A stretch of DNA of 42,898 bases from a virus: IMG/VR virus record IMGVR_UViG_3300021962_000213, positions 1 through 42,898 of that record; one strand, 5' to 3'. Under the pieces are notes generated by a model. It worked only from the letters and a program-made list of their open reading frames with translations. It had not been told where the DNA came from and searched no databases. Both the position numbers and the translations under genes were made by a program. Below, one piece after another: positions 1 to 42,898 of this stretch (its first letter is position 1; the number at the start of each line of letters is the position of its first letter).

Positions 1-642
1 GAACTTCAATATGTAAAGATGAAAGAAGATTTCTATGGACAACTTGAACAATATAATCTTAATCCAGAATATTTTAAAGATAAGATAACACAGCTATTTA
101 AAAATGATGTTGATCCTGATAAGTTTGGTAGAAGATTAAACGTAGCATACAATACATTATTCCCACAGTTTGACGCAGTTAAAACATATTACGTAGAAAA
201 CTATCCAGGTATATTCCCTACTACAGAAGATATAACAGATGAAGCTATCTTTGCTAGCTTTATTGATGAGAATGTATCAGCAGATATTATTTCACAACGT
301 GTAGAAATATCACAAATAGGTGGTGCATTTAAAGAACAAGACTTTGCTATATCTAAAGAACAAGCACAAAGATTATTAAGTGCTGGTGTTACAGGAACTG
401 GCGCACAACAATTAGCTGCTAGAGCTGAAACACAACTAGGAAGATTGCAACGTATATCAAGTAGGTTTACTGGTAGAGAAGATATATTTGGATTATCAGA
501 ATTTATTGAGAGTGAAGTATTTGGAGAAGGTGTATCACAAAGATTAAGACAAAGACTTGAAGCAGAACAAGCTACAGCATTCACACGTGAAGGTGGTGCA
601 GCAGTTACACAAGCTGGTGTAACAGGACTTGTTGAAGCATAA
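1..642 (+). CDS. Internal virion protein, C-terminal part (5'-truncated copy)
   Basis: The reading frame is open from base 1, so this is the last 213 codons of a longer gene cut by the contig edge, not a gene starting at the ATG at 19. It matches residues 229-441 of the intact gene at 41455-42780 apart from one Ile/Val change. The segment is mostly helical, rich in Gln, Glu and Arg, with a Gly-Ala-rich C-terminus. It is probably an internal or ejected virion protein by position, and its exact function is unknown. On the closed molecule this copy and the right copy are the same gene. Confidence 0.85.
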   Translation, partial: ELQYVKMKEDFYGQLEQYNLNPEYFKDKITQLFKNDVDPDKFGRRLNVAYNTLFPQFDAVKTYYVENYPGIFPTTEDITDEAIFASFIDENVSADIISQRVEISQIGGAFKEQDFAISKEQAQRLLSAGVTGTGAQQLAARAETQLGRLQRISSRFTGREDIFGLSEFIESEVFGEGVSQRLRQRLEAEQATAFTREGGAAVTQAGVTGLVEA

Positions 643-760
643 TGCCTTTTGATAAATTCGATCACAAGAGAAAACCTTATTTAGAACGTCAACTTAAAAA
701 ACGTGAACGTAAAATGAAGTATTATAAATTTTACGTATTTATAGAAAAAGTTAAGCAACT
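1..760. repeat. Left copy of 760-bp terminal redundancy
   Basis: Positions 1-760 align without gaps to 42139-42898. I count 17 substitutions, at about 123, 147, 156, 211, 216, 267, 312, 330, 396, 399, 420, 436 and five more between 480 and 635. All lie in the 3' part of the last internal virion gene. Sixteen are silent and one (A/G at 211) changes Ile to Val. The downstream small ORF is identical in both copies. The contig probably overlaps itself, joined through two closely related strains. Confidence 0.95.
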
Positions 761-779
761 CATAAAATCTGTGCTATAA
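642..779 (+). CDS. Small basic protein (45 aa), unknown
   Basis: The ATG overlaps the stop of the preceding gene (TAATG). The 45-aa product begins MPFDKFDHKRKPYLERQLKK and is very rich in Lys and Arg in its first 30 residues, followed by a hydrophobic tail. The same sequence is found without a change at the right end (42780 onward), while the upstream gene carries 17 substitutions, which supports coding under constraint. It may bind nucleic acid by charge, but no family is recognised. Its last codons overlap an extended -10 promoter. Confidence 0.65.
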   Translation: MPFDKFDHKRKPYLERQLKKRERKMKYYKFYVFIEKVKQLIKSVL

Positions 780-780
780 T
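772..780 (+). promoter_or_regulatory. Extended -10 promoter for the capsid operon
   Basis: TGCTATAAT is a perfect extended -10 element lying across the stop codon of the small basic gene. A weak -35-like TTAAGC lies at 751-756. Transcription would start near 787 and run through a hairpin-rich leader into the scaffold and capsid genes. The identical nonamer recurs at 11479-11487. Confidence 0.6.
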
Positions 781-998
781 AATTACATCTGGCGTAGGAA
801 GTATCCGCCATGTAAATAATAGATCACCAAATTCTAGGTAGCGATCCTGCGTTCTACCTACGTAATAAATTCGCAGAGGTGTTGTATGCGTAAGTTGCAG
901 CGCCAATTCAGCATATAAGTTTTAATACTGTAACCACACCCATTATGTACCCCACCTTAATGGCGTATTGTGATATGTGGGAGATATAGGAGAAATAA
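781..998 (+). promoter_or_regulatory. Structured 5' leader of the capsid operon
   Basis: This 218-bp gap has no convincing ORF but several dyads. Hairpin 1 (783-815) pairs TTACAT with ATGTAA and GGCG with CGCC. Hairpin 2 (835-860) pairs TAGGTAG with CTACCTA. A weaker pair CCATTA/TAATGG lies at 940-963, just before the ribosome site (AGGAG near 983). None has a T-run, so they do not look like terminators. They could stabilise the abundant capsid mRNA, control translation or form part of a separate RNA. The pairings are seen; the function is inferred. Confidence 0.5.
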
Positions 999-1424
999 AT
1001 GACAGAACAATTTAACGACAGCGAAGGAATTAAAAGTCTTAGAGACAAACTTAACGCTGTTGAGAAAGAAAATAAAGAACTAAAGAGTGTCGTAAAGACA
1101 TCTCTGTTTAAGGAAGTAGGACTTGATCCTTCATCTGGAACTGGCAAAATGGCTTTTGATCTTTATGATGGAAAACCAGATAGTTCAGAACTAGGTACAT
1201 GGTTAAAAGAAAACTACAACATAGACACAACAGTTCAAGCTAATAATGATTTAGCTGCACAAAAAATTGCAGCTAGTGATGAAAAGTTAACTAACATCAT
1301 GAACCAATCAGTAGCTTCACAACCTGCTAGTACACAGGACGTGTATAACAGAATAATGCAGGAAGGTTCTGTACAAGATAGAATTAAAGCAAAAGTAGCT
1401 TTACAACAACAGCAAAAAAACTAA
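999..1424 (+). CDS. Putative capsid scaffolding protein
   Basis: A 141-aa acidic helical protein directly upstream of the major capsid gene, the usual place for a scaffold. Residues 10-35 form a likely coiled coil (KLNAVEKENKELKSVV). The middle carries FKEVGLDPSSGTGKMAFDLY, a pattern I associate with scaffolds of actinobacterial phages. The C-terminus is Gln-rich (ALQQQQKN), consistent with a capsid-interacting helix. The start has an AGGAG ribosome site eleven bases upstream. Role from family and position: it would guide procapsid assembly and leave before DNA packaging. No protease gene is evident nearby. Confidence 0.7.
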   Translation: MTEQFNDSEGIKSLRDKLNAVEKENKELKSVVKTSLFKEVGLDPSSGTGKMAFDLYDGKPDSSELGTWLKENYNIDTTVQANNDLAAQKIAASDEKLTNIMNQSVASQPASTQDVYNRIMQEGSVQDRIKAKVALQQQQKN

Positions 1425-1456
1425 CAGAGAGAAATCTCGGAGAGGAATAACTAAAA

Positions 1457-2491
1457 ATGGCAGCAATAGCAGGTGCTAACCCAATAGTAGCTAGTGACGT
1501 TAATAACTTTACTGGCGAGTTGTTCAAAATTACTCCGCATAGAACTCCGTTACTTGCTGCTGCTGGAGGTTTAAATGGTGGAATTGTAACTAACACAACT
1601 TTTTTCCAATTCCAAAAACAAGACAATGCTACCGTTTCATCTGTATCACCAGATGACGAAGGCGGTCAACCAAACTACTCTGGAAGAAGCAGAGCAGCAC
1701 AACAAGGTGTGCTTCAAATCTTCCACGAAGCAGTACAAATCTCCTTCACAGCACAAGCAGCTAGTGGAGAAATCGTGCCGTTTAATTTAAGTGGCAACTA
1801 TAAAAATTCAGATCCAGCATTAGCGCTGGAAGGCAATAACGCAATAACAGATGAGCTTGCTTATCAAATGGAATTGTTACTTGAAACAGTAGCAAAGAAA
1901 GTTGAATGGGCAGCATTTAACGCTTCTTACAATGATGGTGTTGTAGGTAACCGTCAGATGAGAGGTCTTAAAGAACATCAAGATCTAGCTGGTGGAACAT
2001 CAGTTGATCACGTTAGTGCTGGTGCAGCACAAAAACTTAACTGGGAAATTATTGCAGACGCAATGAAAGCGTTATATGACGCTGGTGCGCCAATGAGACA
2101 ACCAGTACTTTTCGTGTCACCAACAATGTTATTGGATCTCAACAAAGAGCTTGTTAATGCAACAGTTGGATCAGTTAATTATGGTATTTTACCAAGAGAC
2201 AGAAGTGTCGGTGGTGTCAACATTGATACAATCGTAACTCCTTTTGGTCAAATCGGATTAGCTTTATCTGACTATCTACCAACAGGTAGCACAGCAGGAA
2301 AGCAAGCATTCATTGTTGACTTATCATTCGTTAAACCAGTATTCTTGAACATTCCAGGATACGGTACAATGTTTGTAAGAGACATTGATCAGCAAGATTA
2401 CGCAAGAATTGCTAAGGCAGTTTATATGGAAATGGCTTTTGACTTCGGTCCACAGCAATTCCATTGCCAAATCGATAACGTAATCGGTTAA
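1457..2491 (+). CDS. Major capsid protein (SU10/DUF5309-like, HK97 fold)
   Basis: This 344-aa protein resembles the SU10-type (DUF5309) major capsid family: N-terminal DVNNFTGELFKITPHRTPLL, a central long-helix region around ITDELAYQMELLLETVAKKVEW, and a C-terminal beta-rich part ending near FDFGPQQFHCQ. It would form the icosahedral shell. The gene follows the scaffold by 32 bases with a GGAGAGGAA ribosome site and is followed by a hairpin that may limit downstream transcription, as is common after capsid genes. Codon choice is slightly richer in C-ending codons than in its neighbours, as expected for a highly expressed protein. Confidence 0.85.
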   Translation: MAAIAGANPIVASDVNNFTGELFKITPHRTPLLAAAGGLNGGIVTNTTFFQFQKQDNATVSSVSPDDEGGQPNYSGRSRAAQQGVLQIFHEAVQISFTAQAASGEIVPFNLSGNYKNSDPALALEGNNAITDELAYQMELLLETVAKKVEWAAFNASYNDGVVGNRQMRGLKEHQDLAGGTSVDHVSAGAAQKLNWEIIADAMKALYDAGAPMRQPVLFVSPTMLLDLNKELVNATVGSVNYGILPRDRSVGGVNIDTIVTPFGQIGLALSDYLPTGSTAGKQAFIVDLSFVKPVFLNIPGYGTMFVRDIDQQDYARIAKAVYMEMAFDFGPQQFHCQIDNVIG

Positions 2492-2506
2492 TTAATTTAG
2501 TCATCA

Positions 2507-2536
2507 GGACCGTTTATTTGTATAAGCGGTCCTTTT
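2507..2536 (+). terminator. Terminator-like hairpin after the capsid gene
   Basis: GGACCG (2507-2512) pairs with CGGTCC (2527-2532) and is followed by TTTT. The loop can pair further (TAT/ATA). The short T-run suggests partial termination, lowering expression of the connector and tail genes relative to capsid. Confidence 0.6.
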
Positions 2537-2558
2537 GATATGCTAAGATAGGAACATC

Positions 2559-2897
2559 ATGGTTTACGGTAGAACAAAAAGCGAAATAGTAACTATCTCA
2601 TCAGGTGGTACAGCAAGTACATCAGCAGAAGTAGATAACATGCTTCTTAGCGGTATTGTATTGCCAACAATGACAGGTGCTAACATTACTTTTCAATGGT
2701 CTAAAGACAACGTAACATTTGTTGACGTAGTTGAAACAGACGGTTCAGCAACTTCTTATACAGCAACAGACGGAGATGTAGTAAGAGTTGATCCAAGTGG
2801 TTGGGCATTTGCTGGACAAGGTTGGCTTAAAGTAGTTTCATCTAGTGCTGAAGTTGCTGATAGAGATATAACTTTATTATTTAGAACATCTAGTTAG
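2559..2897 (+). CDS. Small beta-rich structural protein, unknown
   Basis: A 112-aa Ser/Thr/Val-rich protein with alternating beta patterning and no Cys. The segment NITFQWSKDNVTFVDVVETD looks like an immunoglobulin-like or jelly-roll strand pair. Its place between the capsid and connector genes suggests a head decoration or completion protein. No specific family is recognised, so the role is an inference from position and composition. Confidence 0.55.
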   Translation: MVYGRTKSEIVTISSGGTASTSAEVDNMLLSGIVLPTMTGANITFQWSKDNVTFVDVVETDGSATSYTATDGDVVRVDPSGWAFAGQGWLKVVSSSAEVADRDITLLFRTSS

Positions 2898-2905
2898 GAG
2901 GTAGC

Positions 2906-3058
2906 ATGGGTATTGTGCTTACCTTAAAAGAAGGTGGATCATTACTTATAGACACTATAGGTGGTTTACCTTTAGATGAAGATATAGATTTATTACCTGA
3001 TTTATCATTTGTTGGTATGGGCGTTATGCAAATGGGAATAGGGAGTTTTGGTATATAA
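2906..3058 (+). CDS. Small hydrophobic protein (50 aa), unknown
   Basis: The ATG follows a strong TTAGGAGGT ribosome site by only a few bases, and the stop overlaps the next start (TAATG). The product begins MGIVLTLKEGGSLLIDTIGG and ends in a Gly/Met-rich hydrophobic tail (FVGMGVMQMGIGSFGI). It may be a small structural or membrane-interacting protein. The coding call rests on the ribosome site and the tight coupling to both neighbours. Confidence 0.6.
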   Translation: MGIVLTLKEGGSLLIDTIGGLPLDEDIDLLPDLSFVGMGVMQMGIGSFGI

Positions 3059-3999
3059 TGTCAACATTCGGTCAACTTATAGATAGAACATACAGAGAAT
3101 ATTTACGTCCAGTAGAAGAACAAGAACCATTATCACAAGTAGCTAATACAGATTTATTAGATGATGGTATTACTACAGGTTTAACTGATACAGGTACAAC
3201 ACTTCAATATAAAACAGGTTTATTTACGCCAGAAGAAGAAGAATTAATTGGTGCTGGTTCGGTATTAGAAATAGATCAAGAACTTATTATGGTTGAAGAT
3301 ATTAATACTGTCTCTAAAGAAATGACTATTGAAAGAGGAAGATTAGGTTCTACAGCAGCAGAACATGCCAATGATACAGATATAATTTTAAAACCAAAAT
3401 ATCCAAGACTTAATGTAGCTAACGCAATAGGAGATCAAGTTATTGGTTTGTATCCTGCACTATACGCAGTAAAGAAAACAACTCTTACAACTGCTTCAAC
3501 TAATTATGTAGAAATGCCAGCAGGAACGACAAGAATACTTCAAGCAAAGATAAACAATAGTTCAACATCAACTGCTGTATATGAAGATATACCACTTACT
3601 TTACTTACAGATTTTACACCTTCATCAACAGAAGCAGCAGTACAATTTCCATCTACACCAGCTAGTGGTAAAAGTGTTTATGTAGTATATGCTTCTAAAT
3701 TTACAAGACCAACTGCTGAAGCTAATGATTTAAACTCTGTATGTGGATTAGAAGATTTCCATGAGCAAATAGTAATGGTTGGTGCAGTAGCACAGTTACT
3801 ATCTGAATTAGATGTTGACAGTACAACACAAAATTATATTACAGAGAATTTAGAACAAAGAGGAATACCAGTTGGTTCTGGTGAAAGACTTAGAAATGCT
3901 TTACTTAGATACTATGGTGTTCTTTTAGATAGAGCAAGGAGAGAACAAAGATCACGCTTTCCACAAGGCGTTGAGTTGTACGGAATTAGTTTTACCTAA
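3058..3999 (+). CDS. Putative head-tail connector/adaptor protein
   Basis: A 313-aa protein starting MSTFGQLIDRTYREYLRP, with a helical C-terminal half (VMVGAVAQLLSELDVD, then RLRNALLRYYGVLLDRARRE). A central beta segment contains LIMVEDINTVSKEMTIERGR, a pattern seen in adaptor proteins of short-tailed and siphovirus-like phages. Position between the head genes and a very large tail protein supports a connector role under the portal. It is coupled to both neighbours through TAATG overlaps. The family assignment comes from pattern and context only. Confidence 0.55.
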   Translation: MSTFGQLIDRTYREYLRPVEEQEPLSQVANTDLLDDGITTGLTDTGTTLQYKTGLFTPEEEELIGAGSVLEIDQELIMVEDINTVSKEMTIERGRLGSTAAEHANDTDIILKPKYPRLNVANAIGDQVIGLYPALYAVKKTTLTTASTNYVEMPAGTTRILQAKINNSSTSTAVYEDIPLTLLTDFTPSSTEAAVQFPSTPASGKSVYVVYASKFTRPTAEANDLNSVCGLEDFHEQIVMVGAVAQLLSELDVDSTTQNYITENLEQRGIPVGSGERLRNALLRYYGVLLDRARREQRSRFPQGVELYGISFT

Positions 4000-6002
4000 T
4001 GCCATTACCTAATACTTCCAATGTATCTACACCATTAGCTTTTGGTTATCAAGCAAATATATCTGACGGTGTTACTGATGTATTACTTAGACTTGCAGTT
4101 GCACCAGGTAGAGAATTGTCAATAACAACAGCACCATTATCTGCACAACAAGTTAACACAGCACAAATACCAGAAGAATTTAGAGCAGAATTTGGACAAT
4201 CTTATGGCAGGTCAGATTTATCTGGTGGTGCAGGATTAGATCAAGCACATCAAAGAAATCAGGGACCAAATGATTATAGAAAGTTTTTTGATAGTAAAGG
4301 TGTAGATGTATTTTCTAATGCAGATGATAAAGGAAAAGCATACAGTATTAAACTTTTACACGGTACAGAATTAATATCAGCTAGAGCAAGTAGTGAAGTG
4401 GAACAACATATCATATCACATGAAGATGTTTTATATGTAGCACAAGGACACGATATACATTATTCATCAGACAATGGTAATACATGGACTACAACAGATC
4501 CTTATGCAGCAGGTCCAGCATTTGATGTAACTGGATTAATTTTAGTTGGTCACGTATTACACGCTAGTTTAAATAATGGTACTGACAGTATTGTAAGAAA
4601 ATTAGACCTTGATAACATTGGTGGTGGTTGGTCTAATTACATGGGATTACATTCATCACATGTTTATACAGGTTTATTTTATATTAAAAATTATATTATC
4701 GCTATAGATACAGACGGTCATTTACATGAGTTAGATGGCACAGCTAGTCCTGGACTTATAAAAGATTTACCTGCTGGTTCATATTGGAAAACAGTTATTG
4801 ATGGTGGATCAGTTATACTTGCTGCTTCAGATGACGGATATATTTATTCTATAAAAGATGATCAAACTTCTGGTCTTATCTTAGCTGGTCAAACATATAT
4901 TGAAGGTGAAGAAATAGTTGACATGACTGAAAGTAACGGTATTGTTTTTTTTAGTACAGCACAGTCTTCAACAGCTAGCGGTAAAATAGGTAGAGTATAT
5001 AGAGCAACAGTTGCAACAGATGGAGTTTTATACACATTAGATCAAAGACAATTAATAAAACAATTCGGAGATGAAAATACAAGTGTAGATAAAAGTCCAA
5101 CTGCATTCTTTAACACACGTGATCAAATATATTTTGGAGTTATTGAACAAGGTGTAGGTTTAGGTTCACCTGAAGCACAACTTTATACAATTTATTTACC
5201 TACATTTGGATACGCAAGAGATTTATATTACGAAGGAACACATGGTTTAATTAAAGGTATTGCAGCAGCAAACGATAGATTATTTTTTATAGTTGATCAA
5301 GTTGGTCTAGTAAAAGAATTAACAACGTATGTTGATGATGGGTATATAGTATTTTCCGCAGCAGATTTTTATACTTCACAAGCAAAGCAATGGGTAGGTG
5401 GTAGGTTATATACAAACCCTATGCCTTCTGGCGCTGAAGTATTAGCAGAGTTTGCGAATGAATTAGATAGTTTTTCAGCACCTTATATAACAAATTTTAC
5501 AACATTAACTAATGCACAGATACAAGGTACAGGCGAAGAAATACCTATGGTAAACGTAATTGATAGATGGTTAATACCTAAGTTAACACTTAAAGCAAGT
5601 GCGGATAATACACAAAGTCCTGAAGTATATTCTTATAGTTTTCGTGCATTCCCAGAACCAGAAGATGTTATAGCAAGAATACCAGTAAACGTATCAGACA
5701 GAATTGAACGTCCAGGAAAACGTGCAAAAGTAATTCCAGGTATTGGAAATAAATTATTTAATGCTTTGAAAAGATTAGAAGGTAAATCAGTTATATTAAA
5801 TATATATAAACCTGAAGAAACCATTAGAGGAATTGTAGAAAATATTACGTTACCTGTGCAAGAAATTACAAAGCTAGGATCTACTATGGTATTCTGTACT
5901 ATACAGATAAGAGGACAAAGACAAAATGTTGATACATCAGAAGTATCATCATTAGGTTCTCTCGGAGTTGGACAATTAGGTATATATGAATTTGGTGTGT
6001 GA
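3999..6002 (+). CDS. Large beta-rich tail/nozzle protein
   Basis: A 667-aa protein with repeated beta blades suggestive of a beta-propeller. Examples are LYVAQGHDIHYSSDNGNTW, IIAIDTDGHLHELDG, VILAASDDGYIYSIKDD and LFFIVDQVGLVKEL, spaced 40-60 residues apart through residues 140-460. The C-terminal 150 residues form a separate domain (FNALKRLEGKSVILNIY and on). In short-tailed phages a propeller protein of this size commonly forms the tail nozzle or hub, and that is the likely role. The gene follows the connector by a TAATG overlap. No enzyme motif was seen. Confidence 0.55.
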   Translation: MPLPNTSNVSTPLAFGYQANISDGVTDVLLRLAVAPGRELSITTAPLSAQQVNTAQIPEEFRAEFGQSYGRSDLSGGAGLDQAHQRNQGPNDYRKFFDSKGVDVFSNADDKGKAYSIKLLHGTELISARASSEVEQHIISHEDVLYVAQGHDIHYSSDNGNTWTTTDPYAAGPAFDVTGLILVGHVLHASLNNGTDSIVRKLDLDNIGGGWSNYMGLHSSHVYTGLFYIKNYIIAIDTDGHLHELDGTASPGLIKDLPAGSYWKTVIDGGSVILAASDDGYIYSIKDDQTSGLILAGQTYIEGEEIVDMTESNGIVFFSTAQSSTASGKIGRVYRATVATDGVLYTLDQRQLIKQFGDENTSVDKSPTAFFNTRDQIYFGVIEQGVGLGSPEAQLYTIYLPTFGYARDLYYEGTHGLIKGIAAANDRLFFIVDQVGLVKELTTYVDDGYIVFSAADFYTSQAKQWVGGRLYTNPMPSGAEVLAEFANELDSFSAPYITNFTTLTNAQIQGTGEEIPMVNVIDRWLIPKLTLKASADNTQSPEVYSYSFRAFPEPEDVIARIPVNVSDRIERPGKRAKVIPGIGNKLFNALKRLEGKSVILNIYKPEETIRGIVENITLPVQEITKLGSTMVFCTIQIRGQRQNVDTSEVSSLGSLGVGQLGIYEFGV

Positions 6003-6022
6003 TATACTAGCAGGAGAAAATT

Positions 6023-6736
6023 ATGGCAAACACTAGAAAAGCAGCAGAGACATTTACAAGGAATGCGTTTGAGACAACGCTATCAACTACATTAGGACCG
6101 ACAGATACAACCATTAACGTAGCTTCAACTACTGGTTTATCTTCACCTTGTTATATAGTAGTAGAACCAGATAGTGGTTCACAAAGAGAATATATTTTTA
6201 TAGACAGCACAATAGGTGCTACTTCACTTGCAACTACAACTGTTGATAATAGATACCTTACTGGATCAGCAGCAGGATCTGGATTGACACATGCAGCAAA
6301 CTCCAAAGTAAGAATTGCACCAGTGCAACAACACTTTGAAGATATTTGGGACGCAGTAGGTAAAGTTGTAGACGCTACTTGGTCAAGTGTAAATGCTGGA
6401 TCAGTAAAACTAGATGTAGCAGCAGCTACCGTTAATGTTGCAGCAGATGAAATTGCAATAATAGACGCTGACGATAGCAGTCTTGTTAAAAAAGAAAGTA
6501 TTGCAGATTTAGTATCTGGTATTGCAGGCACTGCATTATCAGCAGCAGCAGGTCAATTATCAGTTAGTGGTGTAACAACTACAGAGATAGACGCTTCTAC
6601 TCTTGTAACTGAAACTGATACTATTGCTTCTAACGATAACGATACAACTATTCCAACATCAGCAGCAGTTAAAGATTATGTAGATAGTCAGACTTCTGGT
6701 TTTGCAGATATTGGATTAATAATAGCACTAGGATAA
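6023..6736 (+). CDS. Tail fibre/appendage protein, N-terminal attachment type
   Basis: A 237-aa Ala/Thr/Ser-rich protein. An N-terminal beta region (ETTLSTTLGPTDTTINVAST) is followed by AAQ-like low-complexity strands. A typical trimer-forming segment TIPTSAAVKDYVDSQ lies near the C-terminus, a pattern frequent in phage tail fibres just before the receptor-binding part. Here the protein ends about 15 residues later (DIGLIIALG), so the receptor-binding modules may be the separate genes that follow. It is preceded by a GGAG ribosome site. Confidence 0.6.
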   Translation: MANTRKAAETFTRNAFETTLSTTLGPTDTTINVASTTGLSSPCYIVVEPDSGSQREYIFIDSTIGATSLATTTVDNRYLTGSAAGSGLTHAANSKVRIAPVQQHFEDIWDAVGKVVDATWSSVNAGSVKLDVAAATVNVAADEIAIIDADDSSLVKKESIADLVSGIAGTALSAAAGQLSVSGVTTTEIDASTLVTETDTIASNDNDTTIPTSAAVKDYVDSQTSGFADIGLIIALG

Positions 6737-6746
6737 GAGGAAAGAT

Positions 6747-7076
6747 ATGGCAAATACATTTAAAAATGCTTACCAAGATGTTACTAGCACTAACACAGCT
6801 ATATATACAAACTCATCTGGCGGTACAGCTATTGTTCTTACATTAAGAATTACTAATGTAGACGGTGCTGCTGATGATACAATTACAGCTGATGTTGTTG
6901 ATGGAACTTCTGGAAATTCTAGGATAGCTTATACAATAAGCGTTCCAGCAGATAGCACAATAGAATTAGCAGGCACATCTAAAATAGTATTAGAGAACGG
7001 TGACAGCATTGAACTAACAGGTGGTGCAGCTTCAGGTGATCTAGAAGCATTTGCAAGTATTTTAGAAATAACCTAA
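6747..7076 (+). CDS. Small tail-associated beta protein
   Basis: A 109-aa Thr/Ala/Asp-rich protein (TAIVLTLRITNVDGAADDTI; VPADSTIELAGTSKIVLENG) with the strand pattern of a small beta-sandwich. Similar small proteins sit in tail modules of many uncultured marine phages. It lies ten bases after the fibre gene and ten bases before the first paralogous cassette, so it is probably part of the tail tip. Function not recognised. Confidence 0.5.
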   Translation: MANTFKNAYQDVTSTNTAIYTNSSGGTAIVLTLRITNVDGAADDTITADVVDGTSGNSRIAYTISVPADSTIELAGTSKIVLENGDSIELTGGAASGDLEAFASILEIT

Positions 7077-7086
7077 AGGAGTTCAA

Positions 7087-7719
7087 ATGCCTTATGGTTA
7101 TCTAGGACAAAATCAACCTAATCAAACTGTTAATAATAGTGGTGTCTTTTCTATTACTGATGTAGCTGAACTTCAATCACAAGGAAAACTTGGTGGTAGC
7201 TTAGAACTTATTGCTGAACAAACTGCAAGTAGTGATAGTGCTATTGACTTTTTATCAATTCAAGAAGATGTTTATGATGTACATTTATTGCAAGTTAATA
7301 ATTATCAAGCAAATTCAGATAACACAATTTTAACTATAAAACTTTATGAAAGTGGTGTATTAGAAACAGGTAGTGTTTATCAATATGCAATACAGGGTGG
7401 TAGGTCTAATGGTACATTTTCAGAATACAAATCTACAGGAAGTAGTCTAGGTGTATCAATTATTGGTAGTGGAATAGATAATGCCTCAAATTCATCAGCA
7501 AATGGATATACCTATTTTTATAATTTAGGCAATAGTAGTAAGTACAGTTTTACAACATTTCAATGGAGTTATATATATTATCCTGTTACTGAAGATTATG
7601 AATTTAACTTTGGTGGGGGTGTTTTACCACAAGCAAGTTTAGTTAATGGATTTAGAGTTATTCCAAATGGTGGTACTTTTTCTGCAAATTTAAAACTCTA
7701 TGGAGTAAAACAACTATGA
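7087..7719 (+). CDS. Paralogous tail-tip/receptor-binding protein A
   Basis: The 210-aa first member of a duplicated three-gene cassette. It is a clear paralogue of the gene at 8766: both have an N-terminal GY.G..P.Q...N..GVF motif, then LELI, then YDVHLL/YNVHFI, and a C-terminal YNLGNSSKYSFTTFQWS against YNLGDSTKYSFTTFQSS. The protein is Ser/Asn/Gly-rich and beta-patterned, without cysteines. Likely role is host recognition at the tail tip, inferred from position and variability. The stop overlaps the next start as ATGA. Confidence 0.55.
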   Translation: MPYGYLGQNQPNQTVNNSGVFSITDVAELQSQGKLGGSLELIAEQTASSDSAIDFLSIQEDVYDVHLLQVNNYQANSDNTILTIKLYESGVLETGSVYQYAIQGGRSNGTFSEYKSTGSSLGVSIIGSGIDNASNSSANGYTYFYNLGNSSKYSFTTFQWSYIYYPVTEDYEFNFGGGVLPQASLVNGFRVIPNGGTFSANLKLYGVKQL

Positions 7720-8255
7720 GTGCTTTAAGATTAATTAATGAAACTGAAGTAGCTAGTGGTGTTACAACAGTAAATATAACTGATTTATTTTCAGCAGATT
7801 TTGATATTTACCAAATTGAATTTTCAGGTATTTATCAAAGCACAAATGTATCTAATGGTATTGAGGGATTGAGATTAATTAATGCTAGTGGAAGTGTTAT
7901 TACTGCAAGTGAATATTCTTATGCAAACTTAAATATGCCTAGTGGAAGTGCTTTTGCTGAAAATAGATTTACAACAAGAGATTTTATATTTTTTAACTTA
8001 TATGCAGACCAACTTGGCGAGGGTAATGCAAATGCAAGTATGTATATTTTTAATCCTAATAATAGTTCAAGTTATACTTTTTTAATTTCACAAGCTAATG
8101 GACAAACTTCAACTGATATGTATGCAGGAAAAACTATTGGTGTTCATTTAGTTGCAACACAAATTAAAGGTATTCAATTATATGAAAGTACTGCACTAAA
8201 TACTTTTGGTGGTGGCTTTATAAGAACTTATGGACTAAGGGTAGATAATGGGTAA
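7716..8255 (+). CDS. Paralogous tail-tip/receptor-binding protein B
   Basis: A 179-aa beta-rich protein paralogous to the gene at 9419: the two share S.......V.ITDLF/VTDCF, FDIYQIEFSG/YDVYYISATK and IFNPNNSSSYTF/IFNPYDSSSYTF at matching positions. It also shares the core (YxxNxxxSSxYxF) with cassette members A and C, so all six genes probably descend from one ancestral fold. It overlaps A by four bases and C by eight. Likely part of a hetero-oligomeric tail-tip recognition complex. Confidence 0.55.
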   Translation: MSALRLINETEVASGVTTVNITDLFSADFDIYQIEFSGIYQSTNVSNGIEGLRLINASGSVITASEYSYANLNMPSGSAFAENRFTTRDFIFFNLYADQLGEGNANASMYIFNPNNSSSYTFLISQANGQTSTDMYAGKTIGVHLVATQIKGIQLYESTALNTFGGGFIRTYGLRVDNG

Positions 8256-8763
8256 ATTAGTACAAGTAGCAACAAATACAGTTAGTAGTCCAACTGCTAG
8301 TGTTACCTTAACAGGCATAGATAGTGATGATGTTTATATGGTTACTATTGTTGGTGCTAGTCCAAGTAGTGGTAGTGATGAAATAAGAATTAGAGTTACT
8401 AAAGATGTAGCAGGAACACCAACACCACAAACAACTGCTAATTATGATTGGGCAGATAAATTTTTAAGAGCAAGTGCAGCTTTTATAAATGATTACAATA
8501 CTAATCAAACTTCTACCAGAGGAACAGGAAATATTGATAATGCTTTAAATGGTGGTAATGGAATTTTTTATTTATATAACTTTAACAATTCAAGTGAATA
8601 TAGTTTTATTACAATAGAAAGTGTTACTTATGGTTTTAGTGAGGGTAGAGGTTATCAGGGTGGAACAGTTTATACAGTAGCAGAGGCACATAATGGAGTT
8701 TATTTTTTTCCTTCAACAGGAAATATAGATAGTGGAACATTTACTTTATATAAGGTGGTATAA
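8248..8763 (+). CDS. Paralogous tail-tip/receptor-binding protein C
   Basis: A 171-aa protein paralogous to the gene at 9928. Both open with a basic start (MGKLVQVATN/MAGSLIKIDE) and then share ASVTLTGID, DVYMV and TTANYDWADK/TTANYDYAAK, followed by FNNSSEYSFITIES/ANNSGEYTFITIED. It is the last gene of the first cassette. Beta-patterned, rich in Ser, Gly and Asn. No enzymatic motif. Role as above, inferred. Confidence 0.55.
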   Translation: MGKLVQVATNTVSSPTASVTLTGIDSDDVYMVTIVGASPSSGSDEIRIRVTKDVAGTPTPQTTANYDWADKFLRASAAFINDYNTNQTSTRGTGNIDNALNGGNGIFYLYNFNNSSEYSFITIESVTYGFSEGRGYQGGTVYTVAEAHNGVYFFPSTGNIDSGTFTLYKVV

Positions 8764-8765
8764 CA

Positions 8766-9419
8766 ATGGCAGATGATTTGAAATATGGATATAAAGGTGC
8801 AGAGCCAACACAAAGTTTTGGTAATAATACAGGTGTGTTTGATCCAAATGATATTAATAACCTTATAGCAAATAATCAATGGACTACTTTTGGACAATTA
8901 GAATTAATTGAAACTAAAGATATTACTGTTATGACTGCAAATATAGATTTTACAGATATAAAAGAAAATATTTATAATGTACATTTTATTACTGCAAATG
9001 ATGTTACTTCAAATACAACAGGCAGACATATGGTAAAGCAATTTTCAACTGATGGTGGTAGCACTTTTGTTTCAAGTGGTTATCAATATGCTCAACAATA
9101 TGGTACAGGTGCAGGAAGTTTTGGGGAAACTAAAAGTACATCAGCAAGTTTTTTAGGATATTGGACAGCAAGTATTAGCCCATTGAGTAACCAAACTGCA
9201 CAAGCATATTCATATTTTTATAATTTAGGGGATAGCACAAAATATTCTTTTACTACTTTTCAAAGTTCAGCTTGGTATAGCACAGGACCAAATTACCAAA
9301 TGATTTTTGGAAGTGCAGTTTATCCAAGTGCAAATGTAGTAAATGCAATTAGATTAAAGTCAGATAGCACTTCAAGTTTTACAGGTCAATTTTCTCTATA
9401 TGGAATAAGGTACTCCTAA
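8766..9419 (+). CDS. Paralogous tail-tip/receptor-binding protein A'
   Basis: A 217-aa protein that begins the second cassette and matches gene A (7087) along its length, with a slightly longer N-terminus. DNA similarity is low enough that the copies look old rather than a recent duplication: shared protein motifs lie in otherwise diverged sequence. It starts two bases after gene C. Same inferred role in host recognition. Confidence 0.55.
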   Translation: MADDLKYGYKGAEPTQSFGNNTGVFDPNDINNLIANNQWTTFGQLELIETKDITVMTANIDFTDIKENIYNVHFITANDVTSNTTGRHMVKQFSTDGGSTFVSSGYQYAQQYGTGAGSFGETKSTSASFLGYWTASISPLSNQTAQAYSYFYNLGDSTKYSFTTFQSSAWYSTGPNYQMIFGSAVYPSANVVNAIRLKSDSTSSFTGQFSLYGIRYS

Positions 9420-9928
9420 TGGCTACTAATCTTCAATTCATTAAATCAGCTAGTGGAACTTCTGTTAGTTCATTATCAGTAACAGATTGCTTTAGTGATA
9501 AGTATGATGTGTATTACATTTCTGCTACAAAGATTGATATTGCAACTGCTTATTATAACAATATAAGAGTTATTAATTCTAGTGGTGTTGATAGTGGTGC
9601 AAATTATGATTATGCACAATTACAAATGGCAAGTTATACAACTTTTTCTGAACTTAGAAGCACTACTGCAACATCTTGGTTTTATTCAAGTTGGCAAAGT
9701 GCTAATGCAAGTGATGGTGTTGGTTTAGGAGTTTATATATTTAATCCTTATGATAGTTCAAGCTATACATTTATGACACATCAATCTAGTGGTTTTAATA
9801 GTGGTAGTGGTATGTTAGGTTTTAAAGGTATTGGTGTTCATCACATAGCAGAACAAATAACAGGTATTAATATAACTAGCCCATATAATTATGACAATAT
9901 AACAGTTAATGTATATGGAGTTAAATAA
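9419..9928 (+). CDS. Paralogous tail-tip/receptor-binding protein B'
   Basis: A 169-aa paralogue of gene B (7716), coupled by TAATG to A' and to C'. It contains YDVYYISATK, NYDYAQLQMASYTTFSELRS and FNPYDSSSYTFMTHQSSG. Unlike most of the family it has one cysteine near the N-terminus (VTDCFSDKYD). Its size and position mirror B within the first cassette. Confidence 0.55.
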   Translation: MATNLQFIKSASGTSVSSLSVTDCFSDKYDVYYISATKIDIATAYYNNIRVINSSGVDSGANYDYAQLQMASYTTFSELRSTTATSWFYSSWQSANASDGVGLGVYIFNPYDSSSYTFMTHQSSGFNSGSGMLGFKGIGVHHIAEQITGINITSPYNYDNITVNVYGVK

Positions 9929-10449
9929 TGGCAGGTAGCTTAATAAAAATAGATGAAGAAATAGTTACATCAGCAGTAGCAAGTGTAACTTTAACAGGTA
10001 TTGATAGCACTTATGATGTCTATATGGTTAAGTATAATAATGTAACACCAGATACTGATGTTGTTGCTTTAAGGGGTAGAGTAACAGAAAGTAGTACACC
10101 AAATACAACTGCAAATTATGATTATGCAGCAAAATTATTAAGGTCAACAACTTCCTTTTATAATTCATCTAGCACAAATCAAACAAGTTATCTTATTAAT
10201 CAAGATACAACAGGAACAGGAACAGGGGAACAAACAAATGGTATTAATTACATTTTTAATGCTAATAATAGTGGGGAATACACTTTCATTACTATAGAGG
10301 ATAGTTTTTTAGAACATAATGGAAATCTAGAAGGAAGTGCTGGTGGTGGTGTTTTTACAAGTGCTAGTTCAGTAAATGGAATACAATATTTTTTTTCAAG
10401 TGGAAATATAGCTAGTGGAACATTTACTTTATATGGTTTAAAGAAGTAA
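9928..10449 (+). CDS. Paralogous tail-tip/receptor-binding protein C'
   Basis: A 173-aa paralogue of gene C (8248) and the last of the six related genes. Shared landmarks are ASVTLTGID, YDVYMVKYNNV, TANYDYAAKLLR and NNSGEYTFITIED. It ends 34 bases before the next gene, so the tail-tip block closes here. Confidence 0.55.
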   Translation: MAGSLIKIDEEIVTSAVASVTLTGIDSTYDVYMVKYNNVTPDTDVVALRGRVTESSTPNTTANYDYAAKLLRSTTSFYNSSSTNQTSYLINQDTTGTGTGEQTNGINYIFNANNSGEYTFITIEDSFLEHNGNLEGSAGGGVFTSASSVNGIQYFFSSGNIASGTFTLYGLKK

Positions 10450-10482
10450 GTATAAAAAATATATGGTAATATAGGAGATATT

Positions 10483-10785
10483 ATGGCAACATTAGAAGAA
10501 CTAACTACAGAAGCTACAGCAGAGATTGAAGCTGCGAAGCCGCTGTTCAAACAAGTAAATAATGAACGTTTGGAATTTAGTGACGCTGACTATGCACAAT
10601 CCATAACTGATCTTGCTAATAGCAAATGGAATGACCAACAATTTGGTTATATTCAAGCTAGGCAAGAAGCATACGGTTCGGTCCAAGACCAACTTGATAT
10701 GATGTACTGGGATAAAGTAAACGGTACAGAGTTATGGAAAGAGCATGTTGATACAGTCAAAGCTAATAATCCAAAACCTTCATAA
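10483..10785 (+). CDS. Tail-assembly/fibre-associated small protein
   Basis: A 100-aa acidic protein with helical N-terminus (TLEELTTEATAEIEAAK) and a C-terminal YGSVQDQLDMMYWDKVNGTE segment ending NPKPS. The pattern Y.S..DQLD..Y.....G...W......VK...PKP is common in small proteins encoded next to tail fibres in marine phages, often described as assembly chaperones. An ATAGGAGATATT ribosome site precedes the ATG. Role from pattern and location. Confidence 0.6.
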   Translation: MATLEELTTEATAEIEAAKPLFKQVNNERLEFSDADYAQSITDLANSKWNDQQFGYIQARQEAYGSVQDQLDMMYWDKVNGTELWKEHVDTVKANNPKPS

Positions 10786-10789
10786 GTAA

Positions 10790-11062
10790 TTGACACAGTT
10801 ACAAGATATGCGTGAACACGCCTTAGAGCGTGCTAACTATAAATGCGAATGGGCAGACTGCGACAATACACACATACGATTAGAGATGGCACATCTCGTT
10901 GGTATTGGTATGGGCGGTAGAAATAAAGATACTAAGTACGACATAAATAATGTTGCTATGCTGTGCAAACAACACCATGATATTTATGATGGACGCATAC
11001 AATCACTTGCAAAAAAAGAATATAGAAAACTTTTAACTGCTTATTTAAACTTATCAAGATAA
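10790..11062 (+). CDS. HNH endonuclease
   Basis: A 90-aa protein with the HNH (beta-beta-alpha metal) signature: YKCEWADC supplies two Cys of a zinc site, LEMAHLVGIGMGGRN supplies the first catalytic His, then an Asn-containing segment (INNVAMLC) and CKQHHDIYDG with the second His pair. The start could be TTG at 10790 or ATG at 10808; the domain is complete with either. In many phages a short HNH protein works with terminase in DNA packaging, but here it lies with tail and lysis genes, far from terminase, so a free-standing homing or degradative nuclease is also possible. Confidence 0.8.
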   Translation: MTQLQDMREHALERANYKCEWADCDNTHIRLEMAHLVGIGMGGRNKDTKYDINNVAMLCKQHHDIYDGRIQSLAKKEYRKLLTAYLNLSR

Positions 11063-11069
11063 CTTAATC

Positions 11070-11078
11070 TGTTACAAT
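11070..11078 (+). promoter_or_regulatory. Extended -10 promoter upstream of a small membrane gene
   Basis: TGTTACAAT, an extended -10, ends seven bases before an ATG at 11086 that has no Shine-Dalgarno sequence. The predicted start site is within a base or two of that ATG, so the mRNA would be leaderless. Confidence 0.45.
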
Positions 11079-11085
11079 CTAATTT

Positions 11086-11235
11086 ATGGATTACTTAGTA
11101 GGATTTATCCTTGGTTATTTTTTAAAAGAAATTGGTTTGCTTATTAAAAGAATAAGTGACTGGGACCTATCTAATCGTTCTGTATATAAAGAAGATTGGG
11201 ATTATTTCTCAGTACATGAAGATGATCTACCATAA
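11086..11235 (+). CDS. Small membrane protein (49 aa), lysis-region
   Basis: The product begins MDYLVGFILGYFLKEIGLLI, a single hydrophobic segment, followed by a charged, Trp/Asp-rich tail ending VHEDDLP. Its stop overlaps the next start (TAATG). A lone transmembrane segment next to another small membrane protein, near holin and amidase, suggests a lysis accessory or membrane-anchored inhibitor, but no family is recognised. The start seems leaderless. Confidence 0.55.
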   Translation: MDYLVGFILGYFLKEIGLLIKRISDWDLSNRSVYKEDWDYFSVHEDDLP

Positions 11236-11456
11236 TGTCTGATCAAAACGGCAACGGCTTTACTACAAAACAATACCTTGAATTGATCAAGGAAGGGCAG
11301 GCAGAATTGAAACAAGAACTTAAATCTATTAATCAACGCATTGATGTACTACATGAAAAGGTCAATGCAAAAATAGACAAATCAGAATTTTACAAAACAC
11401 TTTTACTTATTGGTACAGTCATATCAATAGTAGGTGCTTTTGCATTAGGTATTTAA
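11235..11456 (+). CDS. Coiled-coil plus C-terminal membrane anchor protein (XhlA-like)
   Basis: A 73-aa protein: residues 12-50 form a coiled coil (KEGQAELKQELKSINQRI), and residues 53-73 are one transmembrane helix (FYKTLLLIGTVISIVGAFAL). This arrangement is that of XhlA-type haemolysin-like lysis accessory proteins and of some holin partners. It overlaps the preceding small membrane gene by one base. A role in lysis timing is plausible; identity is based on architecture only. Confidence 0.55.
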   Translation: MSDQNGNGFTTKQYLELIKEGQAELKQELKSINQRIDVLHEKVNAKIDKSEFYKTLLLIGTVISIVGAFALGI

Positions 11457-11478
11457 TGGCAACATTGTGGATAACATC

Positions 11479-11487
11479 TGCTATAAT
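11479..11487 (+). promoter_or_regulatory. Extended -10 promoter for small basic genes and lysis genes
   Basis: TGCTATAAT, identical to the element at 772-780. The predicted start lies near 11494, giving a short leader with an AGGAAG ribosome site before the ATG at 11511. No good -35 is visible, as expected for an extended -10. Confidence 0.55.
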
Positions 11488-11510
11488 AAGATAAACAGTT
11501 AGGAAGTATT

Positions 11511-11579
11511 ATGCCAAAAGGCGTTGGGTATCCTAAAGGATACAAGAAAATGAAAAAAGGTAAAAAGAAAAAGAAGTAA
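11511..11579 (+). CDS. Lys-rich micro-protein (22 aa)
   Basis: A 22-codon ORF beginning MPKGVGYPKGYKKMKK and ending in a lysine run. It has its own promoter and an AGGAAG ribosome site nine bases upstream, and the next gene starts three bases after its stop. More than half of the residues are Lys, so it probably binds nucleic acid or acidic surfaces. It may be a virion-DNA or host-directed peptide. Coding is supported by the ribosome site and tight spacing, not by a recognised family. Confidence 0.5.
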   Translation: MPKGVGYPKGYKKMKKGKKKKK

Positions 11580-11581
11580 TT

Positions 11582-11833
11582 ATGTCTGTTACTTACAGAG
11601 GTGAACGCTTTAGCGGTTACAACAAACCTAAAGCTACACCAAATGCTTCTAAATCACATGCCGTCCTTGCTAAGAAAGGCGACAAGGTTAAACTTGTACG
11701 CTTTGGACAGAAAGGTAAGAAGGGTAGTCCTAAAGGCACAGCAAGAAATAGAGCATTTCATGCAAGACATAATTGTTCAGCTAAGACAGATAAGTTCAGT
11801 GCAGGATACTGGGCTTGTAAACATAAGTGGTAG
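11582..11833 (+). CDS. DUF6321-like small basic protein
   Basis: An 83-aa protein with the segments SKSHAVLAKKGDKVKLVRFG, QKGKKGSPKGT, then RAFHARHNCSAKTDKFSAGY and a terminal YWACKHKW. This arrangement matches a small phage family (DUF6321, to my recollection) widespread in marine cyanophages and other aquatic phages, whose ending is normally SAAYWAxKVKW. Function of the family is unknown. It sits in a run of small basic proteins before the endolysin. Confidence 0.7.
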   Translation: MSVTYRGERFSGYNKPKATPNASKSHAVLAKKGDKVKLVRFGQKGKKGSPKGTARNRAFHARHNCSAKTDKFSAGYWACKHKW

Positions 11834-11836
11834 ATC

Positions 11837-11998
11837 ATGGCAACACAAAAAAAAGTATGGAATAAAAAAAGACCTAAGTCACTAGGTAAATCTAAGAAGC
11901 TATCTTCTTCACAAAAAGCTAAAGCAAAAGCTAGAGCAAGAAAAGCTGGACGCAAGTATCCTAACCTAGTTGACAACATGTGGGCAAGCAAACAATAG
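11837..11998 (+). CDS. Small basic protein with conserved PNLVDNMWA tail
   Basis: A 53-aa protein starting MATQKKVWNKKRPKSLGKSK, with a helical Ala/Lys/Arg segment (SQKAKAKARARKAGRKYP) and ending NLVDNMWASKQ. The S.KLS..QKAKAKARA..AGR.YPNLVDN pattern recurs in uncultured marine phage genomes in my recollection, which supports coding. Strongly basic, so a nucleic-acid or capsid-interior role is possible. The start has little Shine-Dalgarno complementarity and may depend on the gene before it. Confidence 0.6.
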   Translation: MATQKKVWNKKRPKSLGKSKKLSSSQKAKAKARARKAGRKYPNLVDNMWASKQ

Positions 11999-12001
11999 AT
12001 T

Positions 12002-12115
12002 TTGAAAGTACCATGTCCCAAGTGCGGACAACCACTTAAAGTTAATGTAACTATTAATAAATTATCTTGCATAAATAAAGAATGTCTTGACTATAATAAG
12101 GAAGAAGATGTGTAA
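12002..12115 (+). CDS. Zinc-ribbon mini-protein (37 aa)
   Basis: A TTG-initiated ORF with VPCPKCGQPL followed by LSCINKEC: two Cys pairs (CxxC...CxxxxC) typical of a zinc ribbon. It follows the preceding stop by three bases and overlaps the next ORF by eight. A weak start makes it uncertain, but the Cys pairing and spacing argue for a real gene. Confidence 0.5.
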   Translation: MKVPCPKCGQPLKVNVTINKLSCINKECLDYNKEEDV

Positions 12116-12197
12116 AATATGTGTAGCAGATGACGGTTCATTCGTAAGAATATGTAACTGTGAGTATGGAGATATAAACTGTGAATGTGATAACTAG
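12108..12197 (+). CDS. Cys-rich mini-protein (29 aa)
   Basis: The ORF begins MCKICVADDGSFVRICNCEY and ends CECDN: six cysteines in 29 residues, arranged CxxC, CxC, CxC. Very similar Cys-rich peptides appear in aquatic phages to my recollection. The ATG is preceded by AAGGAAGAAG, a good ribosome site inside the upstream ORF. It probably binds zinc. It overlaps the amidase start. Confidence 0.55.
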   Translation: MCKICVADDGSFVRICNCEYGDINCECDN

Positions 12198-12798
12198 GAA
12201 TATGTGGGGTGCTAAACCTAACAAGACAAAGTTTAGTAAGCTAGGAGAAGTTAAAGGTTTAGTGGTACACTGGTCTGCTTATCCTACTGCTGTAGGTAAT
12301 CAAGCAGAGATAGACCAAGTTAAGAAGATACAAGAGTTACATCAAGTTGATAGAGGTTGGAACGACATAGCGTATAATTTTTTAGTAGGAGATACAGGAC
12401 AAATTTATGAAGGCAGAGGTTGGGGAAACAGAAGTGCTGCACAAGGTGGCAATAGTAGGGAAGAAATTAACTTTAATAACAAGCATTATGTTGCTGTGTG
12501 TTGGTTGGGTGGTATCAATCCTACCGACAAACCATCAGCTAAAGCTATTGAAAGTGTTAAGTGGATCTACGAACAAGTCGGTGGAGAACTAAGACCTCAC
12601 TCATCATTTAAACAAACTGATTGTCCAGGAGATAGTTGGCGACAACACATACTAGAAGGTTTAGTTACAAATACAATTAGTAATGACAGTCCACCTGATA
12701 TGATTATACCTAATGCCTTTCATAAAAAACTTGATACCATTATTGCTAAACTAGAAAACATAGAAAACAAATTAAAACTAGGAAGGATCATACAATGA
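12181..12798 (+). CDS. Endolysin: N-acetylmuramoyl-L-alanine amidase (Amidase_2)
   Basis: A 205-aa GTG-initiated protein with the zinc amidase fold of T7 lysozyme and PGRPs. Zinc ligands are H30 (GLVVHWSA), H140 (RPHSSF) and C148 (TDCPGD), with K144 in the place of the T7 catalytic lysine. GWNDIAYNFLVGDTGQIYEG is the family core. It cleaves the bond between MurNAc and L-Ala of peptidoglycan at lysis. The C-terminal 40 residues form a helix and contain no obvious cell-wall-binding domain. No signal peptide, so release needs the holin four bases downstream (overlap). The GTG is chosen for the GGAG at 12168 and the conserved N-terminus. Confidence 0.9.
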   Translation: MNVITRNMWGAKPNKTKFSKLGEVKGLVVHWSAYPTAVGNQAEIDQVKKIQELHQVDRGWNDIAYNFLVGDTGQIYEGRGWGNRSAAQGGNSREEINFNNKHYVAVCWLGGINPTDKPSAKAIESVKWIYEQVGGELRPHSSFKQTDCPGDSWRQHILEGLVTNTISNDSPPDMIIPNAFHKKLDTIIAKLENIENKLKLGRIIQ

Positions 12799-12980
12799 GT
12801 GAAGAACTTAAAGATATGTTAGAGCGTGCAGCTTGGACCTTTGTTGAAGCGTTCCTATCTGCATTAGTTATCAGTCCCATGGCAGGACTTGAAGCTAGCG
12901 CACTACAAATCGCAGCAATAGCTGGCGGTGGTGCTGCATTATCTGTAATTAAAACATTCGCAAAGAAAAAAATAAGCTAA
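12795..12980 (+). CDS. Holin (r1t-type)
   Basis: A 61-aa protein with two hydrophobic segments (FVEAFLSALVIS; LQIAAIAGGGAALSVIKTF) and a basic tail (AKKKIS). The pattern, with W near the start and AGGGAALS.IKTFA in the second helix, is that of the r1t-like holin family, common in actinobacterial phages. The start overlaps the endolysin stop by four bases (ATGA), giving a classical endolysin-holin pair. It would permeabilise the membrane to release the amidase. Confidence 0.8.
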   Translation: MSEELKDMLERAAWTFVEAFLSALVISPMAGLEASALQIAAIAGGGAALSVIKTFAKKKIS

Positions 12981-13014
12981 TATACTGGTCCTAACAGGGC
13001 TATAAGGAGGTATC

Positions 13015-14187
13015 ATGCCTAAGAAAACTAAAGACGAATGGGGTAATAATTTCTATAAGTCTGGGTGGCAACCTGGAATTGAGATTAACGAACAGAATGG
13101 TCAAGGTGAACTGACACACGTTGGAACTGATCCAAACTACCATAATAAGTTTGATGAAATTCTGCGTGGTTGGGGGTATGATCCTGAACATTATGAAATA
13201 GAAGGTACAGTACGTTCATCTAGCTGGGAAGTACAGCTTAAAGGTGGTAGGACTGAAACCTTTTACGCATTTAAAGGACTTGTTAAGAAGAAGTCTCGTG
13301 GTCACGATAAATATTTTAAAGAATTATTTAAGCAAGCTAAAAGAAAACCACCAGTAAAAACTAAAACACACGGTGGTGATACTGCATTCTTATTCTTCAT
13401 GGCAGACTGGCAGCTAGGTAAAAAAGATTACGGTGTAGAAAACACTATCAAAAGATATGATGTAGCATTACAAGACGCAGTTAATCGTATCAAAGAACTA
13501 CGCAAGATAGGTGTAGAGATAGATGAGATATACATGATAGGATTAGGTGACCTCACAGAAAATTGTTCACAATCATATTACTCGTCAATGCCGTTCAATG
13601 TCGAACTCACACTTATTGAGCAATACGCATTAGCTAGGTCAATGATAATGAAAACAATAGATACATTCTTACCACTAGCAGATAAGTTAGTACTAGCTGG
13701 CGCACCAGGTAATCACGGTGAAACTACACGTGCTGGTAAAGGTCAAGTCTTAACCAGTAGATTAGATAACTCTGATACTATGCACCTACAAATCTGTGAA
13801 GAAATTATGAATGCTAATCCAGAACGTTACGGCAAAGTAAAAGTAGAAGTACCTGATGGATTTCATCAAGTCATGGACATCAAAGGTATTACTTGTGGTT
13901 GGACACATGGTCACATGAGTAGTGGCAGTGGCAACGCAGAAGCAAAGATAGAGAGTTGGTGGAAGGGACAGATGTATGGTTTTCTACCAGCAGGTGAATG
14001 TCAGATCTTAATTACTGGTCACTATCATCATTTCAGAAGTAAACAACAAGGAGATCGTACTTGGTTTCAATCTCCATCATTAGATAAATCAATAGACTTT
14101 ACTGCACGTAGCGGTATGTGGTCTCACCCTGGAGTGTTAACGTTTACAGTTAATGCTAAAGGTTGGGATAATCTAAAGATCCTTTAA
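13015..14187 (+). CDS. Calcineurin-like metallophosphoesterase (DNA-directed?)
   Basis: A 390-aa protein with all motifs of the superfamily: D131-x-Q133 (MADWQLG), D179 (GLGDL), N233-H234 (GNHGE), H298/H300 (WTHGH) and H336/H338 (GHYHH). The N-terminal 120 residues contain a separate region rich in charged and aromatic residues (EGTVRSSSWEVQLKGG). In actinobacterial phages this type is often annotated as a nuclease or SbcD/Mre11-like phosphoesterase. Here it may process DNA ends or nucleotides; the substrate cannot be told. A GGAGG ribosome site precedes the ATG, and a strong terminator follows directly. Confidence 0.85.
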   Translation: MPKKTKDEWGNNFYKSGWQPGIEINEQNGQGELTHVGTDPNYHNKFDEILRGWGYDPEHYEIEGTVRSSSWEVQLKGGRTETFYAFKGLVKKKSRGHDKYFKELFKQAKRKPPVKTKTHGGDTAFLFFMADWQLGKKDYGVENTIKRYDVALQDAVNRIKELRKIGVEIDEIYMIGLGDLTENCSQSYYSSMPFNVELTLIEQYALARSMIMKTIDTFLPLADKLVLAGAPGNHGETTRAGKGQVLTSRLDNSDTMHLQICEEIMNANPERYGKVKVEVPDGFHQVMDIKGITCGWTHGHMSSGSGNAEAKIESWWKGQMYGFLPAGECQILITGHYHHFRSKQQGDRTWFQSPSLDKSIDFTARSGMWSHPGVLTFTVNAKGWDNLKIL

Positions 14188-14192
14188 AGACA

Positions 14193-14217
14193 AAAGCGGT
14201 CTGGGCAAGACCGCTTT
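14193..14217 (+). terminator. Rho-independent terminator of the late lysis/phosphoesterase unit
   Basis: AAAGCGGTCT (14193-14202) pairs perfectly with AGACCGCTTT (14208-14217) around the loop GGGCA. It is followed by the T-rich GTTTGTCT, whose last bases can extend the stem with AGACA upstream. Confidence 0.85.
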
Positions 14218-14248
14218 GTTTGTCTAAGTTAAGGAGACAACATTTTTG

Positions 14249-14308
14249 ATGTTATCTTATTTAACCATATTACAGTATGTTATAATTATTGTCAAGTCAT
14301 TTCATTGA
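14249..14308 (+). CDS. Possible hydrophobic leader peptide (19 aa)
   Basis: An ATG twelve bases after AAGGAG (14231-14236) opens a 19-aa hydrophobic peptide beginning MLSYLTILQYVIIVK. The stop lies exactly at the base of the next hairpin, as in leader peptides of attenuators. The same AAGTTAAGGAGA leader precedes true genes near 17700 and 20170. The ORF contains an extended -10 element, so it could be fortuitous. Confidence 0.2.
   Translation: MLSYLTILQYVIIIVKSFH
14278..14286 (+). promoter_or_regulatory. Extended -10 promoter of a candidate small RNA
   Basis: TGTTATAAT with a perfect TATAAT hexamer at 14281-14286. It lies between two terminators, with no gene before the second, so its product would be a short RNA starting near 14293. 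Confidence 0.5.
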
Positions 14309-14373
14309 CAGAGGTTTCCTCCTTTACTCTGTCCTTGGCACCAGATCAATTAACTTCGGTCTGGTGTTTTTTT
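14293..14373 (+). ncRNA. Candidate phage small RNA with anti-SD-like loop
   Basis: The segment runs from the extended -10 at 14278 to a 7-T terminator, about 80 nt. Hairpin 1 pairs GACAGAG (14307-14313) with CTCTGTC (14327-14333). Its 13-nt loop contains CCTCCTTT (14318-14325), the same string as the anti-Shine-Dalgarno end of 16S rRNA. Hairpin 2 is the terminator. A C-rich loop of this kind could pair with ribosome sites such as AAGGAG on phage or host mRNA. An attenuator of the downstream early operon is the alternative reading. Structure is seen; function is inferred. Confidence 0.5.
14339..14373 (+). terminator. Rho-independent terminator
   Basis: CACCAGA (14339-14345) pairs with TCTGGTG (14360-14366), followed by seven T. 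The loop includes AACTTCGG. It would end the short RNA above and isolate the early operon promoter that follows. Confidence 0.85.
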
Positions 14374-14380
14374 ATTTAAT

Positions 14381-14410
14381 TTCACAAACCTATAGATATT
14401 GTGTTATGCT
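14381..14410 (+). promoter_or_regulatory. Promoter of the early/middle gene cluster
   Basis: TTCACA (14381-14386), an 18-base spacer, then TATGCT (14405-14410) with an extended TGT just before it. The first gene begins at 14432 after a short leader with a GGGAGA ribosome site. The location directly after a terminator fits the start of a new transcription unit. Confidence 0.55.
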
Positions 14411-14431
14411 TATTAGTGGGAGATATTAAAT

Positions 14432-14644
14432 ATGAATGATGTTCTAATACCAGAACTCAAATCGCTTGTTGCTACAAGTGGTCGTGGTTTTGTTGTTGTC
14501 AACAACGGTGTAGTAATGTACATTGACACAATAAAACAATTAACTGATTACTTGCTAAAGCATAATCTTCATGTACAATCAATAGAAAACTATAACAACA
14601 TAATACATTATGTATTTGTACGTGAAGAAAGAGCAGGTGACTAG
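14432..14644 (+). CDS. Small protein, unknown (70 aa)
   Basis: First gene after the promoter at 14381. The product starts MNDVLIPELKSLVATSGRGF, with a short alternating strand and helix pattern, and ends VFVREERAGD. No cysteines, no membrane segment and no family recognised. It likely belongs to the first-expressed host-takeover or replication genes, from position only. Confidence 0.6.
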   Translation: MNDVLIPELKSLVATSGRGFVVVNNGVVMYIDTIKQLTDYLLKHNLHVQSIENYNNIIHYVFVREERAGD

Positions 14645-14647
14645 AGT

Positions 14648-14854
14648 TTGAATTTATTTGAAGATAAAAAGGAGATGAAGAAGTGGGCGGTAGCTATGGC
14701 TAACGCTTGTGGTGGCATGCGTGCAGAATTAACTATGCACATGACTAAACCTGATCCTGAAAAAGTAACACAACTTACTCAACAATTTGTTTCAGACTAT
14801 AACGTTAAGATGATCGAAGCGTTAGAAGAACACAAGAAAAGAGAAGAAGAATGA
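14648..14854 (+). CDS. Small helical protein, unknown (68 aa)
   Basis: Begins with TTG at 14648, giving MNLFEDKKEMKKWAVAMANA. An internal ATG at 14674 lies too close to its upstream AAAAAGGAG to be a good start. The protein is helical and charged, with a Cys-Gly-Gly turn in the middle and a Glu/Lys-rich C-terminal coil (EALEEHKKREEE). The stop overlaps the next gene by four bases. No family recognised. Confidence 0.55.
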   Translation: MNLFEDKKEMKKWAVAMANACGGMRAELTMHMTKPDPEKVTQLTQQFVSDYNVKMIEALEEHKKREEE

Positions 14855-15096
14855 GTAAACCAAGTGTGCATGACCAAGAATATAGAGTGATGTTTACTGA
14901 TATGAGTACACGTGACTTTATTATTACTGCTGATAGTCTTAAAGAAGCAGAAGAAATGTTTGATTTAATATTTAATCACATGGAACAAAGCATAAATGAT
15001 TTACTTTTACAATATAAAGTTGGAAAAAAAACAAAAGTATGGGTAGAATACCATATAGATAAAGTACAAGATGTCAATGAGGAGGACAACAAATGA
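14851..15096 (+). CDS. Small acidic protein, unknown (81 aa)
   Basis: Overlaps both neighbours by four bases (ATGA). The segment EYRVMFTDMSTRDFIITADS followed by LKEAEEMF resembles a small strand-helix module also seen in the ORF at 18534 (YKVIFTGEKVFKADSIDHAE), suggesting a family of small proteins in this genome. Function unknown. Confidence 0.6.
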   Translation: MSKPSVHDQEYRVMFTDMSTRDFIITADSLKEAEEMFDLIFNHMEQSINDLLLQYKVGKKTKVWVEYHIDKVQDVNEEDNK

Positions 15097-15833
15097 ATTT
15101 TAATCTGAACGATTACGATTTAGTAGAAGATAGAATTAAAAAGTTTTGGAAAGATAATCCAAACGGAAGAATATGGACAGAAGAAATTTCTGTATCAGAA
15201 GATCACCAATCAATAGTTATTAAAGCTATGGTTTATGCTGATAAAGATGACGCTTATCCTATTGCTACTGGTATAGCACAAGATCAACAAGGTAAAGGTG
15301 CAAACATGGTTGCTTGGATTGAGAACTGTGAGACATCAGCTATAGGTAGAGCATTAGCTAATTGGAAATATCAAGCTAAGAAAAGACCAAGTCAAGAAGA
15401 AATGCAAAAGGTTTCACGAGCAGAACAAGAGGTGAAGCAAGAGACCAAGAGTGTAACTGAAACTAGCAATAGCAATAGCTACACTCCTTCACCTTCTATT
15501 CAAAAGAAAATAGAAGAAGCTAAGAAATTGGAAGCAGAAGCTAACGCATTACCATTAGAGCAACGTATTGCTAATGTTATGGAGACTGAAGTCACAGTCG
15601 TGCCTAAGTGTATGACTTGTGGTAATGAAGTCTGGGATAACAGAGCAGACAAAGCTAATGGTAAAGTCAAAGATACTTATCCTGATTATAAATGCAAGAC
15701 TAAAGATTGTAGAATATGGTATATAGATAGTTTTGCAGCAGATAAGAAAGCACCTGAACAATGGTATATGCCTACTGTTCCAGTTGTTGCTAGAGATATG
15801 AATGACATTTCTGATGACGAAGCACCATTCTAA
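15093..15833 (+). CDS. Single-strand-annealing-like protein with C-terminal zinc ribbon
   Basis: A 246-aa protein. Residues 1-105 contain IWTEEISVSEDHQSIVIKAM and AWIENCETSAIGRALANWKY. The E(T)xAIGRALA signature is that of ERF/Rad52/DUF1071-type single-strand annealing or ssDNA-binding proteins. A Ser/Asn-rich linker follows (100-150). A zinc ribbon near 170-210 has CMTCG and CKTKDC. It probably binds single-stranded DNA during replication or recombination. The C-terminus is acidic (DISDDEAPF), as in SSB-like proteins that recruit partners. The family call is by motif; the fusion with a ribbon is seen. Confidence 0.6.
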   Translation: MNFNLNDYDLVEDRIKKFWKDNPNGRIWTEEISVSEDHQSIVIKAMVYADKDDAYPIATGIAQDQQGKGANMVAWIENCETSAIGRALANWKYQAKKRPSQEEMQKVSRAEQEVKQETKSVTETSNSNSYTPSPSIQKKIEEAKKLEAEANALPLEQRIANVMETEVTVVPKCMTCGNEVWDNRADKANGKVKDTYPDYKCKTKDCRIWYIDSFAADKKAPEQWYMPTVPVVARDMNDISDDEAPF

Positions 15834-16119
15834 TAATTATCACACAGCATTATATCCAAATACAATAAAAGAGTTAGCTGAATTAAATCCTGAAGCAGTA
15901 ATACTTGAACCACGTGAGCAATTTAATGAAGCATACGTTGGATATGTAACCAGTTTTGGTATAGAAGCTAGAGCAGTCTATGATGTACAGCTAATCATTG
16001 ACGCATTGATGAAGCATGACAACATGGAAGAAATGGACGCATGGGATCATTACGGTTACAACATAGAAGGTTTAGGTGTACCACATGCACCAGTATTTTT
16101 ATATAAGGAGTACAAGTGA
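15802..16119 (+). CDS. Conserved small phage protein, unknown (105 aa)
   Basis: The conserved part is NPEAVILEPREQFNEAYVGY, followed by VYDVQLIIDALMKHDNMEEM and ending APVFLYKEY. This belongs to a family of small proteins common in phages of many hosts (usually with ..DGFDDAIIG...YDYDKCIEILM...TPVFL), whose function is unknown. The ATG at 15802 lies inside the preceding gene; no later ATG keeps the conserved N-terminal part, but a rare start nearer 15834 is possible. Confidence 0.6.
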   Translation: MTFLMTKHHSNNYHTALYPNTIKELAELNPEAVILEPREQFNEAYVGYVTSFGIEARAVYDVQLIIDALMKHDNMEEMDAWDHYGYNIEGLGVPHAPVFLYKEYK

Positions 16120-16235
16120 AAGATCTAAGGTGGATAGATAACTGTATTGAATGTGGTGTAGATAGAGAGACTACATTTACACATGACGGTAAGTGTGTTG
16201 GTTGTATTGCACACATGATAGAAGATCTTGTATAA
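16116..16235 (+). CDS. Zinc-ribbon mini-protein (39 aa)
   Basis: A GTG start seven bases after AAGGAG and overlapping the preceding stop. The product contains NCIECG and KCVGCI, two CxxC pairs separated by 14 residues: a minimal zinc ribbon. The C-terminal helix is IAHMIEDLV. It overlaps the next gene by eight bases. Confidence 0.6.
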   Translation: MKDLRWIDNCIECGVDRETTFTHDGKCVGCIAHMIEDLV

Positions 16236-16605
16236 CAAGAAGTTTGATATACAGCTTGGACACGGCGAAGAAATAGAAGAACAACTGCGTGAGTTTTTTT
16301 CTGGAAGAAAAATAGAAGTTAAATCAGAACGATATATTTGGGAGAAAACTGGCAATCATTTCCTGGAGTATTCTTATAGAGGAAAACCTAGTGGTATTGC
16401 AACAACAGAAGCAGACTACTGGGCATTCGTAATGGTTAAAGATGAGAAGATAGTTATCTCATACATAACACCAGTGTTCTTACTTAAAAAACTTGCACGT
16501 AAATATTACAACACTGACCGTGATGTCATAGGTGGTGACGGTAATCAATCTAAAGGTATCCTTATTCCAATAGAAGAACTTGCACAAATATATAAATATA
16601 TATAA
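16228..16605 (+). CDS. Conserved phage protein with GKPSGI..T.ADYWAF motif
   Basis: A 125-aa protein with TTG start at 16228. The core FLEYSYRGKPSGIATTEADYWAF is read as motifs E, GKPSGI and T.ADYW, a family found in many phages of aquatic bacteria. The spacing of acidic residues and the central strands resemble the PD-(D/E)XK nuclease fold, but the catalytic Lys is not obvious, so nuclease activity is uncertain. The C-terminus is a helix (EELAQIYKYI). It overlaps the zinc-ribbon ORF and runs straight into the next start. Confidence 0.55.
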   Translation: MYNKKFDIQLGHGEEIEEQLREFFSGRKIEVKSERYIWEKTGNHFLEYSYRGKPSGIATTEADYWAFVMVKDEKIVISYITPVFLLKKLARKYYNTDRDVIGGDGNQSKGILIPIEELAQIYKYI

Positions 16606-17105
16606 TGGACAAACTTTGGGAAAGGATATATAGTAAGAGTATGGATACTATATTGAAATCACAAGGTGCTAAGAATGTATGGGACTTGTTTAAAGATTGC
16701 AATGATTTATTAGAAGCTATTACTGACGCAAGAGAGATAGAAGAAGATAACATTATACCATTCTTTCCTAACGGTACATGCGAAGATAGCAGTTTGATGA
16801 AACAACTAGCAGAATATGAACCAGACTTTCCAATGAAATCTTGTCCGCATTATGGTGGTGTAACAATAGGTATCGTCACACTTAAAGGTCCAGGCGAAGT
16901 CAAAGTCGTGCATGATACGAACGATTTGTTTTCTTATAGCTACACACAACGTGGTGTGCAATTAGATTACGGAAGAATGTATAGAGCAGAGATGATCTTG
17001 TATCTATCTGGAGTAGCAGACATTCTTAATTCGCCAAAGGCATTAAAAGAACGGAAGTTATTTTTAAAAGATGAGCAAGCAAAAACAACAGGGAACGAAA
17101 CTTGA
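16605..17105 (+). CDS. Unknown protein (166 aa)
   Basis: The ATG overlaps the preceding stop (TAATG). Residues 1-50 are helical (FKDCNDLLEAITDAREIEED), and residues 60-140 are mixed with Cys at 59 and 80. A conserved-looking turn is HYGGVTIGIVTLKGPGEVKV. No known motif recognised. It overlaps the nuclease gene by 35 bases, so the two are probably co-translated. Confidence 0.55.
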   Translation: MDKLWERIYSKSMDTILKSQGAKNVWDLFKDCNDLLEAITDAREIEEDNIIPFFPNGTCEDSSLMKQLAEYEPDFPMKSCPHYGGVTIGIVTLKGPGEVKVVHDTNDLFSYSYTQRGVQLDYGRMYRAEMILYLSGVADILNSPKALKERKLFLKDEQAKTTGNET

Positions 17106-17460
17106 AACTTATGTAGCACGCATGCTTAACGGTGAGCGTATTGCAGAAGGTGGAAGTAAAGATAAAGGTGACGTAAAGTTTAAATGGAATGGACTAGACT
17201 TTTACGTTGAGTGTAAGGCAAGACAATCATTAAATGTCACACGTGAATTAGCTAAGTCTATATCGAAGTCAAAGTCGAGCTTGACAGCACTGGTTTGGAA
17301 ACGATTAGTTCAAACTGGAAAACATAAAAGACAACCAGACGGAGTACCGATAATAGTATGTCTAACACTGGATACATTTATAGATATTGTTGATGGAAAA
17401 ATTGATAATGATTTTTACAGTGATCCATTTTGGAAGGAATTACCAGGATCAAAAAAATAG
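17071..17460 (+). CDS. PD-(D/E)XK nuclease, Holliday-junction-resolvase-like
   Basis: A 129-aa protein with the fold's ordered residues: Glu in GTKLETYVARML (helix 1), Asp in DKGDVKFKW and the E-x-K of FYVECKAR, a classic Hjc/VRR-Nuc-like arrangement. The segment after it (KSISKSKSSLTALVWKRLV) is Lys/Ser-rich and could touch DNA. It would cleave branched DNA before packaging or degrade host DNA. The neighbouring annealing-like protein fits a recombination role. Family subtype is uncertain. Confidence 0.7.
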   Translation: MSKQKQQGTKLETYVARMLNGERIAEGGSKDKGDVKFKWNGLDFYVECKARQSLNVTRELAKSISKSKSSLTALVWKRLVQTGKHKRQPDGVPIIVCLTLDTFIDIVDGKIDNDFYSDPFWKELPGSKK

Positions 17461-17675
17461 ATAAACAAATAGATCAAGCTGGACGCAAGCTAGCACTAGA
17501 CATAGCACACTTGATGAGCATAGTTGATTATGAATATAACAGACATGAACCATGTTTAGTATGCAACCATAAATTAAAACAACATATAGACCGACTAGCT
17601 TGTGAGAGTGATGACAATAGAAAACAAATTGTCTCCGTAGATAAATGGAAAAATATTAAATACTTGACAAAGTAA
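17430..17675 (+). CDS. Small Cys-containing protein, start uncertain (81 aa)
   Basis: Starts with TTG at 17430 inside the nuclease gene, or at the internal ATG at 17514. The distinct part is RHEPCLVCNHKLKQHIDRLA, with the CxxC pair followed by Cys 15 residues on. It could bind zinc with the neighbouring His residues. It ends in a promoter, so it is the last gene of the first early cluster. No family recognised. Confidence 0.45.
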   Translation: MEGITRIKKIDKQIDQAGRKLALDIAHLMSIVDYEYNRHEPCLVCNHKLKQHIDRLACESDDNRKQIVSVDKWKNIKYLTK

Positions 17676-17692
17676 TTCACATGTGATTTAAT
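17664..17692 (+). promoter_or_regulatory. Promoter of the clamp-like gene cluster
   Basis: TTGACA (17664-17669), a 17-base spacer, then TTTAAT (17687-17692) with an extended TGA before it: the best consensus sigma-70 promoter in the window. It overlaps the end of the preceding gene, and the leader carries AAGTTAAGGAGAA before the ATG at 17719. Confidence 0.75.
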
Positions 17693-17718
17693 CTCTTTAA
17701 GTTAAGTTAAGGAGAACA

Positions 17719-18534
17719 ATGAATGCAATATACCAGGTCACACTGGACTATAATGATGTCAAAGTCTTAAAACAAATAGGTACTTTTGGTAAAAAGACTA
17801 CGTCAAAAACAAACATATCTAAATTAAACGTCATAACTTTTATTGTATATGAAGAATATTTTGACGTGTTTGCTACAGATAGTTATGTATTTTCTTTAGT
17901 TAGATTTGCTACACAAAGCGAACGCAAAACAATTATGTTTGTAGAAGATCCAAAGTTAATAGCAGTTAAAGAAGAACAACCTATTACTCCATTAGTATTT
18001 AGTGTTGATCTCTATAGATTTAATGAGTTAGTTAATAACTATCTAAAGACCTACACTAAAGCTACGGCAGATAAAAATACCGTGTTAAATTTTATGGGCA
18101 ATTTAATTATTGAAGAAGTTAAAAACTTTACCGTAGTAGATAACATGAGATTGACAGTTAATAATAGCTACAGTGAAAGTGTTAAAGGATATGAACGTAA
18201 TAAAGATATGTTATATAGTATCTATAAAGAATTTCTTAGTGATAGTAAGAACGCACATTTACCAGGAAATAATAATTCAATACGTCATAAACTATACAAC
18301 CATAACTACATAGCTAACTCCATGAAGTTATTTACTCTTAATAAAGACAATCATGTTGTAGATCTTAGTGGTTATGACGGTAAGTATGGACATGCACTAT
18401 ACATGGATAAAGTCGCATGGAGTGATGACCATGTCACCTGGAAAAAAGTATGGTTAATGCCTATCAATGAAAACTATTATCGCAGCGAAGATAAAAGTAA
18501 ATACAGAGAATACAAAATAGAAGGAGATAACTAA
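17719..18534 (+). CDS. Possible sliding-clamp-like protein (divergent)
   Basis: A 271-aa protein with long alternating beta strands and two landmarks reminiscent of bacterial beta clamps. One is VFATDSYVFSLVRF, compared with the ATDG.RLA strand. The other is a C-terminal WKKVWLMPIN, compared with the terminal ..yviMPv. Length is shorter than the 370 aa of DnaN, near the two-domain size of phage and archaeal clamps (about 230-260). No polymerase is encoded, so it may act with the host replisome. The motifs are weak; a structural prediction should decide. Served by a consensus promoter and a strong ribosome site, so it is expected to be well expressed. Confidence 0.4.
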   Translation: MNAIYQVTLDYNDVKVLKQIGTFGKKTTSKTNISKLNVITFIVYEEYFDVFATDSYVFSLVRFATQSERKTIMFVEDPKLIAVKEEQPITPLVFSVDLYRFNELVNNYLKTYTKATADKNTVLNFMGNLIIEEVKNFTVVDNMRLTVNNSYSESVKGYERNKDMLYSIYKEFLSDSKNAHLPGNNNSIRHKLYNHNYIANSMKLFTLNKDNHVVDLSGYDGKYGHALYMDKVAWSDDHVTWKKVWLMPINENYYRSEDKSKYREYKIEGDN

Positions 18535-18695
18535 TGTTTGATTACAAAGTTATATTTACTGGAGAAAAAGTATTCAAAGCAGATAGCATAGACCATGCAG
18601 AAGAACTAGCAGAAAAATACTTAAAGGAAATATCTAATCCGTTAAAGGTACAGATATTTAGTATAAGAACATGGAATACAAAAGGAGATAACTAA
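18534..18695 (+). CDS. Small protein, unknown (53 aa)
   Basis: TAATG-coupled to both neighbours, with an AAGGAGATAA ribosome site before the stop of the previous gene. The product starts MFDYKVIFTGEKVFKADSID and resembles the ORF at 14851 in its strand-loop-helix opening. No function recognised. Confidence 0.6.
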   Translation: MFDYKVIFTGEKVFKADSIDHAEELAEKYLKEISNPLKVQIFSIRTWNTKGDN

Positions 18696-18892
18696 TGAGC
18701 TGGTATCACGAGACTAGACGAGAGTATCTATACTCAAACCAATTCAATATATTACTAGAGAAAGATCTAGTTAATGGACACTATATATGCACAGACTTAG
18801 ATGATTACTATTCATTTAAAAGAATTTATATAGGTTATCCAAAACAGACAGTACTAAAAATGTTTAGACAAGAAATAAGGGAGAGAAGATAA
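18695..18892 (+). CDS. Small basic protein, unknown (65 aa)
   Basis: Starts MSWYHETRREYLYSNQFNIL and is rich in Tyr and Arg, ending RQEIRERR. A GGAGATAA ribosome site precedes the ATG, which overlaps the previous stop. No domain recognised. Confidence 0.55.
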   Translation: MSWYHETRREYLYSNQFNILLEKDLVNGHYICTDLDDYYSFKRIYIGYPKQTVLKMFRQEIRERR

Positions 18893-19017
18893 TGGAAGAC
18901 ATGCCGATTTATACAGTATTTGTATCTTTTCACGCAAGAGATTATAAAGATGCAGAAGAATATGTATTAAGTATGCAACCAAGCGATTGGTTAGATCATT
19001 TAGAGGAAGAAGAATAA
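18892..19017 (+). CDS. Small acidic protein, unknown (41 aa)
   Basis: TAATG-coupled on both sides, with GGGAGAGAA as ribosome site. Begins MEDMPIYTVFVSFHARDYKD and ends in an acidic run. It contains the only GATGC (18949-18953) I could find in the whole window, in an Asp-Ala pair written GAT-GCA, where every other Asp-Ala pair checked uses GAC-GCN. That oddity could mark a recently acquired gene or a recent mutation. Confidence 0.55.
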   Translation: MEDMPIYTVFVSFHARDYKDAEEYVLSMQPSDWLDHLEEEE

Positions 19018-19199
19018 TGGCTAAGTTAGTAATACATGCTTATACAAAAGATGATAATAATCCTGGCTTAAACACTTATCAAGAGCTACTTAAAACAGTA
19101 AGCAATTCTTTAGGTGGGTACATAGCATGGATAGATGTAGTTGATACAACTAATAAAACTACATTTAAACACGAAGATAAATTAAAGGAAGAAGAATAA
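19017..19199 (+). CDS. Small protein, unknown (60 aa)
   Basis: The start is taken at 19017, overlapping the previous stop (TAATG); an in-frame ATG 30 bases earlier lies deep in the neighbour. Begins MAKLVIHAYTKDDNNPGLNT and has a strand-helix-strand pattern with a charged tail (KLKEEE). No family recognised. Confidence 0.55.
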   Translation: MAKLVIHAYTKDDNNPGLNTYQELLKTVSNSLGGYIAWIDVVDTTNKTTFKHEDKLKEEE

Positions 19200-19351
19200 T
19201 GGATAAAGTAGAACTAACTATCTTTATGGACATCTTTAAAGTAGAAATACCTAATGGACTACGTGAAGATAAAATAAACAAATTAGTACATAAGCAAATA
19301 ATGAAAGCTATAGCACAAGATAAAGTTAGCTATTCATGGATAGGAAAATAA
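19199..19351 (+). CDS. Small protein, unknown (50 aa)
   Basis: TAATG overlap with the previous gene and AAGGAAGAA upstream. Begins MDKVELTIFMDIFKVEIPNG, then a helix (KINKLVHKQIMKAIA). Its stop again forms an overlapping TAATG. No family recognised. Confidence 0.55.
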   Translation: MDKVELTIFMDIFKVEIPNGLREDKINKLVHKQIMKAIAQDKVSYSWIGK

Positions 19352-19548
19352 TGACGCTAGTAATAGTCGTGTTAATAGGACTATTTGTTGGATACTATTT
19401 TGCAGACGTAAAGAATAGAGAAGTTAGTAAAGCTATTCAATATAAACGTAAGCAAGAATTAGTACTAGCAAATAAAGAGAACGAAAGACTTGACGAAATA
19501 AATAATATATTGTTAAATAAATTAAAAGAGTTAAGGAGTAGAACATGA
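19351..19548 (+). CDS. Membrane-anchored coiled-coil protein (65 aa)
   Basis: Starting at 19351 (overlapping the previous stop) it opens directly with a transmembrane helix MTLVIVVLIGLFVGYYF, then a coiled coil (residues 30-60, KRKQELVLANKENERLDEIN). An in-frame ATG at 19336 would add five residues. N-in membrane anchor plus coil is seen in Rz-like spanins and in phage inner-membrane effectors; there is no outer partner here. Function unknown. Confidence 0.55.
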   Translation: MTLVIVVLIGLFVGYYFADVKNREVSKAIQYKRKQELVLANKENERLDEINNILLNKLKELRSRT

Positions 19549-19727
19549 CAATAATGTACACGTTAATTTTTTGTGATGTATGTCATATACATAGAGATGA
19601 TGTCGCAGAAAATAATATTGATAGTAATAGATACTTAACCGTATGTAATACATGTAAAGATAATATAAGCAGAGATAGTAATCATTTACTACACAAAGCT
19701 ACATCTATAAACTGGGACGCAAGATGA
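19545..19727 (+). CDS. Zinc-ribbon protein (60 aa)
   Basis: Two CxxC pairs, FCDVCHIH and VCNTCKDN, spaced by 23 residues, form a likely zinc ribbon. GGAG lies upstream and the ATG overlaps the previous stop by four bases. Such small ribbons in phages often bind host RNA polymerase or DNA, but the target is unknown. Confidence 0.6.
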   Translation: MTIMYTLIFCDVCHIHRDDVAENNIDSNRYLTVCNTCKDNISRDSNHLLHKATSINWDAR

Positions 19728-19819
19728 TTAAATGTACAAATTGTAATCATAACTTTCACGTCATAGACCATATACCACTATGTCATAGTTGTTATGTACT
19801 ACTAAATACCAGGAGTTAA
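19724..19819 (+). CDS. Zinc-ribbon mini-protein (31 aa)
   Basis: Begins MIKCTNCNHNFHVIDHIPLC, with a second pair CHSC: a minimal CxxC...CxxC ribbon. The start overlaps the preceding stop (ATGA). The gene ends just before the AGGAG ribosome site of the next one. Confidence 0.55.
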   Translation: MIKCTNCNHNFHVIDHIPLCHSCYVLLNTRS

Positions 19820-19820
19820 G

Positions 19821-20072
19821 ATGACGGAAGAACAATTTAAGTTATTAGTACACAAGATCCAGTCAAAGCTGGACACTATAGTTAAGTCGTGCGAAGATAA
19901 CAACGCAAGAGAAGAACTAACACAATTCAAAGCCGTACTAATAGATGAATTAGTTAAACTTTATGCAAATATTGAGAGAGTAAAGACCAACACAGAGCAA
20001 TTAATAACAGATAACCAAAGATTATTAAACGTTTTATGTGATGATTGCATGAATACATACGAATATTTATAA
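19821..20072 (+). CDS. Coiled-coil protein, unknown (83 aa)
   Basis: AGGAGTTAAG precedes the ATG. The protein is almost entirely helical (LLVHKIQSKLDTIVKSC; VKLYANIERVKTNTEQLI) and ends with a Cys pair (LCDDCMNTYEYL). Last gene before a terminator. No family recognised. Confidence 0.55.
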   Translation: MTEEQFKLLVHKIQSKLDTIVKSCEDNNAREELTQFKAVLIDELVKLYANIERVKTNTEQLITDNQRLLNVLCDDCMNTYEYL

Positions 20073-20092
20073 CCTAACTAACGCACCGAAAA

Positions 20093-20127
20093 GAGCCAGG
20101 AGTTCCAATTCTCCTGGTTCTTTTTTT
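20093..20127 (+). terminator. Rho-independent terminator of the clamp-like cluster
   Basis: GAGCCAGGAG (20093-20102) pairs with CTCCTGGTTC (20111-20120), with one G-U pair, followed by seven T. The stem sequence is nearly the same as in the terminator at 22166, so the two have a common origin or were copied. Confidence 0.9.
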
Positions 20128-20132
20128 ATTTC

Positions 20133-20161
20133 TTGACTTTATAATCAAGATATGGAATAAT
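20133..20161 (+). promoter_or_regulatory. Promoter of the ArdA-like cluster
   Basis: TTGACT (20133-20138), a 17-base spacer, then AATAAT (20156-20161) with an extended TGG before it. It follows the terminator directly. The leader again carries AAGTTAGTTAAGGAGA before a TTG start at 20187. Confidence 0.7.
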
Positions 20162-20186
20162 TAATTAAGTTAGTTAAGGAGATAAA

Positions 20187-20792
20187 TTGGAAACAAAAAC
20201 AAATAAAGACAGTATCAATGTAGCAATACAATGTTTAGCTTGCTATAACATGGGTAAGCTAACGTTCTACTGGAAATCATTTACAAAAAATACAACGCTA
20301 GATGAAATTTATAATTCATTAAACGTTCAAACTATTCACACCAAAGCAAAAGTTCCTTACTTGTGTAATGGTGATGAATACATGATTGCAGATTATGAGA
20401 ATATCAAAGTTGATGAGTTTGCACACGGAATAGAAATATTCAAACTTGTTGAGCTACTTAATGATGTAGAAGATACAGATTACATAAACGCATACTTACA
20501 AATAAATCATATACAATATTTAGACCGTGAGAGTTCTAGCTGGACAGAATTCAAAGACAACGTTCAAGTATTTAATTGGTTAAGTGACGCTGAAGATTAT
20601 GCAGAAGAATTTGTAAAGGAAGCTCACGGGTTCTATGAAATAGAAGATAATTTTTTTGCTCATTGGATAAGTTGGGATAGTCTAAAAGAATATATTTTGG
20701 ATACATGGTTTTGGTGCGTTGAAATAGACTTAGGATATAAGGACGAAAAAAACTTTAACCAAAGCCGTTATTTTGTATGGAGTAGAGACTAA
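20187..20792 (+). CDS. ArdA-like antirestriction protein
   Basis: A 201-aa acidic protein with the ArdA outline. The N-terminal domain reads INVAIQCLACYNMGKLTFYW (family pattern V..L..YN.G.L.G.W), then LDEIYNSL and EYMIADYENI (family E..I.DYEG). The C-terminal domain contains SDAEDYAEEFVKEAHGFYEI and HWISWDSLKEYIL, where the family has a D.e.A.e.....GxY and YIDWE.~A stretch. ArdA mimics B-form DNA and blocks type I restriction enzymes. The start is TTG after AAGGAG. It opens its own operon with a near-consensus promoter, fitting immediate expression after DNA entry. Some family residues differ (for example G after DYE), so the homology is likely but distant. Confidence 0.7.
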   Translation: METKTNKDSINVAIQCLACYNMGKLTFYWKSFTKNTTLDEIYNSLNVQTIHTKAKVPYLCNGDEYMIADYENIKVDEFAHGIEIFKLVELLNDVEDTDYINAYLQINHIQYLDRESSSWTEFKDNVQVFNWLSDAEDYAEEFVKEAHGFYEIEDNFFAHWISWDSLKEYILDTWFWCVEIDLGYKDEKNFNQSRYFVWSRD

Positions 20793-21145
20793 TGAAAAAA
20801 TATTACTTCCGTAAATGTGACGTATGCAATAAAGGAATGAGTAAAGGAATACTTGCTGAGGGTTCGGGCAGTGAATATTTTTGCTCTGAAGATTGCATTA
20901 AAAAAGACTGGGATAATACAACGTTCTTTGCTACGCCAGCTGGTGATAGATTAAACTATTCCAAATTCATGGACTGGATAGAAGAACAAGACGACAACAC
21001 ACTAGACAAATATGTTTGGGAGTGGTTCAACGGTTGTGCTGAATGGTATCTAGGGGACCAGTGGGACGTAGTATTTGATATTAACGGGATAGGTTATGAC
21101 GTTGACAAAGTACTAGAAGAAGAAATAATAGAAGGAGATGAGTAA
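20792..21145 (+). CDS. Zinc-finger acidic protein (117 aa)
   Basis: The N-terminus has FRKCDVCNKGMSKG and EYFCSEDCIKKDW: two Cys pairs (CxxC, CxxxC), as in small treble-clef zinc fingers. The rest is acidic and aromatic (YVWEWFNGCAEWYLGDQWDV), ending EEEIIEGDE. The charge is that of a DNA-mimic-like or inhibitor protein. It follows the ArdA-like gene by a TAATG overlap, so it may be a partner in anti-defence, an inference from operon position. Confidence 0.6.
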   Translation: MKKYYFRKCDVCNKGMSKGILAEGSGSEYFCSEDCIKKDWDNTTFFATPAGDRLNYSKFMDWIEEQDDNTLDKYVWEWFNGCAEWYLGDQWDVVFDINGIGYDVDKVLEEEIIEGDE

Positions 21146-21366
21146 TGGAAGCATTACTAAAACTAATTAAGGAAGATATAGAAGCGACACGTGAAACAAT
21201 TTCTGAATATATTGAATACTATGACAATACTATCCAGCAGGTTGACAATTTAATTAATGACGTTATGAATTGGGACGGTGAAGATGTTGGAGTATCTTTT
21301 GAAGTTGGTTATCTAAGAGCGTTAGAAGTATTAAAGGGAGAAGTAGAAAAGGAGATAAATAAATAA
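21145..21366 (+). CDS. Acidic helical protein, unknown (73 aa)
   Basis: AAGGAGATGAG upstream and TAATG overlap with the previous gene. Begins MEALLKLIKEDIEATRETIS, with long amphipathic helices and a net negative charge. Third gene of the ArdA-like operon. No family recognised. Confidence 0.55.
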   Translation: MEALLKLIKEDIEATRETISEYIEYYDNTIQQVDNLINDVMNWDGEDVGVSFEVGYLRALEVLKGEVEKEINK

Positions 21367-21449
21367 TGCACGCGTGTAATTTTGAACTAACATACTGGAA
21401 CGAATACAGATGTATTTCTTGCAACAGAGAGAGACACGGAGAAGAATAA
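21366..21449 (+). CDS. Cys-containing mini-protein (27 aa)
   Basis: Starts MHACNFELTYWNEYRCISCN with a CxxC pair plus an earlier His/Cys, then RERHGEE. AAAAGGAGATAA lies just upstream, and the ATG overlaps the preceding stop. It may bind zinc as a compact knuckle. Confidence 0.5.
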   Translation: MHACNFELTYWNEYRCISCNRERHGEE

Positions 21450-21450
21450 A

Positions 21451-21522
21451 ATGATAGGTAGAGAGGTAAGAAGATATTATATACATTTAAAAGAGAAAAT
21501 GAAAAAGGAGACAAAGAAATAA
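21451..21522 (+). CDS. Basic micro-protein (23 aa), possible translational link
   Basis: A 23-codon ORF starting MIGREVRRYYIHLKEKMKKE, with GGAGAAG nine bases upstream and a TAATG overlap with the next gene. It is very basic. It may simply carry ribosomes to the ribosome site of the next gene, which lies inside it. Confidence 0.4.
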   Translation: MIGREVRRYYIHLKEKMKKETKK

Positions 21523-21854
21523 TGGAAGTATTTATTTACGGAGTATTTGCTTATATGTTTGTTATAGCATTATGTCAATACTTTATTTATGAGCAAGTGA
21601 CCAGAAGAAACGAGCTAGTGGAATTATTAGTTATGAAAACCGAGCGAGATGAATTAGATCTCCATGACTTAACAATAAAACTGCTGGATTATGTAGAAGA
21701 TGATGAGAGAGAACACTACATTGAAGAATACGGCACAGAGAGTAATAACTATTTAATGCTTGATAGTGACTTAGATTTACATGTAGAGCAAGAACCAAAT
21801 CAACACATATACCAAGTAATACATAAGTTGAATAAACTCCACAACAATGTATAA
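21522..21854 (+). CDS. Membrane-anchored acidic protein (110 aa)
   Basis: The N-terminus is a transmembrane helix (VFIYGVFAYMFVIALCQYF). The remainder is a long acidic cytoplasmic or periplasmic region (DELDLHDLTIKLLDYVEDDE; DSDLDLHVEQE). AAAAAGGAGAC lies upstream. The membrane anchor with an acidic helical body suggests an effector acting at the inner face of the membrane, for example superinfection exclusion, but this is speculation. Confidence 0.55.
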   Translation: MEVFIYGVFAYMFVIALCQYFIYEQVTRRNELVELLVMKTERDELDLHDLTIKLLDYVEDDEREHYIEEYGTESNNYLMLDSDLDLHVEQEPNQHIYQVIHKLNKLHNNV

Positions 21855-21882
21855 TTAAATTATGAAGTTAGGAGATAATAAA

Positions 21883-22143
21883 ATGAATGAAGCATATTTG
21901 AATATTCAAACTATTGGAAAAGGTATTGATAACAGATTTTATGCAGTACAAGGACCAGTAAGTTTTGAAAATGACCAAGAGCTATTTTTCTATTTGAAAG
22001 ATTATTATATTCATAAACCAGCTGGAAGACTGCAACAGTTTAAAGGTGATATAACTGCGTATAGAGATGTGTCCAGAACTCAACCATTTATGAAAGTAGA
22101 GTTTGAATATGGAAAAGTTAAAAGCCAATTAATTTATACGTAG
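21883..22143 (+). CDS. Unknown protein, last gene of the early region (86 aa)
   Basis: The ATG at 21883 is chosen because TTAGGAGA lies eight bases before it; an in-frame ATG at 21862 precedes that site. Begins MNEAYLNIQTIGKGIDNRFY and has mixed strands and helices, ending YGKVKSQLIYT. It is followed by a terminator. No family recognised. Confidence 0.55.
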   Translation: MNEAYLNIQTIGKGIDNRFYAVQGPVSFENDQELFFYLKDYYIHKPAGRLQQFKGDITAYRDVSRTQPFMKVEFEYGKVKSQLIYT

Positions 22144-22165
22144 CCCCAACGTATATGCACGGAGA

Positions 22166-22193
22166 GAGCCAGGACTTCGGTCCTGGTTTTCTT
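22166..22193 (+). terminator. Rho-independent terminator of the early region
   Basis: GCCAGGAC (22168-22175), a UUCG-type loop (TTCG), GTCCTGGT (22180-22187), then TTTCTTTT. The TTCG tetraloop makes it very stable. The stem resembles the terminator at 20093. Confidence 0.9.
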
Positions 22194-22257
22194 TTGGTCC
22201 TGGTATCTAGTTCGATTTCAGAAAAATATATATGCTTGCTGGGACGGTGAGCGAGTA

Positions 22258-22330
22258 AGCCAGCAGACATACGCACACCTAAGACAGAACCGAGCAAACC
22301 CTACGCACACAACCCCACAACCTACACACG
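22258..22330 (+). repeat. A/C-rich, T-poor tract with TACGCACAC repeats
   Basis: In 22261-22330 I count only four T in 70 bases, in a genome near one third T, and long runs of A and C. TACGCACAC occurs at 22270-22278 and 22302-22310, and a degenerate TACACACG at 22323-22330. Such strand asymmetry is unlike every other part of the window and fits a single-stranded or protein-binding function. Confidence 0.6.
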
Positions 22331-22415
22331 ATTATTAATAACCCCCCAATGTCAATCGAGCAGGCGTGAAAATATATATGAATACGTCAATGTTTACTTG
22401 GTAATTTCAGATCAG

Positions 22416-22495
22416 TGGAGGTGCTGGGAGTTGCACCCAGGTTGAGTAAGTAGTGATATTGGAACAAACATCTTACTGCTATCTACATCACCCCC
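22416..22495 (-). ncRNA. tRNA-like structure (atypical or degenerate tRNA)
   Basis: Read on the - strand from 22495, GGGGGTG pairs with CACCTCC (22423-22417) as a full 7-bp acceptor stem with one G-U, followed by an A discriminator. Just before it lies a perfect T-arm: CTGGG, loop TGCAACT, CCCAG, matching the T-loop consensus at five of seven positions. Between them is no canonical D-arm; instead AGTAAG pairs with CTTACT around an inner GATGT/ATATC hairpin with an 8-nt loop containing GTT. CCA is not encoded. It resembles the tRNA-like domain of tmRNA or a decayed tRNA more than a working tRNA. Confidence 0.5.
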
Positions 22496-22506
22496 AGTAG
22501 ACAGTA

Positions 22507-22534
22507 TACTATATGTAGTAGGTACTATATGTGG
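22507..22534 (+). repeat. Two direct repeats, 16-base period
   Basis: TACTATATGTAG (22507-22518) and TACTATATGTGG (22523-22534) differ at one base and are 16 bases apart. Possible iteron or operator pair, next to a large palindrome. Confidence 0.55.
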
Positions 22535-22539
22535 TATTT

Positions 22540-22576
22540 ACAATAAAAACATACAATATGTTGTGTTTATTATTGT
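22540..22576. repeat. 37-bp imperfect palindrome
   Basis: The outer arms ACAATAA and TTATTGT are exact, the inner TACAA/GTTGT is close, and the centre is near 22558. AT-rich (five G or C per arm at most), so it is a likely protein-binding dyad or unwinding element rather than a terminator. Confidence 0.55.
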
Positions 22577-22704
22577 AATCTTTAAATGTCGGATTGTAGA
22601 CGTAGCGATCCCTGTGTCACTCCCAACCCAAACCAGTTTATTAAGTGTAGTAACAATATAAGCGTTCTCTCTCCGTAATAAATAACATGTGAGGAATGTC
22701 CCTT

Positions 22705-22787
22705 TGCGGACGACTTATGCGGACCTGCTATGCCAACATGTATTACGACTTTATCTTATGGACCTGTTATAGGCAGGAAGTCCATAA
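22705..22787 (+). repeat. Repeat/hairpin block before the terminase promoter
   Basis: TGCGGAC occurs at 22705-22711 and 22718-22724. TTATGCGGACCTGCTATGCC (22715-22734) recurs in changed form as TTATGGACCTGTTATAGGC (22756-22774). The second copy forms a strong stem: TTATGGAC (22756-22763) with GTCCATAA (22780-22787) and an inner CTG/CAG. No T-run follows, so it is not a standard terminator. Confidence 0.6.
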
Positions 22788-22790
22788 TGT

Positions 22791-22820
22791 TTGTTCCGAT
22801 TTATTAATCTATGCTACACT
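22791..22820 (+). promoter_or_regulatory. Terminase/late promoter
   Basis: TTGTTC (22791-22796), an 18-base spacer, then TACACT (22815-22820) with an extended TGC. The start site would be near 22827, about seven bases before the terminase ATG, and there is no Shine-Dalgarno sequence, so the mRNA is nearly leaderless. Confidence 0.6.
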
Positions 22821-22828
22821 ATAGCATA
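22810..22828. promoter_or_regulatory. Operator-like dyad over the terminase -10
   Basis: TATGCTA (22810-22816) and TAGCATA (22822-22828) are exact inverted arms with a five-base spacer, placed over the -10 and start site. A bound dimer would block the promoter. No obvious free-standing repressor gene is present; the HTH in terminase itself is one candidate for the binder. Confidence 0.5.
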
Positions 22829-22833
22829 TAGAT

Positions 22834-24759
22834 ATGTCAAGTAAAGAAAAAATCACAATCTGCACAGCTTCTGACTGTGTTGTCCCCTTACCAGAAGGTA
22901 GGAAGAAATACTGTAGTGAGAAATGTGGCAACAGAGTAAAGAAAAGAGCATACAGAGCCAGGAAGTCTACCAGTGACATACAGGTCATTAAAGAGATTGA
23001 TCCACAGATACAGAAGCGTAGAGGTGATTATTACGCAGTAATGAAGAAAAAAAATTTTTTTAACGACATTCTAGAAGGTAAGAAAACAAAGAAGGAGATT
23101 GCAGACATTTTGAATTGCAGTCAGGCAACAGTGTCCAGAGCTATGGCAGCGTATGTTGAAGACATCACAAAGCAGGCAGAGTTTGAAAAGAAGCAGCGTG
23201 ATAAAGATGACGATAGCTTTGTAACGTATAACATATCTGTAGAAGATTTTATAAAATTTAGAGATGATTATTTTTTAACAGAGCAAGGTAAAAAATATGA
23301 GACACCAGAGTTTCAAAAAAAGTGGATTGAAGCTATAATAGAAAGCATACTGCACGGAAAAAGGTTGATGATCTTGTCTCCGCCACGACATGGTAAGACG
23401 GATTTGCTAACTCACTTTTGTGTGTATATGATATGTAAAAATCCTAACATTCGTGTAATGTGGGTTGGTGGTAACGAAGATATTGCAAAGAATGCTGTAG
23501 GTTCGGTACTAGACCATTTAGAAAACAACGAAGGACTTATTCAAGATTATGGAGATTGGGACGGATTTAGACCTACAAATCGCAGTGGAAAAAGCTGGTC
23601 GTCCAGTCAATTTACTGTTGCAACTAGAACAGTCTCTGGTATTAAGTCGCCAACTCTTGTCGCAATTGGAAAAGGAGGTAAGATCCTTTCCAGAGACGCA
23701 GACCTTATTATCGCAGACGACATTGAAGATCATGGAAGTACTGTGCAACCAAGTGCTAGAGAAAGCACCAGGAACTGGTGGACGACAACACTACAGTCAA
23801 GAAAAGAGGAACATACTGGAATGGTCGTCATTGGATCAAGACAGCACCCAGACGATCTTTACCATCATCTCTTAGAAAACCAGGCATGGGAAAGCATTGT
23901 AGAACGTGCGCACGATTTAGAAATACCTTTAGAAGATGAGACATTAGACCATACGCCACATTTGTTGTGGTCGAACAAACGTTCGCATAAGTGGTTATTA
24001 GAACAATTACATGCTGCTGAAACTACTGGTGGTAGAGCTATCTTTGAAATGGTATATCTTAATAAAGCAATACCAGACGGCATGTCATTATTTACAGCAG
24101 AGATGGTTGATAAATGTTTAGACAAATCACGTAAGCTAGGTGACGTGCCACCGCATACTACATTGATTGCAGGTTTAGATCCAGCAAGTACTGGATACCA
24201 AGCAGCAGTGCTTTGGGCATATAATGTAAAAACACAACAAGTCTGGTTAGTAGATTTAAAAAATGATCAAGGTGGTGGTATCGGTAAAGCATTAAAATTA
24301 ATGCAAGAATGGTATGACAAGTATTGGTTAAGTCATTGGGTAATTGAAGAAAATGGATTTCAAAGAGCTATAGGTCAAGATAAAGATATTAGAAATTGGG
24401 CAGCTAATCATGGTGTACGTATTGAAGGACATCAAACCTATAAAAACAAATGGGATCCAACATTTGGTGTTACTAGCATGGTTGGACAGTATGAAACAGA
24501 GAAAATAAATTTACCTTGGTCAGACGCAAAGACTAAGAATAAAGTAGGTATATTTAGACAACAACTGCTATACTTTAGTCAAGCAGGTGCTAGCAATAGT
24601 CGCAACGTTAAGACAAAAACTGACTTAGTAATGGCAAGTTGGTTTCCTATGAAGCGTATACGCACCAACGTAAAAATGATGTTGGCGTACACTCAAAACG
24701 ACTATACTCCTAGTTATGCAGACTTTAAAAGTACAGATTACAATGAGGTGCCTTGGTAA
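22834..24759 (+). CDS. terL: Terminase large subunit with N-terminal zinc finger and HTH
   Basis: A 641-aa packaging motor. Residues 10-31 carry four cysteines (C10, C15, C27, C31). Residues 86-105 form a helix-turn-helix (KKEIADILNCSQATVSRAMA). The ATPase domain follows: Walker A at 182-189 (SPPRHGKT) and Walker B LIIADD at 291-296 followed by Glu. The nuclease domain begins with D449 (AGLDPAST) and continues with VIEENGFQ. The usual large subunit lacks the N-terminal 120 residues; here they could replace a separate small subunit, which I do not find. Starts at an almost leaderless ATG and overlaps the portal gene by one base. Confidence 0.92.
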   Translation: MSSKEKITICTASDCVVPLPEGRKKYCSEKCGNRVKKRAYRARKSTSDIQVIKEIDPQIQKRRGDYYAVMKKKNFFNDILEGKKTKKEIADILNCSQATVSRAMAAYVEDITKQAEFEKKQRDKDDDSFVTYNISVEDFIKFRDDYFLTEQGKKYETPEFQKKWIEAIIESILHGKRLMILSPPRHGKTDLLTHFCVYMICKNPNIRVMWVGGNEDIAKNAVGSVLDHLENNEGLIQDYGDWDGFRPTNRSGKSWSSSQFTVATRTVSGIKSPTLVAIGKGGKILSRDADLIIADDIEDHGSTVQPSARESTRNWWTTTLQSRKEEHTGMVVIGSRQHPDDLYHHLLENQAWESIVERAHDLEIPLEDETLDHTPHLLWSNKRSHKWLLEQLHAAETTGGRAIFEMVYLNKAIPDGMSLFTAEMVDKCLDKSRKLGDVPPHTTLIAGLDPASTGYQAAVLWAYNVKTQQVWLVDLKNDQGGGIGKALKLMQEWYDKYWLSHWVIEENGFQRAIGQDKDIRNWAANHGVRIEGHQTYKNKWDPTFGVTSMVGQYETEKINLPWSDAKTKNKVGIFRQQLLYFSQAGASNSRNVKTKTDLVMASWFPMKRIRTNVKMMLAYTQNDYTPSYADFKSTDYNEVPW

Positions 24760-26513
24760 TGGTTTATAGTCCAGACGAGCTTTTAGTAAAAGTAGACGAC
24801 TTAAAAGGAATGACCGAACATAGTGGTCACTACGAATATAGAGATAGAGTAAGAAATATTTTAAATGGCGGTTCAGCAGGTATTGCTGCATTGCTTGGTG
24901 AGAACGCTAAAAACTATGACGCTGACTTACCAGTACCTAATCTTATACATTCTGGATTAGAACACTTAGCACAAAAGCTAGGAAGAATGCCTGACATTAA
25001 AGTTGATCCTTATGACAATAGAGATAGTGAACGTGCTAAAAGTAAAGCACAAAAACTAGAGAGAATAGTAAATAGCTTTGATCTAAATTCAAAAATGGAA
25101 AAGCAATTACCACAAGCAGCTAGGTGGTTACCTGGTTATGGTTTTGCTGTATGGGTAATTAGACAGAAAAAAGGTCCAGACGGAGTTATGTATCCGCATG
25201 CAGAATTGCGTGATCCTTATGATTGTTATCCAGGTTACTATGGTGCAGACCAAGAACCAAAAGAAATGGCATTAGTTAGATTAGTTCCTAATGCGGTAAT
25301 AAAATCTATGTATCCACAAGCACAAGTTGTTGTTGATCCAAGTGGTCAATTCCCATCAGGATATTCTAAGTTTAAATATACTGACGCTTATCAAAGAAGT
25401 TGGGATAACCATTTAGCAGACGGAACAGAACTTGTAGAGTTTTATGATGAAGAAGGTACATACATTTTCTTACCAGACCAAAAACAAATTTTAGATTTTA
25501 TTCCTAATCCATTAAAGTCTGGTCCAAGATTTGTTATAGCTAAAAGATTTAGCTTTGATAGATTGCAAGGACAATATGACCATGTATTAGGTTTAATGGC
25601 AGCTATGGCAAAGATTAACGTATTGTCAATCATTGCTATGGAAGACAGTGTATTTACTGAAACCAACATTATTGGTGAATTAGAAAGTGGAAATTATAAA
25701 CGTGGTAGATTTGCAGTAAACTATTTTACTCCAGGTTCATCAGTTACAAAACCACCTAACAATGTACCGTATCAGTTGTTTCAGCAAATAGATAGAATTG
25801 AAAGACAGTTAAGAGTTGGTTCTAGCTATCCAGTATCAGATGACGCAATATCTCCCAATAGTTTCGTTACTGGTAGAGGACTGCAAGAATTACTATCATC
25901 AGTCGATCTCAACGTAAAAGAATATCAATTAGCACTTAAAGACGCATTACAAGAATTGGATATGAAACGTTTAGAGATGGACGAAGTGCTTAACGGTAAG
26001 CAAACAAAACCATTAGCAGGATATTTTCAAGGTACAGCTTATGCTGAAACTTATAATCCAGAAAGAGATATATCTGGAATGTACAGAACAAGACGTGTAT
26101 ATGGAGTTATGGCAGGTTTTGATGAACCAACTAAGATTGTCTCTGGACTTCAATTATTACAAGCTGGAATTATAGATAAAGAAACGTTACAAGAAAATAT
26201 GGACGGTCTTGAAAATGTACAAAAGATTAACGATAGAATATTAAAAGATGAAGCTGAACGTACATTGTTTGAAACATTAAAGGTACAAGCAAGTCAAGGC
26301 GATCCAAAAGCAACTATGGCGTTAGTACAAATTTATAAATCACCAAGCAATATGCAAGAAGTATTAGATAAGTTTTATACAGCTACTGAACCAGAAGTTC
26401 CAGAAGCAGAAGCAGCTATGTTAGAACAAATGATGGGAGGTGGTCAACCAGCACCACAAGGTCCAGCACCAGACATTCGATCATTACTATTACAAGGATT
26501 ACCACAGGGATAA
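24759..26513 (+). CDS. Portal protein
   Basis: A 584-aa protein right after terminase with TAATG coupling; a TTG six bases earlier is less likely. It begins MVYSPDELLVKVDDLKGMTE and has the portal pattern: NPNLIHSGLEHLAQKLG-type helix near 65-80, WLPGYGFAVWVI, a long central helix region (QQIDRIERQLRVGSSYPVSD) and an acidic/Pro-rich C-terminus (MLEQMMGGGQPAPQGPAPD). It forms the dodecameric channel at the head vertex. The segment FVTGRGLQELLSSVDLNVKE marks the long stem helix. Size is typical for short-tailed and actinobacterial phages. Confidence 0.85.
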   Translation: MVYSPDELLVKVDDLKGMTEHSGHYEYRDRVRNILNGGSAGIAALLGENAKNYDADLPVPNLIHSGLEHLAQKLGRMPDIKVDPYDNRDSERAKSKAQKLERIVNSFDLNSKMEKQLPQAARWLPGYGFAVWVIRQKKGPDGVMYPHAELRDPYDCYPGYYGADQEPKEMALVRLVPNAVIKSMYPQAQVVVDPSGQFPSGYSKFKYTDAYQRSWDNHLADGTELVEFYDEEGTYIFLPDQKQILDFIPNPLKSGPRFVIAKRFSFDRLQGQYDHVLGLMAAMAKINVLSIIAMEDSVFTETNIIGELESGNYKRGRFAVNYFTPGSSVTKPPNNVPYQLFQQIDRIERQLRVGSSYPVSDDAISPNSFVTGRGLQELLSSVDLNVKEYQLALKDALQELDMKRLEMDEVLNGKQTKPLAGYFQGTAYAETYNPERDISGMYRTRRVYGVMAGFDEPTKIVSGLQLLQAGIIDKETLQENMDGLENVQKINDRILKDEAERTLFETLKVQASQGDPKATMALVQIYKSPSNMQEVLDKFYTATEPEVPEAEAAMLEQMMGGGQPAPQGPAPDIRSLLLQGLPQG

Positions 26514-26740
26514 TGGGATTTATAGAAAACGAAAACACCAATAGAAAATTTGCAGACATCTGCAATAATTCTTTATTTGATGTATGGCAACGATCACAAG
26601 AATACATAGAAGATATTGAAGAAGATGAAGAAGCTACATACTCTGCATTTCCGCAAGGTATGATTGTTCAATATATTCCAAATGGATTAATCATAATGTT
26701 TGGTCCGCCACCAGAAGGAGAAGAATATGGCGAATGGTAG
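26513..26740 (+). CDS. Small acidic protein, unknown (75 aa)
   Basis: TAATG-coupled to the portal. Begins MGFIENENTNRKFADICNNS and contains an acidic run (YIEDIEEDEEAT) and a hydrophobic strand pair (GMIVQYIPNGLIIMFGPPPE). It overlaps the start of the next gene and carries its ribosome site. Possible head-completion or portal-associated protein, from position. Confidence 0.6.
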   Translation: MGFIENENTNRKFADICNNSLFDVWQRSQEYIEDIEEDEEATYSAFPQGMIVQYIPNGLIIMFGPPPEGEEYGEW

Positions 26741-27215
26741 TAGTAGAGATATGGGCAGAAGGGGCGGAAAGAAAAGTACCGCACCTGCAAGACCTGCCGC
26801 AGTTTCTGGTCCAGGAAAATTAGCTAGAAGAACAGATAGTGCAGTTCCATCTATACAAGATGTACAAGCTATGGCTTCAGGTACTTATGGAGAAGAACAA
26901 CAACTTGTAGAACAAGTTAGAGATGGCGGAATAATAGAAGGTGAACAACAACGTACACCAGTAGCAGCAGCACCAGGACAAGCTGCACCTAGACCAATAG
27001 GTGGAGTTCCAGCAGAGTTAGCAGATATATTTGCACCTGATCCTGAAGGTGGAGATTTAAACGCTTATCAAAGACCACAAGAACAAATTACTTTAGAACC
27101 TGATGACGTATTATTAATCAGAGCAATGGCAGAAGCAAATCCAACTAATGAACTATTAGGTTTATTACAGTTTGCTTCCCAGAGAGCAAGAAGTAGAAAT
27201 ATAGAAGGAATGTGA
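26727..27215 (+). CDS. Structural accessory protein, unstructured N-terminus (162 aa)
   Basis: The ATG at 26727 is chosen for its AGAAGGAGAAG ribosome site; an upstream in-frame start would add nine residues. The N-terminal half is Gly/Ala/Pro/Arg-rich and probably disordered (RDMGRRGGKKSTAPARPAAV), and the C-terminal part is helical (LLIRAMAEANPTNELLGLLQ). Located between portal and the giant internal proteins. A scaffold-like or internal core protein is possible; not recognised. Confidence 0.55.
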   Translation: MANGSSRDMGRRGGKKSTAPARPAAVSGPGKLARRTDSAVPSIQDVQAMASGTYGEEQQLVEQVRDGGIIEGEQQRTPVAAAPGQAAPRPIGGVPAELADIFAPDPEGGDLNAYQRPQEQITLEPDDVLLIRAMAEANPTNELLGLLQFASQRARSRNIEGM

Positions 27216-27216
27216 C

Positions 27217-30200
27217 GTGGGTGTCTATTTTAGGGATAATCCAAAGTCCGAAGAAAATTTATACAAAGATATAGCTAAACGTTATTCACAATACGAACAA
27301 GCAAAGAAAAACGTAAATGTAGAAGACGCTGCAAGAGCAAGTACAATAGCTAAATTATATCCTAACTTCTCACCAGATGTTATTACAGCAATGACAATGT
27401 TAAATGTAAAACCAGAGAGTGAGTTGTTAAAAGATATATCAAGAACTATTACAGAATACAATTCTAAAACTATAAAAGATAAAGTACTTGATCCACTAAA
27501 AGCTGCTACTAGATTTACATTTTTAGGGTTTGAAGATTTATATAGAACATTAGTAGATAGACCAATTAATTCATTTATTGCTTCTACTTTTGGAGACAAA
27601 GCAGAACAATTAACATTTAGTGAAGCATATAAACAATCTGGTAAGTCAACAGTTAAACAAGTATTTAATGAAATGTCTGCTGGACGTAAAGTTAATTTAG
27701 GTGACGGCATACTTCCTCAATCAGATATGTTTGATCCACAAAATCCTAACTCTAAATTTTATGATGAATATCAAACAATGATTAAAGGTGGCATTGATCC
27801 TAACCAGGCACAAAAATATTTACAAGATTATTTAGGTACACCTATCACAGAGATAGACGCAAGAATGCAAGAAGAAAGCGGTAACTTTACTATTTCGAAA
27901 ACTAAAGATGGTTATCGTGGTCCATCAGTTCCTATATCACTTGGTAGAGCTTTAGCATTACAAGTTGTAGAACCTAACACTAGAACATTTGATATGGTCT
28001 CTGGTGTTATTGACGCTGGTAAAGTTTTATTCTTAGATCCAGCTAACTACTTATCATTAGGTGTAAAAGCATTAACTAAAGGTTCTAAGACATTAAAAGC
28101 TAGTCCTTATCTTATTGAAAAGCTACAAGCATTACCAGCAGAAAAATTAAATGATGTACAAAAAGCAGCATTAGGAATACATAACAAAGGTTGGGGCTTA
28201 AAGTTTATAGAAGGTGAAAGAGTATCAGATTATCTTAGTAGAGATAAAGGTGGTGGAAGATTAATAGAATATTTATCTACTATTGACGATCCTAATAAAT
28301 TTATTGATACATTTGATGTATATGATCCAGATACAATTAAAGCATTTATGGACGTTACACAAGACTTTACTAAAACACCTGAAGAAAAAATAGTTGGTGT
28401 TGCAGAATTATTAAATGAAATGTTAGGTATTAGAGGTGTTGGGTTAGGAGATATAAAACCTACTGTTGGTGCATTAGGAAGTATTTTAGGTTCAGCAACT
28501 GAAAAATTAGTTGGTGGTGTTGACGCTGGATATGGTGCAATCTTTGGTGCTAAAAAAGTATTAAGACAAAAATTAATGAACAGTCCTGACCGTGCAGCAA
28601 GAGTAATTGGAACGTATGCAAAAGAATTACCTTATAGATATTTAGATAGTTCACAAATTAGTGACGCTGTTAGAAATATTAAATTGTTTATGGATCAAAC
28701 AACTATAGACACAACAGCTAAATCACAGATTATGAACAGAGCTATACGATTAAAAGAAGGCGATACTACTGAAATGTTTAATCTAACTAAAGATATGGTT
28801 AGCGTTGTAGCTGATGATTTAGTAGAAAATTATGGAGTTAGATTAGAAGACGCAGATGACTTTAAAAAATTATTTGAAAACTCTACAGAAGAAATGCGTG
28901 CATATTTTATTAATGCAGTTACAGGTAAAGAAGCACTTAATCCTGGTGCAGCAAAAATGGATATTATTGTTAATGGTCAAGTAGGTTCAGTACCTGATCC
29001 ACATACTCTTACACAATTTATTAACAGAACAATACCGTTACCAGATCCTACACAATTATCTAAAGCTATGAACTCTATGTCAATTATTAGAGCTAAAGCA
29101 CAAAAAGCTGGATTTGGAAATATCTTTGATAACTTGCCTAAAAATATGAAACAAAGTGCAGTATCAAAAATTATAGATAGTTACTACGGAGATTTCTGGA
29201 AACCATTTGTATTGTTACGTGGTGCATGGTTACTACGTGTTGTTGGAGAAGAACAAGTACGTATGTATGCACGTGGCTATGAAAATATTTTTTCAAGACC
29301 ATTAAGTATTTTATCTTTAGGATTGTTAAAAGGAACTGACGCTTCTGAAATAAAAAGATGGACACAGAAGAATGTTGTATTTGATGACATACTTGGTAAT
29401 CCATTAAAGGAAGCAGATGAATGGGCTAAAGCAAGTTCACGTAGAAATGGCGTACACAATAATGATTATCTATATGGTGGTGGTAGAAGAAGTCAAAGAA
29501 CTAGAGCTAAAATGCGTGCTAACAAACAAAATCCACAATACTATGACACTACTAATAAAACAGAAGCATTAGTAGATAAAGAACGTGGTGGTACAAAAAA
29601 ATGGAAATTATATACCACAGGATTAATTAACGACATTGGTTTTATGAACAATGATAGTTTATTTCAATTTTTGTTTAGAGGTGCTAATTCAGATAAAAGA
29701 AGACAAATGCGATTAGAAGAATTTGTTGCTGGTGAAAGTGACAGAGCAAAAGAAATAATTGAAATGTTTAATAAAGGTGGTTCTACGTATAAGAGAATGA
29801 TGTCAACACCTGGTGGTCGTTATGTATATGCACAAAGTTATTATGCAAGACTTAAACAATTTGCTGGTGGTAGATTTACTGATGATGTAGATATACTAAA
29901 TGATTTAGCTACTAAAACTGTTATTGATGAAATAGATTTTACAAAGACACCTTATTTGTTTGATGACACACCTATTGATAACAATCTATTCAATCTTCTT
30001 ACTACAGGTAAATTAAAATACTTAGATCCTAAGTTTGGTGATGACACACTTGATATGTATTTGGAAAGTATTACTAATGGTGTTAAAAGAGAATACACAA
30101 ACAAAAGTTTATATGATGAAGTCAATGAAATATTGTTTGATGAGAATGGAAAGTTTTTAGATAAGTTACCAGAGTTTGTAGCAGCAGGTTCACCAGATTA

Positions 30201-32634
30201 TATAGAAAATACTGGAAAAATGGATTACTATATTGAACGTGCATTTGACGCTTTGATGGGACAGAGAACAGATAATGCTTCACGTTCACCAGTATTTAGA
30301 CAAGCATACTGGAGAGCAATATATGATTTACTTCCTTACATGTCACCATCAATGAGAAAAGTTATGTTAAACGGTGGTAAATATAAATCTGGAGATAAAT
30401 CATTAGAAGTAGCTGGTGCATTAAATGCTAATCTTCCAGCACAAAACTTACTTGCAAGTATTAAAGAAGACATTGGTTTAAATCCTAGAAAATTAAGAAA
30501 AATGGAAACTGAAATCAATGAAGATATGTTTAAGAGAAGAATAAAAGAATTAAACGATAGCGATCAAGCAGCAGGTATATTACATGAAGATTTAGATGAC
30601 AAGATAGAAGAATTACAAAATACTTATGCTGCACGTAGAGGAAAACTTGAAGCAGACAAAGTAGAAGCACAAGAAAAATTAGCAAAACTAGAAGAAGATA
30701 TTATGGGTACATACGGTTTTAGTTATGACATAGAAGACTTACCAGATAATGTTAAATCAAGAATTGTTGATATAGAAGAAGAAATATATCAAATACAATC
30801 TAAATTAGATGACGCTAAAGATACATTCCAAGATACATTAGATAAAGCATACGAACTTGCAGGATTTAATGATAAGTTTGGAGACGCAGAGTTAATTGAT
30901 AAAATAGCTAAGTCTATTGCATTAACAGAGACACAAGAGTTATTGTATGACTTATCAAAGCGTAAAAAAATAACTTATAACCTTAGAGCATTATTTCCAT
31001 TCGGTGAAGCATATACAGAAATTATGACTACCTGGGCAAGATTGTTAAAAGAAAATCCAGAAGTATTAAGACGTGGTCAAGTAACAGTACAAGCATTACG
31101 TGATGAAAATCCATTCTCTCCAGTACAAGGCGAAGGATTTTTAGGACAAGATGAAGTTACTGGTGAAGAAGTATTTTATTATCCTATGGTTGATGAACTT
31201 GTATCAGACGCATTGTTTGGTCAAGACAGACAAGTAGGAGTTAGACTTCCTGGTTATGCTTCATCACTTAACTTAGCTATGGACGTTATACCAGGTATTG
31301 GTCCAGTAGTTGCTATACCTGCTTCATTTGCTATAGAAGGAAGACCACAGTTTGATGAAGTACAAAAAGTTTTATTTCCTTATGGTTTACCAGATGTAAG
31401 CGAACCTGGAGATTTGATCCGTGCTGCTGGTGCGCCTGCTTGGTTACGTAACTTGTACCAAGCTGCGTTTATGATTAATGAAGACGCACCTGCTAATGAG
31501 TTATCACGTATAGCAGCTAACACAACTATTGATGTTTATAGAGTATTAAAAGCTAATGGTGGATTAGATGATACACCACAACAACAAGAAGCATTACTTA
31601 AAGAAGCAAGAAGTATTGCAAAGAGTTTAACATTTATTAAAGCAGCTTCACAGTTTGTTGGTCCTACAGGACTTAATCCAAGATTTGATATTGGTAATGA
31701 AAAGAATGGTGGTCATGTTTATTCATTACAGATACTTGCAGATAGATACAGAGAGTTAATTGAAACACCACCTATAGATCAAAGTACAGGACAGTTTATG
31801 TATGCACCTGGTGATAACTATTCTGCTACTAAATATTTTATTGATGAGTTTGGTTTTAATCCATTAGATATTGCTACACCTAAATCTGTAGTAGTAGAAC
31901 CTAGACCAGTAGATGAACTTGGTGTAAAGTTTCAAAAAGAAAATCCAGAATTGTTTGAGAAGTTTCCTAACACAGCATTTTATTTAGTACCTAACGGTGG
32001 TGGTGGTCCATTTAATTATGAAGCATATACTAATCAAATTGCTAATGAACAAAGAGAACCATTAACTCCAGAAGAATGGTTAGCTAAAAGAAATCAAGCA
32101 TTAGGTGATTTCTATATGGAAAATGCTAGAGTACAAACATTACAACAATTTGACATAACTGATCCTTATCAAAACTTAATTAGAACTAGAGAGCTATCAA
32201 TACGTAGAGATATAGCTAGATCTAAGTTTCCTGGATTTGATAGTACTATACCTGGAATACCACAAACAGCTACATTAGATCAACAGTACAGAGAAATAAA
32301 ACAATGGGCTTCTGATCCTAAAGCAGCTAATACACCAGTAGGTAAAGATGTTAAAAATGTTTTAAATTACATTAACAATTTAGAAAAGGTTGCATTACAA
32401 CAAGGATTGAGTGCAGACGGTTGGAGAACATCACGTTCATTCTTTGGACAAAGACAAAAACTAAGACAATATGTAGGTAAATTAGCAGCTAAGAACTCTG
32501 ATTTCTTTTTGATTGCTGAAAGGTTATTGTTACCATTATTTCAAGAACGTACTGATTTTCTTGAAGATTTGGAGTATGATTATGATACACTTATGGAATA
32601 CGGAATTTATCTACCGAAAGACGCAGGGATTTAA
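27217..32634 (+). CDS. Giant internal/ejected virion protein (1805 aa)
   Basis: GTG start after AAGGAA. The largest gene in the window, almost wholly helical. Landmarks: FWKPFVLLRGAWLLRVVGEE near 660-680, a pattern recurring in very large virion proteins of aquatic phages; a coiled coil at about 1105-1165 (LEADKVEAQEKLAKLEED); AFPFGEAYTEIMTTW-like segment near 1255; and a hydrophobic stretch near 1350-1375 (MDVIPGIGPVVAIPASFA) that could insert in a membrane. No enzymatic domain seen. In short-tailed phages proteins of this size sit in the head core and are ejected to form a trans-envelope channel, the likely role here. Confidence 0.7.
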   Translation: MGVYFRDNPKSEENLYKDIAKRYSQYEQAKKNVNVEDAARASTIAKLYPNFSPDVITAMTMLNVKPESELLKDISRTITEYNSKTIKDKVLDPLKAATRFTFLGFEDLYRTLVDRPINSFIASTFGDKAEQLTFSEAYKQSGKSTVKQVFNEMSAGRKVNLGDGILPQSDMFDPQNPNSKFYDEYQTMIKGGIDPNQAQKYLQDYLGTPITEIDARMQEESGNFTISKTKDGYRGPSVPISLGRALALQVVEPNTRTFDMVSGVIDAGKVLFLDPANYLSLGVKALTKGSKTLKASPYLIEKLQALPAEKLNDVQKAALGIHNKGWGLKFIEGERVSDYLSRDKGGGRLIEYLSTIDDPNKFIDTFDVYDPDTIKAFMDVTQDFTKTPEEKIVGVAELLNEMLGIRGVGLGDIKPTVGALGSILGSATEKLVGGVDAGYGAIFGAKKVLRQKLMNSPDRAARVIGTYAKELPYRYLDSSQISDAVRNIKLFMDQTTIDTTAKSQIMNRAIRLKEGDTTEMFNLTKDMVSVVADDLVENYGVRLEDADDFKKLFENSTEEMRAYFINAVTGKEALNPGAAKMDIIVNGQVGSVPDPHTLTQFINRTIPLPDPTQLSKAMNSMSIIRAKAQKAGFGNIFDNLPKNMKQSAVSKIIDSYYGDFWKPFVLLRGAWLLRVVGEEQVRMYARGYENIFSRPLSILSLGLLKGTDASEIKRWTQKNVVFDDILGNPLKEADEWAKASSRRNGVHNNDYLYGGGRRSQRTRAKMRANKQNPQYYDTTNKTEALVDKERGGTKKWKLYTTGLINDIGFMNNDSLFQFLFRGANSDKRRQMRLEEFVAGESDRAKEIIEMFNKGGSTYKRMMSTPGGRYVYAQSYYARLKQFAGGRFTDDVDILNDLATKTVIDEIDFTKTPYLFDDTPIDNNLFNLLTTGKLKYLDPKFGDDTLDMYLESITNGVKREYTNKSLYDEVNEILFDENGKFLDKLPEFVAAGSPDYIENTGKMDYYIERAFDALMGQRTDNASRSPVFRQAYWRAIYDLLPYMSPSMRKVMLNGGKYKSGDKSLEVAGALNANLPAQNLLASIKEDIGLNPRKLRKMETEINEDMFKRRIKELNDSDQAAGILHEDLDDKIEELQNTYAARRGKLEADKVEAQEKLAKLEEDIMGTYGFSYDIEDLPDNVKSRIVDIEEEIYQIQSKLDDAKDTFQDTLDKAYELAGFNDKFGDAELIDKIAKSIALTETQELLYDLSKRKKITYNLRALFPFGEAYTEIMTTWARLLKENPEVLRRGQVTVQALRDENPFSPVQGEGFLGQDEVTGEEVFYYPMVDELVSDALFGQDRQVGVRLPGYASSLNLAMDVIPGIGPVVAIPASFAIEGRPQFDEVQKVLFPYGLPDVSEPGDLIRAAGAPAWLRNLYQAAFMINEDAPANELSRIAANTTIDVYRVLKANGGLDDTPQQQEALLKEARSIAKSLTFIKAASQFVGPTGLNPRFDIGNEKNGGHVYSLQILADRYRELIETPPIDQSTGQFMYAPGDNYSATKYFIDEFGFNPLDIATPKSVVVEPRPVDELGVKFQKENPELFEKFPNTAFYLVPNGGGGPFNYEAYTNQIANEQREPLTPEEWLAKRNQALGDFYMENARVQTLQQFDITDPYQNLIRTRELSIRRDIARSKFPGFDSTIPGIPQTATLDQQYREIKQWASDPKAANTPVGKDVKNVLNYINNLEKVALQQGLSADGWRTSRSFFGQRQKLRQYVGKLAAKNSDFFLIAERLLLPLFQERTDFLEDLEYDYDTLMEYGIYLPKDAGI

Positions 32635-34427
32635 TGGAAGAAGAATTTAAGCAAAGTTTTATAGACAGCATTATTGCACAAAGAGGATTAGACGCACAAT
32701 CAGATTTATCTAAAGCATTAAACGCATTAATTAAAGAAGATGTTAGTGATGATGTATTTGTTGCTAAGGTAATGAATGAAATAAGTTTATACGATAATAA
32801 ATATTTATTTACTAATAATCAAATTACTTTTGGTGGTCAAAAAGGTACAACAAGACAAGTAGTTATTAATGCAATGAATGCTGCAAGTGCTACTATACCA
32901 GAGAGATTGCCATTGAATATGTATGGCGCACAAGTTACATTTTCAGATGTTATAAATACTTTACCTGAAGGAACTAGAAAATCTGTTTTAAAAGGTTTAG
33001 ATATTGCAGCAGGTTTATTAACTCCATCTGATCCAGGACAATCAAAAGCATACTATGAATATTTACAAGATAAAGTAGATGACTTTACAAATGAAACAGA
33101 TTTACTTGCAGTATTAGTTAGACCACCAGGTGGTAAAGGTGCAACACTTCATGCAAGTACAGACTTAGATAAATGGATAAAAGAAAACGGTGGTCCGTTA
33201 CAAGCTAGTTTTTATGAAGGAAAAAGTTTTTTAAATAGATACAGAAAATTTCCAGGATTAGGACAACCAACTGTATTGTATAGACCAATCATGTCTAAAG
33301 AAGAAGGTAAAGACATGTATGAATTTACTGGTGATTATTTTGATTACGTTGAAAATGTTAATCCAGAAAACGGAAACTTGCTTATTGCTAATGAACAATC
33401 AGAGTTTTCAAGAATAGCTATATTTACACAAACACCTGAAGGAACAAACGTAGAAAAGGTTACGTATTCGCAAAATGAAATGGAAGCATTAAACGAAAAA
33501 ATTGCAGATAATCCATTTGTAGATTACATAGATTTATCTGGAGATGAAACTGTAGATAATCAAGCTATTAATGAAAGATTAAATTTATTTGAACAGACAG
33601 GACCTTTAGGAGAACTTACTGCATTTGGTGGTATTACTCCTGACTACACAATATTTCAAAGACCAGATTTAGCAGAGTATTTAAGTGAAGATGGCGTGTT
33701 ACCAAGTGATATGCAAAACTTACAACCAAGAGGAATATCTGCTGGAGAAATAGATCCGTCATTCTTTTATGGTGGTATGGATCACATCTCTGGAGTTGGT
33801 CCAACATTTAACGGCACACAAAAGATACCTTGGATTTCATTATCACCACAAGAAAAGAAATCAATACAAACAGATTTATTACAAGCAGGTTATTTATCAC
33901 CAGACGCATTTTTCTTAGAAGCAGGTGACTGGGGAGATAATACACAAACAGCAATGTTTAATGCAATGTCAGACGCAAACTTAGAGTTTAAAGATATTGG
34001 AACTTATTTAGGAGATGAGAAAGAACGTTATAGAAATAAACCACCATTGCAACAAAGTTATTATGTTGAACCTAGTCCACAATTTGTTAAGTCACAAATA
34101 GACGCAGCATTAAAATCAGCAGGTATTAAACGTAAATTATCTGAAGCAGAGATGATGGCATTGTCTGAATATTATATTCAATCAGACTTAGACCAAGAAC
34201 AAGCAGACGCAGAATATTCACGTAATGTTGACATGGCAAAAAGAATGTTTCCAGAAGCACCTACAAGAATACAAGCACCTGCAACAGCAGCACAGTTACT
34301 ACAAGAAAGAGTACAAGCACAATTTGAACCAGAGCTTACAAGTCTCGCACAAGAAGAAAAAGAGAGAAACGATTTAAGTTCTTTATTTAGTTCTTTAAAT
34401 ACATTTGAAAATATGATCGGAGGATAA
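32634..34427 (+). CDS. Internal virion protein with peptidoglycan-binding-like segment (597 aa)
   Basis: TAATG-coupled to both giants. Near residues 400-450 it has SPQEKKSIQTDLLQAGYLSP, then GDWGDNTQTAMFNAMSDAN, the Q..L...GY.......G.WG..T..A pattern of PG_binding_1-type helical domains. The middle has LGQPTVLYRPIMSKEEGKD, unassigned. The C-terminus is a long helix (QLLQERVQAQFEPELTSLAQ). It probably contacts the cell wall during ejection, working with the lysozyme-like protein encoded downstream. Confidence 0.6.
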   Translation: MEEEFKQSFIDSIIAQRGLDAQSDLSKALNALIKEDVSDDVFVAKVMNEISLYDNKYLFTNNQITFGGQKGTTRQVVINAMNAASATIPERLPLNMYGAQVTFSDVINTLPEGTRKSVLKGLDIAAGLLTPSDPGQSKAYYEYLQDKVDDFTNETDLLAVLVRPPGGKGATLHASTDLDKWIKENGGPLQASFYEGKSFLNRYRKFPGLGQPTVLYRPIMSKEEGKDMYEFTGDYFDYVENVNPENGNLLIANEQSEFSRIAIFTQTPEGTNVEKVTYSQNEMEALNEKIADNPFVDYIDLSGDETVDNQAINERLNLFEQTGPLGELTAFGGITPDYTIFQRPDLAEYLSEDGVLPSDMQNLQPRGISAGEIDPSFFYGGMDHISGVGPTFNGTQKIPWISLSPQEKKSIQTDLLQAGYLSPDAFFLEAGDWGDNTQTAMFNAMSDANLEFKDIGTYLGDEKERYRNKPPLQQSYYVEPSPQFVKSQIDAALKSAGIKRKLSEAEMMALSEYYIQSDLDQEQADAEYSRNVDMAKRMFPEAPTRIQAPATAAQLLQERVQAQFEPELTSLAQEEKERNDLSSLFSSLNTFENMIGG

Positions 34428-37400
34428 TGGATCCTGACGACATAGTAACATTTGAAATAGCTATACCTGGTTCCTTGTATGATATTTCTGCTGATCCACA
34501 ATCAAAATTAATGGAAATTGCGTATAGCCTAAATGAAGATTATCCAGAAATTGATATGGTAAAACTTGCTGAAAATTTAAAAACAAAAGTAGTAAAAAAA
34601 GGAAAAGGTATTCAAATAAAATTTACAATAAGTACAAAAGAAGAAAAAGAATTACTTGATTATTTTATAGGTGATTTAGCAGGTTTTGCAGAACAATACT
34701 ATCTAGATCCCTTAGATCCATCAGAAAAAGCATTAGCTAAAAGAGCTTATGAAGCAGGATATAAAGCACTAGAAAAATTAAAAGATTTTACACCACCAGA
34801 TACACCAGAAGGGGCAGCAGCAGATATAGTTCCAGATGACATATCTTCTACAGACACACCTACAAATGTAGTAGATAATTTACCATTTACAGATGATGAC
34901 GTAGCAGAGATAACTAATGACTATGTAAAAAATAATTGGGGTAAACAAAAAACTACAGCAGATGGTGTAGTTATGCGTATTAATGATAACAATGAATTAG
35001 AAGTATTAGTAATCAAAAGAAAGCGTGGTCCACATAGAGGTGACTGGGCATTACCTGGTGGAATACAAGATGATAAAACTATGCAACTATTTGCAGAAGC
35101 TGAATTACGTTGGAATAATGGAACAAATGATATGACTAAATCTAACGATTATATTTTTGGTAATTTAAAAGGAGATGTTACAGCAGGAATTAATGTAGAT
35201 AAAGTAGCATTAACTACAGAATTTACAGCATTAAAAGAATTATACGAAGAAGTTGGTTTAGATACTAAAGAAGTTCTTACAACTAATAAACCACTTACTC
35301 CTAAATACAATAGATTTGATTGGGACGCTAGAGCTACTAAAGGTGTAGTTGTTGGTGGTTCATTTGTTTTTGTTCATGATAATGATTGGCAACCTAAAGC
35401 TGGTGATGACGCTTTAAATGCAGAATGGAAAACAGTTAAAAGTATTTTAGACGGTGATACCAAATTAGCATTTGGTCATAATGAATGGATAACACAAGTA
35501 TTAGAAAATAGACAATTAATTAAAGATGTTGGTATAGACAAAGTATTTGATGATAATGTTAAATATATTTATGGCATGACTAAACCAGAAAACACTTTAG
35601 GTAACTACAGAGATGTAATGGATAAACTTAAAGTTATTAATAAAAACAATAAATCAAATATTACAAAACTTATAGAAGCTGCTAATAAGATACGTGTTAC
35701 AAAAGGCATGGAAGAAATACCATTAGATAGATCTAATATACAAGGAAGTGCTGAAAGCGTAATTAAAAATATGCGTTTAGGATACGGAGATCCAGCACAA
35801 ATACAAAGGTTCATGCAACCAAATAATTTTCTAAACAGAGTAACATCTAATTATCAAATAAATTTTAATACAAGTGTTGCTGATTACAATGGTGAAGAAT
35901 TATTAGAACAGATTAATGACGCTTATAGCAGATTAAATCCAGACGATCCAACTATATTTACTATGGAAGATTTAATTAATGGTAATGAAAAGTTAGTTGG
36001 ATTAGAGTACAAAGGTCTTGAAGTTAATTTATCGGAACAAGGTATAGATAACGTTGCAAGACAAATGCAAGAAAAAATGTTACAAAACGTAGAAGAAAGA
36101 ATGGTTTACTTGCATAGGTTAGGATTTGAAGATGATGTAATACTTGATGAATTAAGAACAATTTATAAAGAAAATATGGATACAGAAAAATTTGTTGACT
36201 ATTTAAAAGATCTAATTAAAGATAGTCAAGATAGTTTACAACGACCTGTAACTTCACAAATTAAATCAGGACTAAGAGGATTAGAATTAACTTACTCTAA
36301 TCAAAGAAATATATTTGATGTTTTAGAAGTTGACACACAGAAAACAGTAATGAAATATTTAGAAACAGATAAACAACTTAATTTTTTAGATGATGTGTTT
36401 GGAAATGAATTTATGACTATGGAACCAGTAGAGTTTTGGAGTAAATACGGTGGCATTACAGATCGTAGTCTTGATCAAAAATCTACTTATGTAAAAGATG
36501 GAGTGTTATATTTTCAAACAAATCATGGTACACCTGGACCAAATGAAAACGTTTTAAATTTTATTAAAACTGTAGAAAACAAATACAAAGATGAAACAAG
36601 TATTCAAAGTATTGCACAAGAACTTAAAGCTGATAGACCAATATTTTTTGATGAGACTTTAAAATTTGTAGATCCAACAATAGGTAGAACTGGACTTATA
36701 GGACCAGTGCTATATACAACTACTAATCCTTTTATTGGTGCAGGATACGCAAAACATAGCAACGATAGTATGACACCAGATACTATAAACTATTTAATAG
36801 AAGAAGATTTACACCGTTTTTTTAGAGAATTTAGAGACACTAATCCAGAAATATTAGAAGATGTAGTAAACATTGCAAAAGAAAATGGAATACTTATAGA
36901 CGTTATAAGAAATAGTGATGGATCAATATCTGATTTAAGAAGTGTTGCAAATATAGATCAATACAAAAGTTTATCAACAGCAAATATAGCAAACATACAA
37001 GGATCTGTTAATGAAGAAAATGTACTAAAGGTAAATCAATCTACCTTACCAGGTCAAGGCGATATTAAATTACAAAATTTTTGGAGACAAGTGTTAGATG
37101 AGTTTGATGAAAATTGGTTTGTAAAAGATTTACAAAATGGAACCAGGTTTATAAAAGGAATGCCGTATGGAGAGTTTAGAGATTACAATGCTTTAGAACC
37201 AAAACTTAGAGATGAATTGATACCTTATGTTGCTTTACAAAAAACAAGAGTTGTACCTGGTGCAGTAAACAAAGCAAATTTAGAAAGTTATTTTAATAAC
37301 AAAAGGAAATTTGATCCAGATTTTATACCTAACTTTGGTTTTATTTTAGGAACTGGTGGAATATTGCCTAATTTATTATCAGATCTACAACAAAGTGATG

Positions 37401-39265
37401 AGAACTGGAATTACTTAATACAACAAATTAATAAAAACGCACCTGTTATAGGTTTTGAAGATCAACAATCTTATAGATACGTTGCAGATATATTAGATAA
37501 TAATCATCAATATTTTAATATTACGTTATCTGCTGATTTACAAATAGTGTCAGATTACATAAAAGCGTCTTTAGCTATAGACGACAAAGATTATGTCACT
37601 GCTGCAAAATATTTAGGTTTAGAATTTTTAGATGGAGACTGGACACCTATAGCTGATCAAATAAACGAAACATTAAAAAATAATATTGATGTATATTTTA
37701 CAAACAGTTTGCAATCAAAAAATATACGAAAAGTAGGTAGCAGTATATATAAAATAGAAAAAGATTTAAAAAATTTATTACGTCCTGAAGATGTAACTGA
37801 ATGGGATAATAATTTTAAAAATAAAACAAGAATAGAAAAATTTAACAATTTTTATAAAGCAAACAATTTACCTTCAATAGTAACACCAGAAAATGCAAAC
37901 GCATTTATTGAGACGGTACAAAGTTATGACTTAACTAATACAACTGCTGGTTGGGATAAATTAAAAGTAGATCAAAAAATATACACTATGGCAGGTAACA
38001 ACGGCTATGAAATAGTACTATCTACAGGTGGTGGTCGTGTAGATACAATGCCACATTGGGTAATAGGAATTATAGATCCTTCAAATAAATTACAAACAAA
38101 CCAACCTAAAACATTAGATGTAGAAATAAAGAACTGGGCTTTTTTAACAGAAGATGACGCAGAAATATTTTATGAATTAGGTAGAAAAAATGTAGATGAC
38201 TTAACAGACGCTGACTTACAGTTGATGTCTAAATATATAAATCCAGATAATCTTGTAGATATAAATGTATCAGAAGAACAATTAATTAATTTTGATAAAA
38301 TCAATAAAGAAAAAGGTATCTTTTGGAATGACATGATAGGTAAAATGGAAAACGCAAGTACAGAAAATTTATCTGTAAAGATTATGGTTAATCAACTTGA
38401 ATTACAAAATTTGCATATAGCTCATCAATTAGGTCAAGTTCCAAAAGAAGCAGTTGCAGCTAGTGCTAACAACTTAGCAGTATTATTAGCACAAGCACCA
38501 GAGAATGTTAAAGCAAAATTTTATACTGGGGCAGTAAATACATTAGGTATTCTTAATCAATATGGAAAACCAGCAGTTAAAAATACATTAAAGTATGGTG
38601 GTAAAGCAGCAGATAAGTTTGACAAATGGGTTCTCGGACCAGCAGCTATAGATATATTAGCTAGTCGAATGTCTGGTCCAGGTTCACAATACGAAACTAT
38701 TGGTGGTGCATTAGCAGATACTATATCAAGGTATGAAGATGAAACATCAGATAGCGTTATTGAAATGTTATATGGTAATAAAAATAATCCTGAAGCTAAA
38801 AACTTAGCAGGAATTAATATTGCATATCCTGTAACACAAGGTATAGAATTTGGCAAGGATAAATTTAAAGAATATGTTTACGATAATAATGTATTCGGTA
38901 TTAAAAGTATACTAAACTTTATAAAACCAAAAGCAATAGAAGCACTTAAAACTGTAACAGATAAGGCAGGTTTAAATGACTGGGTTTACAATGTAAAAAG
39001 AGACATGATTGTAGAAATGATCATGAAAGAAAACAATATTCCATATACAAAAACCAACATAGATTTATATACAAAAAATTATGAAGAACAAAATCCAAGA
39101 GAAGTAGATAAATTTGGTAACGAATTACCTGATGACTATGATTATAGTTGGGCTAGTAGCATTCCCAACAACTATCTCGCAAGAGATTTCCGTGTTGATG
39201 AACGAATACGTACAGGAGATAGATACGCAGGCGCAGGTGGTGGTTCAGGACAAAAGAAAGAATAA
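34427..39265 (+). CDS. Giant virion protein with Nudix and ADP-ribosyltransferase-like domains (1612 aa)
   Basis: Residues 177-355 are a Nudix hydrolase domain: VVMRINDNNELEVLVIKRKR, GDWALPGGIQDD, then, after an unusual insert of about 50 residues, TTEFTALKELYEEVGL (265-278), matching the Nudix-box helix with Lys for the first Arg. Residues 688-776 resemble an ART domain: H700-G701-T702 (FQTNHGTPG), then GPVLYTTTNPFIGAGYA, the HGT...G.Y.T....A..YA outline of phage ART-like modules. Nudix enzymes hydrolyse ADP-ribose or NAD-type substrates; ARTs use NAD. The rest is helical, and a hydrophobic segment lies near 1420-1450. It sits in the internal-protein block, so it may be delivered with the DNA. 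Confidence 0.65.
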   Translation: MDPDDIVTFEIAIPGSLYDISADPQSKLMEIAYSLNEDYPEIDMVKLAENLKTKVVKKGKGIQIKFTISTKEEKELLDYFIGDLAGFAEQYYLDPLDPSEKALAKRAYEAGYKALEKLKDFTPPDTPEGAAADIVPDDISSTDTPTNVVDNLPFTDDDVAEITNDYVKNNWGKQKTTADGVVMRINDNNELEVLVIKRKRGPHRGDWALPGGIQDDKTMQLFAEAELRWNNGTNDMTKSNDYIFGNLKGDVTAGINVDKVALTTEFTALKELYEEVGLDTKEVLTTNKPLTPKYNRFDWDARATKGVVVGGSFVFVHDNDWQPKAGDDALNAEWKTVKSILDGDTKLAFGHNEWITQVLENRQLIKDVGIDKVFDDNVKYIYGMTKPENTLGNYRDVMDKLKVINKNNKSNITKLIEAANKIRVTKGMEEIPLDRSNIQGSAESVIKNMRLGYGDPAQIQRFMQPNNFLNRVTSNYQINFNTSVADYNGEELLEQINDAYSRLNPDDPTIFTMEDLINGNEKLVGLEYKGLEVNLSEQGIDNVARQMQEKMLQNVEERMVYLHRLGFEDDVILDELRTIYKENMDTEKFVDYLKDLIKDSQDSLQRPVTSQIKSGLRGLELTYSNQRNIFDVLEVDTQKTVMKYLETDKQLNFLDDVFGNEFMTMEPVEFWSKYGGITDRSLDQKSTYVKDGVLYFQTNHGTPGPNENVLNFIKTVENKYKDETSIQSIAQELKADRPIFFDETLKFVDPTIGRTGLIGPVLYTTTNPFIGAGYAKHSNDSMTPDTINYLIEEDLHRFFREFRDTNPEILEDVVNIAKENGILIDVIRNSDGSISDLRSVANIDQYKSLSTANIANIQGSVNEENVLKVNQSTLPGQGDIKLQNFWRQVLDEFDENWFVKDLQNGTRFIKGMPYGEFRDYNALEPKLRDELIPYVALQKTRVVPGAVNKANLESYFNNKRKFDPDFIPNFGFILGTGGILPNLLSDLQQSDENWNYLIQQINKNAPVIGFEDQQSYRYVADILDNNHQYFNITLSADLQIVSDYIKASLAIDDKDYVTAAKYLGLEFLDGDWTPIADQINETLKNNIDVYFTNSLQSKNIRKVGSSIYKIEKDLKNLLRPEDVTEWDNNFKNKTRIEKFNNFYKANNLPSIVTPENANAFIETVQSYDLTNTTAGWDKLKVDQKIYTMAGNNGYEIVLSTGGGRVDTMPHWVIGIIDPSNKLQTNQPKTLDVEIKNWAFLTEDDAEIFYELGRKNVDDLTDADLQLMSKYINPDNLVDINVSEEQLINFDKINKEKGIFWNDMIGKMENASTENLSVKIMVNQLELQNLHIAHQLGQVPKEAVAASANNLAVLLAQAPENVKAKFYTGAVNTLGILNQYGKPAVKNTLKYGGKAADKFDKWVLGPAAIDILASRMSGPGSQYETIGGALADTISRYEDETSDSVIEMLYGNKNNPEAKNLAGINIAYPVTQGIEFGKDKFKEYVYDNNVFGIKSILNFIKPKAIEALKTVTDKAGLNDWVYNVKRDMIVEMIMKENNIPYTKTNIDLYTKNYEEQNPREVDKFGNELPDDYDYSWASSIPNNYLARDFRVDERIRTGDRYAGAGGGSGQKKE

Positions 39266-39266
39266 T

Positions 39267-40214
39267 ATGTTTAATGCAAAAAATTTAAAAGTAATTAACT
39301 ACGACAACACTAAATCCATTGAAGGTGGTGGTGATGGTTCAGATATGAAACCACGTATTAATGTTGATGATAACAATATAGAGACTATGAACAAAGATGA
39401 TCTATATTTTTATATTAATAATTGGCTTAATGGAGTATATGAAGAAGATTTAATGGGCAGAAAAGATAGACCATTTTATAGCAAAAATAGAAATAGAACA
39501 GATGAATTAATGGGAATACTTGCAGTTGAAAGTTTATCAAGCAGAGATAAAGATGGAAATATATTAGAAGCAGATAAGCAACCATACAATATACACGCTA
39601 CTTTACAAGATGATTACAACGATAGTTATGGAGTATTTCAAATAGATACTGGTCCAGCATTACCTTATATTCTTATGGCTATGGATCCACAATATAAAAA
39701 AGATTTAAACATATTAGCAAAAACTGGTAATGAAGGTGACATGAATGAATATGCTAAAAGAATATTTGAAGATGAAGATGTAAAAACGAAAGTATATAGT
39801 TTCCTTAAAGATCCTAGCAACATCAATGAACATCTAGCTATTGCTGCAACAATATGGAATGACTTTGAAAGATCTGAAGCATTAGGTAATGATGGTGCTA
39901 AAGGTTGGAATGCTTATAACAATAAAAACAAAAGCAAAGATTTTGCTAATACATACAACTATTACATGGATATTTCTAAAGAAATGAGTTTAAATTATCT
40001 ACAAAAAGAAATACAAAATAGAACACAAAGACATAGAGAAGAATTTGATGACCTTAAACAATTCCTTAATATGCCTAGACTGGGTGCTACAATAGAAGAA
40101 GCAGCTAACAATTTAGCTGCAATCTATGAAGAAGCTCTTAGAGAAGGACAAATTCCTAAAGAAGCTGCACCTGTAGATAACTTAAAAGAATTAGGAAAGA
40201 TGTTTAGAAGATAA
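39267..40214 (+). CDS. Lysozyme-like (SLT-type) internal virion protein (315 aa)
   Basis: The start at 39267, two bases after the giant gene, is preferred over the longer frame that would lie inside it. Residues 78-130 carry DELMGILAVESLSS (likely catalytic E88) and NDSYGVFQIDTGPA, the E...S.GxxQ.. outline of soluble lytic transglycosylases. Downstream, IAATIWNDFERSEA and GWNAYNNKN complete a helical lysozyme-like fold. The C-terminus is a coiled coil (RTQRHREEFDDLKQFLN). It would open peptidoglycan locally at DNA entry, analogous to the lysozyme domain of T7 gp16. Confidence 0.65.
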   Translation: MFNAKNLKVINYDNTKSIEGGGDGSDMKPRINVDDNNIETMNKDDLYFYINNWLNGVYEEDLMGRKDRPFYSKNRNRTDELMGILAVESLSSRDKDGNILEADKQPYNIHATLQDDYNDSYGVFQIDTGPALPYILMAMDPQYKKDLNILAKTGNEGDMNEYAKRIFEDEDVKTKVYSFLKDPSNINEHLAIAATIWNDFERSEALGNDGAKGWNAYNNKNKSKDFANTYNYYMDISKEMSLNYLQKEIQNRTQRHREEFDDLKQFLNMPRLGATIEEAANNLAAIYEEALREGQIPKEAAPVDNLKELGKMFRR

Positions 40215-41455
40215 TGGCGTTAGTAAATTACTTACCAAAAGATACGCAAATAGTAGAAGAAGTTGACGCTAATGGTAAAAGTTCTTACTATCTTGTATAT
40301 TCATTAGCAAAAGATTTAGTATCAGAAGGTTTTACTTATAGATATAAAGTAGATGATTTAAAATCTATATCAGATACAACAGGAGTTGTTAAACCAGACG
40401 CAGTTATCAAGGTTGAAAATAATCAATATACTTTGTCATCAGGAACATTAAGTGGTATATCTGAAACAGATTATGCTAATAGTTTTTATTTTGGAACGTA
40501 TGGTCAATTAAGAACTGTATATGAACAGCTAGGTATAGACGCTGAAACTGGTGCAGATAGTTATGAGTATTTAATAGAAGCATTAAATAGAGAAGCTGAA
40601 ACAAAACCATGGATATTATCTACTGACGCAAAAGGAAGATATGATTATTTAGCTGTAGTATTAGAAGCAGCACTTGAAGGTAGAACTGCAAGAGAGAGTG
40701 ATTTTCAAAAGACAACATGGTGGAAAACACATAACGCTACAGAACGTCAACAAATAAAAGATCAAGCAACTGATCCTAAAACTTGGGAAAAAAATCAAAG
40801 AACTATTAGAGATAGTATTATGACACAAATGATTGCAGCAGGTGTACAAAGTTATCCTACTGCTGTCATAGATAAGTTAGTTCAAAAGTATGGTACAGGA
40901 GAATATACAGACGCTGATGTAAGTAATGTAATTTTAAAGTTAGCTAATCCAAGACTTAGATATGAATTAGATACAGAAATACAAGGTGCTTTAGCTGGTC
41001 AAACATTAGATGTTATTGAAAGTACAAAACAAATTAAAGATACAATAGACGCAGCTATGGGACCTGGTGCTTCACAATATTATAATTTAGAAGATATTGC
41101 TAATGAACGTCAAGCTAACCCACAATGGTATAACGAAGTATTTTTACCAGGACTAGCAGAACAATTCCAAACTAAATATACACAGTATGCAGGAACTAAT
41201 GTTAAGAGATACGAAGACGCTGCACCAGAGTATAGGTATGAATGGGAAGCAATCACTGGACAAAAAGCAAATGAAACCAGTGCTACATGGAAGAAGTTTA
41301 TGGCTACTAATGATGTTAAAGAGAGAGAAGATATAGCATTTGAAGAAGCAGCTAGACTAGGAACACAGACTTATAGAGATAGAGTAAAAGCAGATTTAAC
41401 TAAAGCATTTGGTCAAGCAGGTCAAAGAGCAACAGGCGGAGGTAGGTATCAATAA
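40214..41455 (+). CDS. Internal virion protein (413 aa)
   Basis: TAATG-coupled on both sides. The N-terminal 120 residues are beta-rich (EEVDANGKSSYYLVYSLAKD), then helical. The segment DFQKTTWWKTHNATERQQIK followed by TDPKTW (about 159-190) is a motif I recognise from internal proteins of aquatic phages (T.WW....ATxR......DP). C-terminal Gly/Arg-rich tail. It probably forms part of the ejected core. Confidence 0.65.
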   Translation: MALVNYLPKDTQIVEEVDANGKSSYYLVYSLAKDLVSEGFTYRYKVDDLKSISDTTGVVKPDAVIKVENNQYTLSSGTLSGISETDYANSFYFGTYGQLRTVYEQLGIDAETGADSYEYLIEALNREAETKPWILSTDAKGRYDYLAVVLEAALEGRTARESDFQKTTWWKTHNATERQQIKDQATDPKTWEKNQRTIRDSIMTQMIAAGVQSYPTAVIDKLVQKYGTGEYTDADVSNVILKLANPRLRYELDTEIQGALAGQTLDVIESTKQIKDTIDAAMGPGASQYYNLEDIANERQANPQWYNEVFLPGLAEQFQTKYTQYAGTNVKRYEDAAPEYRYEWEAITGQKANETSATWKKFMATNDVKEREDIAFEEAARLGTQTYRDRVKADLTKAFGQAGQRATGGGRYQ

Positions 41456-42780
41456 TGGCAGGTAGAATAAGTATCTTTGATAGATTGGCACAACAGTTAT
41501 ACGGTCCTACATTTCTTCCAGAAGATATGCCTACAGAAGAAAAAGTACAAAAATCATCAGGTCCTTCTGCTGTAGCTGCTGGACCTACTACACCATTGTA
41601 TGTAGATGATAGACCAGCAGAAGAAGTAGTACCGCCAGTAATAATTGAAGAACCAGACGGTAAAAAAATTGAAGGTGGTAAAGTAACTGGTGGCGTAGAA
41701 GTTGTTAAAACTAAATATAAGATTGTTGGTAACCCACCAAACTATTCAGTTGTAGAAGCAGAAGATGGAACTTACTCTAGTCAAGCAGCAGCACAAGCAG
41801 ACGCTACTAGATTAAATAATGAATGGTTAGCTAACAATCAACCTGGCGGTGAGGAACCACCAGCACCTGCTGGCGCACCACAACCTCCATCATTTCCAAG
41901 TACTACAGTAGAAGCTGGTGAACCAGTTGAAAGATTTAATAGTAGAACATTTGCAGAAGAAAGTTATCCATGGTTAAGAGGTGAATTACTTGAAACATTC
42001 TTAGCTGTCTATGATACTAATGGTGGTGACGCAGTAGAAGCATTAGATAGTTTAAGAAAAACAGAATTGTATAAAACAGAGTTTCCTGGAATATTTAGAG
42101 AAGATGGAAAGACATTACGATTTGAAGGTGCGCAACCAGAACTTCAATATGTAAAGATGAAAGAAGATTTCTATGGACAACTTGAACAATATAATCTTAA
42201 TCCAGAATATTTTAAAGATAAGATAACACAGCTATTTAAAAATGATGTTGATCCTGATAAATTTGGTAGAAGATTAAACGTAGCTTACAATACTTTATTC
42301 CCACAGTTTGACGCAGTTAAAACATATTACGTAGAAAACTATCCAGGTGTATTTCCTACTACAGAAGATATAACAGATGAAGCTATCTTTGCTAGCTTTA
42401 TTGACGAGAATGTATCAGCAGATATTATTTCACAACGTGTAGAAATATCTCAAATAGGTGGTGCATTCAAAGAACAAGACTTTGCTATATCTAAAGAACA
42501 AGCACAAAGATTATTAAGTGCTGGTGTTACAGGTACAGGCGCACAACAATTAGCTGCAAGAGCTGAAACACAATTAGGAAGATTGCAACGTATATCAAGT
42601 AGGTTTACTGGTAGAGAAGATATATTTGGATTATCAGAGTTTATTGAGAGTGAAGTATTTGGTGAAGGTGTATCACAAAGATTAAGACAAAGACTTGAAG
42701 CAGAGCAAGCTACAGCATTCACACGTGAAGGTGGTGCAGCAGTAACACAAGCTGGTGTAACAGGACTTGTAGAAGCATAA
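41455..42780 (+). CDS. Internal virion protein, intact copy (441 aa)
   Basis: Full-length form of the gene truncated at the left contig edge. N-terminal 150 residues are Pro/Glu/Val-rich and probably flexible, with a repeat-like AEDGTYSSQAAAQADATRLN segment. Then AEESYPWLRGELLETFLAVY, the opening of a helical body that runs to residue 441. The last 213 residues are those in the left copy, with Val for Ile in NYPGVFPTT. It is the last gene before the small basic ORF and the capsid promoter, closing the internal-protein block. Confidence 0.7.
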   Translation: MAGRISIFDRLAQQLYGPTFLPEDMPTEEKVQKSSGPSAVAAGPTTPLYVDDRPAEEVVPPVIIEEPDGKKIEGGKVTGGVEVVKTKYKIVGNPPNYSVVEAEDGTYSSQAAAQADATRLNNEWLANNQPGGEEPPAPAGAPQPPSFPSTTVEAGEPVERFNSRTFAEESYPWLRGELLETFLAVYDTNGGDAVEALDSLRKTELYKTEFPGIFREDGKTLRFEGAQPELQYVKMKEDFYGQLEQYNLNPEYFKDKITQLFKNDVDPDKFGRRLNVAYNTLFPQFDAVKTYYVENYPGVFPTTEDITDEAIFASFIDENVSADIISQRVEISQIGGAFKEQDFAISKEQAQRLLSAGVTGTGAQQLAARAETQLGRLQRISSRFTGREDIFGLSEFIESEVFGEGVSQRLRQRLEAEQATAFTREGGAAVTQAGVTGLVEA

Positions 42781-42898
42781 TGCCTTTTGATAAATTCGAT
42801 CACAAGAGAAAACCTTATTTAGAACGTCAACTTAAAAAACGTGAACGTAAAATGAAGTATTATAAATTTTACGTATTTATAGAAAAAGTTAAGCAACT
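42139..42898. repeat. Right copy of the 760-bp terminal redundancy
   Basis: Aligns gap-free to 1-760 with the 17 substitutions listed for the left copy. If the two ends are one locus, the unit genome is 42138 bp. Confidence 0.95.
42780..42898 (+). CDS. Small basic protein, 3'-truncated copy
   Basis: First 39 codons of the 45-aa ORF at 642-779, identical in sequence, cut by the contig end. Start overlaps the preceding stop (TAATG). Confidence 0.65.
   Translation, partial: MPFDKFDHKRKPYLERQLKKRERKMKYYKFYVFIEKVKQ

What the first reader, a model, noticed from the sequence alone, without database searches (positions are those of the whole stretch)
1..42898. GANTC appears to be completely absent from the genome
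Reading all lines for GAATC, GACTC, GAGTC and GATTC I found none. Base composition alone predicts roughly 130. The effect is visible in codon choice: every Glu-Ser and Asp-Ser pair I checked (about 40, for example in TerL, portal, both giants and the tail genes) uses AGT or AGC, never TCN, although TCA and TCT are common serine codons elsewhere. GANTC is the HinfI-type restriction site and the CcrM methylation site of alphaproteobacteria. Such full depletion points to strong, long-lasting selection, either by restriction or by methylation-dependent regulation, and gives a host clue independent of gene content.
Basis: partly seen in the sequence, partly recalled or inferred. Interest (0 to 1): 0.75.

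Follow-up and report, generated by a model that had tools for sequence, protein, structure and literature searches.

The report
Phage genome emptied of GANTC sites
This aquatic bacterial virus has lost every copy of the short DNA word GANTC, and of over a dozen other short words, most likely because enzymes in its hosts cut viral DNA at those words; this is an unusually extensive case of a known evasion strategy.

Summary
The 42,898-base phage record has 0 GANTC; a null that keeps proteins and codon usage predicts about 66 (minimum 48 in 1,000 shuffles), not 130. All 76 GAN-Ser codon pairs counted use AGY.

The trait belongs to a lineage. Of 80 terminase relatives fetched, 18 have none, 3 have few (0.04-0.37 of expectation) and 59 have 0.74-1.64. 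The terminase tree needs at least three switches.

GANTC is only the largest of about 20 erased words in the window: 14 at zero on both strands (including CTYRAG, CTGCAG, AAGCTT, GGATG, GGAGC, CTCTTC) and 6 at 10% or less. Sister phages lack other sets (GAAGA 0/108, CCNNGG, GTSAC). Codon-shuffled copies show almost no such zeros.

Best explanation: elimination of restriction sites, largely by synonymous change where residues are conserved, under host Type II restriction. The enzymes were not found.

The CcrM/alphaproteobacterial reading is not supported: phages of three alphaproteobacteria keep 0.6-0.7 of expected GANTC, and five of six window proteins tested have mostly actinophage relatives, all distant; the sixth had none. 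The two relatives binned with bacteria disagree (Actinomycetota, Rhodobacteraceae), so the host is unresolved.

The parts
1..42898 (.). Whole phage record without any GANTC. Also zero on both strands: GGATG, GGAGC, GACCC, CAGCC, CGATG, CTCTTC, CTYRAG, CCGG, GGCC, GWGCWC, CTGCAG, AAGCTT, ATGCAT.
20187..20792 (+). ArdA-like antirestriction gene (201 aa, TTG start), a candidate DNA-mimic inhibitor of Type I restriction; a second, protein-based counter to restriction in the same genome
   Evidence: PF07275 E=1.6e-9, 39 bits against a cut-off of 27; matches at E<=0.001 in 8 of 22 virus records searched, the window included
22834..24759 (+). Terminase large subunit, used as the marker for the tree on which GANTC loss was mapped
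   Evidence: phrog_38 E=3.9e-66; tree
1457..2491 (+). Major head protein, distant relative of actinophage capsid proteins (lineage clue)
   Evidence: phrog_1328 E=5e-34; 25 phage records, of which 13 Mycobacterium and 8 Propionibacterium
13015..14187 (+). Mre11/SbcD-like exonuclease; 96% identical in L008 but 32-37% in the seven GANTC-containing records where it was found, so apparently exchanged in the window's clade
   Evidence: phrog_284 E=4.1e-58
12181..12798 (+). Amidase endolysin, closest to Streptomyces phage endolysins (lineage clue)
   Evidence: PF01510; 82 of 89 matching phage records are Streptomyces phages
10790..11062 (+). Small HNH-like ORF (named by eye from its cysteines and histidines), considered and rejected as a phage-encoded GANTC nuclease
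   Evidence: Translation; no match in the 14 other records compared, including GANTC-free L008

Best explanation
The phage lineage has erased GANTC because hosts that it regularly meets carry a Type II (HinfI-type) restriction enzyme cutting unmethylated GANTC. Each site lost raises survival of incoming DNA, so selection removes sites, by synonymous changes where the protein is conserved, until none is left and then keeps the genome at zero. GANTC is one entry of a list of about 20 erased words in this genome, palindromic (CTYRAG, CTGCAG, AAGCTT, CCGG, GGCC, GWGCWC, ATGCAT) and asymmetric (GCATC, GGATG, GGAGC, GACCC, CAGCC, CGATG, CTCTTC), as expected if the hosts collectively carry many Type II and IIS systems. 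When hosts or their enzymes change, entries are dropped and added. Shown: the absences, their dependence on lineage, replacement at conserved residues, and absence of three methyltransferase families from the phages searched. Inferred: that the agent is restriction, and that the enzymes belong to the host.
For: 0 GANTC against about 66. 18 of 80 terminase relatives have zero, 3 more have 0.04-0.37 of expectation, and 59 have 0.74-1.64, so a fixed mutational or structural bias of this phage kind is ruled out. In L012 against its GANTC-normal sister L065 (14 genes, 77% aa identity) 0 of 32 aligned GANTC sites survive, 18 of them with unchanged amino acids and 11 of those by a single base, while 19/46 GTNAC, 15/35 TCNGA and 39/68 GATC survive. 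Erased words are enriched for palindromes: 2/15 against 0/120 for 4-mers, 1/16 against 0/120 for XYNZW words, 5/27 against 26/1263 for 6-mers. Codon-shuffled copies give 0.05 zero 5-mers per genome against 6.6 observed over 19 genomes. Sister genomes lack different words, often all-or-none: CCAGC 65/55 in the window but 0/43 in L065; CTGCAG 0/17 in the window but 28/21 in L065; GAAGA 0/108 in L073 only among the 14 records. Methyltransferases: PF01555 0 of 39 relatives and absent from the window; PF00145 and PF02086 0 of 22 virus records, window included. An ArdA-like gene is present.
Against: No host and no GANTC-cutting enzyme was identified. Several erased words (GGAGC, GACCC, CAGCC, CGATG, CTSAG) match no restriction specificity that I recall, so restriction is inferred for them by analogy. 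The published survey finds elimination at only 7.1% of Type II sites, so about 20 in one genome is far above that norm, and other agents could contribute. Many relatives are fragments, so a methyltransferase could lie outside them; a more distant relative (the contig of L083, 51% terminase identity) does carry a PF01555 gene, and that phage has normal GANTC (69/58) but no GATC. Other methyltransferase families were not searched.
Confidence: 0.85

Rival explanations
1. Methylation-dependent regulation: the host is an alphaproteobacterium whose CcrM methylates GANTC, and the phage avoids the word to stay out of the cell-cycle circuit.
For: GANTC is the CcrM site. One relative, L082 (80% terminase identity), was binned in a Rhodobacteraceae MAG, of which five sampled contigs show GANTC at 181/278 of expectation. 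The three reference phages of alphaproteobacteria show mild depletion.
Against: Those phages keep 0.6-0.7 of expected sites rather than none. L082 itself has 41 GANTC against 33.7 expected. About 19 other words are erased or nearly so too. A Paracoccus virome paper describes a group of methyltransferases of viruses of Alphaproteobacteria that target GANTC (PMC6536676, one passage seen), the opposite strategy.
Confidence: 0.05
2. The phage itself encodes a GANTC-cutting nuclease that degrades host or rival DNA, and protects itself by having no sites.
For: The window holds an HNH-like ORF (10790-11062), a nuclease-looking ORF (17071-17460; both named by eye) and an Mre11-like exonuclease that seems exchanged in the GANTC-free clade.
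Against: The HNH-like ORF is absent from GANTC-free L008, and the 17071 ORF is shared with GANTC-normal phages. The only ORF found in all five GANTC-free records compared and in none of the ten others at that cut-off (22696-22824) is unlikely to be a gene: relatives have in-frame stops and it lies in conserved non-coding DNA, with weaker matches in GANTC-normal phages too. One nuclease cannot explain 20 words. L012 and L016 are half-genome fragments, so the test is incomplete.
Confidence: 0.04
3. Compositional or codon-usage artefact, or chance.
For: The genome is AT-rich (34% GC), so GANTC is moderately rare.
Against: Five nulls predict 66-92 sites, with minima of 46 and 48 in the two simulated ones. 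Sister phages of similar GC and gene content have near-normal counts.
Confidence: 0.005
4. Restriction avoidance is real, but GANTC was erased in a deep common ancestor and several sister lineages later regained sites when pressure lifted, rather than several lineages erasing it separately. (A variant of the best explanation, not exclusive with it.)
For: Between GANTC-normal lineages L043, L065, L036 and L040, GANTC sites in conserved residues are shared rarely: ranks 7/238, 5/240, 27/221, 3/241, 14/209 and 42/241 from the bottom. In five other pairs (L046-L028, L036-L028, L028-L029, L040-L041, L049-L074) sharing is ordinary: ranks 165/238, 157/243, 166/248, 140/250 and 179/241.
Against: Two further pairs do not fit neatly: L020-L065 (close, rank 47/252) and L073-L074 (deep, rank 39/207). 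Counts are small (6-14 of 25-37 sites, each shared site counted from both sides); AGNCT and CTNAG are also poorly shared in several pairs; L065 has full GANTC. The tree cannot tell one loss plus regains from separate losses.
Confidence: 0.35

Closest known systems
Restriction-site avoidance/elimination in prokaryotic viruses (Rusinov et al. 2018, PMC6286503; abstract and passages seen)
   Same: Complete removal of short recognition words, in dsDNA phages. Elimination is defined there as a compositional bias below 0.1; GANTC at 0 would meet any such ratio, though my nulls are not their measure.
   Different: About 20 words at or near zero in one 43-kb genome, asymmetric ones included; sets switch between phages with roughly 80-90% identical terminase. 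Rusinov's matched host R-M data are lacking here.
GATC depletion in phage T7 and Puniceispirillum phage HMO-2011
   Same: The same pipeline recovers CGATC 2/69 and GATCC 1/59 in T7, and GATC 0/132 in HMO-2011; same kind of pattern.
   Different: T7 has 2 absent 5-mers at the 3% cut where the window has 12. HMO-2011 (9, first 50 kb) and HTVC010P (8) come close to the window in extent.
HinfI-type GANTC restriction-modification systems
   Same: Would cut exactly the word that is missing.
   Different: No such gene was seen in the phage, and no host genome with one was found.
CcrM/GANTC methylation of Alphaproteobacteria and phage-borne GANTC methyltransferases (PMC6536676, one passage seen)
   Same: Same word.
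   Different: The three phages of such hosts tested carry GANTC sites, and some such phages encode GANTC methyltransferases; here PF01555 is absent from the window and 39 relatives.

Membership tests
Restriction-site elimination by a phage (Type II avoidance) | Observed/expected below 0.1 with an expectation above 15 | tested here: met
   GANTC 0 of about 66-92; own nulls, not Rusinov's measure
Restriction-site elimination by a phage (Type II avoidance) | Not explained by protein sequence and codon usage | tested here: met
   1,000 codon permutations, minimum 48
Restriction-site elimination by a phage (Type II avoidance) | Lineage-specific, relatives keep the site | tested here: met
   59 of 80 loci at 0.74-1.64 of expectation; on fuller records L046 and L023 fall to 0.50
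Restriction-site elimination by a phage (Type II avoidance) | Host carries a restriction system with this specificity | not testable with these tools
   Host unknown; the two MAG bins conflict
CcrM-linked avoidance in an alphaproteobacterial phage | Host is an alphaproteobacterium | tested here: inconclusive
   One relative in a Rhodobacteraceae MAG, one in an Actinomycetota MAG; protein relatives mostly actinophage
CcrM-linked avoidance in an alphaproteobacterial phage | Other phages of such hosts eliminate GANTC | tested here: not met
   phiCbK (first 50 kb) 73/102, HTVC010P 47/76, HMO-2011 (first 50 kb) 86/137; 10 of the 80 HTVC010P relatives were examined and have 14-30 sites each
Self-protected phage (own GANTC methyltransferase) | Phage encodes a GANTC methyltransferase | tested here: not met
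   PF01555 absent from the window and 0 of 39 relatives; PF00145 and PF02086 0 of 22 virus records; in the window only an unrelated NIPY string in a giant ORF. Many relatives are fragments; other families not searched

The most novel reading that the evidence does not exclude
Each lineage of this uncultured aquatic phage family carries a heritable barcode of erased words, palindromic and asymmetric alike, that records the restriction enzymes of its recent hosts. The barcode turns over faster than the terminase diverges: the window's clade lacks GANTC and CTGCAG, which its sisters have, and has CCAGC, which most of them lack. It could be read backwards to infer host restriction repertoires and host switches from phage sequence alone, including specificities not yet described.
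Probability: 0.45. Interest if true: 0.7.

Novelty: new member of a known kind. Interest (0 to 1): 0.55.

Why it matters
The close pairs (GANTC-free against GANTC-normal phages with roughly 80-90% identical terminase) make it possible to watch restriction pressure come and go: how fast sites are erased, whether synonymously, whether recombination brings them back, and whether they regrow when pressure lifts. If the lists of missing words reflect host enzymes, they give a host clue for phages without CRISPR or prophage links, and predict enzyme specificities to look for in candidate hosts.

Tried and rejected
Rejected: composition or chance. A phage-encoded GANTC nuclease. A phage-borne methyltransferase of three families. 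The 42-aa ORF at 22696-22824 as a GANTC-linked gene: relatives have in-frame stops and the roughly 500-base stretch is conserved DNA; its last 274 bases show no unusual RNA fold (z 0.77), and the window has no Rfam match at gathering scores. The CcrM explanation, by controls.

Led nowhere: megablast of the window's second half against phages (no match); tblastn of the 41455-42780 protein (no match); WhiB as an actinophage marker (0 of 22 virus records); search of 396 Actinomycetota genomes with the terminase alignment: 33 have a match at E<=0.001, but those above 600 bits are only in G041, the MAG that holds L083; the next best has 108 bits. G041 carries two related phage contigs, C30 (the contig of L083) and C36. 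C36 and the L083 part of C30 lack GATC (0/122 and 0/50) but have near-normal GANTC (81/101 and 69/58), so they show avoidance but not this one. A PF01555 methyltransferase was found in 55 of 59 relatives of G041 searched; specificity unknown, not pursued. Literature: seven searches (listings of titles and starts of abstracts only) showed no paper on GANTC-free phages of this family; the library lacks most subscription journals.

Weak points: the words were chosen after scans, so their counts are not independent tests; the shuffled control is the guard. Pelagiphages and HMO-2011 also lack several words, so extensive erasure is not unique to this family: 15 control genomes or contigs average 2.5 zero 5-mers per 4,500 codons (4,000 for L144, L180 and L186) against 6.6 here, and HTVC010P (7) and HMO-2011 (9) reach or exceed the family mean. 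Asymmetric words dominate the 5-mer list, so palindromes are enriched but not the rule.
Full report
What was checked. The window is a whole virus record, an AT-rich phage genome with near-identical ends (1-300 and 42139-42438, 98%). GANTC occurs 0 times. Markov models of order 1, 2 and 3 and the maximal-order model predict 92, 87, 66 and 66. Permuting synonymous codons across 40 ORFs while keeping every protein predicts 66.5 +/- 6.2, minimum 48 in 1,000 runs. All 76 GAN-Ser pairs in those ORFs use AGY although 428 of 787 serine codons are TCN.

A property of a lineage, not of the phage kind. A scan of IMG/VR with the terminase found 480 relatives, of which the best 80 were returned. In those loci 18 have no GANTC (L001-L012, L014-L016, L018, L066, L076; some are short, with about 8 expected), L017 and L075 have 1 each, L013 has 6 against 16.3, and the other 59 have 0.74 to 1.64 of expectation. 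On the 22 fuller records fetched L016 has 2, L017 1 and L075 5; L046 and L023 fall to 0.50; the other GANTC-containing ones lie at 0.80-1.45. On a terminase tree of 83 rows, with 2 or fewer sites per record counted as free, one clade of 12, including the window, is wholly free (0 in every row). A second clade of 13 holds eight free rows (L016 with 2 sites and L017 with 1 among them), two with a few sites (L013, L075) and three with full counts (L020, L021, L065). At least three changes of state are needed.

How sites were lost. Comparing aligned codons of GANTC-free L012 with GANTC-normal L065 (14 genes, 77% aa identity), none of 32 GANTC sites survives; 18 keep the same amino acids and 11 of those differ by one base. 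In the same comparison 19 of 46 GTNAC, 15 of 35 TCNGA, 11 of 22 AGNCT and 39 of 68 GATC sites survive. Some exceptions look imported: two of the five GANTC in L075 lie in a stretch of about 820 bases closest to GANTC-containing L021 and L065 (86% and 83%), two more lie in the next 270 bases, which match nothing held, and the fifth lies in DNA 99% identical to L015 and L016. One of the two in L016 lies in a segment closest to L046 (86%), the other in one closest to GANTC-free L012 at only 73%. L013's terminase region, with four sites, is closest to GANTC-free L012 (91%), so there sites were gained, or not yet erased, in place. Between GANTC-normal lineages L043, L065, L036 and L040, GANTC sites in conserved residues are shared rarely (ranks 3-42 of 209-241 words in six pairs), while five other pairs rank 140-179 of 238-250 and two (L020-L065, L073-L074) rank 47/252 and 39/207. 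This hints that a common ancestor was poor in GANTC and that sites regrew; counts are small.

GANTC is one entry of a list. With the same kind of codon null the window also lacks, on both strands of the whole record, GGATG, GGAGC, GACCC, CAGCC, CGATG, CTCTTC, CTYRAG, CCGG, GGCC, GWGCWC, CTGCAG, AAGCTT and ATGCAT, and nearly lacks GCATC, CTSAG, CGNCG, CATATG, CAATTG and AGSCT (expectations 13-66). GATC, ACGT, AGCT, GTNAC and TCNGA are near expectation. Sister phages have other lists: CCNNGG 0 in eight of the 14 records, GTSAC 0 in L049 and L073, CCTTC 0-1 in L049 and L074, GGTGA 0/40 in L016, and GAAGA 0/108, CCATC 0/58, ACTGG 0/47 and GAATG 0/46 in L073. CCAGC is at full count in the three window-clade records (65/55, 54/44, 63/45), 27/38 in L074, but 0-1 in the other ten. 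Some words are intermediate in some phages (for example GGAGC 5/26 and GAAAG 9/65 in L036), so not every switch is all-or-none. Several of these are recognition words of known Type II or IIS enzymes (recalled, not from a call: HinfI, SmlI, PstI, HindIII, FokI, SfaNI, EarI, MboII, BccI, HphI, Tsp45I, BsaJI).

Controls. Codon-shuffled copies of 19 family members show on average 0.05 zero 5-mers per 4,500 codons; the real ones show 6.6 (range 2-10). Fifteen control genomes or contigs average 2.5: phi11, Mendokysei and phiCbK have none, T7 one, KHP30 two, seven HTVC010P relatives 0-5, C36 three, HTVC010P seven, HMO-2011 nine. The method recovers GATC depletion in T7 and finds GATC 0/132 in HMO-2011. 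Palindromes are over-represented among erased words (2/15 against 0/120 for 4-mers). So the pattern is not a product of the null; but two of the marine phages tested show a comparable extent, so it may not be special to this family.

Mechanism. Selection by host Type II restriction fits: absolute zeros, synonymous escape at conserved residues, palindromic excess, lineage-specific lists, no methyltransferase of three families in the phages searched, and an ArdA-like gene, a family known to act on Type I enzymes (recalled). The enzyme and the host remain unidentified, so this step is inferred. A phage-encoded nuclease was tested by gene presence and does not fit. CcrM-linked regulation does not fit: three phages of alphaproteobacteria keep 0.6-0.7 of expected GANTC, and the relative in an alphaproteobacterial bin, L082, has 41 against 33.7 expected.

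Host. Terminase, capsid, exonuclease, endolysin and a tail-region protein have as their main phage relatives those of Streptomyces, Mycobacterium and Propionibacterium, at 22-32% identity in the rows listed; the terminase also matches five Bacillus phages. A sixth protein had no match. These are distant, and actinophages are heavily represented in the collection (recalled). No WhiB gene was found in 22 virus records. Two relatives lie in MAGs: L083 (51% terminase identity) in an Actinomycetota bin of 1.1 Mb, and L082 (80%) in a Rhodobacteraceae bin. Sampled contigs of the Actinomycetota bin are closer to the window in GC (0.339 against 0.338) and codon usage (distance 0.174) than those of the Rhodobacteraceae bin (0.392 and 0.266), but the unrelated pelagiphage HTVC010P is closer still in codon usage (0.111), so composition is weak evidence. 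I leave the host open, leaning to Actinobacteria.

Literature. Rusinov et al. 2018 (PMC6286503; [quoted passage not shown] The kind of phenomenon is therefore known; what stands out here is the number of words in one genome and the switching between close relatives.

Noticed in passing
window 22300-22833: About 500 bases upstream of the terminase gene carry no convincing gene but are conserved: 88-97% in other window-clade contigs (L001 identical), 72-83% over parts in nearer sisters, only short matches in deeper relatives. No Rfam match and no unusual RNA fold in the part folded. Could be a packaging or replication site.
   Followed up: partly
window 1-300 and 42139-42438: The ends of the record repeat each other at 98%, not 100%, suggesting an assembly of a circular or terminally redundant genome from a mixed population.
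   Followed up: partly
window 7087-10449: Six consecutive genes of 169-217 aa, several sharing repeat motifs (61-83% over 60-66 bases), like an array of duplicated tail or fibre proteins; weakly matched (32-51%) in L043, L036, L049 and L074.
   Followed up: no
window 13015-14187 and 12181-12798: Exonuclease (96%) and endolysin (66%) are shared with L008, while seven GANTC-containing records have a 32-37% exonuclease, and none of the other 13 records shows a match to the endolysin: perhaps a cassette exchanged in the GANTC-free clade.
   Followed up: partly
L083 and G041:C36 (L229-L231): Two related phages binned with a 1.1-Mb Actinomycetota genome lack GATC entirely (0/50 and 0/122) while ten bacterial contigs of that bin show 343/434; C36 repeats its start after 43.8 kb, and C30, the contig of L083, carries a PF01555 methyltransferase twice, 43.9 kb apart.
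   Followed up: partly
L242-L251: A PF01555 methyltransferase of about 280 aa recurs in small-genome relatives of G041 (55 of 59 relatives of all sizes have some PF01555 match), without a neighbour that I could recognise as a restriction gene: possibly a solitary housekeeping methyltransferase.
   Followed up: no
L137 and relatives L169, L218, L178, L180, L186, L201, L221: HTVC010P and 7 of its 10 relatives examined lack ACGG and/or GCCC (e.g. ACGG 0/45 in HTVC010P), another unexplained list of missing words in marine phages.
   Followed up: no
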